DNA from: Paratrimastix pyriformis
Lineage: Eukaryota > Preaxostyla > Paratrimastigidae
NCBI GenBank assembly: GCA_027972325.1
Contig: JAPMOS010000113.1
Coordinates: 1 to 64,000, forward strand
DNA: 64,000 bases
Direction of reading: 5' to 3'
The notes under the pieces were generated by a model that was given only the letters and a program-made list of their open reading frames with translations, had not been told where the DNA came from and did no database searches. Each line of letters begins with the position of its first letter. Within the stretch, counting starts at the first letter, position 1. Position numbers and translations under genes: made by a program. This document shows, piece by piece, positions 1-64,000 of the stretch.

Positions 1-596
1 GGGTCTGCGACGTATCAGAACAGCGTCCGCTGGTCCAAGGAAAAAGGACGCACCAGCGAGAACCATCCCAGGTGGGTACCTTGTGCAACTCAACACAGAT
101 GGGGCGAATGGTACTCAGTCAACGGCTAAAAAGTGAACGGGGACGATGGGGCCGGGATTCAGATGTTTCGTGTTCGGGAACCAGCACTTGGCAGCTTGGG
201 AAGATCCGTTCGTAAAAGCCTGTCGGCAGGTGCGCCCGTGCTTCCTCTGCATTTTGGCGGTTTCCATGCGGCTACTGCGGGATACTCCAGGGGGTAACAG
301 CCACTCTTTTCAAAACCAGGAAGTTCAAAATCAGACACAAGGAAAGCACTATTTCTCACGCCATCTCTCTGTTTGTTCCCCTTGTAGGACGAACTACGGC
401 TGGCACGCTCTTCTCGGTGAACGGACCCACGCTGACGGGTTCCGCACAAGATAAAAGTTATGGTCGAACAATAGATCAACGGTCTTCTCGATGCGACTAG
501 GCTCCAGGGGTAATAGCCACTCTTTTCAAAAACAGGGACACATGGAAAGCGGGAAGAAGGTGGCGGAGAGATAGAGACAAAAAAGTCTCGGGTTGT
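1..596. other. left edge, diverged duplicated sequence
   Basis: No gene is called here. Positions about 60-240 are a diverged copy of about 1,030-1,210, which belongs to the minus-strand gene to the right. Two direct copies of a 35-40 bp block containing GCCACTCTTTTCAAAA lie near 285-325 and 503-540. The stretch looks like a decayed partial duplicate of the neighbouring gene. Confidence 0.4.
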
Positions 597-2671
597 TTAT
601 GCGTTCCCAGTGAACTTGAAGAGACAGTCCCAATGGGCCGGAATCTCGCGGTAGCAGGTGTTGGTGCGGAACTTGTGGCACTGAATCGACCAGTCATAGG
701 TCTTCCGTTCGTCTTCGGAGAGCGAGGTATTCACGTTCGCAAGCCTGGAATACCTTGGGGAACTGTTCTCCGTAGGAGTCAGTGAGTTCCAACATGGAAC
801 GGTCATGAAAAACCTCCTTGACGTAGAAGGGGAAAGTGCGTTCCCAGAGGGCAAGCTCATCCAGCCTCATGTGGCCATCGACGGCACGGTCGACGCCGAA
901 TGCAGCCTCGGAATCCAGACACACAAGAATCATCAAGGCTCTTGAAGTCAGGAACTGGTAGGTCTTCTCGATATCAGCACTTTGACCGCAGGTCATCGAA
1001 AACAGGATTTTCCGAAGGTGAGTCCCAACCGGTTAAGTACCTTGTGCAACTCAACACAGATGGCACCGGAGAGTCGGTACTCAGCCATGGTCTCGAAAAA
1101 ATGAACAGGGACGATGAGACCGCGATTCAGATGGTTTGTGCTCGGGAACCAACTTGCCAGCAGCTTGGGAAAGATCCGTTCGTAAAATGCCTGTCGAGTG
1201 AGTTTCAACACTTCCTTTGTCTCCGATTGCCAGACGAGGTAGATCCTGGAGGAGAGGTTTTAAGGAACCCACAAGAGGTAAAACAGAAAAACAGACCGAT
1301 TGAGGGGCGGGGGCGGTGTTCGACGACGACAGAGGCTGATGAGGACTCGAAGTTGTGGGAGGGACTGATGACGTGGAACTCGTGGCGGTGCGGGGCGTTC
1401 TGGGAGGCACGGAAGCTCGATCCGGAGCCACTGCTGGAGGCTTTGCAGTCGTGCTCGTGGCGGTGACCGGGGCTGCACGTGGGGTTCTGGGAGGCACGGA
1501 AGCCCGACCCGGAGCCACTGCTGGAGGCGTGGCAGTCGTGCTCGTGGCGGTGACCGGGGCTGCACGTGGGGTTCTGGGAGGCACGGAAGCCCGACCCGGA
1601 GCCACTGCTGGAGGCGTGGCAGTAGTGCTCGTGGCGGTGACCGGGGCTGCACGTGAGGCGGAGGACGCGACAGGGGCTGCACGTGGGGTTCTGGAAGGCA
1701 CGGATGCCGGAGGCGGAGGCGTCTTGAGAGCAACGATTGAACCAGCAGCCGGCGGCGGCGGTGAACGCTGGGTTGCCAGGATCGATGTCGATTGAACGGG
1801 AGCGGACCTCTTGATAGCCGGGGGGCCTGTGCTGGCGTCTTGGGCGGGATGGAGTCGGGCAGTTTCTTGGGAGGCGAACCCGCCCTCGGTTTCGGAGGAG
1901 GGGCAAGCGACGACGACGGAGGGGCGGTCCGGCGTTGGGGGGCTGCTTTGAGGGCGTCGGAGGAGGGGCTGCGGTCTGCTCGGGTTCGGGGGTCAGCTCA
2001 GGTTCGGCGGGCTGCTCGGGTTCGACGAGCTGCTCGGGTTCACCAGGGACGGACTGCTCGGCGGCTTCCGGTTCTGTGCCGGTTTGCTGTAGTTCGGACT
2101 GCGCCGGTTCGGGTTCTGAGGGTTCTGCGGGTTCGGTGGTGGTGGCCTGCACAGGGTCGGAGGTAGTCACCTCGGGTTCAGTTGTGGTGGTCTCCAAAGG
2201 TTCGATGGTGGTCTGCTCAGGCACGGGCTCGGTGGTCTGCTCTGGCACGGTGGTCTGCTCAGGCTCAGGGGTCTCCTCGGGCTCGGCGGTGGGCGGCTCG
2301 GGTAGCACGCTCGCCCGCGCATGTTCGCTGCTGGAAGAATGCTCGGCTGATGGAATGAAGACGACTGGGTGATGTTGATCGGCATCTTGGCTGGCATGTT
2401 GGATCTCCTCTTGTTCCTGTTCGGTCGCCTCGTGTTCCTGGCTGGCGCGTTGGGTCTCCTCTTGCTCAGCTTCATCTTCGGTGACAGTGTCCAGGCGAAG
2501 AGGCGAGGCCGGCGCAGCATCGGCGGCGGATGACGTGGGTTCAGCGCGCGCACGTTTCCTCGAATGGCCTCGCGGTTCCTCCTCCGAGGAGTCATCCCGC
2601 GAGTGACGAGGAGTCGGGTAACGGCGGCCGCTGCGCGTCTCACGAAGTTCCTGAGTGCTTTCCTTGGGCAT
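597..2671 (-). CDS. unrecognised host gene, low-complexity N-terminal half
   Basis: The open frame begins at an ATG at 2,671 (MPKESTQELRE) and runs to about 1,205. It is rich in Glu, Pro, Thr and Gln, then contains a 29-residue tandem repeat with the motif SPGHRHEHDCHASSSGSGS. Downstream, 1,211-993 and 996-694 look like ordinary globular coding sequence (for example ERTFPFYVKEVFHDRSMLEL), and a plausible end lies near 597. The pieces are in different frames, so introns or decay must lie between them; I could not fix the splice sites. No domain was recognised. The gene is divergent from the plus-strand gene at 3,471, with satellite DNA in the shared upstream region. It could be a host gene or the remnant of an unrecognised mobile element. 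Confidence 0.4.
1380..1690. repeat. 87-bp coding minisatellite, about 3 copies
   Basis: The block containing GTGCTCGTGGCGGTGACCGG recurs with a period of exactly 87 bp (1,451, 1,538, 1,625). Eighty-seven is 29 codons, so copy-number change would keep the minus-strand frame. Confidence 0.8.
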
Positions 2672-2727
2672 TTTGGCGGGATCAAGTGTGGCTATTACCC
2701 AAGGTTAGAGCCACTAAACCATCAAGT

Positions 2728-3400
2728 GTTTGTCGGGGGTACTAAAATCCATACCGGCGGGATGGATTTTCAATAGAAATCGAATTTTTCGAGGTGGTGT
2801 TCCGACATCATCCCAAGTGTTTTTTCGATGAAACTCATCGATTTGCATCATCAGAACCGGTATCGCGATGTTTGTCGGGGGTACTAAAATCCATACCGGC
2901 GGTATGGATTTTCAATAGAAATCGAATTTTTCGAGGTGGTGTTCTGACATCATCCCAAGTGTTTTTTCGATGAAACTCATCGATTTGCATCATCAGAACC
3001 CGTATCACGATGTTTGTCGGGGGTACTAAAATCCATACCGGCGGTATGGATTTTCAATAGAAATCGAATTTTTCGAGGTGGTGTTCCGACATCATCCCAA
3101 GTGTTTTTTCGATGAAACTCATCGATTTACATCATCAGAACCGGTATCGCGATGTTTGTCGGGGGTACTAAAATCCATACCGGCGGTATGGATTTTCAAT
3201 AGAAATCGAATTTTTCGAGGTGGTGTTCCGACATCATCCCAAGTGTTTTTTCGATGAAACTCATCGATTTGCATCATCAGAACCCGTATCACGATGTTTG
3301 TCGGGGGTACTAAAATCCATACCGGCGGTATGGATTTTCAATAGAAATCGAATTTTTCGAGGTGGTGTTTTGACATCGAATTTTTCGAGGTGGTGGTGTT
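2728..3400. repeat. 142-bp tandem satellite, about 4.7 copies
   Basis: TGTCGGGGGTACTAAAATCC recurs at 2,731, 2,873, 3,015, 3,157 and 3,299, a constant period of 142 bp with few differences. Most units hold a palindrome with arms AAAATCCATACC and GGTATGGATTTT around GGC, and a smaller hairpin TCGATGA-AAC-TCATCGA. The array fills the shared upstream region of the two divergent genes. Constant length and the absence of spacers rule out a CRISPR array. Confidence 0.93.
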
Positions 3401-3470
3401 CTCATTCAACTCGCGAGGTGGACCTTACCCGGGTTCTAACCTTTGTTAACGCGCCTTTTGCCGTTTTCAG

Positions 3471-6400
3471 ATGAACTCGATCGATTGGAACCAGTTCCAC
3501 ACCCCCCAAGAAGCCATTGAGTATTGCGAGGGTGCGATCGGCCAGGACCCCCCGAAATGGGCCGAGGGTTACCAGGCGATCAATTGGTTTGTTTTTACTC
3601 GCTCCCTCGTTTTTCCGAAACTTGTTGTCATAGCTTCCGTCGACGCCTCTCCTCCCTCACCCAGCCGTTGGGCGCGGGGCTCATGACGCCCTACCATCTG
3701 GAGCTGATTCGACAGACTTTTGACGGCCTTTTCCGGCCGTCCTCACCTGATTCCGCCGGCAAAGACCTCCTCCTCGACATCGGTGGGGAGGACGAGCCAA
3801 AACGCGAGAGCCCTCGTCCGTATTTGCATCGCACCTCCGGCTCGGTGCTAAATTCGTTCTTTGTTAGGTCTCCCGCCCCGCCGCCACGCACACCGCACCA
3901 GGAGCGCCCCTGCCCCGACCCCTACCGCGAAGGCCCCGACCGCCCTGACCGCCCGTCCGACGACGCCCGCCTCTGGCGCCGTCGAGCACAAGGACAAGGG
4001 AACTGGAGCCGCTCGGCCGTCTGTCGGAGCGGGTTCTGGCCTCCCAGCTGATTCTTTTTGGATTTCAGAATCCTGGACGACGATGATGTGCCGAGCCCGC
4101 CCAAGCCCAAGAAGAGCGGCCCGGCGGCCGCCAAGCCCAAGAAGGATCGCGAGGCCCCGAAGAAGGCAAGAAGGCGGCCCCGGTGGCCGCCAAGTCCAAG
4201 AAGGGAGGCCGCCAAGGAGGCGAAGGCCGCGGCCCCAGCCCCCACCACCAGCCCGCCGGAAGCCTGGGCCGCCTCATGAGGCCAAGGAGGCTGCGGAGGC
4301 GAAGGGCTCGGACGACGCCCCAGGAGGACGCCAGGCCGCGGCACCGGCACAAGCACCAGCCCCAGTGGAGATCTCCTCCTCGTCGTCGGACGAGGGCGGC
4401 CGTGCCCCGAACCCAAGGCGAAGGCCGAGCGCAAGCAGGCCAGCCGACCGACCGGACGACTTCTCCCCGGAGGCCGCTCGCCAAGTACTGCAGTCCGTCG
4501 TTGATCTCGTCAATGCGTACCTTGCGCGCCACCCTCCCTCCTCCCACCCCGCTCGCCAAGTAATGCAGTCCGTCGTTGATATCGTCAATGCGTACCTTGC
4601 GCGCCACCCTGCCTCCTCCCACCACTCGTGACCTGTTTTCATCGTTTCCCTTTTTTGAACAAGTTACTGACTGCACATTCCTTTCGCTTTGTTCCGGGTT
4701 GTTGGGGGGCTCTTCGATCTCTCTCTGTCGGAAAAGTGCCACGGCAAGAGGGCCCATGTGCTGCTGAGCTCCATCGACCCCTGCCCGAGCCTCGCCCGGC
4801 CCCTTGCCTACGAGCGCCTCGGAGCAATTGTGGAATGGTTCGAGAAGCTGGGAGCGGCCGTCCTGTTCAGCAGAATCGTCCAAACGTCGACCCTGGACGA
4901 GGCTCGATACCAGGTGGTCGACGGCTCGCACCGGTCTGACAATGCTCTTTTTTTGGTGGATCGGCCTCTAATCGTGCCCCTAGGTTCCAGGTTGCGCGCA
5001 TCATCGTGGACCCGCGCCGGGTCTCCGAGTTGCCGCCCGAGATCACCGCAGAACAGCGGACCGAGCTTCGCCAAAGGGTGGAGAAGCTCAACAAGCTACA
5101 CCCCCAGATCCGGCAGGTCTCTTGCACGTTGTCTCCGCCCTCAGAACAACGCACCTCTTCCCCCTGCACAGCACCTGAAGGAGGACTACATCGACGTGGC
5201 CGTTTACAACACTCTCGATCCGGAGGCCATGCTCGAGCTGCAACATCGGGTCAACCTGCTTACTCACGACGCGCGGTTTGGAAAACCTCAAGCGTGCATC
5301 CCTCCAAGTCTGTCGTCTCCCGTCTATTGATTATCATCACCCCACCTCCCCGCCCTTATCAGGCCCCCAAGCGCTACATCCGTGAGGATCCTGACTTTGC
5401 CACACATTTGGAACCCGCCCTCAAGGAGCTGCACTTCCCCAAAGGCGAAGACGCCCCGGCCAAGCTTGTGAAGATTCTGGAGTGCTTCTCCCTGGAGATG
5501 CTGTGTGCCCTCTCCCAGCTCCCGGTTGAGCGACAGCCGTCAGCCACGAACCTGTGGCGCATCTTTGAGGTCCGCATGCACCAACCATTTCCACGCTGCC
5601 GCTCACACGTCCTGCCCGCCAGGCCAGGGATGCGGAGATGAATCGGTGGCTTGCTCGCGCCATGTTGGAGGGGTCGTTCAGTGGTTCTGAGGCCACCTCT
5701 ACTGCAGCGGCCGATCTCAAGAAGCCCATTCGGCAGGCCGAGCAGACCTTCATGCTGCTCGAGGCCCACGATGCAGCTGAGGTGGCCGCCGGAGACCACC
5801 CCGTCCTCTACCTGCCCCCGACGAGGCCGCCCGGGAGATCCTGCGGTGCCATCTCGTCCGGACCGAGACCTTTGCCTTCATGAACTGCCTCAACGTGCGG
5901 CCCTTCCCATTCCGCAAGGGCAAGGTTCGACTCCCGGCCTTCTCCGAGGAGCTGGGTGAGCTGGGCTGCCCGTTCGAGCGCCTCAACGAGACGGACGTTG
6001 GCAACATGCCCCAAGAGATCACCTTCATGGACGGCCGGCGTCTCCGAGTTCGAGTTGGTCCTCGGCTACTGGCTGGGGTGGTGCGCGGCACAACTGCCAC
6101 CGGCAATGCAGGACTACCTGATGCCCGAGCACTGCCCGTACGCCCGGCTCTGGGAGGAGATGGGCCACCACGACATCCCCGTGCCAGCAAGCGCATGCTG
6201 AAGACCGTCGACCGGGAACTACGTGAGGAAAGGCGGGCACTCCGGGAGGAAGCCGCCTCCGAGCACCCAGAGCCGCCGAAATCAGAGCCGGCCAAGCGGG
6301 CCACCCTGAAGGCGCTTCTTTCCCAAGCCGAGCCGACCTCCGAAGCCGAGGCCAAGGCGGCGGAGGCCGATGACGAGTATGAGGTCAAGGCCTGCGCACT

Positions 6401-6855
6401 CCCACCGGAGTCGGCCACCGAGGAAGCCCAGCCTTCGTCGAAACCGGTGCCCGAGCCCGAGCCCAAAGCCAAGCCCCGAGCCAGCCAGGCCAAGCCGCCG
6501 CAGCCCGCCCCCCAGGCCAAGCCGCCGCAGCCCGCCCCCAGGCCAAGCCACCGCAGCCCGCCCCCAGGCCAAGCCGCCGCAGCCCGCCCCCCAGGCCAAG
6601 CCGTCGCCTCAGCCCCAGCCGGCTCAGCCTCAACCCCAGACCCCGGCCCAGGCCCAGCAACAACACTCCAAGCCACCGCAGCAGCGTCAGTCGCCCAGGT
6701 CACCACCAAGCCCGCGTCCGCTGCGCCTCGTTCCGGCCCCCAGCTGCTTTCCGCACCCGCGGAGGGCCACGATCCCTCATGGGAAAACCTTGGCCCGGTT
6801 CTACTGCGGGGATGCCGAAGCGATCTTGTTTCGCGCGAAGGATAATCCCGGCCGT
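3471..6855 (+). CDS. multi-exon host gene, 5' part
   Basis: Exon 1 starts at ATG 3,471 (MNSIDWNQFHTPQEAIEYCE). Introns with GT-AG ends and in-frame joins are visible at 3,587-3,633, 3,816-3,867, 4,934-4,983, 5,117-5,171 and 5,570-5,622, with a possible one at 4,033-4,068. The protein has an N-terminal globular piece, a basic Lys/Ala/Pro linker, middle exons such as DYIDVAVYNTLDPEAMLEL and VNLLTHDARFGK, and a Pro/Ala/Gln-rich tail with AKPPQPAPQ repeats near 6,484-6,620. The last exon before the Polinton ends NPGR at 6,855, in phase 0 with the exon at 62,727. Frame changes at homopolymers, for example near 5,818 and 6,045, mean it is either decaying or affected by sequencing errors. Only the C-terminal methyltransferase-like region, beyond the Polinton, suggests a function. 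Confidence 0.6.
4477..4620 (+). repeat. 72-bp tandem duplication in host gene
   Basis: Two copies of a 72-bp unit (24 codons) lie at about 4,477-4,548 and 4,549-4,620. The encoded motif ARQVLQSVVDLVNAYLARHP is repeated with three or four changes, suggesting a duplicated helix. Confidence 0.8.
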
Positions 6856-6870
6856 GTCTGCAGTTTCCAA

Positions 6871-6876
6871 CTTGTT
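6871..6876. repeat. Polinton target-site duplication, left (CTTGTT)
   Basis: CTTGTT directly precedes the AG that opens the left terminal inverted repeat. The same six bases follow the CT that closes the right end at 62,687-62,692. Six-base duplications are typical of Polintons. Confidence 0.9.
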
Positions 6877-7763
6877 AGTAGTTATAAAAGGAGAGTTCTG
6901 AGACAATCGATTTTCACACACATTTTTTTGAGCTTGCGTTGTTGAGGCAAAAATCGATTTCTTCAGAACAAAATCTTTTTTTCTCATTATATTTTATTGA
7001 AAAGGAGCATTTTATTTTATCAGCTTTGAATGATTTAAGCATTAATTTTCTCGAGCTACAAACGTTATTTGAGGCTAAAATCGATTTCTTCAGAGCAAAA
7101 TCTTTTTTCTCAATGTTTTTTAAGTAAAACGAGCATTTTATTTTAATCAGCTTTGACTGATTTAAGCATCAATTCATTCGAGCTACAAACGAAATTAGAG
7201 GCAAAAAGCGAATTCTCCATGCATTTTCAATTTTTTTCCATTTTTTGTCCCAGAAATTATTTTGCCATTTTTGTCAAATCAAACAATTCAATCATCTTAA
7301 GCATCAAACGAAAGAGAATTCAATCAGAAACAGCTTATCTCTTCATTCAAAATACAATTGTGACAAAAATGCTTTTCACAAGTGATCATTAAATAATTCA
7401 TCAATCTTAAGTAAATAATGCATTCTTTTTGATTGAATCAGCTCAAATAATTGATTCTAAGAAAATGGAACAGTTTGACAAAATGAGAAAACAATATGAA
7501 ATTTGATTTCAGCACCGAGCCCTTTAAAGCGAAAATTTACTCAGCTTTGACATGAATTGAAAGAGAAATCAATCAGATTTACTTTCTATTTCAAAGAGAT
7601 AAAAAAGCAGCGTTTCATCATTTGAGCTCTGAGTGTTTTAAGTTGATAATTCAATGAGCAACTGGGGCTAACTCAATGAAATAGTGAACGAGTGATAGCA
7701 GTTGATTAACATGTAAAGGTATTTGAAGAAAAAATAATTATCTATAGTTAGTATATAGAGAAT
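6877..7763. repeat. Polinton left terminal inverted repeat
   Basis: The AT-rich repeat starts AGTAGTTATAAAAGG. Its inverse is found in three pieces on the right: 62,456-62,686, 56,701-56,998 and 49,648-50,010. Inside, a roughly 125-130 bp unit that starts GAGGCAAAAATCGATTTCTT and ends with GAGCTACAAACG is tandemly repeated twice (about 6,944-7,073 and 7,074-7,198) with the start of a third copy. No gene is seen in it. Confidence 0.93.
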
Positions 7764-7932
7764 GAATTGTGATAAGCATCCAGTTAAGATTGATAGGGCG
7801 CTATTTGAACTCCTACAGGAGTTGATTAAGCTTCATGGTGATGAATATTTCACTGTTACAATAACTAAGAAGAAAGGAGATGAGAGTGACGATTCCACAA
7901 CAATAGTGTATGAAAATGAATATTTCCATTAA
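7762..7932 (+). CDS. 56-residue hypothetical protein next to the terminal repeat
   Basis: A short frame runs from ATG 7,762 (MNCDKHPVKIDRALFELLQE) to TAA at 7,930-7,932. It starts just inside the terminal repeat and converges on the integrase, overlapping its end by a few bases. The protein is small, charged, and helix-then-strand in appearance. No family is recognised. It is part of the Polinton, so treated as a fossil component. Confidence 0.45.
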   Translation: MNCDKHPVKIDRALFELLQELIKLHGDEYFTVTITKKKGDESDDSTTIVYENEYFH

Positions 7933-8484
7933 CGGAGCTTCATATCATGCATTATATTATCTGTGTCAATACCTTCTCGAGTCAGTCTTCGTTTGACGAG
8001 TCTTTTCTTCTTTGTGTCATCAATCTTCTTGACAGCTTTTTCAGTGCTCTCCTTCTCGATGATTTCACCAACCTTCTTCAACTCATATTGTTTGTAGTGT
8101 TTTTTCAACAGTTCTCCAGACTTCAGGTTCTTGAGAACATACTTTTTACCATCGAATGAGTCAATGATATAGACAGCGAGAGAATACTTTACTTCATCAC
8201 CTTTAGCGAATGCTTTGAGCTTTCGAACAGCACGAACATGGTCACCAATATTATAAATACGTTCTATTTGAGTGACTGATTGTTTGTTTGTATCATGGTT
8301 GTTGAACACATTATAAGGTGTTGCTTTAATGGTTCTGTGGTAATCCTTGTTGTAAGAAGATACCAAATCAGGAAGAACTTTAGTCCAATCGGAGTCACCA
8401 GAAGAGAGACGCCAACGTTGTAGTTTGAGAGCAATTGTACGATTGAATCGTTCAACAATACTATTCTTATTGATTTCTTCAGGG
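7929..8484 (-). CDS. Polinton integrase, C-terminal part
   Basis: This part holds the end of the retroviral-type integrase core, including NSIVERFNRTIALKLQRWR with the catalytic-type Glu of the DDE triad, followed by DWTKVLPDLVSSYNKDYHRT and a C-terminal SH3/chromo-like region (IYNIGDHVRAVRKLKAF). The N-terminal part lies on the other strand at 28,462-28,930. A LINE was inserted between the two parts, and an inversion then moved them apart. Integrase beside a terminal repeat is the usual Polinton arrangement. Confidence 0.88.
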
Positions 8485-8494
8485 TCACTGAAAT
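8485..8494. repeat. LINE target-site duplication, 3' copy
   Basis: TCACTGAAAT here is the reverse complement of ATTTCAGTGA at 28,931-28,940. The two copies flank the 3' and 5' ends of the LINE, so they mark one insertion into the integrase gene. Confidence 0.85.
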
Positions 8495-8520
8495 GTGTGT
8501 GTGTGTGTGTGTGTGTGTGT
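8495..8520. repeat. (GT)n microsatellite, LINE 3' tail
   Basis: About 13 GT units on the plus strand form an (AC)n tail on the LINE sense strand. Simple-repeat tails are found in several LINE clades that do not use poly(A). Confidence 0.9.
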
Positions 8521-8685
8521 GATACTTCCCGGCTTGCGCCGAGTCCGGAATCGGGCCGAAGCCCGCGGGTGACATGATCCCCCCCGGGCCGCCTTCCCGC
8601 AGGACAAGTCCTGCAGAAAGAGCACCCCAGGGAGTTCATGGGTCGGCTACCGTCCCTCCAGGGGCGGTCTCCGCCGACTTCCGGA

Positions 8686-10308
8686 CTACAGCTCTTCTTT
8701 CATTCCTGCCTCGAATTTTTCGCACTTCTTCCTTTGCTGAATCGCTATGAGCATCGTTTTCCTGATTCCTGCCAGCTCGCTTCCCACCTCCTTTTGAGTG
8801 TCTTCATCCACAATTCCCATTTCCGCTGCCAGTCTACATGCATTCGCGTATTCCATCTTAACACCGCACTTCGCTCTCAACCTCCTCATCACCTTCGTCA
8901 CCACCGCCTCCGATATCCCCCTCCAGTTGTAAAGCGCTTCCCCATCTCTCGGGCGGCCCTCATAGTTTACCTGCACCATGCAACTCCCGGCCTCCTTCCT
9001 CAACATCGCCTCCAAAGCCCACAACGGGGCTGGATCCATCGGGAATCTCTCCCTAGCCCGCCCATTCTCAAACATCAGAATCCCCACATCAAACCGCGCC
9101 TTCCCCACCACTTTCCTCCCGGTGCGCCAGAAACTCGGCTCCCAAAAGGCAAACCCACCCTCCTGGATGATGAAAAGCTCACGCATCTGAATGTCCCCCT
9201 TGATCGCCAAGCTCACACCGTGCTTCGGCTCACTCCCCGGCTGGATTCTGTTCGCTTTCCCTTCCCCGTACGGCACAATAACAATGCATCTAAACGCTCT
9301 TTTCCTCCTCTACCAATCGGACTCTCCGCCCACTCTCCAATTGCTCGGAAAACCGATCCATCTCCTCCTGGGGTTATATTCCGGATTCGCATAAATCAAC
9401 AAGTCCCGATTCTCCTTAAATAGCCCGTACCCATCCACCGAACCTCCCAGGAACCAGTCTTCCTTACTCGGCGTTCTATACTCTGGGAAACTGAGATCCG
9501 CATTCCCTGGGTGCGAAAACGCCATCACCGTTAGGCTTCCCGCCTGCCTCAGCAACGAAGATATAGTGTGGGGAGTCGTCCATTGGTTCCTCAGCGTACT
9601 CATATGCGTCCGCCCCTCCTTTACTGTCGTGCTTTTCCCTTCCTCATATCGGTCACACATCTCAGCCACCTCTGTCGAGAACCTTTCCCAAAACTGTCCC
9701 ATGTTCTCGCCCGAAACCATCTCCCCGGGACCTCTCCATCAATTGCCATAGCCTCACCTTCGTGATCTGCCTGCCCTTATCTTCACACACTCGCCCATCG
9801 GCTCTACCCACTTCTCCTCGAGCAGCTGGTCCGGGTCTTCAGCTCCTCCGCCTTGTCCAACCACTCAATTAGCTTCACTGCATCCGCCCCTTTCCATCTC
9901 TCCCCACATCCCGCCATCCCTGGGCACTCAAACACCAAGTGGTTCATGTGGTCCTCACCCCACACCAACACTTCCCATCCCCTCCCCGTTGATGTAGAAC
10001 CGGATGTTGGCCGTGATATACCGCTGCAGGATTGCCATCATCGCCAGCTTCCCTGACATCTCACACCTCATCGTTTGCACGTTGATCCCTCCGTTGCGAC
10101 TCTCTGCGTTAATCAACACAATCTCGTTTTCTTTTACGAGCCGCCCTCCACATGCGACTTTTCCTCCCCATTCCTTCATCACCTCTCTGAAGTCTGTCTC
10201 CACCTCCTTCCCGTCACTTCTCCGCACCAGCTTGAATCCCCATCCTTTCTCTTCGGGCACCACGCTCGGCTCCATCTTTATGCTCCGTCCCGCAATCTTG
10301 TCTGCCAA
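8686..10308 (-). CDS. LINE C-terminal extension after RNase H, unassigned
   Basis: Three open stretches follow the RNase H domain: 10,308-9,955, 9,720-9,310 and 9,276-8,686, in different frames, so the region is decayed. The first ends near a half zinc finger (DHMNHLVFECPG) as found downstream of RNase H in many LINEs. The second includes AFSHPGNADLSFPEYRTP and LLIYANPEYNPRRRW, faintly like the NPPY motif region of adenine/cytosine amino-methyltransferases. The third has ARFDVGILMFENGRARERFP. About 450 residues beyond RNase H is unusual. A methyltransferase-like role is only a weak guess. Confidence 0.5.
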
Positions 10309-10609
10309 TCTGTTCCCTCCGCATCCAGCGACGCACTAGTTTCCTGATGTCCCTTAACCCAGACCAGTCGTATCTCCACGATGCTCCTTCACAATCCGCT
10401 GCCCCTCCGCAGCAGTCCCTCCGCCTTCGATTCTATCAGATCCGTTGGTTTCCACCAACCCTTTATCAGTCCCTCAACCCACCCCTTGCCACTTTACTGT
10501 CCGTTCTCACTTCCACATTCGCATCCTGTCCAATCCGAATAGCCTCCAGAATAGCCTCCAACTCCGCTTCATTGTTAGTCTGCCCCGACCCGAACACCTC
10601 CTCCCGCTC

Positions 10610-10840
10610 TCACCGCCAGCGCCCCATTTTTAATCTCTCAATCACCGCGAACGCCGCCCGTCTTTCCTTCCGGCTTCTTGTCGCACTCCCATCAGTATAA
10701 AACAACCTCCATTCCGCCTCTGGCTCCACCACTCTTACTTCCACCTCATCACACTCCGCCATCAACTCCTCCCGCCTTTTCCACAATACCTCGTCCCACT
10801 CACCAGCCCTCGCCCTCCCATCTTGTTCCCCTCCCTCCAC
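10610..10840 (-). CDS. LINE RNase H domain, partial
   Basis: WRLFYTDGSATRSRKERRAA is the first strand of RNase HI with the catalytic-type Asp in YTDGS, followed by a strand with AAFAVIERL. RNase H would degrade the RNA of an RNA/DNA hybrid during retrotransposition. Its place after RT is normal for the I, Tad, R1 and related LINE groups. The frame closes soon after, so later RNase H motifs are disrupted or in another frame. Confidence 0.75.
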   Translation of the reverse strand: MEGGEQDGRARAGEWDEVLWKRREELMAECDEVEVRVVEPEAEWRLFYTDGSATRSRKERRAAFAVIERLKMGRWR

Positions 10841-10870
10841 CCTTCCGCCCTCCTCTTCTTCACGCTCGCC

Positions 10871-11541
10871 TCAATTTGCATCCGACCCCCTCCTCCCCAT
10901 CTTCTTTCTCGCTCCTTCCCTTCTTACTCTCCCCCATCCTTCCTCCCATGTTTCCTCTGTTTCACCACTGCCACCTTCCCCGACGCACTGCAACTTTGCC
11001 TCTTGACTCTTGGTTTCGCTTCCCCGACCGCCCCAACCCCCGACTCCCTCACTCCTTCCTTCATTCCCCTTATCTGCATTGCCTTCCTCCTTTTCCTTCT
11101 CCACTCTCCGCCTCTTCCGCCCCTCCTCCGCCGACTCCTCCTCCCGAATCCGCCTCGCCAATTGCAGATAGTCCGGACTCACCCTGTTACCATACAGACA
11201 CACCCGCTTTTTGATCGTCTCCACATACTGCGGCATCACCCCTTTCCAATGAAATCTTCCCCCTATGATGAGGTCCGCCACACTCCGAATCTTCCTTTTC
11301 ATGAGGGTCTGTCTGTGCTTCTTTGTTATCTTGCAGGGCTCCGCCATCTCTTCCAGTGTCGTCGGCATGCCGTACTTCACTTCCTCCTTCAGTTTCTCAC
11401 CGTCCCTCAGGATCGCCATGTCTCTCCTGTGCATCACCTGCAACGCCCCAATCACCACCCCCGGCATCTTCTCCTGCCCGTGCATCTTCACCCACTTCCC
11501 TGCATCATCCAACAGCGGCTCCCCCTGGGGGGGGAAGGGCC
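10871..11541 (-). CDS. LINE ORF2 region between RT and RNase H
   Basis: The open stretch includes LDDAGKWVKMHGQEKMPG-type sequence, TLMKRKIRSVADLIIGGRFHW and YVETIKKRVCLYGNRVSPDY, then a highly charged Glu/Lys/Arg segment leading to RNase H. It continues the logic of the RT reading frame that stops at 35,960 on the plus strand. The protein is truncated at 11,541 by the inversion breakpoint. Confidence 0.6.
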
Positions 11542-11574
11542 TGATCTAACAGATGTCCCCCAAGAGGAGGAGAC

Positions 11575-12215
11575 GTGTTCTAGGGAACGGGTCTGTCTTT
11601 CCTCAAGTCCAGGATCGCGAGCTTCCAGGACACACACATAGGCCCCACTGTCGAATTCTCTACTTCGACCATGCACACCAGGGTTGTCCACCCCCTCGTG
11701 ACGGGGGTCTGCATCTGGCCTGGGGACTGGCTCCCCCCTTTTGCAAAAATGTGAGCGGTCAGGTACCCGACACACGTGAAGGAGAATGGAACGTGTGACG
11801 GAGTGCCTCGTTACAAAGTCTGGCTTCGTGAAAGAGCCCTTCCCTGACTCTGGGTGCGTAGAGACGAGCGTGAGGTCATCGCAGTTGTCCTCTTCTCCTG
11901 GCCCATTGGACCCACAACACCCGACGGGAGTGTCCCTGGTACCGTTCCTCCCGGGGACAACATCGCCCGGACAAGAGTCATGCTCACCGCGGACCCCACC
12001 AGAAAGGCTCCCATGACCCACGGGCTGCTCAACAACTCCTCAGTTGCCCAAGCCCAAGATCGTGAGCGTCCTGAACTCACACGTTGGCTCTTCTGTGGCC
12101 AGGGCATCCATGCTGAAAGGGGCGAGTGCCCCACTTCGGCCATGCACATCGGGGTCTCGTTGCGGGGTTCTTCGCGCGGATTGGGGACTGCCTGCTCCTT
12201 TGCAAAATGTGAGCG
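11575..12215. repeat. diverged direct repeat, offset about 470 bp
   Basis: About 11,575-11,760 and 12,043-12,215 share blocks including CCATGCACA, GGGGACTG and TTTGCAAAATGTGAGCG in the same order. They are diverged, so this is an old duplication inside T. Confidence 0.55.
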
Positions 12216-13589
12216 TCGGGTCAACGAACGCACGTCCTCGTCCCCTACACCCGATCGATGAGACTGACACACTGGCGGCCGTTCCCTTTGGGACCCCAGT
12301 GGGGCACGGGAGGAGCGCCCCAGGGGTCCGGCGCTCTACAAGTGGGGCCCCAAATGAAGGTGGTGCAGCCGCAGCTTCCACCCGGCGAAGGGTGGTGGGA
12401 CTAGGCGCCAGCGGCCGAGGGCGCTCTACAAATACCCCGTTCAACTCTCAGCCTGGGCACGAGACGTCGGGCAAGCTTGACGGGAGCAGAGAGGAAAGTC
12501 TGTCGTCGCATCCTCTCTCCGCCCTCTTGGGTGAAACACCACTCGTGATCTCTGCGCACTCTCCCTCCTCCGAGTGCGTGCCCTCAGCACCCACGTACAC
12601 CTTCCAGTCCCTGCCCATCATTCCGGCTCATCCCATCCCCACCTCCGAGGGCCATGATGGGGCGGCTCCGTCCCGGGAGGGCGAGCATCCCTGTCTTGGA
12701 CCCATCACGATCACTCCTGCTTGGGGTCACTCTGTCCATTCACAGGCAAGGCTGAGAACAGTGCACTTGTCCGCCTTGCCCACAGCCGGGTGGCATTATT
12801 CCATAGTATTTCTGCTCCCCTACTCGGTGCTCTGCGGTGCTGTCCTGCCTGGAGTGGGATCACACTTCACACACGGACGCGAACTATACTGAGAGCATTT
12901 GGTTGGGCGGGCCTGTGTTTGTCTGCGCCCACACCCTCACACAGACCGTACAGGGTCAGAAACAACAACAAACTGTGAGACGTCAGGGACGCGCGCATAC
13001 TTGTGCACCCACGGGTCCCACGCTCGGGGATCGAGAGGTCCCAACAAGCTGGCGGTCAGGTCAGAAACAACTTTGGGATTTCGGCACTGCTAGGTCTAGA
13101 GATTGGAGAGAATTCACTGACCGCCAGCAAGCCTCATAGTTGCACGTCGTTCCTCAATGGGTTCTCTTCCGATCCCGTGTGCGCTGTCACACCCGCACCT
13201 GAAGTCGTGTTTTTCCAGGCGGGCCCTCTCTGTGACACATCTGGCACACCAACACCAGTGTTCGGTGTTTTTCTTTGGGGTAGGCCTGCGCTTGCCCATG
13301 ACCATCACCCCAACACTGGGACCCTTGTGTGATTTCAGCGCGTATCTGCTCGTTTACGTGCCGCACCGCGGGTTTTCTCATGAGGGCGCTCCGTTGGATT
13401 TCCGGATGCCCCTCTGCCTCGGTGTGTACGTTGACTCACCAACACCGTGACGATGGCATGCATGCACCGCTGGTTTTTTCAGGAGGGCGATCCGTGGTAT
13501 GTTCGGATGCGGTGCCCGTGGGTACACCAACACCGGGAAAAATTGGTGCTATGCACTTGAGGGGCTTGCACCTGTTCATGCCCCGGTAT

Positions 13590-14240
13590 GTTCATCAGGG
13601 GCGGGCCTGAGTGCGCCCAACATGCCCCTTGGATGCACTCTCACACCGGCAGCATCATCACAGCACCACCACCAGCACACGCACCATCAGTGTGGCGTTG
13701 CTCAGGGCGGGCCTGTGTGCTCATCATGCCTTGAATGGGTCCTGGCACACCAGGACATCTGTTTGATGCGTCTGGGGCGGGCCGGAGTGTGCCCCACATG
13801 TCCCCTGGTGTACACTCTCACACCAACAGTATCATCAGCACCACCAGTGTGGTGACTTTTCGGGCGGGCCTGTGTGCTCATCATGCCCTTGAATGCGTCC
13901 TGACAGCTGCTTGACTGCTTGAGGCGTCTCAGGGCGGGCCTGTGTGTGCCCTGCCCTCTGGTGTGCATTCTCACACCAGCAGCAGCAACACCAACACCAA
14001 CACCCAGCACCACCAGAGTGGTGTTCTGTCGGGGCGGGCCTGTGTGCTCATCATGCCCCTGAATGCGCCCTGGCACACCAGGACAGCTGCGTGGCGAGGC
14101 GTCTGGGGGCGGGCCTGTGTGCCCATATGCCTCCTGGTGTTCATTCTCACTCCAGCAGCAGCATCACACCCACACCAGCGCATTCAGGCCAGAATCACCA
14201 CACCAGCACCATCAGAGTGGGGCTTTGCTGGGGCAGTGTG
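13590..14240. repeat. GGGCGGGCCTGTGTG minisatellite
   Basis: Two half-units alternate. One is GGGCGGGCCTGTGTGCTCAT followed by a CATGCC-rich stretch and CACACCAGGACA. The other starts GGGCGGGCC and continues to CTCACACCAGCAGCA. At least four rounds occur with variable spacing, and the degenerate upstream part reaches to about 13,200. It looks non-coding. Confidence 0.75.
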
Positions 14241-14533
14241 ATGCTCGATGTTTCATGCCTGCTCTCGCATCGACTGATGCCTTCTTGTCTGTCGGAAGCA
14301 GTGACAGCACTCGGCACCTTTGGGGAGCGACCCCGGACACACGCGGGGGACACTGTGGAGTGTGTACCACCTCTCAGCTGTTTGATGCTCGTTCTGGCCC
14401 TCCGGCACGCGCACTCCCAACATCAGGATGGGTATCCGTAGAGCCGGCTCATCGGCCAAGAGTGTTGGGCGGAGCATCCCGTTAGCCGGGTCACGTAGAG
14501 TGCGGAAGGGGGGAAAGCTATGCCTTTGGTATG

Positions 14534-14663
14534 GTGTTCACTCTTTCTTGGTTTGGGTTTGTTTGGGGCTATCCCACGAAGGCTGTCCCTCGTTCTCCGA
14601 ACTCGTGAAGGAGAATGGTGGGATAGCCGAGTAATCTCTTCCCCAAACAAACCCAAACCAAGA
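14534..14663. repeat. two T-type ends abutted head to head
   Basis: 14,534-14,615 matches the second-piece outer end of T (as at 38,150-38,230), and 14,616-14,663 is the reverse complement of the first-piece outer end (as at 16,247-16,293). The two ends meet at GAAGGAGAA / TGGTGGGATAG with no sequence between, giving an inverted repeat of about 23 bp (TTGGTTTGGGTTTGTTTGGGG). Confidence 0.75.
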
Positions 14664-16138
14664 CAAGTCTCCCACCCACCTCCCTGCCTGATGAGTGGCA
14701 CTGGGTTTGTTTGTTGCTGCTTTCCCCGCGAAGCTTCGACTCAACGTGTACCCATGGTCGTGATTGATGGTGGGCATTTTGTCTTCGCAGCGCAATCTTC
14801 GTACGTGCTCCCTTGGCTGTACTGCTGCCTGTTCACCCACACAATCTGATTGACAAGTCAGGAGGGCTGCCTCGTGGGGGAGGCGAGTGTGGCTGTTGTT
14901 CAACCTTGTTTGGTGCCCTTGGACAACAGTGTCTGGGGCCTCGTCGGGGCCTCTTGCCCTTGAGACACCACCCTTCATTCACCCTCATTCACCCTCGTCT
15001 GATGTGATTGGGCATTCATGGTGGGGTGAGGTGTGGTCATTCACCCCCAGCTACTTTGCTTGAAACAGCTTATGGGTCATCCGGCTCGTTGTACTCTTGG
15101 GACACCCATCATGCACCTTCATGGCGGTGTGGGGGTGTTGTCTTCCTCCTTGTCTGTTCTGAATGGGCAACAGCTCGAGGGACTGGTGCGGGGTGTTGTC
15201 TTTCACCCCCGTTTTGTTGTGGCACAGCTGTGTGGCTTTACCGTGGTGGGCACCATGCATCCTCCACATCCAGAATGGGGGGTCGGGGTTTGTCATTCAT
15301 CGTCGTCTGTTCTGTTTTGACGAGTGATATTTCATCGTGGCCGTTGTGCCCGTGAACCACCCCGCTCACCCCACCACACACCTCCCTCTCACGGGAGGGA
15401 TATTTGTTGAGCACCCTGAAGTGGCGATCGATACGTCACCTTTCGTGCTCTCTCTCCCTTCGGGGTTTGCGTTTTTTGGTGGGGGCTTGGGTTCTCTATA
15501 CAGAACTCGACGCCTGCACGGCAAGGTTGCCTCCACCGCTTCACCGGCGCCGGTCGGCGACTGGTGACGAAGAAGCCGCGAGCACGGGGCGAGAACCCTC
15601 CTGGGATCTGCGAGGCAAGGTGCCTGTCGCGGCTCCGTCGTGCTCTGCGTTTTCTCGACGCGTGCCTTTGGCCCGCGCCATGCCGGACAACGAGTCCTCT
15701 CGCTGTTTTGTCCGATCTTCTTCGTTGTTTTATTTGCGGGGGGTCCGACCCGTTGAGGGAAGGATTCCCTATGGAGGGTGCCGAGTACGGGAAGACTCGG
15801 TACCTTCGGGGCCTTTGCAGGTTTCGCCCCTCCTTTTATTTGTGGCTTCTCCTCTCCCACCTGTTTTTTGCTGACCGGTTACAGCGGTGCGTCGGGGTTT
15901 TCTCCAGCCTCCTCTTTCCCTGACTAGACGTGCACCCCCCGGGGCGGTCGCGACCCGCTTGAGGAGATGTTTGGGGTTCGCATGGTTGATCATGAATCTC
16001 TCTTCTTCGTTTTCATTGAAACCTTCGGGAGCTGTGACTCCCAGCTGGATTGTTTACTGCGTTGCGCGGTACTGACTCCCTTCCCACCTTACTCTGCGTC
16101 GGTGGCTGGCGTGTCGTCGTCCGAATGGGCTTATGCTT

Positions 16139-16299
16139 AAAGGACGAGTCGACTGCCGGCACTGACATGACATGTCAAATTCTTTTGATAAAATTTTTGG
16201 ATGTCAGTGCCGTTTTGCGTGCTTGCTGTGCAAGTGTTCACTCTTTCTTGGTTTGGGTTTGTTTGGGGAAGAGATTACTCGGCTATCCCACCAAATTCA
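16139..16299. repeat. T long terminal repeat-type end, copy 1
   Basis: 16,139-16,268 matches 38,053-38,182 essentially base for base, then the two differ at the last 30-50 bases. Inside is an imperfect hairpin with arms GGCACTGACAT and ATGTCAGTGCC. The end abuts GTCACC (16,300-16,305). Confidence 0.85.
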
Positions 16300-16305
16300 G
16301 TCACC

Positions 16306-16530
16306 AGAAGTCGATATTTTGTAGTAATCCGGGGCTTATACACTGATCAAATCATTAATAATGTGACGAGTGAAGCCGCAATCCCAGTTTTTGTTGGAAC
16401 AGATAACAAAGGACTTGAATTGTCACCAACATCAACTTTAACGAGAACTTATGACTATTCGATATTAGATGAAACAGGACAACCCACAACTGATGTAGTG
16501 ACTGTAAACATGTTATTTAGAGTGGACTAA
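16306..16530 (+). CDS. Polinton structural-type gene, part separated by T
   Basis: The frame ends TTDVVTVNMLFRVD at 16,530 and is beta-rich in appearance. It starts directly at the edge of element T, and the rest of the gene lies at the other edge of T at 38,231-38,620 on the minus strand, as expected from insertion followed by inversion. No family was recognised. It converges with and overlaps by four bases the next minus-strand gene. It is a fossil part. Confidence 0.5.
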   Translation, partial: RSRYFVVIRGLYTDQIINNVTSEAAIPVFVGTDNKGLELSPTSTLTRTYDYSILDETGQPTTDVVTVNMLFRVD

Positions 16531-16811
16531 GAAGGAGAGAGCTTTTCTAGCACGAGTTTAATACCATTTCCTAAGTCTTTTGTGAAGAACACGCCTAAGG
16601 ATGGAGTCTCTCGTATTCTGTATCTGAAGACTGTAGCAGTTTTATGAACCCGTTTGATTGGTACCAATTTATGCTTTTTTAACCATGTGCGACATTGATT
16701 TGGCTTAAATTTAGCTATTTCGAAGAGGACTGTAACGATATTAAACTTAGTATCGAGCGACATGTCTGAAGGCACCTCAGGTGAATCATCTGTAGCAGTT
16801 TTGACTTTCAT
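16527..16811 (-). CDS. 94-residue hypothetical Polinton protein
   Basis: The frame runs from MKVKTATDDSPEVPSDMSLD to VLEKLSPS. It is rich in Lys, with a mixed alpha/beta look and a basic patch (TWLKKHKLVPIKRVHKTA) that could bind nucleic acid. No domain is recognised. It lies back to back with the 265-residue plus-strand gene at 16,885, so the 70-bp gap (AT-rich) may be a shared promoter region. Confidence 0.5.
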   Translation of the reverse strand: MKVKTATDDSPEVPSDMSLDTKFNIVTVLFEIAKFKPNQCRTWLKKHKLVPIKRVHKTATVFRYRIRETPSLGVFFTKDLGNGIKLVLEKLSPS

Positions 16812-16884
16812 TGTTGAATGTAATAATATAAGCAGGGAAAAATAATCAGGGTATTTTTTTCTCCATCAATTATATTAGTAACGA

Positions 16885-17682
16885 ATGTCTCAACGAAAAC
16901 GTTCATCTCGTGCAACAGGAGGATCATCATGGACTAAGAAAGCAGACTACATTGTCAAGTCAATGGCACAACAAATGGGTGGTAACTCAATGATTTCCTC
17001 TATACAGCAAGCAGGCAAGTCAGCAAATTTGCTGAATCCAGACCAAATGTACATAACACAGCCGGAAATCAAGGCAAATGAAGATTTTGAACTCGGCACT
17101 TACAGATTTTACAGGACAGGTGATACGTATTGGGCAATCGCATTGGAGGCACATCCATACGATCCAACTAAGACGGAATTGGGAATCCACAGCCTCTTCC
17201 TCAGAACAGTCAGCCAATTCGAAAAGATTCCTATTGATGAAGCAGTCTTCGACACGGCGAGAAATATTTATCGTGAACGAACTAAAATTACTCAGCCCTT
17301 CTATGCAGAGGCACAGACAAATGAAGTTGCATTAGCGTATGCAACCCTCGTGGCAAAATACAAGAAGTTCCAAGAAACCCTACCAAACTTTGTTAAGACC
17401 TATGGTGCTCAGTCAGAAATTGTGACAGGACTTAGAGCTGAAATGAAACGGCTCTCGGATGATATTAAGCATTACAATGAAAGTGACCCTCAAGCACTCA
17501 GAGAATTCTTCGAATCGAATATGGCGGCAGAAGCTAATATTCTTAACAGAATTGTGCCAAAACGCAAGGGAACTCCAGGACCTTTGTATCCAGGTGCGAG
17601 ATTCCTTCCTACAGCACCAGGATCTGTTGGGACAACATCTTCAACAGCCGCAACCACAACTACAACTACCACAGCGTCGTAA
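16885..17682 (+). CDS. 265-residue hypothetical Polinton protein, virion-type composition
   Basis: The frame begins MSQRKRSSRATGGSSWTKKA and ends in a Thr/Ser/Ala-rich tail after GPLYPGARFLPTAPG. A basic N-terminus, a central mixed region (TYRFYRTGDTYWAIALEAHP), a helical part and a low-complexity C-terminus suit a structural protein, but no family was recognised. The AT-rich gap before it, with TATATTAG near 16,870, may hold a promoter. It is part of the Polinton. Confidence 0.55.
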   Translation: MSQRKRSSRATGGSSWTKKADYIVKSMAQQMGGNSMISSIQQAGKSANLLNPDQMYITQPEIKANEDFELGTYRFYRTGDTYWAIALEAHPYDPTKTELGIHSLFLRTVSQFEKIPIDEAVFDTARNIYRERTKITQPFYAEAQTNEVALAYATLVAKYKKFQETLPNFVKTYGAQSEIVTGLRAEMKRLSDDIKHYNESDPQALREFFESNMAAEANILNRIVPKRKGTPGPLYPGARFLPTAPGSVGTTSSTAATTTTTTTAS

Positions 17683-17818
17683 TAGAACTATTTGATTTCG
17701 ATTTTATAATAAGTAAAACAGCAATCCCTATTTATATCTGAATAGATATGAATAAGTGAACAAAATGGTTAAAAAAAGATGCATATCTTACCGTACAGGA
17801 CCGGCAAGAGGTTTGTTT

Positions 17819-18250
17819 TTACTGTGTGATTAACGTGATTTGTCGTGTTATGACAGCATCTCTAAGCTTATTGAGGTCTTCTCTCGCTTTGTTCCGGCTT
17901 TCATCAGCAGCTAAACGATCCACTCGTAACTGATTCAAAAGTATTTCTCCAGATAAGTCATCCGGTGGTTGTGTAGTCAACGTTGGAGCAGGCATCAACA
18001 CAGATGCTAATGGTGGCGACATAGGTGCAGGTATTGGACTGATTGGTGGTGGCAGAGGTAATGGAATGATTAGTGGTGGTGGTGCAGGTAATGGAATGAT
18101 TGGTGGAGGCGAAGGTAGCCCTATTCCAATTCTATCTTCATCTTCATCTTCCTCCTCTTCAGTCTTTTCAGGTAAATAGCTAAAACTTCTTGCGCGCTCT
18201 TCAGCACGCTTGTCCTTCCTTTCAATAATTTTTTTTTCTCCGCTTTTCAC
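17819..18250 (-). CDS. Pro-rich hypothetical Polinton protein
   Basis: The protein is 143 residues. It starts with a basic helix, passes through an acidic run (EEEEDEDEDRIGIG), then a Pro-rich repeat of the type IPLPAPPPLIIPLP, and ends in a helical tail. It overlaps by 29 bases the upstream 107-residue frame in another frame and may be part of the same locus. No function is assigned. Confidence 0.45.
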   Translation of the reverse strand: MKSGEKKIIERKDKRAEERARSFSYLPEKTEEEEDEDEDRIGIGLPSPPPIIPLPAPPPLIIPLPLPPPISPIPAPMSPPLASVLMPAPTLTTQPPDDLSGEILLNQLRVDRLAADESRNKAREDLNKLRDAVITRQITLITQ

Positions 18251-18545
18251 GTGCCTCTATACCAGCGATAACTTCAGCTCTTCGTTTTGCATCAATATCA
18301 TCGTCATCCTCTGCATGTATCATATCGTCGATTGCATATTCTCGAAGAGTGTTGTCACTGTAACGTAAAAATTCTTTCTCTTCTTTTGCGGCTTTGCGCA
18401 TATCACGTATTTCTTCCAACAATTTCTCATCATTTTGCATTGGTTCTTCTTCGGAAGAATCCTCTTCTTTGTAGTAGCGCATCCTTTGGCATATAGCCGC
18501 ATCAGTTAATCCAGAATCTCCAAACATTTTTGACATGACAGCCAC
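18222..18545 (-). CDS. charged helical hypothetical Polinton protein
   Basis: The 107-residue frame includes MSKMFGDSGLTDAAICQRMR and long Glu/Lys helices (EEIRDMRKAAKEEKEFLRYS), suggesting a coiled coil. It lies just downstream of the double hairpin at 18,591-18,634. A 65-residue frame upstream (18,502-18,699) overlaps it and contains the hairpin; which start is real is unclear. No family is recognised. Confidence 0.45.
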   Translation of the reverse strand: MAVMSKMFGDSGLTDAAICQRMRYYKEEDSSEEEPMQNDEKLLEEIRDMRKAAKEEKEFLRYSDNTLREYAIDDMIHAEDDDDIDAKRRAEVIAGIEAREKRRKKNY

Positions 18546-18590
18546 AGATAGCTACAATTTCCTCAGTCTCATCATCAAACTGTGCGATGT

Positions 18591-18634
18591 GCGCAGAGGT
18601 GCGCGCATCCGAATGAATAGTTGAACTATTCATT
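18591..18634. repeat. double hairpin DH1
   Basis: Hairpin GCGCAGAGGTGCGC (18,591-18,604) is followed by the imperfect palindrome ATCCGAAT and a second hairpin with arms AATGAATAGT/ACTATTCATT (18,612-18,634). It shares its layout with DH2-DH6. Confidence 0.85.
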
Positions 18635-18719
18635 GCAGCTCTTCGTCGATGTGTACCTTTTGACTTACGTGGCTTCTTGGATGTATCCATTGTCTTCAAT
18701 AATAATACACGAGAAATTT

Positions 18720-19922
18720 TCAGAGGATCGATGTTAATGTAAATATGACAGCACCAAACAATAGGTATGGTGTGTAATTAGTAGATTCAGTGTCGGGTGT
18801 GACAGGCTCGACAGGAGTAATTGGTTCGACAGGTGTAATCGGCTCAACCGGAGATGATGGGAGATTCCCATCACCCGAGCCGGCATCAGCCGGCTTCGTA
18901 ATTGGTTCAACAGGACTCGGTTTTTCATCTTTTTCCTTCTTAGCATTTACAACACATTCATTAAGTTGTTGTATTTGGACATTTGTTAATGTGCCTACAT
19001 TCTTCCAATCTATTATATTACGACAATCAACACAAACTAAGTCACCCCATTGCGGTTTTGATGGCATCTCAGGCTTATTTACATTAATCTGTGCTATTCG
19101 TTGTGATAAGTACTCAGGCTTGTAATAAAATGTCATCATGAATTCACCCGTTTTGTTCTGACGGTTTAACTCACTCCATTCACATGATTGGACATTAAGA
19201 TTTGATAAATCGAGTCCATTTTGCTTAATAGTTGATGCAATGTATTTGTCCTTATCAGTCATCAGGCTGAAGGCAATCGAATCAATATTCCATAAGCCCG
19301 TGATTGTTGCATGGATGTATTGAATCGAATCATTCATAAAATACCATTTGTCAAACTTAGCATAATAGTCATCCATCTGTTTTAGGTATGAATCATTCAT
19401 TTTGATAATGTTTTGAACCCCTTTTTCACATTCAGATAACTCTTTAGGGGCTGAATCTTCAATGTCTTTCAGACAGTCCCAATTCTTAGCACATGACTCG
19501 ATCTTCGAACAGTTTACACACTTTTGGAACTGTGTCTCAGTAGTTGATTTAGCTATTGCCGGAAAAAACTCAGTATATGAATCAAAGTCAAAGTTGTTGG
19601 AGTGTGCAAAAGTTAATGCCTGTGGCACCGTGAAATCACTGTAAAAGGCTCTCGTTTTACTCCCTCCACGTAATGGCATTTCAACACGTAACTTAGCATA
19701 TAATGCCTTTAACTCACGCTTTCTGTCCTCACCTTCTACCTTCATCAAATTGTCATATCGACGTTTTGATATAAAGTCCATTTTCAACGTCAACCTGATG
19801 TAACTGACATTATTCTGTTGAAAAGCATTGATGAACTTACTTTCTGTGCAAAGCGCAGAGTTCTCTGCGCATTCGAATGAAGGGCTACGCTCTTCATTTC
19901 CCAATGAATTCCACTGAATCAT
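18720..19922 (-). CDS. Cys-rich C-terminally anchored Polinton membrane protein
   Basis: The frame is 400 residues from 19,922, but the double hairpin DH2 lies within its first 25 codons, so the real start may be the Met at 19,781 (MDFISKRRYDNLMKVEGEDR). The body has paired Cys (CVNCSKIESCAKNWDC and LVCVDCRN), then a Pro/Val/Thr-Glu stalk with VEPITPVEPITPVEP repeats, and a single C-terminal membrane segment (YLLFGAVIFTLTSIL). This layout (Cys-bonded ectodomain, stalk, tail anchor) suggests a virion surface protein. No family is recognised. It is divergent from the L1R-like gene at 19,970. Confidence 0.55.
   Translation of the reverse strand: MIQWNSLGNEERSPSFECAENSALCTESKFINAFQQNNVSYIRLTLKMDFISKRRYDNLMKVEGEDRKRELKALYAKLRVEMPLRGGSKTRAFYSDFTVPQALTFAHSNNFDFDSYTEFFPAIAKSTTETQFQKCVNCSKIESCAKNWDCLKDIEDSAPKELSECEKGVQNIIKMNDSYLKQMDDYYAKFDKWYFMNDSIQYIHATITGLWNIDSIAFSLMTDKDKYIASTIKQNGLDLSNLNVQSCEWSELNRQNKTGEFMMTFYYKPEYLSQRIAQINVNKPEMPSKPQWGDLVCVDCRNIIDWKNVGTLTNVQIQQLNECVVNAKKEKDEKPSPVEPITKPADAGSGDGNLPSSPVEPITPVEPITPVEPVTPDTESTNYTPYLLFGAVIFTLTSIL
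19853..19895. repeat. double hairpin DH2
   Basis: A perfect 8-bp stem GCGCAGAG-TT-CTCTGCGC (19,853-19,870) is followed by palindrome ATTCGAAT (19,871-19,878) and a second hairpin GAAGGGC-TAC-GCTCTTC (19,879-19,895) with one wobble pair. It lies between two divergent genes. Confidence 0.9.
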
Positions 19923-19969
19923 TCTTAATGCTATACAAGGTGAAATTTTCGATGAGTACTGTATACAAC

Positions 19970-20473
19970 ATGGGTGGAAACATTAGTTATAACTCAATTA
20001 GGCAAGACCTGTTGAACTATCTGTCTGTCAATGAAACCAACATCATAATGCAACAAGTCAATGTGGTGCTTAATGCAAAGAATGAAATCATCTTTCGTAA
20101 CATAGCTCACATAAAAAACGTCAAGATATCATTTGCCAATGACATAAAGAACCAAATCATAGCAAAAACGATACTGGAATCAACATCTGCCACATCTGCA
20201 TTCAACGACATCCTTAACAAGATATCAGAAAAGCAAAACCAAGGCGGTATCTTTACCGCCAACTTTAACGTGCTCGACATGATTAAGAAGCTAAAGAACG
20301 TGGTTGATGTCAATCGTGTCAACCAACAGATGCAAAACATTAGAAACTCCTTCGACGTTGTCAATTCCTTCCAAGTTATTAATGATGCTTTTGTTCCTTC
20401 ATCATGCCTCGAAGATGTCGACTTAACTGCTACTAATCAACTATATACAACAAACAAGTTTATGATTCATTAG
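19970..20473 (+). CDS. L1R-like N-myristoylated protein (candidate)
   Basis: I choose the Met at 19,970 because it gives MGGNIS, a classical N-myristoylation start; the frame is open further upstream, but that part overlaps the hairpin and the divergent gene. The 167-residue protein is helical, ends near DLTATNQLYTTNKF, and is followed at once by a 37-residue frame with a membrane segment. Poxvirus L1/F9 proteins, part of the entry-fusion apparatus, have a MGA/MGG myristoylated start, helices and a C-terminal membrane segment. A similar gene lies in the second virus-like element at 58,686. The family call is inference from start motif, layout and the shared C-terminal motif. Confidence 0.45.
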   Translation: MGGNISYNSIRQDLLNYLSVNETNIIMQQVNVVLNAKNEIIFRNIAHIKNVKISFANDIKNQIIAKTILESTSATSAFNDILNKISEKQNQGGIFTANFNVLDMIKKLKNVVDVNRVNQQMQNIRNSFDVVNSFQVINDAFVPSSCLEDVDLTATNQLYTTNKFMIH

Positions 20474-20509
20474 CTGAAATATATTCTGAAGTGGATCAAC
20501 ACACAAAAG

Positions 20510-20623
20510 ATGAAGAAGAGCACGACATTGGAAACTGCCGATAACACTACTGCATTGATTGCTATTGCTGCTGTCTTAGTGGTTGGCGGCTTTATCTATA
20601 TGAACAAACAAAAGGGAAAGTAA
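20510..20623 (+). CDS. 37-residue single-span membrane protein
   Basis: The frame starts at ATG 20,510 (MKKSTTLETADNTT), has one membrane segment (ALIAIAAVLVVGGFIYM) and a basic end (NKQKGK), and stops at 20,623. It follows the L1R-like gene by 36 bp. Members of that family usually carry their own C-terminal membrane segment, so the two belong to one functional locus. Confidence 0.55.
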   Translation: MKKSTTLETADNTTALIAIAAVLVVGGFIYMNKQKGK

Positions 20624-20645
20624 TTTCAAATGTATATTATGTCAG

Positions 20646-21278
20646 ATGAGTGAATCAGAACTGCTTTTCATGGCAAAAGTGGCAAAAGCATGTATGTTGA
20701 GACAAAAGTATAACAAAGATTTCATGGTCCCATTGATTGGAACACTGTCGAGAAATCCTGAGTTCGATGAAAGTTCAATTCCTCGAGAGAAGGAACCTGA
20801 AGTGCCTGAAGAAGAACGAAAAGAACGTGTACGACCTCGAACAAAGGCTGAGGAACGCTTTGAAGAAGAAAGGAATTTTCATGAATACATGAAAGACAAC
20901 TACTCACGGACTCAAATCATTGAAACCATCAAACAACTAAGACCATATGCTCCTAGTCGTGTCTTTAACGCGACAATTTTTGCTAAACAGAACTTTATTC
21001 GTGTTACACCTGAAATGTATAGAGAGTTGAAAGCCCAAATCTTTAACTGGAGTCCTGCTGTGATTGCTGATATGGAACATGAGTACAACGTCGCTTCACA
21101 CGTTAAAGGGAGTCGAAATGTCACTAAAATATTTGGTTCAAAGTATGAGACAGTCGCTGAGACAAAACAACAAATGCGTGCTGCAAAAGGCAAGAGACAA
21201 CCAAAAGCTCATAATCCACAACCGCAAAAAGAATACAACTTACGGTCCAAAACACGGTTACGTGGAGGGAAAAAGTAA
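20646..21278 (+). CDS. 210-residue hypothetical Polinton protein
   Basis: The frame begins MSESELLFMAKVAKACMLRQ, has a highly charged central stretch (PEVPEEERKERVRPRTKAEE) and a very basic tail (YNLRSKTRLRGGKK) suggesting nucleic-acid contact. The start lies 22 bp after the small membrane protein, and the next gene follows directly. The four plus-strand genes 19,970-22,210 look like one block. No family is recognised. Confidence 0.5.
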   Translation: MSESELLFMAKVAKACMLRQKYNKDFMVPLIGTLSRNPEFDESSIPREKEPEVPEEERKERVRPRTKAEERFEEERNFHEYMKDNYSRTQIIETIKQLRPYAPSRVFNATIFAKQNFIRVTPEMYRELKAQIFNWSPAVIADMEHEYNVASHVKGSRNVTKIFGSKYETVAETKQQMRAAKGKRQPKAHNPQPQKEYNLRSKTRLRGGKK

Positions 21279-21307
21279 GAATTTCTATTTGTATGGTATT
21301 GACAACC

Positions 21308-22210
21308 ATGCACAGAACAGTTGAAACTGTTAAGGAAAATCAACTTAATGATACTCTTCAAGAGCTCCATCACCCTAATAAGGTGATTCTTACGCCTTAT
21401 GATGAGGCTATTGCTAAGCAAGATGAAAGCTTAGCACAGAATGTTGTGAAGATAAGATTCGACAGTGGACAAACTGTGTTCATTAAGAAAGAATGGTATG
21501 AGTTATCTGATGTGTTCAAACAACCTGTCATTTTCCAATCATTTGAGCGTTACATGAAATGGATTTACCCTCTACTGAACAATTCCGGGCGCGACTTACA
21601 GTTCGATGACGATGTGGATTCCATGGCTGAACTCGGTGGATTCATTGAGGAGGTGTTTAAATACAAACTCGATAAGCTGCTCGTTGAATCTGTCGTGTGT
21701 GATGTATCACAAAATAGTGGACTCGTCGATGAGATACAAAAGATGAAACGTTACATCAATAAGTACGAATCCTCAATAAATTCATGCTGGGGTATCTTAA
21801 AGAAAAAGGTGACTGAACGGATGCAAAATTTCGAAAATGAATGGCTCGGATTTATCAAAATGTGGAGCGTCGTATATCAAAATGATAAGTATAATGGCAT
21901 CACCTACGATTTAATCCTGCAAGCTATCAAAGCAAACAACATAATTGACATCTGTGTGATGAATGTGAAATACAACAACATTATCTATAAGTTCATCCGC
22001 TACTTCGAGCTGTATGTCGTAAAGAATGATAAGACTGTCGTGTCAACCAATAAGTATGAACTCAGTTTAATGCTTCCTGATGCATCTGAAACTGTATCTA
22101 ACATCGCTACATCCATTTCTGGCATCATCACCAATACAAAAGTCCTCGATAAAAGCACATTGCTTCGTCAAGTATCAAATCTAATGTCGATGAAATCACT
22201 TACTGCTTAA
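21308..22210 (+). CDS. 300-residue hypothetical Polinton protein
   Basis: The frame is open from 21,293. The Met at 21,308 (MHRTVETVKENQLNDTLQEL) seems a likely start. The protein is alpha-helical with many Asn, Lys and Ile, with stretches such as VVKIRFDSGQTVFIKKEWYE and TYDLILQAIKANNIIDICVM. It shows no membrane segment. Its end overlaps by 15 bp the convergent VLTF3-like gene. No family is recognised. Confidence 0.5.
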   Translation: MHRTVETVKENQLNDTLQELHHPNKVILTPYDEAIAKQDESLAQNVVKIRFDSGQTVFIKKEWYELSDVFKQPVIFQSFERYMKWIYPLLNNSGRDLQFDDDVDSMAELGGFIEEVFKYKLDKLLVESVVCDVSQNSGLVDEIQKMKRYINKYESSINSCWGILKKKVTERMQNFENEWLGFIKMWSVVYQNDKYNGITYDLILQAIKANNIIDICVMNVKYNNIIYKFIRYFELYVVKNDKTVVSTNKYELSLMLPDASETVSNIATSISGIITNTKVLDKSTLLRQVSNLMSMKSLTA

Positions 22211-22651
22211 GCTCGAGCCTAATTTAAGCTCATTCCACTTCTTCTCGTACTTCTTTATGAACTCTCGATTGACACAAATTCTTTTGTATAACTTCTTATC
22301 TTCAATACCATTAGCCTGTAATAATTTGTATATGATGAACTTGTAATTCATTCTATACTTACTGATGGCTAACCTGTCTTTTATCTTAGCAAACTGTCTC
22401 TTCATGCTTTCTCTGACTGACGGTGCTATCTGATAATGTACCATCTTGCTAAACACCTGGTTGAAATAATTCGATGGTTTATATGGCACATAATGTGTTT
22501 TATTACGTGCTGCTCGCTCTTCCTGAAAATTACATACAAATGGTGTCTCTAACACACATCCACAGTTCTGACAGACATTTAAACCTTCTGGTGTTGTATG
22601 CATCTGGCTTATCACAACACTTCCATTCTGGTTCTTTTGGTTCCTTCTCAA
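22196..22651 (-). CDS. VLTF3-like zinc-ribbon protein (candidate)
   Basis: The N-terminal part has a zinc-ribbon half (EGLNVCQNCGCVLETPF), and the sequence just upstream, to about 22,724, also contains Cys residues. The rest (KPSNYFNQVFSKMVHYQIAP, then IKDRLAISKYRMNYKFIIYK) resembles the helical region of poxvirus late transcription factor VLTF3-like proteins, which have a Y-x-N-x-F-x-Q core after a zinc ribbon. Such proteins switch on late genes in large DNA viruses and have been reported in some related elements. The assignment rests on pattern only. Confidence 0.4.
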   Translation of the reverse strand: MRRNQKNQNGSVVISQMHTTPEGLNVCQNCGCVLETPFVCNFQEERAARNKTHYVPYKPSNYFNQVFSKMVHYQIAPSVRESMKRQFAKIKDRLAISKYRMNYKFIIYKLLQANGIEDKKLYKRICVNREFIKKYEKKWNELKLGSSLSSK

Positions 22652-22724
22652 CTTCCTGTCTATATAAGTCCAATGATAACTGCATCAGACGCTTTCTCTC
22701 TGCTTTCTCATCCATCTCCTTCAT

Positions 22725-23438
22725 GATTAATATAACAATAGATTATATTAAATCAAAAACGACAAAAGTTAAAATGGAGTGGCTGCTTGAACTTAAGCAT
22801 CCACATATTAAACACTGCAAAGGCTAAAAAGTACACTTGAAAAGCAATGCTGCGTAACAATAGTTGTTCGCTACGATACTCTCGGGCGGAAGGATTTGTG
22901 GTCACTTGAAATCCCGGGTTCGTAGTGACGTGCAAAAAAGCACGAACGACATGAACTGTAAGTTCACACGGAACTGAAACTATGTTACCGTTATCGCTCT
23001 TCATATTGGTATTTTTTGCCTTCTAAGCAACTTACATGATTCCATGGATGTATTCTGTTCAGTGATAGCCTGCGAAACACTTTGAGCGCTTTTCAGTGCT
23101 TCCGGTTCTATTTGAACAAAATTCATTTGATGCTAAGCTCAATTCATGAGAAAACAACGCTGCGAAACACAATTGATATCTGAATGTGTTCCCGTCATTA
23201 TTTAATCACTGCATGGCTTCTCATCAAAACATCCAACCATTCAGTCGGCTTCTTGTGCAATGCACACAGATGTGTGCATTCGAATGAATGGTGCTACCAT
23301 TCATTGCATGTATGCGGCTGATAGAATAGCACCTTTATGTGGTACTACTCCATAATTACTATATTTCATAATTCTTTAAGCCATTTTTAGAAAATAATTT
23401 GAGCTATATGCATTATTTCATGTCACTTTGCTGAGCCT
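22725..23438. other. Polinton intergenic region with hairpins
   Basis: No firm gene. An 83-residue frame on the minus strand (23,004-22,753) has a short hydrophobic stretch and may be a small membrane protein. Hairpins CGTGC-A6-GCACG (22,929-22,944) and TGAACT-GTA-AGTTCA (22,952-22,966) form a pair resembling the double-hairpin family but lacking the central palindrome. DH3 lies at 23,261-23,305. Confidence 0.5.
23261..23305. repeat. double hairpin DH3
   Basis: Perfect 8-bp stem TGCACACA-GA-TGTGTGCA (23,261-23,278), overlapping palindrome ATTCGAAT (23,278-23,285), then a perfect 10-bp stem AATGAATGGT-GCT-ACCATTCATT (23,283-23,305). Confidence 0.92.
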
Positions 23439-24191
23439 TCAGTGATCCTGGTACTCATAAAGTGCATCCTTATCTTCCTTCTGTATCTTCTTATGGTTTT
23501 TTATCTTATCAAAAAGCATTTGCTTGTATTGCTCTTTGTTAGTCTTAGCTGAAATGCCTAAGTAGGTAATTGATGACTGCAAACTGTTCAATGTCTTCCT
23601 GAGTTGTGGTGGTAAGAGTTTCTTTGACTCTCCATACTGAAATACGAGGTCATCAAATGTAAAACTACTTTCACATCTTTGTTTAACCTGATTTGGATTC
23701 AATTTCAATGCTACACTACATGCATATAGTGACTTGTATATTGTTTTCTGACCATCAGTTGTATTTGTCACTATTACTTGAGTCCTTGCTCCTTTCACAT
23801 ATTTCTCCTTCTTCTTGTATTCTCTCGGCTTGTAGTTCGACAAATCCTTGCAAAAGGTCTTCTTGTATTTCTCCTGTTGGTATTCTTTGCGCTCATCTTC
23901 AGTGCGACATGCTTTAATCATATTAAGCATCTTGAAACCCTTTTCTGTATATTCTTTGATGTATTTCTCTTCTATCTCTTTAATGTTCTCACAATCACAA
24001 ATGGCTTCTATTTCTTCAATGGTAAACTTGTCAATACCTACTTCTCTCATTCTGCTGTAAAGCAGATGTGTACATCCACTCTTGACATGCGTTTTATGCA
24101 CTGCCCATCTCGAACGGATGTTCTTTGTTGAACCTATATATAATTCATTCGGCTCAACAGTGTTGACTATCTTATATATGTAGTATTTCAT
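23439..24191 (-). CDS. GIY-YIG endonuclease
   Basis: The N-terminus holds the GIY-YIG signature: YYIYKIVN, then ELYIGSTKNIRSRWAVHK, with the catalytic-type Tyr and Arg, and an aligned Glu further on (TIEEIEAICDCENIKEIEEK). The C-terminal part is basic, with a nuclease-associated helical DNA-binding look (LYACSVALKLNPNQVKQRCE, similar to the NUMOD/IENR helix). GIY-YIG enzymes cut DNA and include homing endonucleases. Length 250 residues is usual for the group in large DNA viruses. In the Polinton it could aid recombination or act as a free-standing homing gene. Confidence 0.85.
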   Translation of the reverse strand: MKYYIYKIVNTVEPNELYIGSTKNIRSRWAVHKTHVKSGCTHLLYSRMREVGIDKFTIEEIEAICDCENIKEIEEKYIKEYTEKGFKMLNMIKACRTEDERKEYQQEKYKKTFCKDLSNYKPREYKKKEKYVKGARTQVIVTNTTDGQKTIYKSLYACSVALKLNPNQVKQRCESSFTFDDLVFQYGESKKLLPPQLRKTLNSLQSSITYLGISAKTNKEQYKQMLFDKIKNHKKIQKEDKDALYEYQDH

Positions 24192-24243
24192 TTTACTATA
24201 CTATAGTATTAGATAATATTTCAACTGTGTATTTAAGTCACTT

Positions 24244-24453
24244 TCATTTTTGATTTTCAGTTGGTGCTTCCAAATTATAATGAATTCTGCTTTGCTCTCT
24301 GCCCTGTTTCTGTAACTCTCCATACACTACAGTTTCTTCTAACAATGCTTCTAATAGGTTGGTTATGTCTTTCATTGAGCGTTCAATTGATGTAAGTTTA
24401 GTATTCATCTTGTCAAATGTTGACTGCTTTGACGATTCCATAATAATGAACAC
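24244..24453 (-). CDS. 69-residue coiled-coil hypothetical protein
   Basis: The frame runs from MFIIMESSKQSTFDKMNTKL to PTENQK, with a heptad-like stretch (LTSIERSMKDITNLLEALLE). An internal Met (MESSKQ) may be the start. It sits between the nuclease and polymerase genes on the same strand. No function is assigned. Confidence 0.4.
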   Translation of the reverse strand: MFIIMESSKQSTFDKMNTKLTSIERSMKDITNLLEALLEETVVYGELQKQGREQSRIHYNLEAPTENQK

Positions 24454-24467
24454 TGATAAAATTTCAC

Positions 24468-27400
24468 TTATTCTTTTGATTCTTCCATTTTAATCCGGTA
24501 ATGTCCATAAGCGTAACTGTCAGTCTTGTTTCTGAGATACCGTTTGTCATCATAAGAGCACAATGCAAACTTGTTCACTGCTACTGAATATAACTGATGG
24601 TACTTGCTTTGAATTGTGCAAAATTTCACCTTAGGATGTGCCTTATCAATCTCTTCTTCATTCTTTTTCTCCATCTCTTCATTCTTTTTCTTCATCTCTT
24701 CGTCAATCTCTTCATCAATCTCTTCATCATTCTGTTTGCGTTTTGGCTTCAGACATTCTGAGTTCAGACATTCCATGAATCTTTTGTGTGATAATTCTTG
24801 CTTGATTGCTGACTTCTTCACACCTTTGCATTTGGCATGCTTCTCTTCATCACCTTCTATGACATATGAATACATCTTCGAACGTAATCCACAGAACTCT
24901 ATGATTTGCTTGCCTTTGGCTTCATCCTTGAACTTTCCAATCTTGGCAATGTTTTTTTCGCTGAAGTGCATTGTCCTCTGGATAATTGGATGTATCGAGT
25001 TCGTCTTCAAATTCTTTCATGTCTTCGTAGATGTCTTCTGTCTCCACAGCTACACATAAACTGTCAGTGTCAGTGAATAGCAACTTGACTTTGTCCCCAT
25101 ACTTTGCTTTTAGCGTATTGTAGTAAAAGTCATACATGTGCATCTTGGATAAGTCTAATATTGATTGTCCAACTGCTATTGGCATGTTCAATTTGACTGA
25201 TGTCTGTCTTGCATGTATGCCTACGAGTTTATCACCAAATATCACTGTCTTCTCATAATTTGGCTTGGCTACGAGCTTACGTGCCTTCTCCTCACTGGAG
25301 GTTAGTGTAAAGTTGATATGAGAACGATTGTTCTGCATGGTTTTTCCAAATACTGCATTGTTTGCTAATTTGAAGAGCGCCTTCTCGAATTCATTCTTTG
25401 TTTTCGAACGCTCGTTGGTATTGAATCCTATGTAGTCTTCTAACCATATCTTGATTAAAACTCATCACTCTTTTGACTGCTTTCAGTTCCATTCCTAAAC
25501 TCAAATATAGCTGGAGTGCCCGATAATGCACAACGTAATCATTCTTATCTTCAAAATCGCAAATCAACTTCTCAACTTTCGCCTGCTTTAGGCTTAAATT
25601 CGTCTTCAACAACTTCTGGTATTCAGATAACTTTTCATCTTCTACAACCTTCTTGCATGGCGCTAATGGATAATCATTGTGCATGTCATGTAGTTCTTTT
25701 GGATATGATAAATCCACTTCTAATATGTAGCCTCTATCTCCATTCTTGTCTAATGACATTATCTTGCTCTTCGTGAACTTGCTTACGTTCTTTTCCCATT
25801 GAAAATCAGTCGTTGGTAGTCTGTAACTCATTGCTTTGCCGTATAGGTTGTTAGCATCGAGATACAGAATATACACCGTTTTGCCCTCTTTGTTGTATGT
25901 CTTCATGTACTTGTTGTTGGCTTGACAATATCTGTTCGTTATCATTGAAATCCCTCCTCGAATACCCTTCTCAATAAACAAATGCATGTCCATTTGTGTG
26001 TCATTAAATAAGTCTAACTCCACCTTCGAACGCTTCAATGCCGCATCCCATGACATTGCTGGTAATGACACGTAACATACCGGATCGAGCCCGTAATTTT
26101 TCATACACATGCTACGAAACTTTTCGAAGACATCTGCTAATAGTAACACATCAGTTTTAAGGTATATGTCATGATAATCACCTAACGTTTCACATTCAAA
26201 TGTGTTCCATACTGTCTGTGCATGTACATAATCTTCATCAGATATGGCTTTATCATTTAGTTTACTGTAAAATGCTTCCTTTGGTGGCAATTCAGTCTCA
26301 TCGAACTTCTCCATTGTGTTCAAATAGTCATATGGATAAACACCCTTCTGGCATAAAAGTTTCAGGTTCTCTTCACTGATTCCTTCCCAATCTGCTTTTG
26401 TTCTGATAAAATCATCGTAGTTGTTCTTCCCTAAGTTCTCTGATAATTTATCCAATGATTCTGTCATGAATGCAAAACTGTCTTTGAACTCTATATTTCC
26501 ATCCATCGAGAACGACAGATACTTCTCTTCAGTCAATGCTAAGCATGTAATTTTCTCACTAAAGTTCCCTATTTCTTGCATTAAGAGGTGAGAATCATAA
26601 CCTTTTAGATTGTGAAAGAAAACTGGTACCTTGTAATTCTTAAGACTGAATGATAAGTTACATCCATTATGTGCTGCTCCACGATATTCTCCCGTAATAT
26701 GATCATGGTCTCTCACTTTATCTGATTCATCTTCAATCTCTTGTCCACAAATATGACATACAGTGGCTTTATCAAACTCTTTTTGTTCTTCCTTCGATAA
26801 GTTCATCTCACAGTTCCTTTTGACTATCTTCAGTATCGTTTCTCGCTCTTCAATGATGGATTTTAAGAAATGCTCAACTGCTCCTTCACCACGATAGAGT
26901 TGTATTGGTCTCTCAAACTCAGGATAAGTGCTGACAACTTTGTATGCATATGAACACACATTATGGTGCTGATATGCTGCTTTTATTTTTTTCTCATCGT
27001 CATCATCATCAATTGGCGTTGTGAGTGCTTCGAAATCTGCATAAATCGCAAAAGGTTGCTTCACTGATTTTGATATATGCTTGAATTCGACATGAGCATC
27101 TTCTTCTATTGGTAACCATGCTTGACAACATTCATGTTCATAGCACACTGGTTTATGCCTTTGCAACAGGCTTTCATTCCAAAATCCATGCATACAGTTC
27201 AGACAAAAATACTTTTTTCCATTGTGGCTGTTCTGGCTTGAACTTAAGAGACGAGACAAATCTTTAATCAACACATAATGTGAGTTGGTTTCTGTCTTCT
27301 CACATCCTTCTCCTTTCATCACCTCTGTATTTTCATCGAGCTCTGTTATACGTAGCATATTGACTACTGTTTTAGCCGTATTCCAAATTGGTGAGACATA

Positions 27401-28392
27401 CAATGGATTGAAGACAACTGATGTCTTCTTCTCCTTCTTAACCTTTTTTGTTGTGATATGATGCTCGATCACATTGATGGCTATGTTATTTTTAGCTTCA
27501 AATCGTGGTATACTGTCAATTTCCATTGGAAAATGAATGCCCTTAAAGTCGAGCTCATTGTCATACTTCATGTATTGCTTCACTCTCCGGATGCACATCA
27601 ACTGGATGCAATGTTGCTCAAACACTCCATTTAAAACACTCATTGTCATCATTCTGAATATTTATCAATGCTTTCTTCTGGTTCAATACCTCTGGTAATT
27701 CAATGTAACTGCTTCCACGCATTGGCTTGTATGAGGCTACATTCAAAAACACATTCTCAATACGTTTTAGGACCCATGCACTTCCATTGTTAACAAAATT
27801 GTCCACGAGCTCTTGGATTCTCGACACTGCATTCCCAATTCCTTCTTCAATGTCTTTCTTACCGAGAATTCGAATGCTGCCCGACGAAAAGTGTCCATAC
27901 ATTGACTTGTCTTCTTTGGTGAACTGACATTTCAACACGATGTTCAGTTTGAACTGTCCTCCCTTCATCTCTTCATATAATATCTTTTTTATCATTCCTT
28001 CAGTGTCCACAAAACATCTCTCAACACTTTGCTTGTAGTCAGTTGCCTCGATCTTTCCATGGTTCATAATCGAATAGTTCTTCATAAAGCCTTTCATGGC
28101 TTTCTTGCATTCTACCACTTCATATTGTGCTATTTTTCCAAACTCATCTTCGACGTTTTCTGCTCCTTTTGTTGATAAGGCATCTACATCAATAACTTCT
28201 TCTTGTGCAATCTTCACTTCTTTCTTTTCTTTCTTCTTTCTTTTCCTCTTTTGGTGATGCTGCCTGACGTTTATTTATGTATTCTTCGAACAACTTCTTC
28301 GCCTCTTCATCTGAGAGTCCATCAAATGCAACAAATGGATTTGCGGTTTTAGTTGTCATGTCTATAGTAGTGTGAGATAAAATTTTTTTCAT
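24468..28392 (-). CDS. protein-primed DNA polymerase B (Polinton POLB)
   Basis: The locus reads right to left: an N-terminal region from 28,392, a conserved module ending SSYIELPEVLNQKKALINIQ just before the exonuclease domain, Exo I (YADFEAL), Exo II (FHNLKGYDSHL), Exo III (YLKTDVLLLADVFEKF), Pol A (LYLDANNLYGKAMSY), Pol B near 25,330 and Pol C (FTDTDSL) near 25,070, then a Lys/Glu-rich tail. A zinc-finger-like HNH-type module (CHICGQEIE...HDHITGEYRG) lies in the N-terminal half. This is the protein-primed family-B polymerase that replicates the element. As a fossil it has a few breaks, with the long segment 27,652-25,391 the best preserved. Confidence 0.92.
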
Positions 28393-28461
28393 AATATTTT
28401 ATTAATCTATAAATTTAAGGTTTCTCTAAGTCACTTTTAATTTTATAACTTCATTATACTA

Positions 28462-28930
28462 ATGGAAAAGTCCATTCAGAATGCTTATAGCGATCCTAAA
28501 ACGGGCTTTGTTTCTGCTCCTAAATTGTATCGAAAACTAAAACAAGATGACAAGAAAATCACCTTAGATGCTGTCCAAAACGTGCTAAATAAGACACCTG
28601 ATTATCAAATCATGAAAGAAGATAGAAAACCCAAAAAGTTCAACACGATTGTGGCTCATACTGCTCTCGCATGTGTTCAGATGGATATCATCATCTATGA
28701 TCGTTTTAAGACGAGAACTGGATTCGAGAACATCCTCTGTGTTATTGATGTGTACTCTCGTTATGCTGCCTGTCGTCCACTTAAAACAAGAAAGCCCTCT
28801 GAGGTTCTCAAAGCAATTAAAAGTATCTTCCATGATGACTTAAAAGGTACTCCTGAAAACATCAACTGTGACAATGAATTCCAAGCTAAACAATATGTCA
28901 AATGGATGACTGATAATCATGTTGTGGCTC
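28462..28930 (+). CDS. Polinton integrase, N-terminal and core part
   Basis: This part holds the N-terminal domain and the first two catalytic Asp regions of an rve-type integrase: CVQMDIIIYDRF, then LCVIDVYSRYAACRPL, then INCDNEFQAKQYVKWM. It ends at the LINE target-site duplication. The remaining part, including the catalytic-type Glu, is at 7,929-8,484. Integrase inserts the element and makes the 6-bp duplication seen at its ends. Confidence 0.88.
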
Positions 28931-28940
28931 ATTTCAGTGA
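28931..28940. repeat. LINE target-site duplication, 5' copy
   Basis: ATTTCAGTGA lies at the point where integrase coding stops and the LINE starts; its partner is at 8,485-8,494. Confidence 0.85.
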
Positions 28941-29015
28941 ATTGGATGCCCGGTCCTACCGACCTGGAAAGTGTTTGAATTTGGGATCTTCGCCTTTTCT
29001 ATTGGCCAATTGACG

Positions 29016-30079
29016 ATGTCTTCTGAAACTCATTCTGTTGAAGATGCTGGTGCGGTTCCTCTGACGCTGGAAAGTGTTGAGGCTGAAGCCAATCGCCAAA
29101 GAATGGAGGCGGCTGGTAAAAAAAGAGTGGCCGAAAAGAGCCAGGCCGAGGAGCAGGGTGAAAAGAAGGAAAAAGTTATGGTCTGTGTTAATTGGATAGT
29201 GGCTTTCCTACCGAAAGTCCGCCTATCAAGGATGTTTGTTGGGCTCATCTTGGGTCTTTGTTTGTCAATTGCCTTCTGTGAATTACAGGCTGAGACAATG
29301 AGATTCGCTATTAAATTTGAGCCAAGTGCTGTGCAATTTAGCTGGTACGAACTTGAATGCCAGCTTCGTGAGATCCTTGGCGAGGCCCGTGTTCAACAAG
29401 GCCTGGAAGAAGGAACTTTGGCGTGACGTGTCTGAGACCCGATGCCGCGGAGATTCTTGGAGCTTTTGCAAGTCGGAATCAGGCCGTCCTGACTGATCTG
29501 GGAAGTGAATGTGAGCGGCCGGCCTCAGCTGTGACCTTTGTTACAATGAGGGCTCATCTGGGTGGTTTGCCCCTGGAAGCTAAAGAAGAGGAGGTTCGCC
29601 AATGGTTGCGTGAAGCGAACCCGAGTGCGCAGTGTCTGTTCGCAATCGCTGACTTATTGATCGCCACCCCGGTAGTTTGGGTCAAGCCTGCTCGCCAGCC
29701 GGGTGCATGGCGTGTGTCTGTGACATGCTCGGTGGGACAGCCCCACATCCCGGAGATCTTCCGGGGCAAGCGCATAGTACAGATCGCTCCGGGGGAGGAT
29801 CGGCCTCTCCGGGCGGACCATCGTTTGGCCTTTATTCGTGCGGCCGGTGTCGAGTGGCCGCAGCAGATGCAGGAGTACCTCAAGAACCACCACATTGTGG
29901 TAGAGGTCTCCGATATTTGGAGATCAGAAGTGGCGTGGTCAAGTGGGCGGTGGGACGGGACGTTTTGTGTCATGGCAACCCCGGAGCAGAGGGAGGCCAT
30001 CGACGCTTTGAAGCGGGAGTCGCGTCCGCGTGTGGTGAAGGTGTCGGTGGGGGTGAATGCGGGGAAGAAGTTCAAGTAA
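29016..30079 (+). CDS. LINE ORF1-type region
   Basis: One frame starts at ATG 29,016 (MSSETHSVEDAGAVPLTLES), is Ala/Glu/Lys-rich and closes at 29,426. A second frame (29,423-30,079) continues with globular sequence such as MRAHLGGLPLEAKEEEVRQW and QMQEYLKNHHIVVEVSDIWR, ending KVSVGVNAGKKFK. A segment with GT...TTACAG borders (29,179-29,288, 110 bp) lies in the first frame and could be an intron or a hydrophobic insert. The second frame may be an RNA-binding ORF1 domain, but no RRM or zinc knuckle is plainly visible. A frameshift separates the two. Confidence 0.5.
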
Positions 30080-30881
30080 AGGTTGGGGCTGTGTTTCTCT
30101 TCCACCCTCTTACGCTCTTGCTCCTGGGACATGCGTGTGGAAAGAAACAGCCTTCTATTGGAATGGCGTGGGGAGGAGAGTGGTTGGCGGGGGGGAGCAA
30201 TCGAATGAAGGAAAAGAAGGTGGAGTGGGGGTAAAACTGGAGAAGGTAGTGCAAAGACAGGAAGTGATATGTGTATGGTGCTTTTGGACGCAGACGGTGG
30301 TCGAAGAGAATTGGGTCCACGGTAGGGTAAATGGAATTGGCCTTGTTGATCAAAAGAGAGGGGCGAGAAGCGTGGTCGTCTGGGTTGGATAAAGACTGGT
30401 AATGAGAACTGGGAATGCTGGTACGGAGAAGGGGAAGACCTCTGGAAGGGGCGAAGGGCCGGTGGTGGACGGGAGAGATGGGATCAGGAGTTGGCGGGGG
30501 TTGGGATGGCTGTTTTCTCCCGCGTTTTCTGGTGGGCTGAGCGCCCCTACTTTCCAACTGTGGTTGGATGGTGTGCCGGCTTGGTGTGGTGGCTGCATTG
30601 GGTGGCGGCTGCCCTCAGGTTGGTGTGGTATGTCTAGCCGATGTCTCGTCGGTCTGTGGATGGAGGAAGATGGGTGGAGAGTTTCTAATCATGCTTTGAT
30701 CATAGTCTCCCGGCTGGACAGAGTGCTTTGCCTCGGAGGTGGGCCCTGTCTGGTGTCGGAAATAACTACCGGTTTGTTGGTTGTTGGGACGTCTGGCAGC
30801 GGCTCATCCTTAGAATTTCAGATATCTGGCCCCTGAGATGCCTGTCTGACCGTCTGGTCAGATGGAAGATCCTTCTCTGGG
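30080..30881 (+). other. LINE internal region without clear gene
   Basis: GT-rich sequence follows the ORF1-type stop. I see no coding signal on the sense strand; open frames here are short and composition-driven. Confidence 0.4.
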
Positions 30882-31961
30882 ATGTTGCTGATGCGGCACG
30901 TTCTTTGGGAGAGAGTCTGTCTTTCCGGTATTCTTTTGTCATCTTCAGAAACTTTTAGGAATGTGGCCGCTGATCTTGGTAGGGCTGGTCAAGGGCAGTC
31001 TGGTTATTGTTTTGAGCTTTCCTGGAATGGGGTTGGTTGGTACCTTTTTTCAGTCATCCAATTCCAATACTGGACTGAGCAGATGGGAGCTCCAATGCCT
31101 GCATCTGCACAAAACCTCCGAAGGAATGGGCAACTTTGGACGACGTCTGAAGGTCTGTGTAAGTTTTCATTTATTACAGTTTACTCATTTTCTGAGATCG
31201 ATGATCTCGGTAGGACTGGTGGTGACGCTAGGGCCGGTCAAGGGGTCAACGGTCAAACCAGGACCCCCTTAACACCCGCAGCGGTTCCTGCGGGTGCTGG
31301 AGAGGAGGGGGCCGCTGTGCTACGTCGGCGGGATGCCCTAGGGATCGTTACCCCTGGGGTGGCCAGAGAGAGGGTCGAGGACAACCTGGCTAAAATGTGG
31401 CAGGCAAACCTCACCGAGTGGTCCGAGGAAAACCCCGATGGGGACAACCTCAAGAAGGAGGAAAACCCCGCTGAAGGGGACAACCTCAAGAAGGAGGAAA
31501 ACCCCGCTGAAGGGGACAACCTCATGAGGGAAGGAGCAGAGGAGAACCCCGACTTTGGGGAAAACCTTGATGGTGGGATGGAGGACCATGCCGGGGATGG
31601 GAATGCGTCACAGGCTGGCGACATCGGGGGCATACTACTTTGGCTCAGGTGGCTGGGGCTGGCTTCCTTTTTGTTTACGGTCTGTGCGAATGTTTTCCTT
31701 GTTGCTGTTTGCCTTGTAGACTCCTTTGAGTTTCGGCAGTGCTCTTGGGACAGGGAGGTTTGGAAAGGGAGACTGGCTCGGATATCATGGATGCGAGTGA
31801 TAATGTACGCTTGGGGGGACTTGGAAGGTCTAGCATGCCAGGCCAATTGGAATTTTATTGTTGACCGATTAAAGAGATGGGTGGGGATGAAGGAGGGGTG
31901 GAAAAGGGGTGGGCTGACATTGACTTGGCTGAATTTTGAAAAAGCTGGTTGGGTTGGTTGA
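30882..31961 (+). CDS. LINE second ORF1-type region with acidic repeats
   Basis: The convincing coding part is about 31,250-31,970: Ala/Gly-rich sequence, then GIVTPGVARERVEDNLAKMW, an acidic repeat (EENPAEGDNLKK, about 3 copies, 36-39 bp period near 31,420-31,545), then a hydrophobic stretch (LASFLFTVCANVFLVAVCLV) that could be a membrane segment or an intron translated in frame. No known domain is recognised. Confidence 0.4.
   Translation: MLLMRHVLWERVCLSGILLSSSETFRNVAADLGRAGQGQSGYCFELSWNGVGWYLFSVIQFQYWTEQMGAPMPASAQNLRRNGQLWTTSEGLCKFSFITVYSFSEIDDLGRTGGDARAGQGVNGQTRTPLTPAAVPAGAGEEGAAVLRRRDALGIVTPGVARERVEDNLAKMWQANLTEWSEENPDGDNLKKEENPAEGDNLKKEENPAEGDNLMREGAEENPDFGENLDGGMEDHAGDGNASQAGDIGGILLWLRWLGLASFLFTVCANVFLVAVCLVDSFEFRQCSWDREVWKGRLARISWMRVIMYAWGDLEGLACQANWNFIVDRLKRWVGMKEGWKRGGLTLTWLNFEKAGWVG
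31420..31545 (+). repeat. acidic 36-bp coding repeat
   Basis: AACCCCGCTGAAGGGGACAA recurs in a 36-bp unit, encoding EENPAEGDNLKK; the third copy diverges. Confidence 0.75.
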
Positions 31962-32073
31962 GTTTTATTGTAATGACGATGACATCGGTAAAAGATTGGA
32001 GGCGGTGGGGAGCAGGATTGCTATGGAGGTGGAAATGGAGTGGGGGAGAGCTGGAGGATGGTAATGGGGCGGA

Positions 32074-32810
32074 ATGTATAGAGGAATAGTTAATGTCACT
32101 GGCCACCGGTGCTGGATCAGCACGGCCCTCCAGGTGGTTGAGGCGGCTGGGGGTGGGGAGTTGTACGAGATATTGCGGGAGGTCATGGGACCCCGGGTGG
32201 GAAGATGGGGTGTGGAGGAGGGAACCAGGGGTTTGGACGAAGGGCAGGATGGGGAAGCGGAGGCCCTCGTTGAATTGTTGCGGAGGTCTGGGATCGCGGC
32301 AAAGGTAACTGTGGAAGTAGAGGACACATGTCAGGGTGTGAGCTTATGAGCAGCGGAACGGAGAGAGAGAAGCGATCTAACGGTGAGATTGGAGCGGGAT
32401 CTGGAGAAAATGAGTGACGCTGTGGGAAGGGTGATCCTTTCAAATCAGAGGATACGAAAAGGTGCCCTGGGTGTGGGGTGGATCGTTGGCATGCGAGGGA
32501 GGAGCGGGTGGTGGGAACAGAGGGTGTTATGGTCGTCCAAGTGACGCGGGGTAGGGAAGGGATGGTTGATAAGAGGCAATGGAGGGTCCAGCCGGATGTG
32601 GTGGAAGTGGGCGGTAGGTGTACCACATGGTAGCGGTGGCGGAGTTTTGTGGGAGAAGGGGGTGGGCGACACTGGGTGGCGGTCAAAAGATTGGAGACCA
32701 ATGGTGGAGGTTTAATGACAGCAGGGTCGGAGAAGTTGGGGAAGGAAGCAGGTCATGGAGATGTGTTCCTGTATGTGGAGGGGCAGGAAAAGGCTTCGAA
32801 GATGAGGAAG
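32074..32810 (+). CDS. ubiquitin-specific protease-like (UCH) domain in the LINE
   Basis: The order of conserved boxes of a USP/UCH peptidase is visible: a Cys box GIVNVTGHRCWISTALQVV near 32,082 with the candidate nucleophile in RCW; a Cys pair RCPGCGVDRWH near 32,461, as in the USP zinc ribbon; KRQWRVQPDVVEV; YHMVAVAEF near 32,618; the His-box GGGRHWVAVKR near 32,661; the Asn/Asp box WWRFNDSRVGEV near 32,703; and a closing DVFLYVEGQEK like the USP end LFY. The boxes are spread over different frames, so this copy is frameshifted. Such enzymes remove ubiquitin. Size, about 240 residues, is near the minimal USP core. A LINE-encoded deubiquitinase is unexpected. Confidence 0.7.
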
Positions 32811-33159
32811 TCGGCCCTGGGTCCGGCGTTCGGAGGTGTGAAGATGCAGATGGGAGGTGGGAAGGCTGGGGAGCGGGGATGGGCCGGGGCGGAGCAGTGC
32901 ATGGGGGTGGGTGTGGGAAGCCTATCTGCAGTGGGGGATAGTTACCCGGAAGTCAGGGTGCCTGCGGGGGAGGGGAAGGGAGTGAAGGCGCGGAGAAGGA
33001 AGGGGAAAAGGGATGCGCAGAGGAAGAAGAGGCAAAAGCGAAAATGCTGGATATTGAGCGGGTGTATGATGAGAAGGCGGAGGCGGAAGAATTTTGTGGG
33101 GTGGAAAAGTGGTGCTGCGAAAAAGGAGGCTAACTTGAGGGCGGGGCTGCCGGGGAAAG

Positions 33160-33990
33160 AGGAGGATCGGGTGAGGGTGGTCGGATGGAATGTGCGGGGC
33201 TGGGCTCGGAATGGAAAAGAAAAATGTAGAAGATTTGCTAAAGGTGGGTCGAACGGACATAGCGCTCTTGCAGGAGACGAAAGGAACGAGGGACAACAAG
33301 GAGTTTTTGCAGGAAAAATGGATGAAGGGGTGGTGCTGGAGGAGCTCTGTGGCGGAGGAGTCTGTTAAGAGGCACCCGAGAGGGGGTGATGATTGGGTAT
33401 AGAAAAACATTGCAAGTGGCAGTGCGAAAGATTACGGAGGTGATTCCTGGTTATCTCATGTTTATGGACTGGACGGAGGGGAAGAATCAGATGAGACTCA
33501 TCAACATGTATTTTCCTACTGGAGACGGAGAGGCGAACGTGAGGGTAAGGAGTGTGATCTTGGAGCGGTTGGAGGAGTGTGTGGCGGGGGGGGCGTCGGA
33601 TGGGAGAGGAGTCGTGGTGTACACAGATGCGAACGGATGGGCTAAGGAAGGAGGGGAGCAAGAGAAACTGGGATTGTATGATGTGGCGAAGATGGTTGGG
33701 AAGGCGGGGAGATAACTTTTATCCGGAGCCGGAAGGGTGGGACGGTGGCGAAAGAGGAAGAGCATGAAGGGAAGGGAGGGCCCGGTTGGATTTGTGTCTG
33801 TCGACGCAGGGGACAATGGGGAGGGTGCTGGACAATTTGTTTGTTTGGCGGAATGATGAGATTCAGTGGCAGGCGGTCACGGATCACCACATGATTGTAA
33901 CGGATCTCCGAAACATGGCGCCTTCTGCGGTGAAAATGGCTCGGAGGAAGGTGGCCATCTGCCCTTCCCCGGACGGAGGTGGAGGCACTG
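33160..33990 (+). CDS. LINE apurinic-like endonuclease (APE)
   Basis: Motifs of the APE family appear in order: VRVVGWNVRGW (Asn), DIALLQETKG (Glu), QMRLINMYFPTGDGEA, VVVYTDANGWAKE (Asp-x-Asn), RVLDNLFVW and QAVTDHHMIVTDL (the usual S/TDH). The enzyme nicks the target DNA to prime reverse transcription. The domain is spread over more than one frame (33,190-33,402, 33,386-33,715, 33,786-34,019), so small frameshifts are present. It directly precedes the RT frame. Confidence 0.88.
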
Positions 33991-35960
33991 TTGCGGGACA
34001 AGAAGAAGGAGGAGTATGATGTTATGGTTGGGAAAATGGGAAAGTACCGTGGGAAGGTTGCGCAAATGTTGCGAGAGGCAGCTGTGAAGGGGGAGGAGCC
34101 ATCATTTGAACAGATGAGTGAGTTTCTTCGGGTAACAGCTGGCTGCGTTTTCGGCTATAGGGATGTGATGAATACGGATCGAGATTTTGAGCCTTTCAGG
34201 ATAAAGAAATTGAGGAGGAGAGCGCTGGCGGAGGAGGACTTGAGTAAGAGGAAGGAGATGTTGAAACAGTTGGCGAAGATGAGGTCGGTGCATTATGGTA
34301 AGAGAGATAGGGCATTGGAGGGAAAGCGCAAGCGTATCTATAAGGGTATCATGACGGATGGCGCGGCGCCAATTACAACCTACGTGACTCGAAATGCGGA
34401 GGGGAAGATGGACAGGGTGGTGTCGGACCCGGCGGAGGTTAAGAGGGGATGGTGGGGATTCATGGCGGGGCTTGCAAAAAGGAAGCTGCCGTTGGGGGAC
34501 GGGGGGCAAAGACTGAAGGAGGTAACGGGAGGCGTGGGTGGAAGGGTAATTATGGCCCCTCTGACGACGCATGATATCCAGACAATACTGGGGGCTTTGC
34601 CGGACGGGAAAGCGGCTGGCCCGGATGGAGTGACGGCGGAGATGGTCCATGCTTGTCAGGACGAAATTAAGGAGTGGTTGGGGAGGCGATACAACGAGAT
34701 GTTGGAGAAGTCTGAGGTTCCTGAGGAGCTGAAACTTAGCTCGGTCTATATGGCAACCAAATCGCAGACGGAGCATCCGGGGGATCCGGCCGGTAGAAGG
34801 CCTATAACTTTAATACAGGTTTTTTTGAAAGGACTGCAGGTAGTGATTGCCTCGAGATTTCAAGACTGGTGCGTTGAAAAAGGGGTATTCGGGGCGGAGC
34901 AGTTTGGTTTCCTGAGGGATCGGAGGATTGAGACGCCTATTGCCGAGATTTTGGGGGTGTTGACGGACTCGAAGATTATGGGAGGTAAGGAGTTCCACAT
35001 GTGCGCGCTAGATATAAGAAAGGCCTATGATACAGTTGACATGGAGGCGCTCAGAAGGGGGTTGAGAAGGATGGGGGTGGAAGAGGAATTTGTCAGGTAT
35101 GTGGACAGCTTGTATGAGGGGAGAAAGGCGCGTGTGATCACGGGGTACGGGTTGACGGATAGCTATGACATTGAGAGAGGAATTAGTCAAGGGGACCCGT
35201 TGTCCTGCCTGCTGTTTATCTCCTTCATGGAGGGAGTCTTGGCGGAGGTGAGACGACAGGAGGGGGGCTATATTCTGGATAGCGGCAGGAAGGTAAAGGT
35301 GTTGGCATTTGCGGACGATATTATGTTGGTGACGAGAACAAGGGAACAGATGGTCCGCTTGGTGAATACGGTAAGGCGGAAAGTGGAAGAGGCTGGTATG
35401 GAGCTGTCGTGGAGCAAGTGTGACTACCTGTGTGGCGGGGTGAAGGGGAAGACGGACTTGGATCTGGGAGAGGGTCGGAAGATCAGAGTGCAGCAAAAGG
35501 GTGGAGCAATTCGGTATCTTGGGATATGGATAGATGAGGAGATGAACATGAAGGTCAACACGGAGAAGGTGATCCAGAAAATGTGTGGGCGACTGCACAG
35601 GCTCATGGACAAGAAGGTCCCTCCGAGGTTGATGGTGCAAATGATTAATGAGTGTGTCTCGACTTGCCTACAATACACGGCGAGGCAGTGCCCAATGCCG
35701 ACAAGGGACTTGGAAACACTGAAGCAGAGATATGCGAGGGTGTTCAGGGAAATCGGAGGTTGTATTGGGAAATGCGACCCGGCAGAGGTGCTGTTCTTTC
35801 CGGAGGAGGAAGGGGGTATGGGGCTGAAGGACCCGATTGATGTCCATGATATGATGGTGATGACACAAATTCTGGGGAGGATGGCGGACGAGCAGGGGTG
35901 TGGAGTGGTGCTGAGGGAGGAGATCGTGCTGCTGCAGAAATTGTGGACGTCATGCTCACC
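33979..35960 (+). CDS. LINE reverse transcriptase
   Basis: The frame is open from 33,979 and stays in LINE sequence until the break at 35,960. RT motifs are GALPDGKAAGPDGVTAEMVH, RPITLIQVFLKGLQVVIASR, motif A ALDIRKAYDTVD, motif B GISQGDPLSCLLFISFM, motif C VLAFADDIMLVTR and the following YLGIWIDEEMN. The thumb region continues to EEIVLLQKLW, where T sequence replaces it. The domain makes cDNA at the nicked target. The frame continues into T sequence to 36,075 by chance. APE plus RT plus downstream RNase H points to the I/R1/Tad/L1-plant side of LINE diversity. Confidence 0.93.
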
Positions 35961-38230
35961 CGGTCCCGCGCGGGGTGGTGGCCCAGGCATGTCGAGCACA
36001 CGATGCTTCCCTCCTAAACGTATTTCGTGTGAAAGAGCAACGGGGGGTGTTTCCCTCGGTTCCGAAAGAGTATAAGACCTCTGAAACGTGGTGTGGCGAC
36101 CGCCATGGTTCCATGTGGGACATGGAGTCCGGACCGAGTCATCGTGTCTCCGATCCGAAACCGGGGAGTTGGCTGCTCCCCTGGTGCGCGCCCAAAATAG
36201 ATGAAGCTCCTCTCTTGCAACCGCCAGTGTGTGTTGAAGAGGGAGAAGCTCGCAGTGTGCGTTGTTGTAAAATCCTGCGAGTTGTGCCGCAGGAACGTGC
36301 GCGCCTGTGTGCCCGCAGATCATCAGGGCCATGAGTCGGCTCCCTGGTCGAACGGTGCGTGGTGGACATGGGACCTCCTGCCTTGCCCCGCGACAACATG
36401 GGCTCCGCGACAACACGGCCACGCGAAGATGGTCGAAGCCAAGCGTTCTGGCGAAGTGAGAGGTTCGAAGTGGGAGGTTTGCCCTCTGGCACAAAGAATG
36501 GCCACGGAATGAAGAGGGCGACGTGAAGATGCCAAGTGCAGACCCACAAGACAACTGGTCGATTGTTCAGAAGTGACTCGGAGCGTTCGCTATATTCTCC
36601 TCCCGAGCGACCAGGTCAATCAACCCCAGATGGAAGACCGGCTTGAGAAGAACTTGAGCGCGAAATGAGTTGCGCGCGTGACCAGTAATCGTGCGAATTT
36701 CAGAGTCACACGTGGACTAAACGCTGATAGCGGAGGTCATCCACTGACGTGGGCCCAGAGCGAGTGCACGGGCGTCCCTCGCCGGATAACCGTTGACCCA
36801 GCATTCCATTCATCTCATTGTTCGATCCTGAAAAACCCATGAAGGATTTTGGCCTGAAATATTTGCCAACCAGGTGTTTCGACAGACTGAGTGGCTCCGC
36901 AGAGTCTGAGACATGGCCAGAAGAGAGACCACCAGCATTTCCGAGATCCTCTAAGCCGCCTGTCAAATGACACTGGTGATGAAATTCCTTCAAAGGAATT
37001 GAACAGACTGTATGAAAAAGTTTGTTGTTGTGCCAAACGAGCACCGTGGGGTCGAACGAACAGAGTATCGAACTGATTCGTCAGCCCTTTCAACCGCAAA
37101 GTCAAATCGACCAGTGAATAAATTCCTTCAAAGGAATTAAACAGACTGTACAACAGAGGTTGCTGGCGTGTCGAACGAGGCCCGTGGGGCCGAATGAGCA
37201 GAGTATCAAACTGATTCGCTCAAAACGTGACGTGGTGGTCTGGTGGGTCTGTCAGTGAACGTATGTATCAAGGTTGCTTTGAAACTGAACCGACACCTCA
37301 AGCAGGCATCCTTCGTCCCGAAGCAATGAGTATTCCAGCGCATGTCACACGGTGACCAGGCACCAACGAACAGTGCCATTCCAAAGGAAACTGGGGTGAT
37401 ACCCCAACCGAAAGTCTTTGCGGAGGATGGCGCAAATTGGCCCAAGCCCAACGAGCTCAGCCAGTTCAAAGTTGCACGCAGGACGGTCACGAAAACGGAA
37501 TAAAGACTATCTTTCTTTGCTTTTCCGTTTTGGTTTTTCTGATCTTTGTTTGGAAGTTTTTGTTTCCTTCCGTTTTGGTTTGTAAAAAACAAAATATAAA
37601 GCGAGTGCTATTGTGACGCCACAGACCCGGAAAGGAGGACCCAGATTCTGAGATTCCAGGTGATTCTTCTCCAGTCCGTCCGGGAAAGTTGAACGGCCGG
37701 CAAAAGGGCCTGTAACCCTCACAAAGTAAAACGCGGCGACCCACGAGGAGGTGGGAAGAGAGAGACGCGATGAGTTGATCAATGAGATCAGTCGTTCAAG
37801 GCTACAAGGCAGGGGTTGAAAAGTGACAAGGCGGCCTTGAAAAATCAATTGAAATAAGGCCAGCACTTTCAGAGCGCCAAAGGAGCGGCACGTTGGCCGA
37901 CATCTCTTAGATCATTCCAAAAGTCAACCCAACTCGACGAAACAAAATGCAAGGTCTTCAGAGCTCTCGAGTAACTATTCGAAAATTCTTGAAAAAGCAT
38001 AGAAACCCGAAAACCCGGGAATAAAAGATGCGTTGCGATTTGCTTATTGCTCAAAAGGACGAGTCGACTGCCGGCACTGACATGACATGTCAAATTCTTT
38101 TGATAAAATTTTTGGATGTCAGTGCCGTTTTGCGTGCTTGCTGTGCAAGTGTTCACTCTTTCTTGGTTTGGGTTTGTTTGGGGCTATCCCACGAAGGCTG
38201 TCCCTCGTTCTCCGAACTCGTGAAGGAGAA
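35961..38230. mobile_element. element T, second piece
   Basis: This non-coding block lies between the LINE break and the 6-bp duplication at 38,231. Its right end has the same long repeat as the first piece. A 138-bp tandem repeat lies at 36,982-37,230. No transposase or other domain was recognised. Long open frames on both strands here have no coding character. Confidence 0.6.
36982..37230. repeat. 138-bp tandem repeat, about 2 copies
   Basis: AAATTCCTTCAAAGGAATT recurs at 36,982 and 37,120. Each unit starts with the palindrome AATTCCTT-CA-AAGGAATT and ends with CAGAGTATC-AACTGATTCG type sequence. The copies are diverged. Confidence 0.75.
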
Positions 38231-38236
38231 GGTGAC
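38053..38236. repeat. T long terminal repeat-type end, copy 2, with duplication
   Basis: 38,053-38,182 matches 16,139-16,268; the last part (CTATCCCACGAAGG...GAAGGAGAA) matches 14,570-14,615. It abuts GGTGAC at 38,231-38,236, whose complement GTCACC borders copy 1 at 16,300. Confidence 0.85.
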
Positions 38237-38620
38237 AAGATGAGTGCCTATAAGAGTTAGGTAATTTGGATTTTTATTCATCCACTGGTTCAAAATGAGT
38301 GTTTTCTGAGTTGAATCAAGGTTTATTGAGAGGAACATGATGCGTTTCATACAAATAATGCATAAAAAGTTTCACCTGTCACAAAAAAATTTTGAGACGA
38401 TGAGACATAGTCTCATCACCCGGGTGAAGGGCATGTGCCCTTCATCACATGAGATATTGCATGTTGACAAGTTGTTGACATAACCCATCCAACACCATAT
38501 TCTAATAGGTTTTTGTGTGTAGTTGAAGGCTGTAATGGTGACATTTTGCTCATTTTCACTTAATTGTGATGCAACCTTAACTTTACTGAATCGTGAGGTT
38601 GACTTAGAAATTTTCACCAT
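38231..38620 (-). CDS. Polinton structural-type gene, other part
   Basis: Sequence such as KVASQLSENEQNVTITAFNY and YTQKPIRIWCWMGYVNNLST is clearly protein-like, and a second stretch (MFLSINLDSTQKTLILNQWM) runs up to the edge of T. The rest of the gene is at 16,306-16,530. The double hairpin DH5 lies within the locus. It is probably a beta-rich virion protein; I cannot name it. It is a broken fossil part. Confidence 0.45.
38399..38444. repeat. double hairpin DH5
   Basis: Perfect 8-bp stem GATGAGAC-ATA-GTCTCATC (38,399-38,417), palindrome ACCCGGGT (38,418-38,425), then perfect stem GAAGGGCA-TG-TGCCCTTC (38,426-38,443). Confidence 0.92.
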
Positions 38621-39083
38621 TTTTGCCTATACAAAACGGTAACTCGTGACAGAGCGTAGATCGACGTTCACAGCCACGGCTTTTTCGAAACAGCACCATA
38701 TGAATAAGATAGCTCGACATTTGCTAAGAAATCTGACACTTACTTAACGTGCACGGGGCTGCACAAGTTTTGACGCGTTCGATTTTCAATACAAACTGAA
38801 CTTCTTCCTTTTATCCAAATCGTTGTTCTGACACTGAATTTCAGTGCCGGGACTTAGTTTAAACATAGAACATCAGTGACTTTTCATGCTCGTATGTGGT
38901 ACTGTCACAGTACTTTAAGTGCATGTCAAAAAGTGATATCTCATGTCAACCTCTGGAAAACATAAGGTATGACTTTTTATGAATGCATTCAGTCATCGAT
39001 GATGACTGAATCGATTGGATGAGTATCATCCAATGCCTACATGTTTTCTTACATAACTAAATGATTCTAACGCCTTGGATCAC
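38621..39083. other. Polinton intergenic region with DH6
   Basis: AT-rich sequence downstream of the capsid-like gene and upstream of the structural-type gene. No gene is seen. It holds the double hairpin at 38,987-39,034. Confidence 0.6.
38987..39034. repeat. double hairpin DH6
   Basis: Perfect 11-bp stem ATTCAGTCATC-GAT-GATGACTGAAT (38,987-39,011), a central palindrome AATCGATT (39,009-39,016), then perfect 9-bp stem ATTGGATGA-GTA-TCATCCAAT (39,014-39,034). Confidence 0.92.
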
Positions 39084-41785
39084 TTAGTTCTTGTGTTCTA
39101 CAGTCAAAGTGCCTTGTTTTGTGTTATATCGATACCATGCTCGTCCGTATGCTAATACATTCAAAGTACAGTTATGAGGCAATCCCGCTGTGAAAGTCAC
39201 GACTAATTTAGGGTTAGAATACTCTTTTAGCACAATGGTACCATATACATTGCCGTATGATTCAATATCATCATCCTTGCTTGGTAGTCCTGAAAAGCGT
39301 AGAGTGTAGATGTTCTTGTCAAATGCCTTCCGGAAATACATCATCTGTTGGAATTCTTGCGATTTAGCACTGATGGCTGTATCTGGATAGTTCTTGTTGT
39401 CAACAGAAAGGTGATATTCCGAGATATAGGCTGTTCCGGTGAATGGTGCTCCTGTCGTGTCATCAGACAGATACATCGACAAATACTCAACTTCATCAAA
39501 TGGTAGGTCACATGTTATCGATGTGGCACCTTGTGAGATTAGATACTTGGTTGAATCAACGAATTCATTCTGTACTGTAACCATTCCTGCTTCATCCATA
39601 CTGCTTCGTAGAATTGCCTTCTTCTCATCTTCATGCATTGTCATGTAGTTAGCTACGAGTTCAACATCGAGGAAAGTGTTGGTTAATGTAGCTCCAACTG
39701 TGGAAGATGATGCAATTTCTGATAGAGGGGCAATTTCTACTTCAAAATAGGGATTTGCTTGTAAGATGTCGAGCCGTAGAGGGTTAAAGTCAATGAATGG
39801 ATTTGGTATGTAAATCAGTCCTTCCTGTTGTTGCGATGGATCAATGTCTGTGCCGGTTGCTCCAATACGTGCGTTCTGCATCATCAGTGATTTGCGTTCC
39901 TGTATGGCACGCTGGTAATATTGATATATACCTGCACTGTCCAACTTGTATATTTCACGTCCTTGGTGCTTAAACTTAAGGGATTTGATGAGCTTCATCA
40001 TGTATCCACCTACGTAAGTCACCGTGCCGGCTGATGCTGTAGTAGCTCCGAGTCTGATGTGTAGGTGTATGTCATTACCTGAGAGTAGCCCGCTGTATTT
40101 ATTAATGTCAAACTGTGCGACACTTCCAAATGATATTTGCCGGTTAGGTTTGATTACTACCGGATCCGTTACAGCGGGCCCCGGTTGAAGTCTCGGCGTT
40201 GCACGTTCCCTTTGCTCCGCGTTCTGCCCGTTTCTGGCCATGGAGATCGCCACTGAGCATGACGAGCTCAGTAAGGACGATTCCAACTTTATTATGGATC
40301 ACGCCGAGATCCAAAGTCGTGACGACCCTATGGTAGAGTATCTTCAAGATGAGTTGGGTCGGCATCTGTGGTCCCCCTCTTCAGCTCCATTGGACAAGCT
40401 CTCTCCTTGGATGCGTTTGGAGCTTATGAAGCTCTTCAGTTCATTGGTCGTCAATGAGCACCGTGCTCCACGCTATGAGATCATCGAACGCACGGTGCAC
40501 ATGCTGCTGGAGGACAATCCGAAGAAGCAGCCTGAAGCGATCAGCCAGTTTATTTTCCAACTTCTTGGGGCTTTATTGTTCCAGCAATCGAATGTGCGAA
40601 CTTTCGACTGCCACGTGCCACAAGAATCATCGCGCGGCTCGTCTGTGGACAAACACCGCACACCGCCAGAACGAGTCCTCCTATCTGTTGGGGAGACTAC
40701 ATACCGTGGTCCAAAGCAACTTGGAGGTGGAGGTGGAACTCGCCACCCGATCATCGATGGCGATCGTCCAGCGGGGAAGAAGGAGAGAGCCCGTTCCCCT
40801 TCTTCGAGCAATCCATTTGCCTCTTCCGCTGCCCCAAGAGCACCTCTCACCTTGGCGAACCCATTCGCCAAGCCGGCACCTGTTCCGGCTCCGACTTCAT
40901 CTCATGCTCCGGCTTTTGCGCCTGCGCCTGCACCTGCACCTGCACCTGCACCTGCACCTGCACCTGCACCTGCACCTGCACCTGCACCTGCACCTGTTGC
41001 TGCCCCTGTTGTTGCTGCCCCTGTTGCTGCCCCTGTTGTTGCCCCTGTTGCTGCCTCTGTTGCTGCTGGTGTGTCCCCTTTGTCTGCTGTGCCTGCTGCG
41101 CCCGCTCGTGCTACCTCGACGCCCGACCATGCCGCTTCTGCCGTGCCTCCGAAGATTAGCCTCTCCGACCTCTCGCCTGTTGCCAACCGTGGGCCTTTGG
41201 GAAGGGAGCAACGTGTGTGGGGGTGGTGGATTCAGGGGCCCGTGCGCCTGTCCTACCGAGGTGGTAGGTCATGGTGGATGGGTTCCGCCCCCCCCTCAGG
41301 CTGGGTTCGGGAATATTTTTCGTTCTAACTGTTCTTGTCTTTTGCTTCCTTCGCCCCCTTTCATTGTTCCTCGTGTCCCGTGTCTCAGTGTTGGATCCTT
41401 TTGTCCCCCCTTGCCCCGTTCTTTCTTTTGATGTTCCTTCTGTTTGCTGTCAAGTGTTTGAACGATTCTGTTTCCTGGCGACATTCCAGTCTCTCTCTTT
41501 CCCGCCATGCCGTCTGTGCGCCTACCCCTGAGGGGGTGTAGGTCGGCATGTTACCCGCCGGTTTCGACCGGATGAACGGATTTTCTTCTGTTTCAGTTTT
41601 CTGTGTTTTGCGCGCAGTTACTGGCAGTCGAAATAGTATCACAACAACAACAACAGATCCGTTACAATCTTAGGCTTGCGTATCTTAGTGGTTTTGTCAT
41701 CCGTAAACTCATTGATTTTGATTGCATTCCTTTCGAGGTCTGAGTTCTGTGTGGTGTGCGACTTTAGAATAATTGCCGTTGCCAT
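39084..41785 (-). CDS. major capsid-like protein (Polinton)
   Basis: The main part, 40,162-39,084, reads KPNRQISFGSVAQFDINKYS, then HLHIRLGATTASAGTVTYVG, ANYMTMHEDEKKAILRSSMD and ends CTLNVLAYGRAWYRYNTKQG. The N-terminal 40 or so residues are at 41,785-41,667 (starting MATAIILKSHTTQ). A 1.48-kb retroposon with an 11-bp duplication lies between them. The strand-rich sequence, length near 400 residues and neighbouring packaging ATPase fit the double-jelly-roll capsid protein of Polintons. I assign it by context and look rather than a diagnostic motif. It is interrupted by the insertion. Confidence 0.6.
40163..40173. repeat. retroposon R1 target-site duplication (pair at 41,656)
   Basis: GATCCGTTACA occurs at 40,163-40,173 and 41,656-41,666, flanking R1. 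Confidence 0.92.
40240..41328 (+). CDS. R1 protein with helical domain and Pro-Ala tail
   Basis: The frame begins MEIATEHDELSKDDSNFIMD. Residues about 30-125 look helical (RYEIIERTVHMLLEDNPKKQ, then EAISQFIFQLLGALLFQQ), resembling the R2 protein at 45,124-44,700. A disordered Ser/Pro/Ala part with (PA)n, encoded by a CCTGCA hexanucleotide array, follows. The end of the frame past about 41,200 may be read-through. The domain could be an ORF1-type RNA-binding or self-assembling module. No known family is recognised. Confidence 0.55.
   Translation: MEIATEHDELSKDDSNFIMDHAEIQSRDDPMVEYLQDELGRHLWSPSSAPLDKLSPWMRLELMKLFSSLVVNEHRAPRYEIIERTVHMLLEDNPKKQPEAISQFIFQLLGALLFQQSNVRTFDCHVPQESSRGSSVDKHRTPPERVLLSVGETTYRGPKQLGGGGGTRHPIIDGDRPAGKKERARSPSSSNPFASSAAPRAPLTLANPFAKPAPVPAPTSSHAPAFAPAPAPAPAPAPAPAPAPAPAPAPAPVAAPVVAAPVAAPVVAPVAASVAAGVSPLSAVPAAPARATSTPDHAASAVPPKISLSDLSPVANRGPLGREQRVWGWWIQGPVRLSYRGGRSWWMGSAPPSGWVREYFSF
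40918..40998. repeat. (CCTGCA)n microsatellite
   Basis: About 13 units of the hexanucleotide encode alternating Pro-Ala in the R1 frame. A degenerate CCTGTTGCTG-type extension follows to about 41,070. Confidence 0.93.
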
Positions 41786-41823
41786 AGTGTGATAATCAAT
41801 ATCATACTAAGATAAAAAAATAC

Positions 41824-42915
41824 TCAAATTATAAAAATTATGCCTATTTTGTGTTTACTGCCTTCGTCCCAATGCTCTTCTGCCTTTTTCACCTTGGATC
41901 TGTAATCTTCTTGAGTTTTGGAGGTATCCCAAAAGGCATTGTAAAGGTTAAGGTAATTGTCATGTAACAAAGGCTTGATCACCAAAATGTTGTGGTCTGC
42001 TGTCACTTTCTCGAATAGTTCTAAGAAATCTGCCTTCTTCATACACGACATATAATCATGGTATATCATGTCTTTCACTGAGTCATTCTTGGTGTAATGG
42101 ACGAAACAGTAATTGGTGTTCTGCCTTGTTCTTGGTGATATACCTGTTGGTATTTGTGTCGTCAGAATGACTGAGATGTTGTATCTTCTGTGATTGCAAA
42201 ACAGACTGCCTAAAATATTACTTTGGTGTAACTTGTTGTTGCCATCTAAGATATCGTCAAATATCAATAAGACTGACTTCTTGCCTTTTGTCTTCTCTTG
42301 GAACTTGATTAGCTTCTCAATGAATAATGGTGTCTCATCATCGTCAAAGCCTCCAAAACATTGATCATCCGGAATGTTCCCTAACTCTTTCTGATATCTG
42401 TCTTTATTGTCTTGTGCGACAGTAAATAGGTAGATCTTGTCGATCTCACTTCGTATCTGCTTTATAATGGAGAGAACTGATGTCGTTTTACCACTCTCTT
42501 TCATACCATAATGTAGTGAAATAAAAGGCTCTTTCTTGTTTTTGAACCTATCTACAATCTCTAATGAACTGAACTTAGGCATTTTGACATTACCTACCTT
42601 GACAATGCTTGCATCATCTTCTTTTACTTCAGGTGGAATAAAGACAACTTGTTTCTGCTCAATTTGCTCATCTTCTTCAACTTTCTGCTCTTCTACTTCC
42701 GCCTTCTTCAATTTCTTCTCTTTCTTATCTTTAGTTACCTTCTCTTTCTTCTCTTTCTTCTCTTTTGGAGGAGCACATTTATGCTTCTTAAGCCACTTCT
42801 CACTCTTATATTCTTTCCCACACTCAGGACACTTATATACTGTAATGTCCATATCCTTATGGACATTCGAATGAATGGTTTCACCATTCTTTGCCTTAAC
42901 TGAGTCAGACGACAT
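41824..42915 (-). CDS. Polinton genome-packaging ATPase (FtsK/HerA type)
   Basis: The N-terminus has a C2H2-like zinc finger (YKCPECGKEYKSEKWLKKHK) and a long Lys/Glu linker. The ATPase core has Walker A YGMKESGKTTS, Walker B VLLIFDDI and the downstream VILTTQIPTGIS typical of the sensor region of A32-like packaging ATPases. The double hairpin DH4 lies in the first 25 codons. The start may be the 42,915 Met or an internal Met just upstream of the zinc finger (MDITVYKCPEC). The enzyme would pump DNA into the capsid. Confidence 0.9.
   Translation of the reverse strand: MSSDSVKAKNGETIHSNVHKDMDITVYKCPECGKEYKSEKWLKKHKCAPPKEKKEKKEKVTKDKKEKKLKKAEVEEQKVEEDEQIEQKQVVFIPPEVKEDDASIVKVGNVKMPKFSSLEIVDRFKNKKEPFISLHYGMKESGKTTSVLSIIKQIRSEIDKIYLFTVAQDNKDRYQKELGNIPDDQCFGGFDDDETPLFIEKLIKFQEKTKGKKSVLLIFDDILDGNNKLHQSNILGSLFCNHRRYNISVILTTQIPTGISPRTRQNTNYCFVHYTKNDSVKDMIYHDYMSCMKKADFLELFEKVTADHNILVIKPLLHDNYLNLYNAFWDTSKTQEDYRSKVKKAEEHWDEGSKHKIGIIFII
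42844..42889. repeat. double hairpin DH4
   Basis: Perfect 10-bp stem AATGTCCATA-TCCT-TATGGACATT (42,844-42,867), palindrome ATTCGAAT (42,865-42,872), then perfect 7-bp stem GAATGGT-TTC-ACCATTC (42,873-42,889). It lies at the 5' end of the ATPase frame. Confidence 0.92.
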
Positions 42916-43184
42916 TTTGAATTGTAACTATAATCTATATAGAAAAAATATTTTGTGTGTGAACTGTATTAGCTGAATCTGATGAGGATTTACAGTCTTT
43001 TGTCTCTTCATCGAGTGAAATATCTATACCTTATGGAGATGATGAAAATAGTGAAGATTCTCAAAGTGTCAATGATGATGCCTCAGTTGAATCAAATACT
43101 GATACTGAGGAGTCTGATGATGACTCAAAAGATGAGTCTAAAGAAGAGCCTAAAGAAAAATCGTCGGATGAACTGATTGATAAT

Positions 43185-45434
43185 ATGGACTTCCTTCTTC
43201 GTAAAGACCAACTACACAATGAAATACCTGATGGTAAAATTGTGTTTAAGACAAAGGAACAAGTTGAAACTGAGCAAAAACTAATGCAACAGGCTGTAGA
43301 AGAATTCGAGCAACAACAGGAACAGGCAAAACAAGCACTCAAAGCTCGTCCAAGAGCACCTCGTGCAATTCATTTCCCTAAGCCTCCAAAGAAACCTAAG
43401 AAGGCAAAGATTTCACTCAAACGTGAAAACGACATCAATGAGCTGCTCGTACTGACTAATCAACTCGGTATGGACCAAGAAAAATACAATGTGGCATTCT
43501 TCGCTGCAATGTCTGATGATGAACTGATGCAATTCAAAATTGACCTCTTTAAAGTTGTTGATGCAAAAATGGATGAATCCTTTCACAGTAGCAAACATGT
43601 AACTGAAATGCTGCTTAAGACTGCTGATATAACTGAAAAGATAATGCCTAAATACCTTCATGGTTATCGTGACTCATTGGAATGTTCTCAAGAGGAGATT
43701 CAAAAATGCCTCGTGTGTGTGTTGTGTGTTGGATACTTGGAGAAACCCCAAAAGGGGTCCCCCGCCCAACACCCCCTGTATTGATCAGCTCATAACGGGG
43801 GGTGCATCCCACCGAAGTGGGGGGGTAACATGCGATAAACCACCAACCAACCTGGACGACGCACTCGTCCACTGAAGACCAGCAGCAGACGCATGGAATG
43901 GAAGGAGCGGACAGGAGAGAGAGAACACGCAGAACCCCCCGCATCCATGAAACAAAAGAACGAAAAGACATTTTAAAAAGGCCTGAACGGGGGAGGTTTA
44001 CTCCCGACATACCATCGTGCGTGGGTGTAGCACACATAGACAGTGCTCGCGCGCAACCACGAGAAGTCTCTCACCGCCGGTCCATCCGGGGTTGGAAAAG
44101 GAGAACGCCCAGCACGCACCACACGGACGCCAAGATCGGCACACGAGATTGGGGAGGCAGAGGGAAGAGGAGGAGCAGATGGACGTGAAGGAGGGTCAGA
44201 AGGGCAAGAAGTGGGGGAGGTGGTGGAGGGGCGCCAGAACACTCGACTTGGCCGCAGCCGGCTTGGTTGGAGCGGGGCTGCCCGCGCAAACGGCTTCTTG
44301 ATCGCCTTCCATCCCGCCTGGGCGAGACCCAAGGCGGACTGCAGGCGCGGCTTCCCCTGCTCAGTTTGGACCGGACCGGGGGCCGGCACCAAGGCGGCAG
44401 GGGGGGGCGGAGGCGGGGGCGGCGTCACCTCCCGGGCAGGCGGGGAGGCAGGCAACTTCCGTGTGGAGGTCGCCTCCGTGCGCGCAGCCTTCTTGGCCGA
44501 GGGCGAGGCGAACCCCCCTTTGCATCCGCGTGCTTCGGTGAGCGTGAACGGACGCGGGAACGGGGAGTCTTGTTGCACCTCGTCGCCGATGAATCAGATG
44601 ATGAGTGAGACCGGGAATGGACACGTCCCGGTCCCCCACCACGTTGATGGGTACGCGTAGGAAAACGTTCTGGCGAAGTTGGAGGGTCAGAAGAGTCGTC
44701 AGTTGAGGATGCCGAAGAGTGGCGAGAATGAGATGGTGGAGCGTCGTCTCGATACTTGAGATGGTGGAGCGTCGTCTCGATACTGCCACATAAACGAGGA
44801 CAATAGTTTCTGGATCCAGACGGCAATGCGATCCCGAGACACAGCTGGAGAACAGCCCTTCTGCAGCGATTCAATGATGCCCTTCAACAAGGTACTCGAA
44901 GGAAGCGCTCCAGAAGAGAAACCCAAATGCCCAAAGAGTTTGCAAAATTCATCCAGCATCGAATTCTTGAAAGTAGAAATGTGGTCAAGGTCGTGGAAGA
45001 CCAGATCATCTTCCTCAGCGCGATTGAAAAATTCAAGAAACACTTCGCGCTTGCCACATTGTGCGTGCTCTTTTAGAAAATGAACTTGAAAGTCACTAAG
45101 ATGATTCTCCTCGGCAATATGCATGCACGAGGGAACAGAGCACGCAATTTGAATGTGCTGATCGGCTAGAACCCCGGGGAAAAAATGCCTCGATGAAATG
45201 ATTAAGAATGGTGATATGGAAGGCTTATTAAAGTCTAAGATGATGCAACCTAAGTATCAATTGATGATGATTCTCGGTGGAAACTTACTCGGACAAGTCA
45301 GTTCTAATATGAAAGCCGCTAAGTCTGTTGTCGTTAAAGCAAAAGAAACCCTCGACACTGTCCAAAAAAACTCACCCGTGTCGCAAACTGTATTACCACG
45401 TTCGGCTACATCGGAATCGGATGTCTTCTTCTAA
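43185..45434 (+). CDS. helical charged Polinton protein interrupted by R2
   Basis: From MDFLLRKDQLHNEIPDGKIV the frame shows a Gln/Glu coiled coil (QVETEQKLMQQAVEEFEQQQ), a basic Pro/Lys hinge (HFPKPPKKPKKAKISLKREN) and a helical part up to 43,701; it resumes after the retroposon at 45,193 and ends SVSQTVLPRS-type sequence at 45,434. An acidic Ser/Asp/Glu stretch upstream (from about 42,966) is open in the same frame without an ATG. It resembles scaffold or minor capsid proteins in composition. No family is recognised. Confidence 0.5.
43702..43713. repeat. retroposon R2 target-site duplication (pair at 45,181)
   Basis: AAAAATGCCTCG occurs at 43,702-43,713 and 45,181-45,192, flanking R2. Confidence 0.92.
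43714..45180 (-). mobile_element. ORF1-only retroposon R2
   Basis: This 1,467-bp insertion has a 12-bp duplication. On its sense (minus) strand the 3' end has a UUCG hairpin (43,808-43,821), a second hairpin ACCCC-TTTT-GGGGT (43,745-43,758 complement), AGTATC (43,732-43,737 complement) and an AC-rich tail. It lacks RT and resembles R1 in length, layout and encoded domain. Confidence 0.88.
43973..45124 (-). CDS. R2 protein, homologous layout to R1 protein
   Basis: The first stretch (45,124-44,699) starts MHIAEENHLSDFQVHFLKEH and has a helical part KGIIESLQKGCSPAVSRDRI followed by AVWIQKLLSSFMWQ, comparable with EAISQFIFQLLGALLFQQ of R1. The second (44,578-43,973) is basic and Pro/Ala/Ser-rich with a P8 run. 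A 33-bp direct repeat (GAGATGGTGGAGCGTCGTCT, 44,728-44,785) lies between them, and the frames differ, so the copy is decayed. Confidence 0.5.
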
Positions 45435-45446
45435 TCACAACTAAGT

Positions 45447-45740
45447 ATGTCTTCTTCTCCTAATTCTTATTTGTCCTTAATTTTTTTATCCATGAATAGT
45501 ATTGAATCATTCATGGCTTCTGACACTAAATCTGCAATCGACCTAAAAGACATCACCATCAAATCAATCAGTGGTGTCTCATTGTATTGGCTTATCACTA
45601 AAACTCTGTCACTGCGGAGTGATTATGCTGACTATCTAAATGTCGGGCTGGCTGGAGCTGGTGGACTTACAATTGTGGCTCCTATTCTACAAAATCTCCT
45701 CGATGGAAGAGACCTGATGGCTGGATTATCATTCGACTGA
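45447..45740 (+). CDS. 97-residue Polinton membrane protein
   Basis: The frame runs from MSSSPNSYLSLIFLSMNSIE to MAGLSFD; an internal start at MNSIESFMASDTKSAIDLKD is also possible. Two hydrophobic stretches (IKSISGVSLYWLITKTL and LNVGLAGAGGLTIVAPIL) suggest a two-span membrane protein. The next small membrane gene follows after 3 bp, so the two are probably expressed together. No family is recognised. Confidence 0.5.
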   Translation: MSSSPNSYLSLIFLSMNSIESFMASDTKSAIDLKDITIKSISGVSLYWLITKTLSLRSDYADYLNVGLAGAGGLTIVAPILQNLLDGRDLMAGLSFD

Positions 45741-45743
45741 ACC

Positions 45744-45914
45744 ATGCTAAAGAATGCTCTCGTTGATGGTGGCATGTCAATGGCTGTGTATCTGGCTCTT
45801 CGTTTTGCATTCGGTTCAAAACTTGATGTGAGTCTGCTCAATCGTTATGTAGGTGTAATTTGCTCTGTAATTGGCGGTGACATGATTCGTCCTTACATCC
45901 TCTCTAAGCTATAA
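45744..45914 (+). CDS. 56-residue Polinton membrane protein
   Basis: ATG 45,744 (MLKNALVDGGMSMAVYLALR) to TAA 45,914. The protein has an N-terminal membrane-type segment and a second one (YVGVICSVIGGDMI). It is too short to classify. Its layout mirrors that of the preceding gene, possibly a tandem duplicate or two halves of a virion membrane protein. Confidence 0.5.
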   Translation: MLKNALVDGGMSMAVYLALRFAFGSKLDVSLLNRYVGVICSVIGGDMIRPYILSKL

Positions 45915-45978
45915 ACTTATCATCAATCAACACCTTAATCTTTTCATGTATTTGTATTTTTCTATTGCGGTTATATAG

Positions 45979-48900
45979 ATGGAACCACAAAAGAAAGTCA
46001 TCTTTACTGATAGAATCTCTCTCGCTAACACTTTTGGTTACGATAGGGTAGCTGTCGAAACTCAGAATGAAAATCCTCTCGAACTTAGATGTGATGCTGT
46101 TCTAAAGAAGGATGTGACTATTGATGGAGAAACTGTGTTAGGAAACAATCTTACAATCAATGGTGGAACTCATATAGTCAATGGTGAAACTACATTTAAT
46201 GGACTCGTCAAATTCAATAGTGATGTCATTTTGCCTTCTGCTCCTATTCCTGACATGTCAATTGGACAACTGTCTAATGTGGATGTGTCAACTGGACTTG
46301 TCGATAAACAAATACTGCTTTATGATGCTACTTCTCAATGCTGGAAGAATTCTGCTGCAAATGAATCAACCACTGCTAAATACAACACCATCACAGAAAT
46401 GACTGCCGGTAATGGCACTTCAGTTAATAATGTACTTCTGGCTTCTGGAAAAATCACCGCAACTAATGCACAAATCACCTCTTTGACCGCCGCTGGATTG
46501 GTTCATTGTGATGCCTCTGGAAATATGTCATCATCAACTTTGATCAATTCAGATATTACTGATGGCACAATTAATGATGCTAAACTTAACACTATTAGCA
46601 CTGCTGGAAAAATAGCTAACTCTGCTACAACTGCTACTGACGTAAGTACTGCTTCCACTATTGTTCTTCGAAATGCAAGTGGTGACACTAAAGTAAACAA
46701 TCTCTCTGCAAACACTGTATTGGCAAACTCTGTCAAATCAGTCACATCTGGAAACTTAGACATCCAATCAAATGGTAACGTGAACATTGATATCGATAAC
46801 GACAACAACGAAACGAGCAAAACCTTCAATGTGACTACCAATAATGGCGCCTCTACTTTATTCCAAGTGAATGATGCTGGAAAAATAATCATTCCTACAA
46901 TGGCTTCTGCTAATATAGTTCATTCTACTGCAACTGGTGAATTGGCTGTCTCTAAAATAGTATCAACTGATATCGTTGATGGAGCTGTGACTGATGAAAA
47001 AATAGCCTCTTTATCTATTCCAAATGCACCTTCCACAATTGTACAACGTGATGCTAATAGCAAAATATACTGTGCTACTGTTGTAGCTGATAAAGTGGCT
47101 CCAACTGGCGCAACATTAAGTGTTCCCGCTGCTATCTCATGCAATTCTATCACTTCTGGTGCTGTTACATGCACAGGAACTCTTAAGACTGCAATCAATG
47201 ATGCTCAAATCCTCGGCACTGACTCATCTGGTAATGTCGTATCTGGTGCCTTTCCTCTCGCATTGACTGCTAACTCATTCACTACAAGCGGTGGCAACTT
47301 AATCATAAATAATCCAATAGCTGTCGACAACATAATTCCTCTTAATACTTCTCTCAAAATTGGTAACTTCACTGTGAATTCAACTGATACCACATTCGAA
47401 AATGCTGATAACACTACGTTCACAATCAAGTCAAAAGGCAACATCAAATACAATAGCGATTACAATGCTAATGACACTTCTCCAAATCATACATTCACTA
47501 TTGGGGCTACTGATATGCTTTCCATATATTCAAATAAACTTAAGACTGCATTTCCATTTGAATGTCCATTTATCGGCTCTAATACCGGTTCCCTCAAAAT
47601 ATCAATGTATCCTTATGGCAACACCAACTGGGGCATTTATCAAGCAAGCTCTGGCGCAAATGCCGACTTCTCCGGAACTGGTTCTGCATGCACTGGAACA
47701 ATGCAATTCGATTCCGTGTCTATGACAGTTCTTCAACTGGATTGATATTCGAAAACTCCAACAATGTATGCAACTTCTCCGCAAATTCCAATACTGGTAC
47801 CTTCTGGACTCGTGGACTGCTCACTGCTGGTGGTAATTTGGCAAGTCCAAAAATTAGCTCGGTGGCATCTTCTGCAAATCTCGGACTTAAAATTGGATTC
47901 AATGGAACTGTTGATAACGCCTGGGGTGCCTATATGTCTGCAACCACTTCATTTGACGGAACTACTGCATGTGTCGGATACGATTTCTCAGGACAAGCAC
48001 TTCGACTTAGGGCTTATAACAATGCTAACTGTGGTATACTATTCGAAAACAGTGACAATGTGACTAACTTCTCTGTCAATTCAAACTCTGGCGCATTATT
48101 TGTACGTGGTATGGCTTCATTTCCTGGTGGCATTCGTCTTCCACAAAATGTGAACGGTTATCTCGTTAGTGACCTAAATGGATTCATCACGACTACAAGT
48201 AGCATTTGGCGTGCTGAAAATATCGCTGGAAAAAGTAACACTGTCGCTTCTATCACCTCAACTGGAAATAAAATCAACATCTCTGGTGATACTGACTCTG
48301 CGTTTTATACTGCTCACAACTCGAATTATGGCGTATCCATTTCTTCTGGTAGCGTGAACTGTATGAACTTCGGAGAAACTCGTATTACTTCACCTCTCAT
48401 TCGTTCTACCACTCAATCAACTGGTGATTCTCTGCAAGTGTACATCGATTCCAATGGAAAAATGCATGTTCCTTCCTCATCTATTCGGTACAAATCAAAT
48501 GTTGTCGATATGGAAGACACTTCTTACATCTACAATCTTCGTCCTGTCAATTTTATCTTTAAAGATGACCCTAAAAGCACTAAGTGTTATGGACTTATCG
48601 CTGAAGAATGCGCTCCTGTATGTCCTGATCTGGTATATTATAAAGATAACATTGTCGAAGGTATTAGGCAAGACAGACTACCATTTATGCTGCTCAATGA
48701 ATTAAAACGTCTCAAAGTACAATGTGATTCAATCACTGCTGAAAATAGCGCTGTTACTGCTCGATGTGATTCATTAACAATTGAAAACGCTTCACTAAAA
48801 GCACAAATAGAAACATTGAAAACTGCTGTAGCGGAAATCAGACAGATGATTTCTGTTACTTTCGAAACGACTCAACCTTCATCAATTGACAATGGTAAGA

Positions 48901-48980
48901 TGGCATTTTATGTCGCTGATGACTCAACTCTGAAGGCAACATGGAAGATAAACAATGTACGACAAGCTACCAATATTTAA
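45979..48980 (+). CDS. fibre-like protein with S74-type chaperone domain
   Basis: A long Ser/Thr/Ala/Asn-rich, beta-helix-like shaft has recurring units of the type TASTIVLRNASGDTKVNNLS and STIVQRDANSKIYCATVV, as in fibre-like proteins of algal giant viruses and phages. The end has SSIRYKSNVVDMEDTSYIYN, LRPVNFIFKDDPKSTKCYGL and IAEECAPVCPDLVYY, the signature of the peptidase S74/intramolecular chaperone domain that trimerises tail spikes and then removes itself. A coiled coil follows. It would be a virion attachment fibre. It is a fossil with at least one break. Confidence 0.8.
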
Positions 48981-49636
48981 GCAAAAAGAGACTTTGAATT
49001 GTCTGCTTTCTTCTTCCCTTCTTTCACTATAAGTAGCTGTTTGCATGAGGCTGAGATTCCATAATGCTGCTTATCATCAACCCATACTTTAAGTTGGACT
49101 ATCATTTTAACTGTGCTACCTGGATTGACGGCTTTTCGTAAATCCTCGTTCGTTTGTATTGTTGTGTCTTGTTTAACTTCACCATCTTCATCTTTTCTGA
49201 AGACACTCGGATACAGTGTGTCTGCATATCCAACTGCTACTTTATAGGAGCTTGGAAACTTGTCGTTATCACTCGTCTTTGCAAATTCATCTGGTTTGCC
49301 TTCTTCAAAAGTACCATTCACTATGCTTTCAACATTGTTTTGACAGTACTTCTCGAGCTTGTCTATCATCTTCTTAAAGTCATCACCTACATTCTCAACT
49401 GGTAACCTGATGGTTTTAGTGTTCTCGTAAAAGTTCACTCCATAAGGTCCTAAGTCGATTTGTGGCGTCTGAACTAAGAGGTTACTACCATTATGTTCAA
49501 TGTGACACATCTTCATTGTCTTCTCTTGCTTCCTGGACGATTCAGATAAGGCTTCAATTGACAGCTTCTTAACTGTGAAATCGTTCGGAATGATCACAAC
49601 TGGCATATCAGACTCAACAGATTGCTTGCTTGACAT
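48977..49636 (-). CDS. DUF5871-like protein (candidate ssDNA-binding)
   Basis: The core NGSNLLVQTPQIDLGPYGVN, then DFKKMIDKLEKYCQNNVESI and FPSSYKVAVGYADTLYPSVF, resembles a protein common in phycodna- and mimiviruses with a VQTP-x(5)-G motif, proposed to bind single-stranded DNA. It is the gene nearest the right terminal repeat. It overlaps the fibre gene end by four bases. The family call is from memory of the pattern, not a search. Confidence 0.4.
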   Translation of the reverse strand: MSSKQSVESDMPVVIIPNDFTVKKLSIEALSESSRKQEKTMKMCHIEHNGSNLLVQTPQIDLGPYGVNFYENTKTIRLPVENVGDDFKKMIDKLEKYCQNNVESIVNGTFEEGKPDEFAKTSDNDKFPSSYKVAVGYADTLYPSVFRKDEDGEVKQDTTIQTNEDLRKAVNPGSTVKMIVQLKVWVDDKQHYGISASCKQLLIVKEGKKKADNSKSLFA

Positions 49637-49647
49637 TAGTGGTTATT

Positions 49648-50010
49648 ATATACTAACTATAGATAATAATTTTTCTTAAAATACCTTTACTGATTCAGTG
49701 ATTATAATGAGTGCGCATTCTGATGAGATATTCCTCATTATATCATCAGTAGCTCATTGAATTATCATCTTAAAACACTCAGAGCTCAAATGATGAAACG
49801 CTGTTTTTTATCTCTTTGAAATCGAAGGTAAATCTGATTGATTTCTCTTTCAATTCATGTCAAAGCTGAGTAAATTTTCGCTTTAAAGGCTCGGTGCTGA
49901 AATCAAATTTCATATTGTTTTATCATTTTGTCATACTTTTCCATTTTCTTAGAATCAATTATTTGAGCTGATTCAATCAAAAAGAATGCATCATTTACTT
50001 AAGATTGATG
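49648..50010. repeat. Polinton right terminal inverted repeat, inner piece
   Basis: Reverse complement of 7,386-7,763. The middle, about 49,690-49,750, differs from the left copy and holds an imperfect hairpin (ATAATGAG...CTCATTAT). The piece stops where the DIRS element starts. Confidence 0.88.
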
Positions 50011-50650
50011 CACTATCCATCGTAAGACTCAGGATAGCAGCCGACAGCCTCCGTCTTCGGCAGTCTAGGTGCTATATCTCCTTGTTCTTCATGATAAACA
50101 CCACACAATGCAGAAAAGTCACAAGTCAAACCCAGGTGAAAGCACTTGGAAACATCTCAAAAAAAGTGTCCTGGGTGGAGAACCGGTCAGGATGGACATG
50201 GGTCGACCGGTGGTCGATAGGGTTGGTTCGACCGAAAAAAACCAATCCTAAAATTAAAATCGTATGGTCACGACGGGCAGCGTGTCCAATACGCGTCCAT
50301 AAATCACAACAAAAATCGGAGAGAGAGGTCAAAGGGAGCCAAGAACATCGGGCGAAAAGAAAAAATTTAACACGCATCGGAAGGGGTGAGATTCGGGGTT
50401 AACGGCCCGAGATTCGGCAAATCTCCGATCTCCGAAAACCGTTAAGGTAATTGCGGGCCAACGGTCCATGATCGAACCGTGAAGTGACCCCGATTTGGGC
50501 TCCGGAAGGGGTCCCAAGAGAGGGTAAAAAGCACGGATGTCGAAATCACAACAGAGCAAAAGTTGAAAAATGAGATCTGAAATTTCCCGCCCAATTCCAG
50601 TACTTAAGGGGGCGCCCCGGACCAGCACAGTGCCTTCGTTTTTCGTGGTG
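50011..50650. repeat. DIRS left inverted terminal repeat
   Basis: Inverse of about 56,092-56,700. From the GATATAGCACCTA-type boundary inward the two are nearly identical; the outer 40-60 bases differ, as is usual in DIRS elements. Confidence 0.92.
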
Positions 50651-50699
50651 AACACCCGTTTTTCAAGGACTACCGACCGAACAACAACGAAACTCTACT

Positions 50700-52467
50700 C
50701 CAATGGCCTCTACTCATCGACTTCAAGACCCTCCGATGCCCAAGATCAACATCAAGGTTCCAACTCCTGGGACACCCAATCCGACCCCAACGGCTCTTCG
50801 AGTGGCTCTTCGAGTGCCGTTTCGGCGGGAAGGGGCACTCGCGGCCCGGGCTCGACCTTCTTGGACCGGCTGATGGTTACGGATGCCCGCGTGTCAGGGG
50901 CGGCTCCCGGTGGCCCGGCAAGCCCGGCGCAGGCCCTACAGGCGGCTGCGGCTGTCCACAAGGCTGCTTCCGCCGCGCAGGCCGCGTCCGGCCTGGCCAC
51001 CGCGACCGCTCCGCTACCATCCCAGGACCTCGACGACGACGGTGCCGCCCAGAGCGGGCCCGAGGGGACCGTCCCGCTGCCCCCGCGCCCCCTGTGCCCA
51101 CCCCGGCCCTGCAGATTCACTCTGCCGTCACCCCCCAGCCCCAGGAAGGCCTCGACCTCTACATCCGGCGCGTGATGGAGGCCTCGCTGGGGGACTTTCT
51201 CGAGCAGCAGCGGGCCTTGCTCGTGGCCGCAGCTGCTGCCTCCGCGGCCTTGCCTCCCGCCCAGGAGGCCGGCCTTGCTGCCCGCGGTGCTGCTGGTGCC
51301 CCCCCGGGTGCCGGTGGTGCCGCCGCCGTGCCGGCCGCGGATGAGCCTGCTCCGCTCTCGTTTTTTCGGCCCGACCAGGCCACTGCAACCAACGTTCCGT
51401 CCAACCAAGTCCCAGCCGCCGCAGCCTTCCGGCGGCTCGCCCGGGCTGCTCCCGGTCCCTTTCCGGGGGAGGCCGACCCGCCCAGCGGCGACGATGATGC
51501 CGCCGGCGCCGAGGGCGAATTTGCGGACGAGGACGACGCTGCCGCCGCCGGCGACGGCGGTGACCGCCCCTTGTGGGCGCGAGCCGACCCATGGACCACT
51601 TGGGGCGTTCCTTCTTGCGAGCTTGTCTCGCGGGGAGGGCGGACCGGGAGGTCTATGTTACCCGCGGGCTTCGGCCCGATAACGGACTCGGCGTAAGCCG
51701 GGAAGTATCACACACACACACACACACACACCGGCGACGAGGATGAGCTCCGGCACGCAGCCGACCCGCAGCAGCAGCCTGGCGACCGCGAGGCCTCTGA
51801 CAGGCTCGCACTGGAGCGCGCCCGGGCATTTGTCCGGGGCGTTGCCGTGCCCAGCGACTTTCCCAAGCTCGGCTCCGTCACGGGCCTTGCCCGCGAGTCC
51901 AGGGCTGAATTCCGCTTTCTCCAGCGCCTTCACCGGGAATCGCTCAACCTTGAGCGGCTGGCGCGCCTGCCCTGCACCGAGGAGGACTTGCGCGCCGCCC
52001 TCTCTTGCTTTGCTCGCTCCGTTGCCTCCGCCATCGTGGACCGCAAGCGGCTCGCCTGGGTGCACACAGCACTTGCCCCCGACGTGGCCCGCATGTACGA
52101 GTATGTCCGCACCGCTCCCGAGGTCGCCACGGGCCAGAACCTCCAGCAGCTCGACTTCGCCATCCGCCTCGCTCAGGGCATGCGCGCCCTGCCCGGCCAG
52201 CAGCAGCAGCAACGCGGCGGCCAGGCTGGCGGGCGTCGCATGGGCGGGGGCCGGGATCGCGACTTCCGCTCGTCGGGTGGCCGCGGCGGCTTCGGCGGGC
52301 GCAGCTATGGCGGCGGGTTTGGCCGAGGCGGCGACCGGTTCAACGACTTTGCCCAGCGCCAGCAGCGCAGCTTCCCGCAGCGGCGCCGCTTCGACAATGG
52401 TGGCGGCAACAACGGCTCCGCCGGCGGGCGCCAGCAGGCGCAGTCGGGCGGCGCCGGCGAGCAGTAA
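50700..52467 (+). CDS. DIRS gag-like region
   Basis: The region is Ala/Pro/Ser-rich at the start, with a helical middle (ESRAEFRFLQRLHRESLNLE, then LDFAIRLAQGMRALPG) and a Gly/Arg/Phe-rich end (RGGFGGRSYGGGFGRGGD) that could bind nucleic acid. It precedes the RT region as gag does. A truncated LINE copy lies within it. It is a fossil part. Confidence 0.6.
51555..51730 (+). mobile_element. 5'-truncated LINE 3' end inside the DIRS element
   Basis: About 175 bp match the 3' end of the LINE at 8,521-8,690 (reverse complement), including GCGGGCTTCGGCCCGAT, the hairpins 51,666-51,677 (UUCG) and 51,689-51,700 (GTAA loop), AGTATC and (AC)n. Possible duplication CCGGCGACG at 51,546-51,554 and directly after the tail. 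Confidence 0.85.
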
Positions 52468-52479
52468 CGGCGCGCAGAG

Positions 52480-54350
52480 CCCGCGCGCCGCGGCAGCAAC
52501 GGGGTCCGCCTTCTCCACCACCATCACCGCCGCCCTCCCCGCTGCCGCCGCCACGGTGCGACCATCCCCCCGCTCTCGGGCCGGCCGCATCTCCACCACC
52601 ACCACCACCACCACCAGCTCGCTTCAGCACTGGGCGTCCCTCCCTCCCGCCCTTCCGGGCCTTCTGGGAGGAGCATTTCCACTTGCCCCGCCCCGTGCAC
52701 AACTGGCTCCTGCACGGCTTCCGCATCCCGCTCCTCTGCAAGCCGTGCAGCTCCCATTTGCCCAACTACGTGCACCCCGAGCACGCCTCCTTCGTCGACC
52801 AGGAGGTGGCTCGCCTCCTCGAGACGGGCGCGATCCGACCCGTCCAGGCGCCGCCGCACAACATCTCCCCGCTGACGTGCGCGCCCAAGAAGAACGGCAA
52901 GTTGAGGCTGTGCATCGACATGCGCTTCGTCAACTCCTTCGTCCAGGCGCCGGCCTTCAAGCTGGAGGACCTGACCACGCTGGCGCCCCTGCTGCGCGAC
53001 GGGGACTACATCTCGACGGCGGACCTCTCCGAGGGCTACCATCACCTGCGCATTCACCCCGACGACCAGCAGCTCTTGGGATTCGCCTGGCGGGGCCGCT
53101 ACTACGTCTACACGGTTCTCCCGTTCGGCCTCTCCTGTGCGCCCTGGGCCTTTACCAAGTTTCTCAGGCCCCTCTGCGAGTACCTCCGGGGCCCCTCGTG
53201 CGGCCTGCGGATGCTCTCCTACATCGACGACTTCATCGTGGCCAGTCGGCCGGCCGAGGCCGATCGCGAGTGGGCGCGCTTCGTGGCCGTGATGGAGCAG
53301 GCGGGCATGAACCTCAAGCTGGAGAAGTGCCATTCGCCCGCCCCGCGGCAGCAGTTCCTGGGGTACGAGGTCGAGACCGCTCCCCAGGTGCGCTACTGCG
53401 TGCCCGCCGAGAAGCGGCGCACCATCCGGCACGAGATCGCCCGGCTGCTGCGCTGCTCGCGGCCCCACGTGCGCCGGGTGGCCCACGTGGCGGGCCTCTG
53501 CCTGTCCGTCTCGCGGGCCGTTGCCCCGGCCAAGTTTCTCCTGCGCAACGTCTACCGCGTGGTCGCAGCAGCCCCCAACTGGCACTGCTGCGTGATGCTG
53601 GACGAGCCGGCCCGGGGACCTCCGCTGGTGGCTGGAGGGCCTCGAGGGCTGGAACGGGGCCTGTCCGCTCCCGGCGCCGGCCGATCTGACCTGCGCCACG
53701 GACGCCTCGGACATCGGCTGGGGCCTGCTGGCTGGAGCGCAACGAGACAGCCCAGGGCCCCTGGACGGGCGTCATGCGCGAGACGCCCATCAACCAGCGC
53801 GAGAGCATGGCCGTGCTCAACGCCCTGCGCATCTGGGCCGCGACGCCGAGCCTGGCGGGGCCGCACGGTGCTCTTCCAGGTCGACAACGCGACGACGGTG
53901 GCCCACCTCAACGGGTTCGGCCGCCTCAACCAGGCCCTGGACGGGATCGCCCGGGCCATCCACGCCTCGCAGCGCGCCACGGGATTACCCTGCAGGCCGA
54001 GCACGTGGCGGCGCTGCGGACTCTCGCCACGACCGGATGCTCCACCCGCGCTGTTCCGCTCGCTGCCACCGCGATGGCACCTGCCGGGCCCGGTGGGAGC
54101 CCGGCACCTGCAGCGATCCCCGGTCCTGGCCGCAGCCACCGCCCCTGGTGCAGCCCCTGGCCGCTGGCCCCTGACGGTGGACTGGCCCGTGCTCCTGCCG
54201 CAGGACCCGCGGGCCTTCCGCCCGGCTGCTTCCGGCCACTCGGAGCCGACGAAGAACCTCAGCTGGCGCGTCTGCGCCTTCAGGATTTCTGGGCGGCCGG
54301 AGCGGCCCATTGGAGCGCCCAAGGTCGCCAGCTACTTGTCTCGGCTGCTG
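52480..54350 (+). CDS. DIRS reverse transcriptase and RNase H
   Basis: RT motifs are clear: RLLETGAIRPVQAPP, CAPKKNGKLRLCIDMRFVN, motif A ISTADLSEGYHHLRIHPDD, VLPFGLSCAPWAFTK, and motif C MLSYIDDFIVASR. An RNase H start CATDASDIGWGL follows near 53,690. This arrangement is typical of DIRS-type pol. Fossil part of a broken element. Confidence 0.93.
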
Positions 54351-55650
54351 TAAAGCCCACCACCGAGAAGAGCCTCACCAACCGGCTGCGTGCCCTGGCA
54401 CGGTTCTGCGCCCGCCGGGGCATCCCGCTGGTGCCCATGCCCGTGAGCGCGCTGGCCGACTACACCGACGAGGCTACCCGGGCCAGCTGCCGGCCCCGGT
54501 CGACTCTGTCGCTCATCGCCACTGTGGTCAATCTGATTCACGACGCGCTTGGGGTGCCTTCCCGGCGCGAGACCACCTTTACGGACGCCTGCGCAAGGCC
54601 ATCCGTCTGCGCCGCACCACGCAGCCCGTCCAGAAGGGGCTGCCCGTGCCGCCCACCCTGCTGGTGGAGCTCTTCCACCGGTGGGGCCCCAACGACGCGC
54701 TTCCGCTGGAGCGCCTCCGCGCCAAGCTGGTCGCCCTGCTGGCCTTCCTGGCGCTGCTTCGGCCCTCGGACGTGACCCTGCCCACCGTGGCGCAGGTGGC
54801 CGTGCCGCCGGCCGCCGATCGGCTGGTGGTCTGCCTGCTGGGCTTCAAGAACGACTACACCGCCCAGGGCGCCTCCGTCACCATCTGGCGCGCCGCCGAT
54901 GCGCTGCTCGACCCGGTGAGCTGCTACCAGTGCTGGCTCCGCCGCACGCGCGCCATGCGCCCCGACCCGCCCGGACCGTCGCGGGTCGTTATCCAGCTGC
55001 GCCGCCCCTACGAGGGCGTCAAGCCGGCCACCATCAGCCACATCCTCAACGAGGTCATCGTCGCCGGCGGGGCGATCGCTCGCTCCTCTCGGCCCGCGGC
55101 TTCCGCCGTGGCGGGGCCAGCTGGGCCATTGCGCGCGAGGTCATGCCCGACAAGATCCTGCACCTGGGCCGCTGGGCTTCGGCCAAAGTGTTTGCGCAGC
55201 ACTACGTGCAGACGGGCGTCGACAGCAACTTCACCGACCTGATGTTCGCCCCGGCGCCGCCGCCGCCGCCGCCCCGTGCCCCTGGCGCCGCCGCGCCGCT
55301 CGCCGCCACGGATCTCGTCCAGGCCGTGCGTCCGGCGCCTCCGCCTCCGCCCCTGCCGCCAGGCTCGCCTGCTTCGTCGCTCTCGCTGTCGGCGGCCACG
55401 CCGCGTCACCGCCCGGCCGCTCCGCCACGCCAGCGCGTTGTGATATGCGACGACGACGTTTCCGATGAGGCGAGTCCTTCGGGCGATGCCACAAGCACGC
55501 CTGCTGCGCCTGCTCGCCGCCGCTCGAGCAGGGCGCCTTCTGCTCCGCGCCGCCGCCGCCGGAGCGCTCTCTGGGCCAGGCCGTCTGATGACGACGAGAA
55601 CGACGAGCTCGAGGCGGATTCGTCCAGCCTGCCCGCCGGCGAGTGCTTTT
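54310..55650 (+). CDS. DIRS tyrosine recombinase
   Basis: A SAM-like N-terminal core-binding part (KSLTNRLRALARFCARRGIP) precedes the catalytic domain with LLAFLALLRPSDVTLPTVAQ (catalytic-type Arg), GFRRGGASWAIAREV (H/K-x-x-R region) and GRWASAKVFAQHYV (catalytic-type Tyr). It replaces the integrase of LTR elements and inserts a circular DNA. The end is Pro/Ala-rich. Fossil part. Confidence 0.88.
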
Positions 55651-55853
55651 GAGTTGCCGCGCCGCGCCGGGCCTCATTTGTCTGTTTTATGTTTTCTGTG
55701 TTTCTCCTGCTGCCGCCGGCCGACTAGATGCTGGTTTTGGCATGCCTTTCTGGGAATTTTCATTTTTCCTTTTGTCTGCGGCCAGCCGACTAGATGCTGC
55801 GCTGCTGTGGGTTTTCTGTTTTTGCTTTTCTCCCACGACTCTCTCTCTGCATG

Positions 55854-55953
55854 TGATAGCACCTAGACTGCCGAACGGAGGCTGTCGGCTGCTATCCTGA
55901 GTCTTACGATGGATAGTGAGTCGACAGCCGAAGTCGAGGCAGGATAGGTGCTA
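55854..55953. repeat. DIRS internal complementary region
   Basis: The first half is the inverse of the element's left end (ending GGATAGTG) and the second half the inverse of its right end (starting AGTCGACAGCCGAAGTCG). Such a junction is used as template to join the ends into a circle and is diagnostic of DIRS elements. Confidence 0.93.
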
Positions 55954-56091
55954 CCCTCCCTTGTCTGCTGTTTTTAATTTTTCTGCTTCTCCCTTGAGCG
56001 CTGGACCCACCCGCACCCATCCTGCTGCTACTGACGGGGTTTGTACGCCATTTCAACCGGCCGCCTCTGCCGCGACTCGTACGGAGAACAC

Positions 56092-56700
56092 CACTCCAAA
56101 ACGAAGGCACTGTGCTGGTCCGGGGCGCCCCTTAAGTACTGGAATTGGGCGGGAAATTTCAGATCTCATTTTTCAACTTTTGCTCTGTTGTGATTTCGAC
56201 ATCCGTGCTTTTTACCCTCTCTTGGGACCCCTTCCGGAGCCCAAATCGGGGTCACTTCACGGTTCGATCATGGACCGTTGGCCCGCAATTACCTTAACGG
56301 TTTTCGGAGATCGGAGATTTGCCGAATCTCGGGCCGTTAACCCCGAATCTCACCCCTTCCGATGCGTGTTAAATTTTTTCTTTTCGCCCGATGTTCTTGG
56401 CTCCCTTTGACCTCTCTCTCCGATTTTTGTTGTGATTTATGGACGCGTATTGGACACGCTGCCCGTCGTGACCATACGATTTTAATTTTAGGATTGGTTT
56501 TTTTCGGTCGAACCAACCCTATCGACCACCGGTCGACCCATGTCCATCCTGACCGGTTCTCCACCCAGGACACTTTTTTTGAGATGTTTCCAAGTGCTTT
56601 CACCTGGGTTTGACTTGTGACTTTTCTGCATTGTGTGGTGTTTATCATGAAGAACAAGGAGATATAGCACCTATCCTGCCTCGACTTCGGCTGTCGACTC
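56092..56700. repeat. DIRS right inverted terminal repeat
   Basis: Inverse of 50,011-50,650; the 83-residue open frame it contains by chance is identical in both copies. Confidence 0.92.
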
Positions 56701-56998
56701 ATTATTTAATGATCACTTTTGAAAAGCACTTTTGTCACAATTTTATTTTGAATGAAGAGATAAGCTGTTTCTGATTGAATTCTCTTTCGTTTGATGCTTA
56801 AGATGATTGAATTGTTTGATTTGACAAAAATGGCAAAATAATTTCTGGGACAAAAAATGGAAAAAAATTGAAAATGCATGGAGAATTCGCTTTTTTCCTC
56901 TAATTTCGTTTGTAGCTCGAATGAATTGATGCTTAAATCAGTCAAAGCTGATAAAAATAAAATGCTCGTTTTACTTAAAAAACATTGAGAAAAAAGAT
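56701..56998. repeat. Polinton right terminal inverted repeat, middle piece
   Basis: Reverse complement of about 7,100-7,395. It is bordered by the DIRS element on the left and the second virus-like element on the right. Confidence 0.92.
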
Positions 56999-57087
56999 AG
57001 TGCAGCTGAACTCACTCATTTAGGGGTCGCAACAAAGAGAACGTAACAGGTACGCTCGGAAATTCAGGCGTTTTATTTCCCTTCTAA

Positions 57088-58017
57088 ATGACGCTCAGAC
57101 TAACGCCAAGACAGCAAGAGGACGATGAGGAGTTTCGTCGTCGGCTGCGTCCTTTCGATCTCGACGAATTCACACAGGAACCCTTCACGTGTTTGATATA
57201 CGGTACACCACGGAGTGGCAAGAGCTATCTTCTGAGGTGGTTGCTTAGCCAAATCTCGCGATCGTACAAGGTGGTTTATGTGTTCAGTATCTCAAGTGAC
57301 GCCATCGGCTATTACGGTGAGGTGGGCATCGATTCAGATCACGTTCTCCCAGGCTTCGACAACGCCAAGTCACGCCACCTCCTGGAACACATGATCAAGG
57401 CGGCGAACTCAGTGGTTGCACGATTCAACAAGCAAGGTTTCCGTGTTCCCGTTCACAAGATCCTTCCCCGTACGCTCATCATCTGTGACGATATCATATC
57501 ACCCGGCGGCGAACAGCGCAGCAATGGCGTGCTCAACTCTCTCGTGACCAACTACCGGCATCTGAACATGAGTCTCATACTCACCACACAGTACGTCAAC
57601 TCAGTCAGCAAAGTAATGCGCGAGACGGTCGATCGCCACATCCTGTTCAAACATGAATCGAAGACCGCACTCGATTATTTCGCGGCCAGTTGCTTCGCGT
57701 GGGCCCACTGGAAGCCTAGCGTACAGTACATCATCAGCCGGTACACGGGAGAGCATCACTGTATCATCGTGAACAAGCATGACGAAACCACATCCTACTC
57801 CGTGTTCAAGGCACCGTCAAAAAACGAGTCCAATCCTTTAGTTCAATCCGAGCTTATTAACGATCGTTGGGGCCATGAAAGCGAGACCGCCAGCCATTAT
57901 GCCGGCGATGAAGAGTTCAGTCGAGGAGGAGGGGCGTCCGAGTACGAAGCGATTTGCGGTCCAGACGAGGCCGGCCGTGCCGACGCCGATGACTGCTGGG
58001 TGGTGATATCGTTATGA
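57088..58017 (+). CDS. element B packaging ATPase
   Basis: The 309-residue protein has Walker A YGTPRSGKSYLLRW, Walker B RTLIICDDIIS and the downstream NMSLILTTQYVNSVSK, the A32/FtsK-type packaging ATPase pattern. It lacks the zinc finger and long linker of the Polinton ATPase at 41,824 and is clearly a different lineage. It is the first gene of the element, 89 bp from its left edge. Confidence 0.9.
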   Translation: MTLRLTPRQQEDDEEFRRRLRPFDLDEFTQEPFTCLIYGTPRSGKSYLLRWLLSQISRSYKVVYVFSISSDAIGYYGEVGIDSDHVLPGFDNAKSRHLLEHMIKAANSVVARFNKQGFRVPVHKILPRTLIICDDIISPGGEQRSNGVLNSLVTNYRHLNMSLILTTQYVNSVSKVMRETVDRHILFKHESKTALDYFAASCFAWAHWKPSVQYIISRYTGEHHCIIVNKHDETTSYSVFKAPSKNESNPLVQSELINDRWGHESETASHYAGDEEFSRGGGASEYEAICGPDEAGRADADDCWVVISL

Positions 58018-58086
58018 GTTGACGACATGTTGCTTTTGGCTCCCATAAAAAACCAAACGCCCGAAGCGACTGAAAAAGCGTCAAGT

Positions 58087-58611
58087 TTAGAGAACGTAGA
58101 TCGTGAACGACCGCCCTTCGTAATTCGCACCGAAAATATCGAACAGGCTCGCATCATGTCCATTCTGATCGCGCACACCGATCCTGTACACCGCCATGGG
58201 TCCGTTTCCAAAGCCTCCGTCACTCCTGATAACAGCATACGTCTTACCATTGTAGATAAACTTAGCATTGAACGCGCGTGAAGCAAGCTTGGATACGAAG
58301 GCAGTCGCGTCGCCAGCCTCGCGATAGAAGTAGAACTGCTGCTTCATGTCATTGTAGGCCGTTACTTTGAGATTGAACGGCGTGCCGAGCGACATAGAAC
58401 CGTCTCCCGGAGTGACGCCGCCTCCAGAAACAGGCGTGGGCAGGTGAGTACGGAGATAATTATTGGTGATCAGGAAGGCAGATCCCGCGGCGATGCCTGT
58501 CCACAACGCAACCTGAGGGTTAGGCATAACATGCTGAACATATTTGGCGACAAGATAGCTTCCGACGCCAGTGCCGGCGCCAACAACTGCAGCGTTAGTG
58601 ATTTGAGTCAT
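58087..58611 (-). CDS. element B membrane protein
   Basis: The 174-residue frame starts MTQITNAAVVGAGTGVGSYL, has two N-terminal membrane-type segments (VALWTGIAAGSAFLITNNYL is the second), a Gly-rich hinge and a compact C-terminal domain (SRAFNAKFIYNGKTYAVIRS). It is the only sizeable minus-strand gene of the element apart from the 61,084 frame. It could be a virion membrane protein. No family is recognised. Confidence 0.6.
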   Translation of the reverse strand: MTQITNAAVVGAGTGVGSYLVAKYVQHVMPNPQVALWTGIAAGSAFLITNNYLRTHLPTPVSGGGVTPGDGSMSLGTPFNLKVTAYNDMKQQFYFYREAGDATAFVSKLASRAFNAKFIYNGKTYAVIRSDGGFGNGPMAVYRIGVRDQNGHDASLFDIFGANYEGRSFTIYVL

Positions 58612-58685
58612 GTGGCTTTACTGCGGCATAAAAAGAGCGCAGCTTCGTTCTCACCCAAATTGAAACGTTTTTCGGGCAGCCGAAA

Positions 58686-59355
58686 TGGGAGCCTCAGTAT
58701 CGTATCAACAGGTGCAAAACACCTTAGAACAGAACATGACGAAAAGGAGCAGTACACCAATCTGCAGCGCCTCATCAGTGAACAGACGGCACAACTCAAT
58801 CAACTCGTCATCTATCACGTCGACTCCGTCCGCATCGATTCTATGCAGCTGAAGAACGATCTCACCATCACCACATCACTCGACCTTTGTCAACAGGAAG
58901 CCGATCGCCTTCATCTCTCGCAAGACGTCAAGGACCTTCTGGAAGCAGCTCAACGGACAAGTGGAATTGGCGCCCTTAGCTCAGGCAACCAGTCCTTCAT
59001 CAACCGGCTCAAAACACAGGTAAGCATCAAAGACATCGACAACATCATTACATCCGTCCGTCGCGACGTCACGCAGAAGAATACGGTGGCCTTCCATGAC
59101 GTGGGCAGCATCGACATCCGCACCATCGCAATCGGAAACAAGGGCTATAACGAGGACCTCACGCATGCGCTGGAGGAACGTTTCCGTGACGTGATCGGCG
59201 ACCAAGCAACGAAGGGAGATGAGAAAGCAAAGCAAGACACAACAGGATTCGACCTCGCGGCCATCTTCAAATCGCTCACCGGTCCCCTCATCGCGGCTGC
59301 AGGGCTCGGCGTCATCGTCCTTGTCGGTTATACGATGATCAAGAAACGAAACTAA
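58686..59355 (+). CDS. element B L1R-like protein (candidate)
   Basis: The locus starts with MGASVS, a myristoylation-type start, at about 58,686 and ends with the C-terminal membrane segment LIAAAGLGVIVLVGYTMIKK at 59,355. The body is helical (LDLCQQEADRLHLSQDVKDL). Start motif, length near 220 residues and tail match the poxvirus L1-type layout and the Polinton gene at 19,970. It is a fossil part. Confidence 0.5.
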
Positions 59356-59371
59356 ATTTTGACGCGGCTAA

Positions 59372-59638
59372 ATGTTCAGCGACGCAAACTACACACAGCA
59401 AATAGTGACCGCGACAGGCAATGAATTCGACATCGCTCTATCCGAAGGCGCTATGAAACAACATCGCACACTCAGCCGCTCGTTCATTGATACCGACTCA
59501 TCAGCGTACTACATCCTTGAGATTGATTTCCAGCTGAACCGCACACGTACCATGACCATCTACAGGAAGGCAGGTGCTGACGACGAGAATTGGTATCTGG
59601 GCTATTACCTATCGCCTGTAGCACGCGTGACCCACTAA
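59372..59638 (+). CDS. 88-residue element B protein
   Basis: The frame starts MFSDANYTQQIVTATGNEFD and ends YYLSPVARVTH, with strand-rich sequence (YYILEIDFQLNRTRTMTIYR). It starts 16 bp after the L1R-like gene and lies upstream of the capsid-like gene. No family is recognised; a small virion protein is possible. Confidence 0.5.
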   Translation: MFSDANYTQQIVTATGNEFDIALSEGAMKQHRTLSRSFIDTDSSAYYILEIDFQLNRTRTMTIYRKAGADDENWYLGYYLSPVARVTH

Positions 59639-59807
59639 CACGGCAACCCACAACCGACACGATACGATCTATCTGTCTCGTCTTTGAAACGTACTCCGGC
59701 GTTGAGAACGATAACTCCTTCGTTCTTGATCACTGCCTATAAAAAGGAGCAAGTTTTGGCCAGTGACGCGTGTGCAAATTATTTGACCAGTGAAAACAAC
59801 TCACAGA

Positions 59808-61062
59808 ATGGGTGACGTACTCAACTCGCTTCGCAACGACGTGAAGGACAGGGATAATGCCCTTGACCGGATCGTAGGCAACAACGCTTCGTGGGAGAAC
59901 ATTTGCGCTCCCTTCAGCAAGCTGCTCGTCCTCCAACCCAAGTGGCAGCATCGCCAGAATCTCTCATCCAGCAACCCTGCTAGCTACAGTGCTCAAAACA
60001 CGGTATACAGCGTTGAATCTCCCACCTCCGTGATCGCTACCACTAACGACGTCATCAACCACGCTTAACGCAGTCACGGTAACCGGCGGCACCAACCCTG
60101 CCTACAACAACGGTTATGCCCTCTCACTCCTGCAACGTGTTCAATTCCTGACGAACGGCGAACAGCTGGCTGACGTCTCTGCTCTCGGAATGTACATGAT
60201 TGGATGCCGCGCGACCCCTCAAGAGCGCAGCAAGATATTCGAGATGTGGAAGATTGGTACGGCAGGTGCAGACCTCCAAAGTGCGCTCACTGCAGCGACG
60301 CCTCTCAACATCCCACTCTACCACGTGGCGCCATTCTATCGCGTGGAAAACTTCCTCATCGCTAACCACCTCAACGGGAAGCCGCAATATCAAATCGACT
60401 ACGCCCCTTACTCTCGCGTAATCAATGCAGGCGGCGGGACGGTCTCAACTGCGCCAGCGCCATCATTCGGCAGCACAACTATCTATGCCGTGCATCCACG
60501 CTTCCCCGAAAAGCAACTCGATGAGCTCCAGGCCGTCAACAACCCACAGCGCATGTTCCTCGAAACGTTCAGCAGCTGGGACAAGATCATTCCAACGGGC
60601 ACCACTGTGATCTCGGAGCCCTTGACGGTGGATAGCGTGCTCAGCGGCATCATGTTCATGATCACTCCTGATTACGGCAACGGCACTGCGTACGACCCCT
60701 ACACCGAAGCCAACCGTGCGGAAGTGCAGTCATGGTACCTCACAGCGAACGGCCGCGATATCCCGAACCTCGAAACCGACCCCACTGAATACGGAGACTA
60801 CGTCAACATGAACGCCAACCTCGGAATGGGCTACGAGCGACAGCCTAAGCGCGTCTACACGCTCTCATTCCCGTACGAGGAGACATGGGAGCATGACGTT
60901 AACTTGGGCGTCTTCCGGGCCGCGACCAGCAGCTCTCAACCAATCCTGCACGTCACGCTGAAGAATGCAACCACGGCGCAGATGCGGCTTCACGTCCTGT
61001 TTATCTACAACCGCATTGGTGAGGTCAGCAATGGCCAATTCCACTTGCGCTCGATCTCGTAA
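59808..61062 (+). CDS. element B major capsid-like protein
   Basis: The locus starts MGDVLNSLRNDVKDRDNALD and includes SLLQRVQFLTNGEQLADVSA, PLYHVAPFYRVENFLIANHL, DYGNGTAYDPYTEANRAEVQ and ends MRLHVLFIYNRIGEVSNGQF. Strand-rich sequence, about 410 residues, position after ATPase and membrane genes, and the ending LHV-FIYNR suggest a double-jelly-roll capsid protein as in Polinton-like viruses. It is unlike the Polinton capsid at 39,084. It is a fossil with at least one break. Confidence 0.55.
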
Positions 61063-61083
61063 GCAAAAAAAAAGCATCTCATC

Positions 61084-61273
61084 TCATTCTATCACCTCGA
61101 CCTCTACCTTCTGGACTGGAGGCGCGAACTTGAAGTAGGTCATCGCCTTTCCCTTGTCGTCAGTGAACTGTCGCTTTGCGCAGACGCCTTTATGAATTGG
61201 CTCGCCGAGTGGGCTCAGAAACTCAGCCAGATACTTCGGCTTTCCGTTCTTAAACTCACCGTCCGATGCGAAT
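61084..61273 (-). CDS. short element B coding remnant
   Basis: A minus-strand stretch of about 60 residues (GEFKNGKPKYLAEFLSPLGE, later KAMTYFKFAPPVQKVEVEVI) ends at 61,084. It looks like the end of a real gene that converges on the capsid gene. The rest of the gene was not found. No family is recognised. Confidence 0.4.
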
Positions 61274-61425
61274 TGATTTCACTACGCCTCCCGTTAGCTC
61301 CTGCACTCGCGTCACCATCTTCACCTGGTTCAGCCACGACTCCATTCTGTTTTAACACCGTCCAAGTTTTACCAAAATTTCGGTCTCCGAAAAACTGGAA
61401 CATTTTCCAATCTCCGAAAACAAAG

Positions 61426-61950
61426 ATGCAAAACGAAGAGCAAGCTGCACCGGTGGACATAGGCGCTGTAGATGAGGATGTGGGGCCGCGCACGTATCTA
61501 AAACGTAACATCGTCGTTGAGGCAACCGATCCAATCGAGCGGCGACGGGAGTACAAGAAGAAGTACGCAGAAGTGGTGAGAGAGAGTCCAGCACACAGAA
61601 ACAAGCGACGCAACATTATACTCACAGAAACCGATCCCGTTAAGCGTGCCGCCGAGTACAGAAAGAAGTACAAGGAGCTGCGCAAGATGGAAAGTGAACT
61701 AGAAGCACCGATCAAATTCGAGTCAAGTGATGCGTTAGCCGAGGCCTTGGCCGCAATCCAGCTCGATCATAAACTGGAACTGCATGATATGCCTTGGTCG
61801 GACGCAGCCGAGTTGCTGGCGCGCGACGTGTTCGACAACGTTCTAAGGAACCGACAACGACACATGCCACCGCGGTCTCTTGCAACCGGTCCACCTTCCG
61901 TCCTAGAGCTCCTAAGTATGCCTCCGGTGAGTGCACACGTGCCCCCCTAA
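61426..61950 (+). CDS. 174-residue element B protein with internal repeat
   Basis: From MQNEEQAAPVDIGAVDEDVG; two copies of a basic helix are visible, RNIVVEATDPIERRREYKKK and RNIILTETDPVKRAAEYRKK, about 42 residues apart. The second half is helical and Leu/Ala-rich. The repeat suggests a DNA- or RNA-binding module similar in look to small Arg/Lys helix repeats. No family is recognised. Confidence 0.5.
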   Translation: MQNEEQAAPVDIGAVDEDVGPRTYLKRNIVVEATDPIERRREYKKKYAEVVRESPAHRNKRRNIILTETDPVKRAAEYRKKYKELRKMESELEAPIKFESSDALAEALAAIQLDHKLELHDMPWSDAAELLARDVFDNVLRNRQRHMPPRSLATGPPSVLELLSMPPVSAHVPP

Positions 61951-62314
61951 ACCCACGTGTGCACTTCTCTTCACGACTCCGCTCGTCCCAGAGCTCCTAG
62001 GTCTGGCTCCCAAGCATCCAGTGAGAAATTTGGGTCGAGTGCACACCTGCGGGAGGCATAGTTAGAGGCCCTAACTCAAAAAAAAGACAGCCTCCTATAC
62101 TATATATATTCTCTGATTGTTTTGCACTTGCACGTGTGCAGAAGTCTTGTGCTTGTGTTTTCTGCTATCCCAACAGGGGGACGGGCAGGATTTGATACAG
62201 GAGCGCTATCGCTGGGTTTGGGTGGGTGTGAAACGGGTGTGCACGGGAAACAAAGTGCACACGTGGTCAGAGGCATAGTTAGGAGCGCGGCATCGATCGA
62301 AAGCACGTGTGCAC
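61931..62314. repeat. GTGCACACGTG inverted pairs
   Basis: GTGCACACGTG at 61,931-61,941 faces CACGTGTGCAC at 61,954-61,964; a second pair is 62,255-62,265 and 62,304-62,314. Related single sites lie near 62,039 and 62,128. GAGGCATAGTTAG is repeated near 62,056 and 62,270. Confidence 0.8.
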
Positions 62315-62389
62315 TCGGGTACAGATAAACGTGCGTGTGCGCAACTCTTGGAATTTTTGATCGCGCGACTTCGGGGAAAATCCAAGTAC

Positions 62390-62444
62390 CGCGCCCACCA
62401 CCCACCCACCCACCCACCCACCCACCCACCCACCCACCCACCCA
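62390..62444. repeat. (CCCA)n microsatellite
   Basis: About 13 CCCA units lie 12 bp from the right edge of element B. It could be a simple-repeat tail or unrelated expansion. Confidence 0.9.
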
Positions 62445-62455
62445 ATTATAAAAAC

Positions 62456-62686
62456 AGATTTTGCTCTGAAGAAATCGATTTTTGCCTCAAATAACGTTTG
62501 TAGCTCGAGAAAATTAATGCTTAAATCATTCAAAGCTGATAAAATAAAATGCTCCTTTTCGATAAAAAATAATGAGAAAAAAAGATTTTGTTCTGAAGAA
62601 ATCGATTTTTGCCTCAAATAACAACGCAAGCTCAAAAAATTGTGTGTGAAAATCGATTGTCTCAGAACTCTCCTTTTATAACTACT
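62456..62686. repeat. Polinton right terminal inverted repeat, outer piece
   Basis: Reverse complement of 6,877-7,100, ending ATAACTACT. Confidence 0.93.
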
Positions 62687-62692
62687 CTTGTT
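62687..62692. repeat. Polinton target-site duplication, right (CTTGTT)
   Basis: Copy of the six bases at 6,871-6,876, directly after the terminal CT. Confidence 0.9.
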
Positions 62693-62726
62693 GGATCCCC
62701 ACTAACATCCTCGTTTCATTCAATAG

Positions 62727-63798
62727 ACACTGTATACCTTGGCCGTGTTGGATGCTCCCTGGGGCATTACCGACGACCCTCGAGACAGACCCACCCCGGA
62801 CTACGGATCCCTGGCCCAGTACCTCGACTCGTTCATTGCCCCCAATGGTACCATCATTGTGATGGATACCGAGGCCAACCTGTCCCAGCAATGGACGCCG
62901 GCTCTCGAGTGCTTCAATTTCGTGAGCGATCACCGAATTCGTGCCATCTGGGGAAGTCCGTGATTCATTCCCTTCACGAGACAATTGGTTTTTAACTTGT
63001 CCTTCTTCATCACTTCTTCGCGCAGATTACCTCGAGGAGGCCAACCCCCGGCCGTCGCTCTCACCGGGAGCCCCCCGCCCTGAGGAGGTGGAGCTGCCCA
63101 TCGAGGTCTTCCAGCGAGGCCACGAGGGGCCCGTCAACTGGCGCTGGGATGTACTGTGCCCTTCTCCGAGTGCGAAGTTGGCCGAGATGAACCCGGGCCA
63201 ACCCGCGCACCAACGCGGTCTACCTGCGGCACCAGGCGGGGCAGGCCCGCTTCGCCAAGCCGGCCGATCTTTACGTCTACCTCTTCCGCCGCTACGGAGG
63301 GCCGGGCCCTGTGTTGGACTGCTTCTGCGGCTGTGGGCCAGCTCTCTGCGGCAGAGGCCACCGGAACGCGCGTTGATCTAATTGACCGGGCGCCTGCAGT
63401 GGAGAGCCTCATGATCGGCCACGTGCCTCCGGTGCTGGTGCACCGGCAGGACGAAGCATACCTGCCCCTCGAAGCCCACGAGACGGAGCTTTGCAACGTC
63501 GTTGCACCCCTGTCGACGAATGGGACCTGCATCTTCCTCTGCTCCCCCCTCAAGAAGAACCTGCCCCGGCTCTACAAGAACAGCAGGCCTCCGAGCAGAC
63601 CACCACCGCCGAGCAACAACAACAAGAGCAGGCCTTCGAGCTTCAAGATGACCAAGAGGGCCCCTCATCCCCGCTCCCGATGATCAGCCTTATCAGTGGC
63701 CTCCTCCTTCCGACGAGCTCAACCCGCTGCTGGACCCGCTCAGTCCGGATGCTTTGGGCGCGGCCCTTCAGCCCGAGGAAATCGAGGACTTGCCGTAA
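62727..63798 (+). CDS. host gene 3' part, amino-methyltransferase-like
   Basis: This exon joins in phase 0 to the one ending at 6,855. Around that join the protein has FYCGDAEAILF and then LAVLDAPWGITDD, resembling motif IV (D/N-P-P-Y/W) of amino-methyltransferases. An intron with GT-AG ends fits 62,956-63,025, giving IWG-NYLEEANPRP. Further on, RFAKPADLYVYLF and GPVLDCFCGCG match the later motif X and SAM-binding motif I in the order seen in beta-type enzymes. The tail is Glu/Gln-rich and acidic (ELNPLLDPLSPDALGAALQP), ending at TAA 63,796. Frame changes near 63,160, 63,340 and 63,680 mean the copy is decaying, has missed introns or contains sequencing errors. Target (DNA, RNA or protein) is unknown. 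Confidence 0.55.
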
Positions 63799-64000
63799 CT
63801 TGTAATACAATCCCTCTTTTCGATCCTGATTTTTTTTGGTTTGTTTTTTCTAAGAAACACGATACATCGAGAAATTGCCTCGATTGAACAACAAGCCACC
63901 GGGGCGGGATCGGGACCCGGAGGGGGTCTGGGACCGGGAGTAGTGCTCGCTGGACGGGCTGCATGACCAGGGTGATAGCCACTCCTGTGGCGCCTCTGAT
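63799..64000. other. right edge, nothing recognised
   Basis: T-rich then GC-rich sequence after the host gene's stop. GGGTGATAGCCACTCC near the end recalls the GGGGTAATAGCCACTC blocks at 291 and 507. No gene is seen. Confidence 0.4.

Follow-up and report, generated by a model that had tools for sequence, protein, structure and literature searches.

The carrier Polinton

The window, by which the whole analysed stretch of 64,000 nt is meant, belongs to contig JAPMOS010000113.1 of Paratrimastix pyriformis (GCA_027972325.1, forward strand). A protein-primed DNA polymerase B gene, an rve integrase gene and an A32-type packaging ATPase gene lie together in it (Table 1), which identifies the carrier, as far as the window copy is concerned, as a Polinton. 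The polymerase ORF is without the C-terminal part present in its relatives and itself gave no DNA_pol_B match; many among the relatives listed are annotated PF03175. The ORF at 39084–40286(−) is, judged by eye, a putative capsid gene. The P. pyriformis genome contains many copies of this Polinton, and for the ATPase 119 matching stretches, many of them partial, were found in the genome and nine relatives in the protein set. HSP70 from the genome is 99% identical to that of Paratrimastix pyriformis. Allomyces, which had come into question as a host because DHEs (see below) were described there, was set aside on account of this match, and an alga because a search for LHC proteins found none. The host has a mitochondrion-related organelle that is not known to contain DNA, and a search of the assembly for COX1 found none.

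Table 1. Double hairpins, insertion targets and Polinton genes in the window (layout: stem-loop-stem lengths of the two hairpins; L numbers are fetched pieces of DNA)
Feature	Position	Strand	Type and layout	Remarks
S1	18586..18634		type 1; 10-4-10, CG, 10-3-10	flanks TGC/GCA
S7	18853..18895		10-3-10, CG, 7-4-7	inside ORF 18720-19922(-), C-terminal part
S2	19850..19898		type 1	in frame close to N-terminus of ORF 18720-19922(-)
A1, empty target	21418..21421			in ORF 21293-22210(+); filled in L011, L013
S3	23259..23305		type 1; 10-2-10, CG, 10-3-10	flanks TGC/GCA; no surrounding ORF of at least 100 aa
GIY-YIG nuclease	23439..24191	-		PF01541; Polinton core
A5 position, likely element remnant	24486..24511			one arm AATGTCCATA left; A5 present in L028
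Protein-primed DNA polymerase B	25391..27652	-		embedded endonuclease VII domain, PF02945
rve integrase	28462..29013	+		PF00665
Reverse transcriptase genes	33979-36075; 52005-54353			in and near Polinton
S4	38396..38446		type 2; 11-3-11, CG, 10-4-10	target TTGA^CAT; no surrounding ORF of at least 100 aa
B3, empty target	38602..38602		type 2	TTGA^C; filled in L019
B1, empty target	38926..38926		type 2	filled in L014, L069, L074, L080
B2, empty target	38946..38946		type 2	filled in L013, L068
S5	38987..39034		type 1; 11-3-11, CG, 9-3-9	flanks GC/GC; no surrounding ORF of at least 100 aa
A32-type packaging ATPase	41824..42915	-		PF04665; N-terminal zinc finger; carries S6
A2, empty target	41874..41875		type 1	one GC; near C-terminal end of ATPase ORF; filled in L023
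S6	42844..42892		type 1	in frame, N-terminus of A32-type ATPase ORF

Layout of the double hairpins

At seven sites of the window two hairpins, both perfect or near-perfect, are separated by CG: a stem of 7–11 bp with a loop of 2–4 nt is followed by CG and then by a second hairpin of the same kind, a few stem positions being mismatched or G-T. The initial annotation had recognized six of these sites, all of which are present in their places, and had missed S7. It gave the stems as 5–11 bp long and nearly all perfect; they are better described as 7–11 bp long. The 8-bp palindrome that it placed between the hairpins, ATTCGAAT, consists of CG and three bases from each of the adjoining stems. One of the first 24 CATTCGAATGAA sites read, that in L009, lies in GC-rich DNA and lacks a double hairpin.

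The observation holds when compared with shuffled sequence, and more strongly than the initial annotation had it. Between positions 16001 and 50500 there are 7 CG-centred double hairpins with a score of at least 16, as against a mean of 0.010 and a largest number of 1 in 200 dinucleotide-preserving shuffles, and 8 double hairpins with any centre as against 0.43 (largest 4; likewise 200 shuffles). With RNA parameters, each of the seven folds at 3.9 to 5.9 s.d. below shuffled versions of itself; a search of the window against Rfam gave 0 matches to structured RNA families at the gathering score. The window ends (1–16000 and 50501–64000) contain no CG-centred double hairpin at a score of at least 15; when the threshold is lowered to 14, one appears there, at 8592.

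The positions fit the earlier statement that the structures lie between genes or at gene starts: S1, S2, and S6 are N-terminal and S3, S4, and S5 lie outside ORFs of at least 100 aa, with S7 being C-terminal. They were also said to occur only in Polinton core DNA, and this held for 43 of 43 double hairpins counted in the fetched DNA, the pieces of which had been chosen by element motifs. The flanks of all 43 are AT-rich, with a GC content of 0.34–0.45, and none of the 43 is found in the 87.6 kb above 0.5 GC.

Filled and empty sites

When the fetched Polinton copies were compared, 17 insertion sites were found (labelled S, A, and B), of which 11 are empty in other copies. There are 48 filled and 75 empty alleles, counts that omit the remnant L042 and two rows classed as "other" (L068 at S5, L026 at B1) and that enter the decayed L044 and L045 as filled. 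Across 200 bp to either side, the identity between the flanks of filled and empty alleles reaches 100%. For example, S4 has 8 filled and 4 empty alleles, S5 has 4 and 9, S6 has 17 (two of them decayed) and 10 besides one remnant, and S2 has a single empty allele (L024) with 70-bp flanks that are 100% identical. At A2, A3, and B3 one copy is filled and 3, 7, and 10, respectively, are empty, so that by parsimony, as distinct from a tree of copies, the insertion is the derived state. For S3, S7, A4, and B4 no empty allele is present in the fetched copies, and the S7 element is present in L028 as well. Copies without the element at S1 and A5 still hold remnants, that at the S1 locus of L020 being a deletion remnant.

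The elements are of two types. Insertion of type 1 (47–49 bp) results in a 2-bp offset, with GC at either flank, and that of type 2 (51–52 bp) in a 1-bp duplication at TGA^C. An offset of −2 is seen in 32 of the 34 type 1 empty alleles listed and an offset of −1 in 36 of the 42 type 2 empty alleles listed. At the 10 type 1 sites GC stands on the left in 9 and on the right in 9 (post hoc P 1.5e-12 per side); TGA on the left together with AC on the right is found at 5 of the 6 type 2 sites (post hoc P about 4e-10). Since 11 of the 17 sites have empty alleles and the target offsets are specific for the type, the double hairpins are mobile elements; that they may be mobile, as had been suggested, is thus borne out by site occupancy across copies.

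It should be noted that, of the 6 type 1 sites for which empty alleles exist, 5 have letters other than GC in a part or all of those alleles. These letters are AT at S2 (1 of 1), TC at S6 (10 of 10) and S5 (5 of 9), and GT at A3 (7 of 7) and A1 (2 of 3); A2 is the sole site at which all (3 of 3) are GC. Type 1 insertion is therefore not a plain 2-bp duplication: the element may bring part of the GC with it, or excision may have produced some of the empty alleles. At the type 2 site B5, 5 of the 9 empty alleles read CCAA^C instead of TGA^C.

The usual form of type 1 adds 51 bp, which is 17 codons and therefore fits inside a gene without a frame shift. The 51-bp insertions at S1, S2, S6, A1, and A3 leave the frame open in all five cases, S1 lying within a small ORF on the minus strand, the start of which is at 18690. 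At A2, a stop is added and the ATPase frame ends early. Rickettsia palindromic elements are palindromic repeats that are inserted in frame into genes; the five in-frame insertions resemble them, whereas A2 breaks the frame, and a likeness is meant here, with no relation claimed.

Turnover of stems and loops

The stem changes support the earlier view that the structure is conserved and not the sequence: 31 cells (17 + 14) are two-sided and 3 (3 + 0) one-sided. These pair counts omit S3, S5, A4, and A5 (4 of the 10 type 1 sites), B5 (1 of the 6 type 2 sites) and S7, as well as left-stem positions 2 and 3 of type 2, at which all five have mismatches (A.C, C.A), and they include the 6 of 120 type 1 cells that are unpaired. 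Loops may also be inverted. At S3 the loop is reverse-complemented between L082 and L083 on the one hand and L085 and L086 on the other, and at B1 both loops are inverted together between L070 and L071, the left flank being identical over 150 bp.

Hairpins are also used again. The element at A2 (L023), which is a different locus from S1, is a near-copy of S1 with three differences, B1 combines the stems of S4 with different loops, and of the two apical stems of B2 one is found again in B3 and the second in B4. Within the window the stems do differ in sequence between sites, as had been stated, but across copies hairpins are common to sites and two site pairs are near-identical; the argument that the independence of the stems speaks against simple recent copying falls with the pairs A2/S1 and B1/S4. 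Among 231,795 bases of fetched DNA there are 44 hairpins (21 distinct) that combine the stem-base motif with a perfect inner stem; all 44 adjoin CG, and the 21 distinct ones are without exception halves of catalogued double hairpins. At the hairpin foot the motif is RRYG/CRYY, and GC or TGA stands on the outer side.

How the elements may move

These mobile elements of about 50 bp, with many insertions in the copies of one Polinton family, are probably carried from site to site in the form of folded DNA, by an enzyme acting in trans. The folded intermediate, of a kind also proposed for bacterial REPINs, is what we favour and infer here. Protein-primed replication would expose long single strands of Polinton DNA, in which the element could fold into its two hairpins. 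A nuclease-ligase or a transposase would then read the conserved stem bases (RRYG/CRYY) and the intervening CG, cut at the foot of the hairpin and join the folded strand to a short target. Arm-to-arm copying at the hairpin during replication could keep the stems perfect while apical stems drift fast and loops flip, and exchange at CG could reshuffle left and right hairpins. Against this reading, the P. pyriformis genome has 0 matches to the Y1 transposase PF01797, for which the control was positive in 5 of 14 genomes, and 0 to the serine resolvase PF00239. Moreover, IS200/IS605-type movement is not known to produce a true target duplication. One Helitron-type gene (C74) is present in the genome, with no link to the double hairpins seen.

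Alternatively, the elements could be tiny MITE-like elements moved by double-stranded cut-and-paste, in which case RRYG/CRYY would be terminal inverted repeats of very small size and the hairpins by-products. The near-constant offsets (2 bp and 1 bp), the target preference, the shortness of the inverted ends and the derived state of the insertions under parsimony would all agree with this. We nevertheless regard it as unlikely, because the inner stems, which lie beyond the ends, stay paired despite their sequence turnover, loops invert, and apical stems reappear in new pairings. Moreover, cut-and-paste transposases do not usually produce a duplication of 1 bp, and the fetched DNA of the main lineage has no solitary hairpin that could be the end of a longer parent. 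In the fetched DNA a parent transposon with matching ends was not seen.

Slightly less can be said for spread via RNA, in which a hairpin RNA would be converted into DNA by reverse transcriptase. The Polinton and its vicinity contain reverse transcriptase genes, and such a route has been proposed for GC42, a mitochondrial GC cluster of yeast (PMC4478555); but no poly(A) is found at the junctions examined, and the inversion of a loop inside a kept stem is a change at the DNA level, so that we think this route doubtful. Replication slippage or strand switching, creating the palindromes on the spot without movement, would account for perfect stems, for the scarcity of one-sided changes and for loop flips, and plastid DNA has hairpin-driven small inversions (PMC5910586). 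As the sole explanation it is very improbable, since it explains neither near-identical elements at unrelated loci nor empty alleles with a type-specific offset nor the TGA^C and GC targets; it may operate in addition to mobility. Least probable of all is that the structures serve the Polinton as functional signals, whether for translation control, for transcript ends, for packaging or for recombination. The strong structure, and the five elements that leave the reading frame open, would agree with this, but 11 of 17 sites are polymorphic within one family, with 75 empty alleles, A2 terminates a frame, and no common side or gene distance was seen. The processing, recombination or translation-control roles considered in the initial annotation are not needed and would not predict empty sites. 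Mimiviruses and their kind follow a "hairpin rule" for transcript ends; such a rule was dropped here because the sites lie inside frames and are polymorphic.

Comparison with known systems

The closest known systems are mitochondrial double-hairpin elements (DHEs) and the GC clusters of yeast. DHEs are reportedly present in Allomyces and other fungal mitochondrial DNA (Paquin, Laforest and Lang 2000, as cited in PMC5910586). The likening to them made at the outset was apt: both are tens of bp long with two hairpins in one short element and structure kept over varying sequence, and in both the evidence for mobility is presence or absence at orthologous sites between relatives. DHEs, however, reside in organelle DNA and the elements described here in a nuclear-integrated Polinton; in addition, the latter have a fixed CG between the stems and two types with their own target rules and offsets. 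In the Saccharomyces GC cluster GC42 (PMC4478555) stems are conserved and loops vary, and several routes of movement are discussed with none settled. Here, in contrast, apical stems turn over with matching changes, loops invert and the carrier is virus-like. Yeast GC clusters have a short direct repeat at insertion. Here the offset of type 1 is 2 bp and that of type 2 is 1 bp, though type 1 empty alleles are often not GC.

REPINs, with their RAYT/TnpA-REP transposases, are bacterial and have the REP foot GTAG/GTGG (PMC3116915 and PMC6006769). They share with the elements here the doublet as proposed moving unit, a short conserved foot motif, compensating changes in paired parts, and singlets regarded as defunct. 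They differ in that a REPIN is made up of inverted REPs with a spacer, whereas here the hairpins adjoin CG and target offsets are short; the feet here are RRYG/CRYY, with GTAG/GTGG absent, and the genome has no match to the cognate Y1 (HUH) transposase family searched for above. It is possible, and we put this forward tentatively, that the elements correspond in eukaryotes to REPINs. They would then be parasites that consist of folded DNA and live on a nuclear virus-like element; they would comprise two or more families, each with a target word of its own (GC; TGA^C), would rewrite their stems and shuffle their halves at CG, and would have arisen separately from organelle double hairpins, in a lineage that lacks mitochondrial DNA. 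The short palindromic repeats of Volvox organelles are similar in length (about 50 nt), in hairpin loops of 3–5 nt and in their many copies, and their nuclear copies are read as inert organelle transfers (PMC2670323). Here, by contrast, insertions are polymorphic among near-identical nuclear copies and no organelle source was seen.

The movement of mitochondrial double hairpins and GC clusters is still an open question. In P. pyriformis many near-identical copies of the carrier in one genome provide filled and empty alleles alongside each other, base-level junctions, two target rules and loop flips, for which folded-strand, cut-and-paste and RNA-copy models make different predictions that can be checked. 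The elements also add a layer of parasitism: a 50-bp element on a Polinton, and the Polinton in a protist genome.

Occurrence outside the main lineage

Scans of IMG/VR for exact motifs returned 10 stretches in one case and 1 in the other; the stems are not paired in any of these, which therefore serve as a control. Relatives of the A32 ATPase were not found in IMG/VR by single-sequence or alignment search, and an alignment search with the polymerase led to 2 distant Polinton contigs, in which there is no tight double hairpin at spacings of 0 to 4. Within P. pyriformis, a second Polinton-like family (ATPase 26–27% identical; window 57–62 kb, and L063–L065) has no CG-centred double hairpin at a score of at least 15. 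A diverged lineage of the Polinton (L061, L062) has pairs with the centre AG/CT and, in one 23-bp insertion, a single hairpin, so that the arrangement as a double around CG is true of the main lineage only.

Structure and chance expectation

Seven double hairpins (S1–S7) are found in the window, each of which has a register that places one stem directly on either side of a central CG. In S3, for instance, a 10-bp stem with a 2-nt loop is followed by the CG and a 10-bp stem with a 3-nt loop. The comparison with shuffled sequence proposed in the initial annotation gave, for CG-centred structures scoring at least 16 in window 16001–50500, 7 observed versus a mean of 0.010 in 200 shuffles; a stricter count (loops of at most 5 nt, near-perfect stems, any centre) gave 4 versus a mean of 0.05 in 40 shuffles. 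The word CATTCGAATGAA occurs 83 times in the genome and its reversed control word 0 times, and 23 of the first 24 CATTCGAATGAA sites read are double hairpins, some of them decayed.

Coordinates of the double hairpins and other features (window positions unless a contig, C, or fetched piece, L, is named)
Feature	Position	Strand	Remark
S1	18586–18634		type 1
S2	19850–19898		type 1
S3	23259–23305		type 1
S4	38396–38446		type 2
S5	38987–39034		type 1
S6	42844–42892		type 1
S7	18853–18895		second hairpin 7 bp; assigned to neither type
Polymerase B with endonuclease VII domain	25391–27652	-	Pfam match to endonuclease domain alone
rve integrase	Polinton in window		domain match
A32-type ATPase, GIY-YIG nuclease	Polinton in window		domain matches
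Second A32-type ATPase	57088–58017	+	27% identity to first; local GC about 0.5
RVT_1 reverse transcriptase gene	33979–36075	+	in GC-rich DNA
RVT_1 reverse transcriptase gene	52005–54353	+	in GC-rich DNA
Direct repeat, 130 bp	16139–16268; 38054–38183		100% identity; 21.9 kb apart
Tandem repeat, 142-bp unit	2775–3343		five copies, each with long hairpin; outside Polinton
Insertion adjoining S6	L016:2732–3975 (C61)		~1.24 kb; about 7 bp repeated at ends
AG/CT-centred hairpin pairs	L061:6701–7740; L062:6780–7760		one such pair repeated
Helitron-type match	C74:48159–48583	-	PF14214; the one found in genome

Filled and empty alleles

The double hairpins are a real family of mobile elements within the Polinton. 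Each site was compared across fetched pieces of other Polinton copies of the same genome, in which further type 1 (A1–A5) and type 2 (B1–B5) elements are present. The 70 CG-centred double hairpins occupy 17 distinct insertion sites, obtained by separating on immediate flanks the 10 clusters given by the script, which were fewer because neighbouring sites have flanks in common. Mobility, initially only suspected, is borne out by empty alleles (copies without the element) at 11 of the 17 sites, with near-constant, type-specific offsets at the junction; over these sites there are 48 filled and 75 empty alleles, the remnant in L042 being excluded. For example, the S6 site within the ATPase gene has an element in 17 copies (the window included, two decayed), is without one in 10 and carries a remnant in 1. 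At A2, A3 and B3 one filled copy stands against 3, 7 or 10 empty ones, and by parsimony on these counts insertion is the derived state. The 200 bp to either side of filled and empty alleles match at up to 100% identity (L023 versus L016), so some insertions are recent. Among the fetched copies no empty allele was found for S3, S7, A4 and B4; copies lacking the element at S1 or A5 retain remnants. The insertion beside S6 in L016 is likely another transposon.

The type 1 elements S1, S2, S6, A1 and A3 each add 51 bp and the reading frame stays open. A2 also adds 51 bp, yet there the ATPase frame ended early, with its last residues altered. S3, A4 and S5 add 49 or 50 bp, and no open frame of at least 100 aa runs through them; the frame through S1 is just 91 aa and thus likewise below 100 aa.

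Two types and their targets

Type 1 (S1, S2, S3, S5, S6, A1–A5) is 47–49 bp long with stem bases mostly RRYG...CRYY; GC adjoins its left end at 9/10 sites and its right end at 9/10, and the offset is -2 in 32 of 34 empty alleles. Type 2 (S4, B1–B5) is 51–52 bp long, its commonest form being GACGAT...ATCACC CG GGTGA...TCATC; the target is TGA^C at 5/6 sites, and the offset is -1 for 36 of the 42 empty alleles. At empty type 1 sites the sequence is GC in A2 (3/3), A1 (1/3) and S5 (4/9), but a different dinucleotide in S2 (AT, 1/1), S6 (TC, 10/10), A3 (GT, 7/7), A1 (GT, 2/3) and S5 (TC, 5/9). Such non-GC alleles, present at five of the six type 1 sites with empty alleles, argue against plain duplication in type 1: either the element carries part of the GC in, in the manner of a 2-bp crossover, or excision has produced some of the empty alleles. 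The empty alleles of the type 2 site B5 read CTGA^C (4/9) and CCAA^C (5/9).

Stem turnover, loop flips and shared halves

That structure rather than sequence is kept, as the initial annotation held, agrees with the pair counts, which leave out S3, S5, A4, A5, B5 and S7 as well as two type 2 left-stem positions mismatched in all five elements: among 120 pair cells of six aligned type 1 elements there are 17 two-sided versus 3 one-sided changes and 6 unpaired cells, and among 95 of five type 2 elements 14 versus 0, and 0 unpaired. Most changes replace one Watson-Crick pair by another, and G-T steps are few. This pattern would be better accounted for by copying between the arms in DNA than by slow selection acting on RNA. 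At the S3 site the loop in L082 and L083 is the reverse complement of that in L085 and L086, and at B1 both loops are reverse-complemented between L070 and L071, the 150-bp left flanks being identical. For plastid DNA, similar small inversions at hairpins have been reported (PMC5910586).

A2 (in L023, near the ATPase gene end) is a near-copy of S1, from which three differences set it apart; B1 and S4 have their stems in common but not their loops; the apical stems of B2 are on one side those of B3 and on the other those of B4; and AATGAATGGT-type hairpins occur in S3, S6 and A4 with differing partners. These near-copies at other loci and common halves suggest that elements are copied and their halves re-paired at the CG. 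In 231,795 fetched bases, 44/44 hairpins with the stem-base motif and a perfect inner stem abut CG, and the 21 distinct sequences among them are all halves of double hairpins; the double form is therefore the unit in the main lineage. In a diverged Polinton lineage (L061, L062) the pair centre is AG/CT, not CG. A 23-bp single-hairpin insertion is present in L061 and absent from L062.

Genomic distribution and carrier

Contig C17, which is 131 kb long and contains the window, belongs to a genome of 56 Mb. A spliced HSP70 of the host shows 99% identity to the Paratrimastix pyriformis (Preaxostyla) protein. The Polinton of the window occupies AT-rich stretches, separated by a GC-rich block (about 29–38 kb) containing the first RVT_1 gene. 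Among the matches listed, many relatives of the polymerase B reading frame are annotated as DNA_pol_B_2. The A32-type ATPase matches 119 stretches across the genome, many partial, which indicates many Polinton copies. The second ATPase, with relatives in C247, C215 and C447, marks another Polinton-like family.

The restriction to Polinton core DNA claimed initially is upheld insofar as 43/43 CG-centred double hairpins counted at one stage have AT-rich flanks (GC 0.34–0.45), in a sampling anchored on CATTCGAATGAA, the ATPase and two element motifs, so that other types are under-represented. No CG-centred double hairpin was found in fetched DNA above 0.5 GC (87.6 kb) or in the other Polinton-like family (L063–L065; window 57–62 kb). 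Six sites of both types (S4, B5, B3, B1, B2, S5) lie in one intergenic stretch of ~640 bp (window 38390–39034), possibly an insertion hot spot, although the sampling was anchored on these types.

Comparison with known systems and possible mover

The double hairpins work like mitochondrial double-hairpin elements, but their carrier is not organelle DNA; they also work like yeast GC clusters (PMC4478555) and resemble Volvox palindromes (PMC2670323), again outside organelle DNA. COX1 was not found in the genome assembly. The organism is presumably anaerobic, with a mitochondrion-related organelle without DNA. Among the open-licence matches listed, there was no description of double hairpins with Polintons, of palindromic elements with Polintons or virophages, of such hairpins in Paratrimastix with Polintons or transposable elements, or of hairpins with Trichomonas Mavericks; the sole co-mention of "double hairpin" and "Polinton" in that literature has the first term in its reference list, concerning tRNA. 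The family is a further form of the known mobile hairpins, here residing in a Polinton.

Beyond the observed mobility, target rules, retained pairing, loop flips and common halves, we infer that a folded DNA form would be moved in trans. The nearest worked proposal for such movement is the REPIN, a hairpin doublet for which transposition by a Y1 transposase has been proposed and whose paired parts show compensating changes (PMC3116915 and PMC6006769). Six-frame searches of the genome, in which genes are seen exon by exon, gave no Y1 or serine recombinase domain; other candidates therefore come into question, and movement may depend on a nuclease encoded by the Polinton, on a diverged enzyme or on one supplied by a non-integrated virus. 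Protein-primed Polinton replication would expose long single strands. Such strands would be favourable for an element that folds, and might account for insertions in Polinton DNA only.
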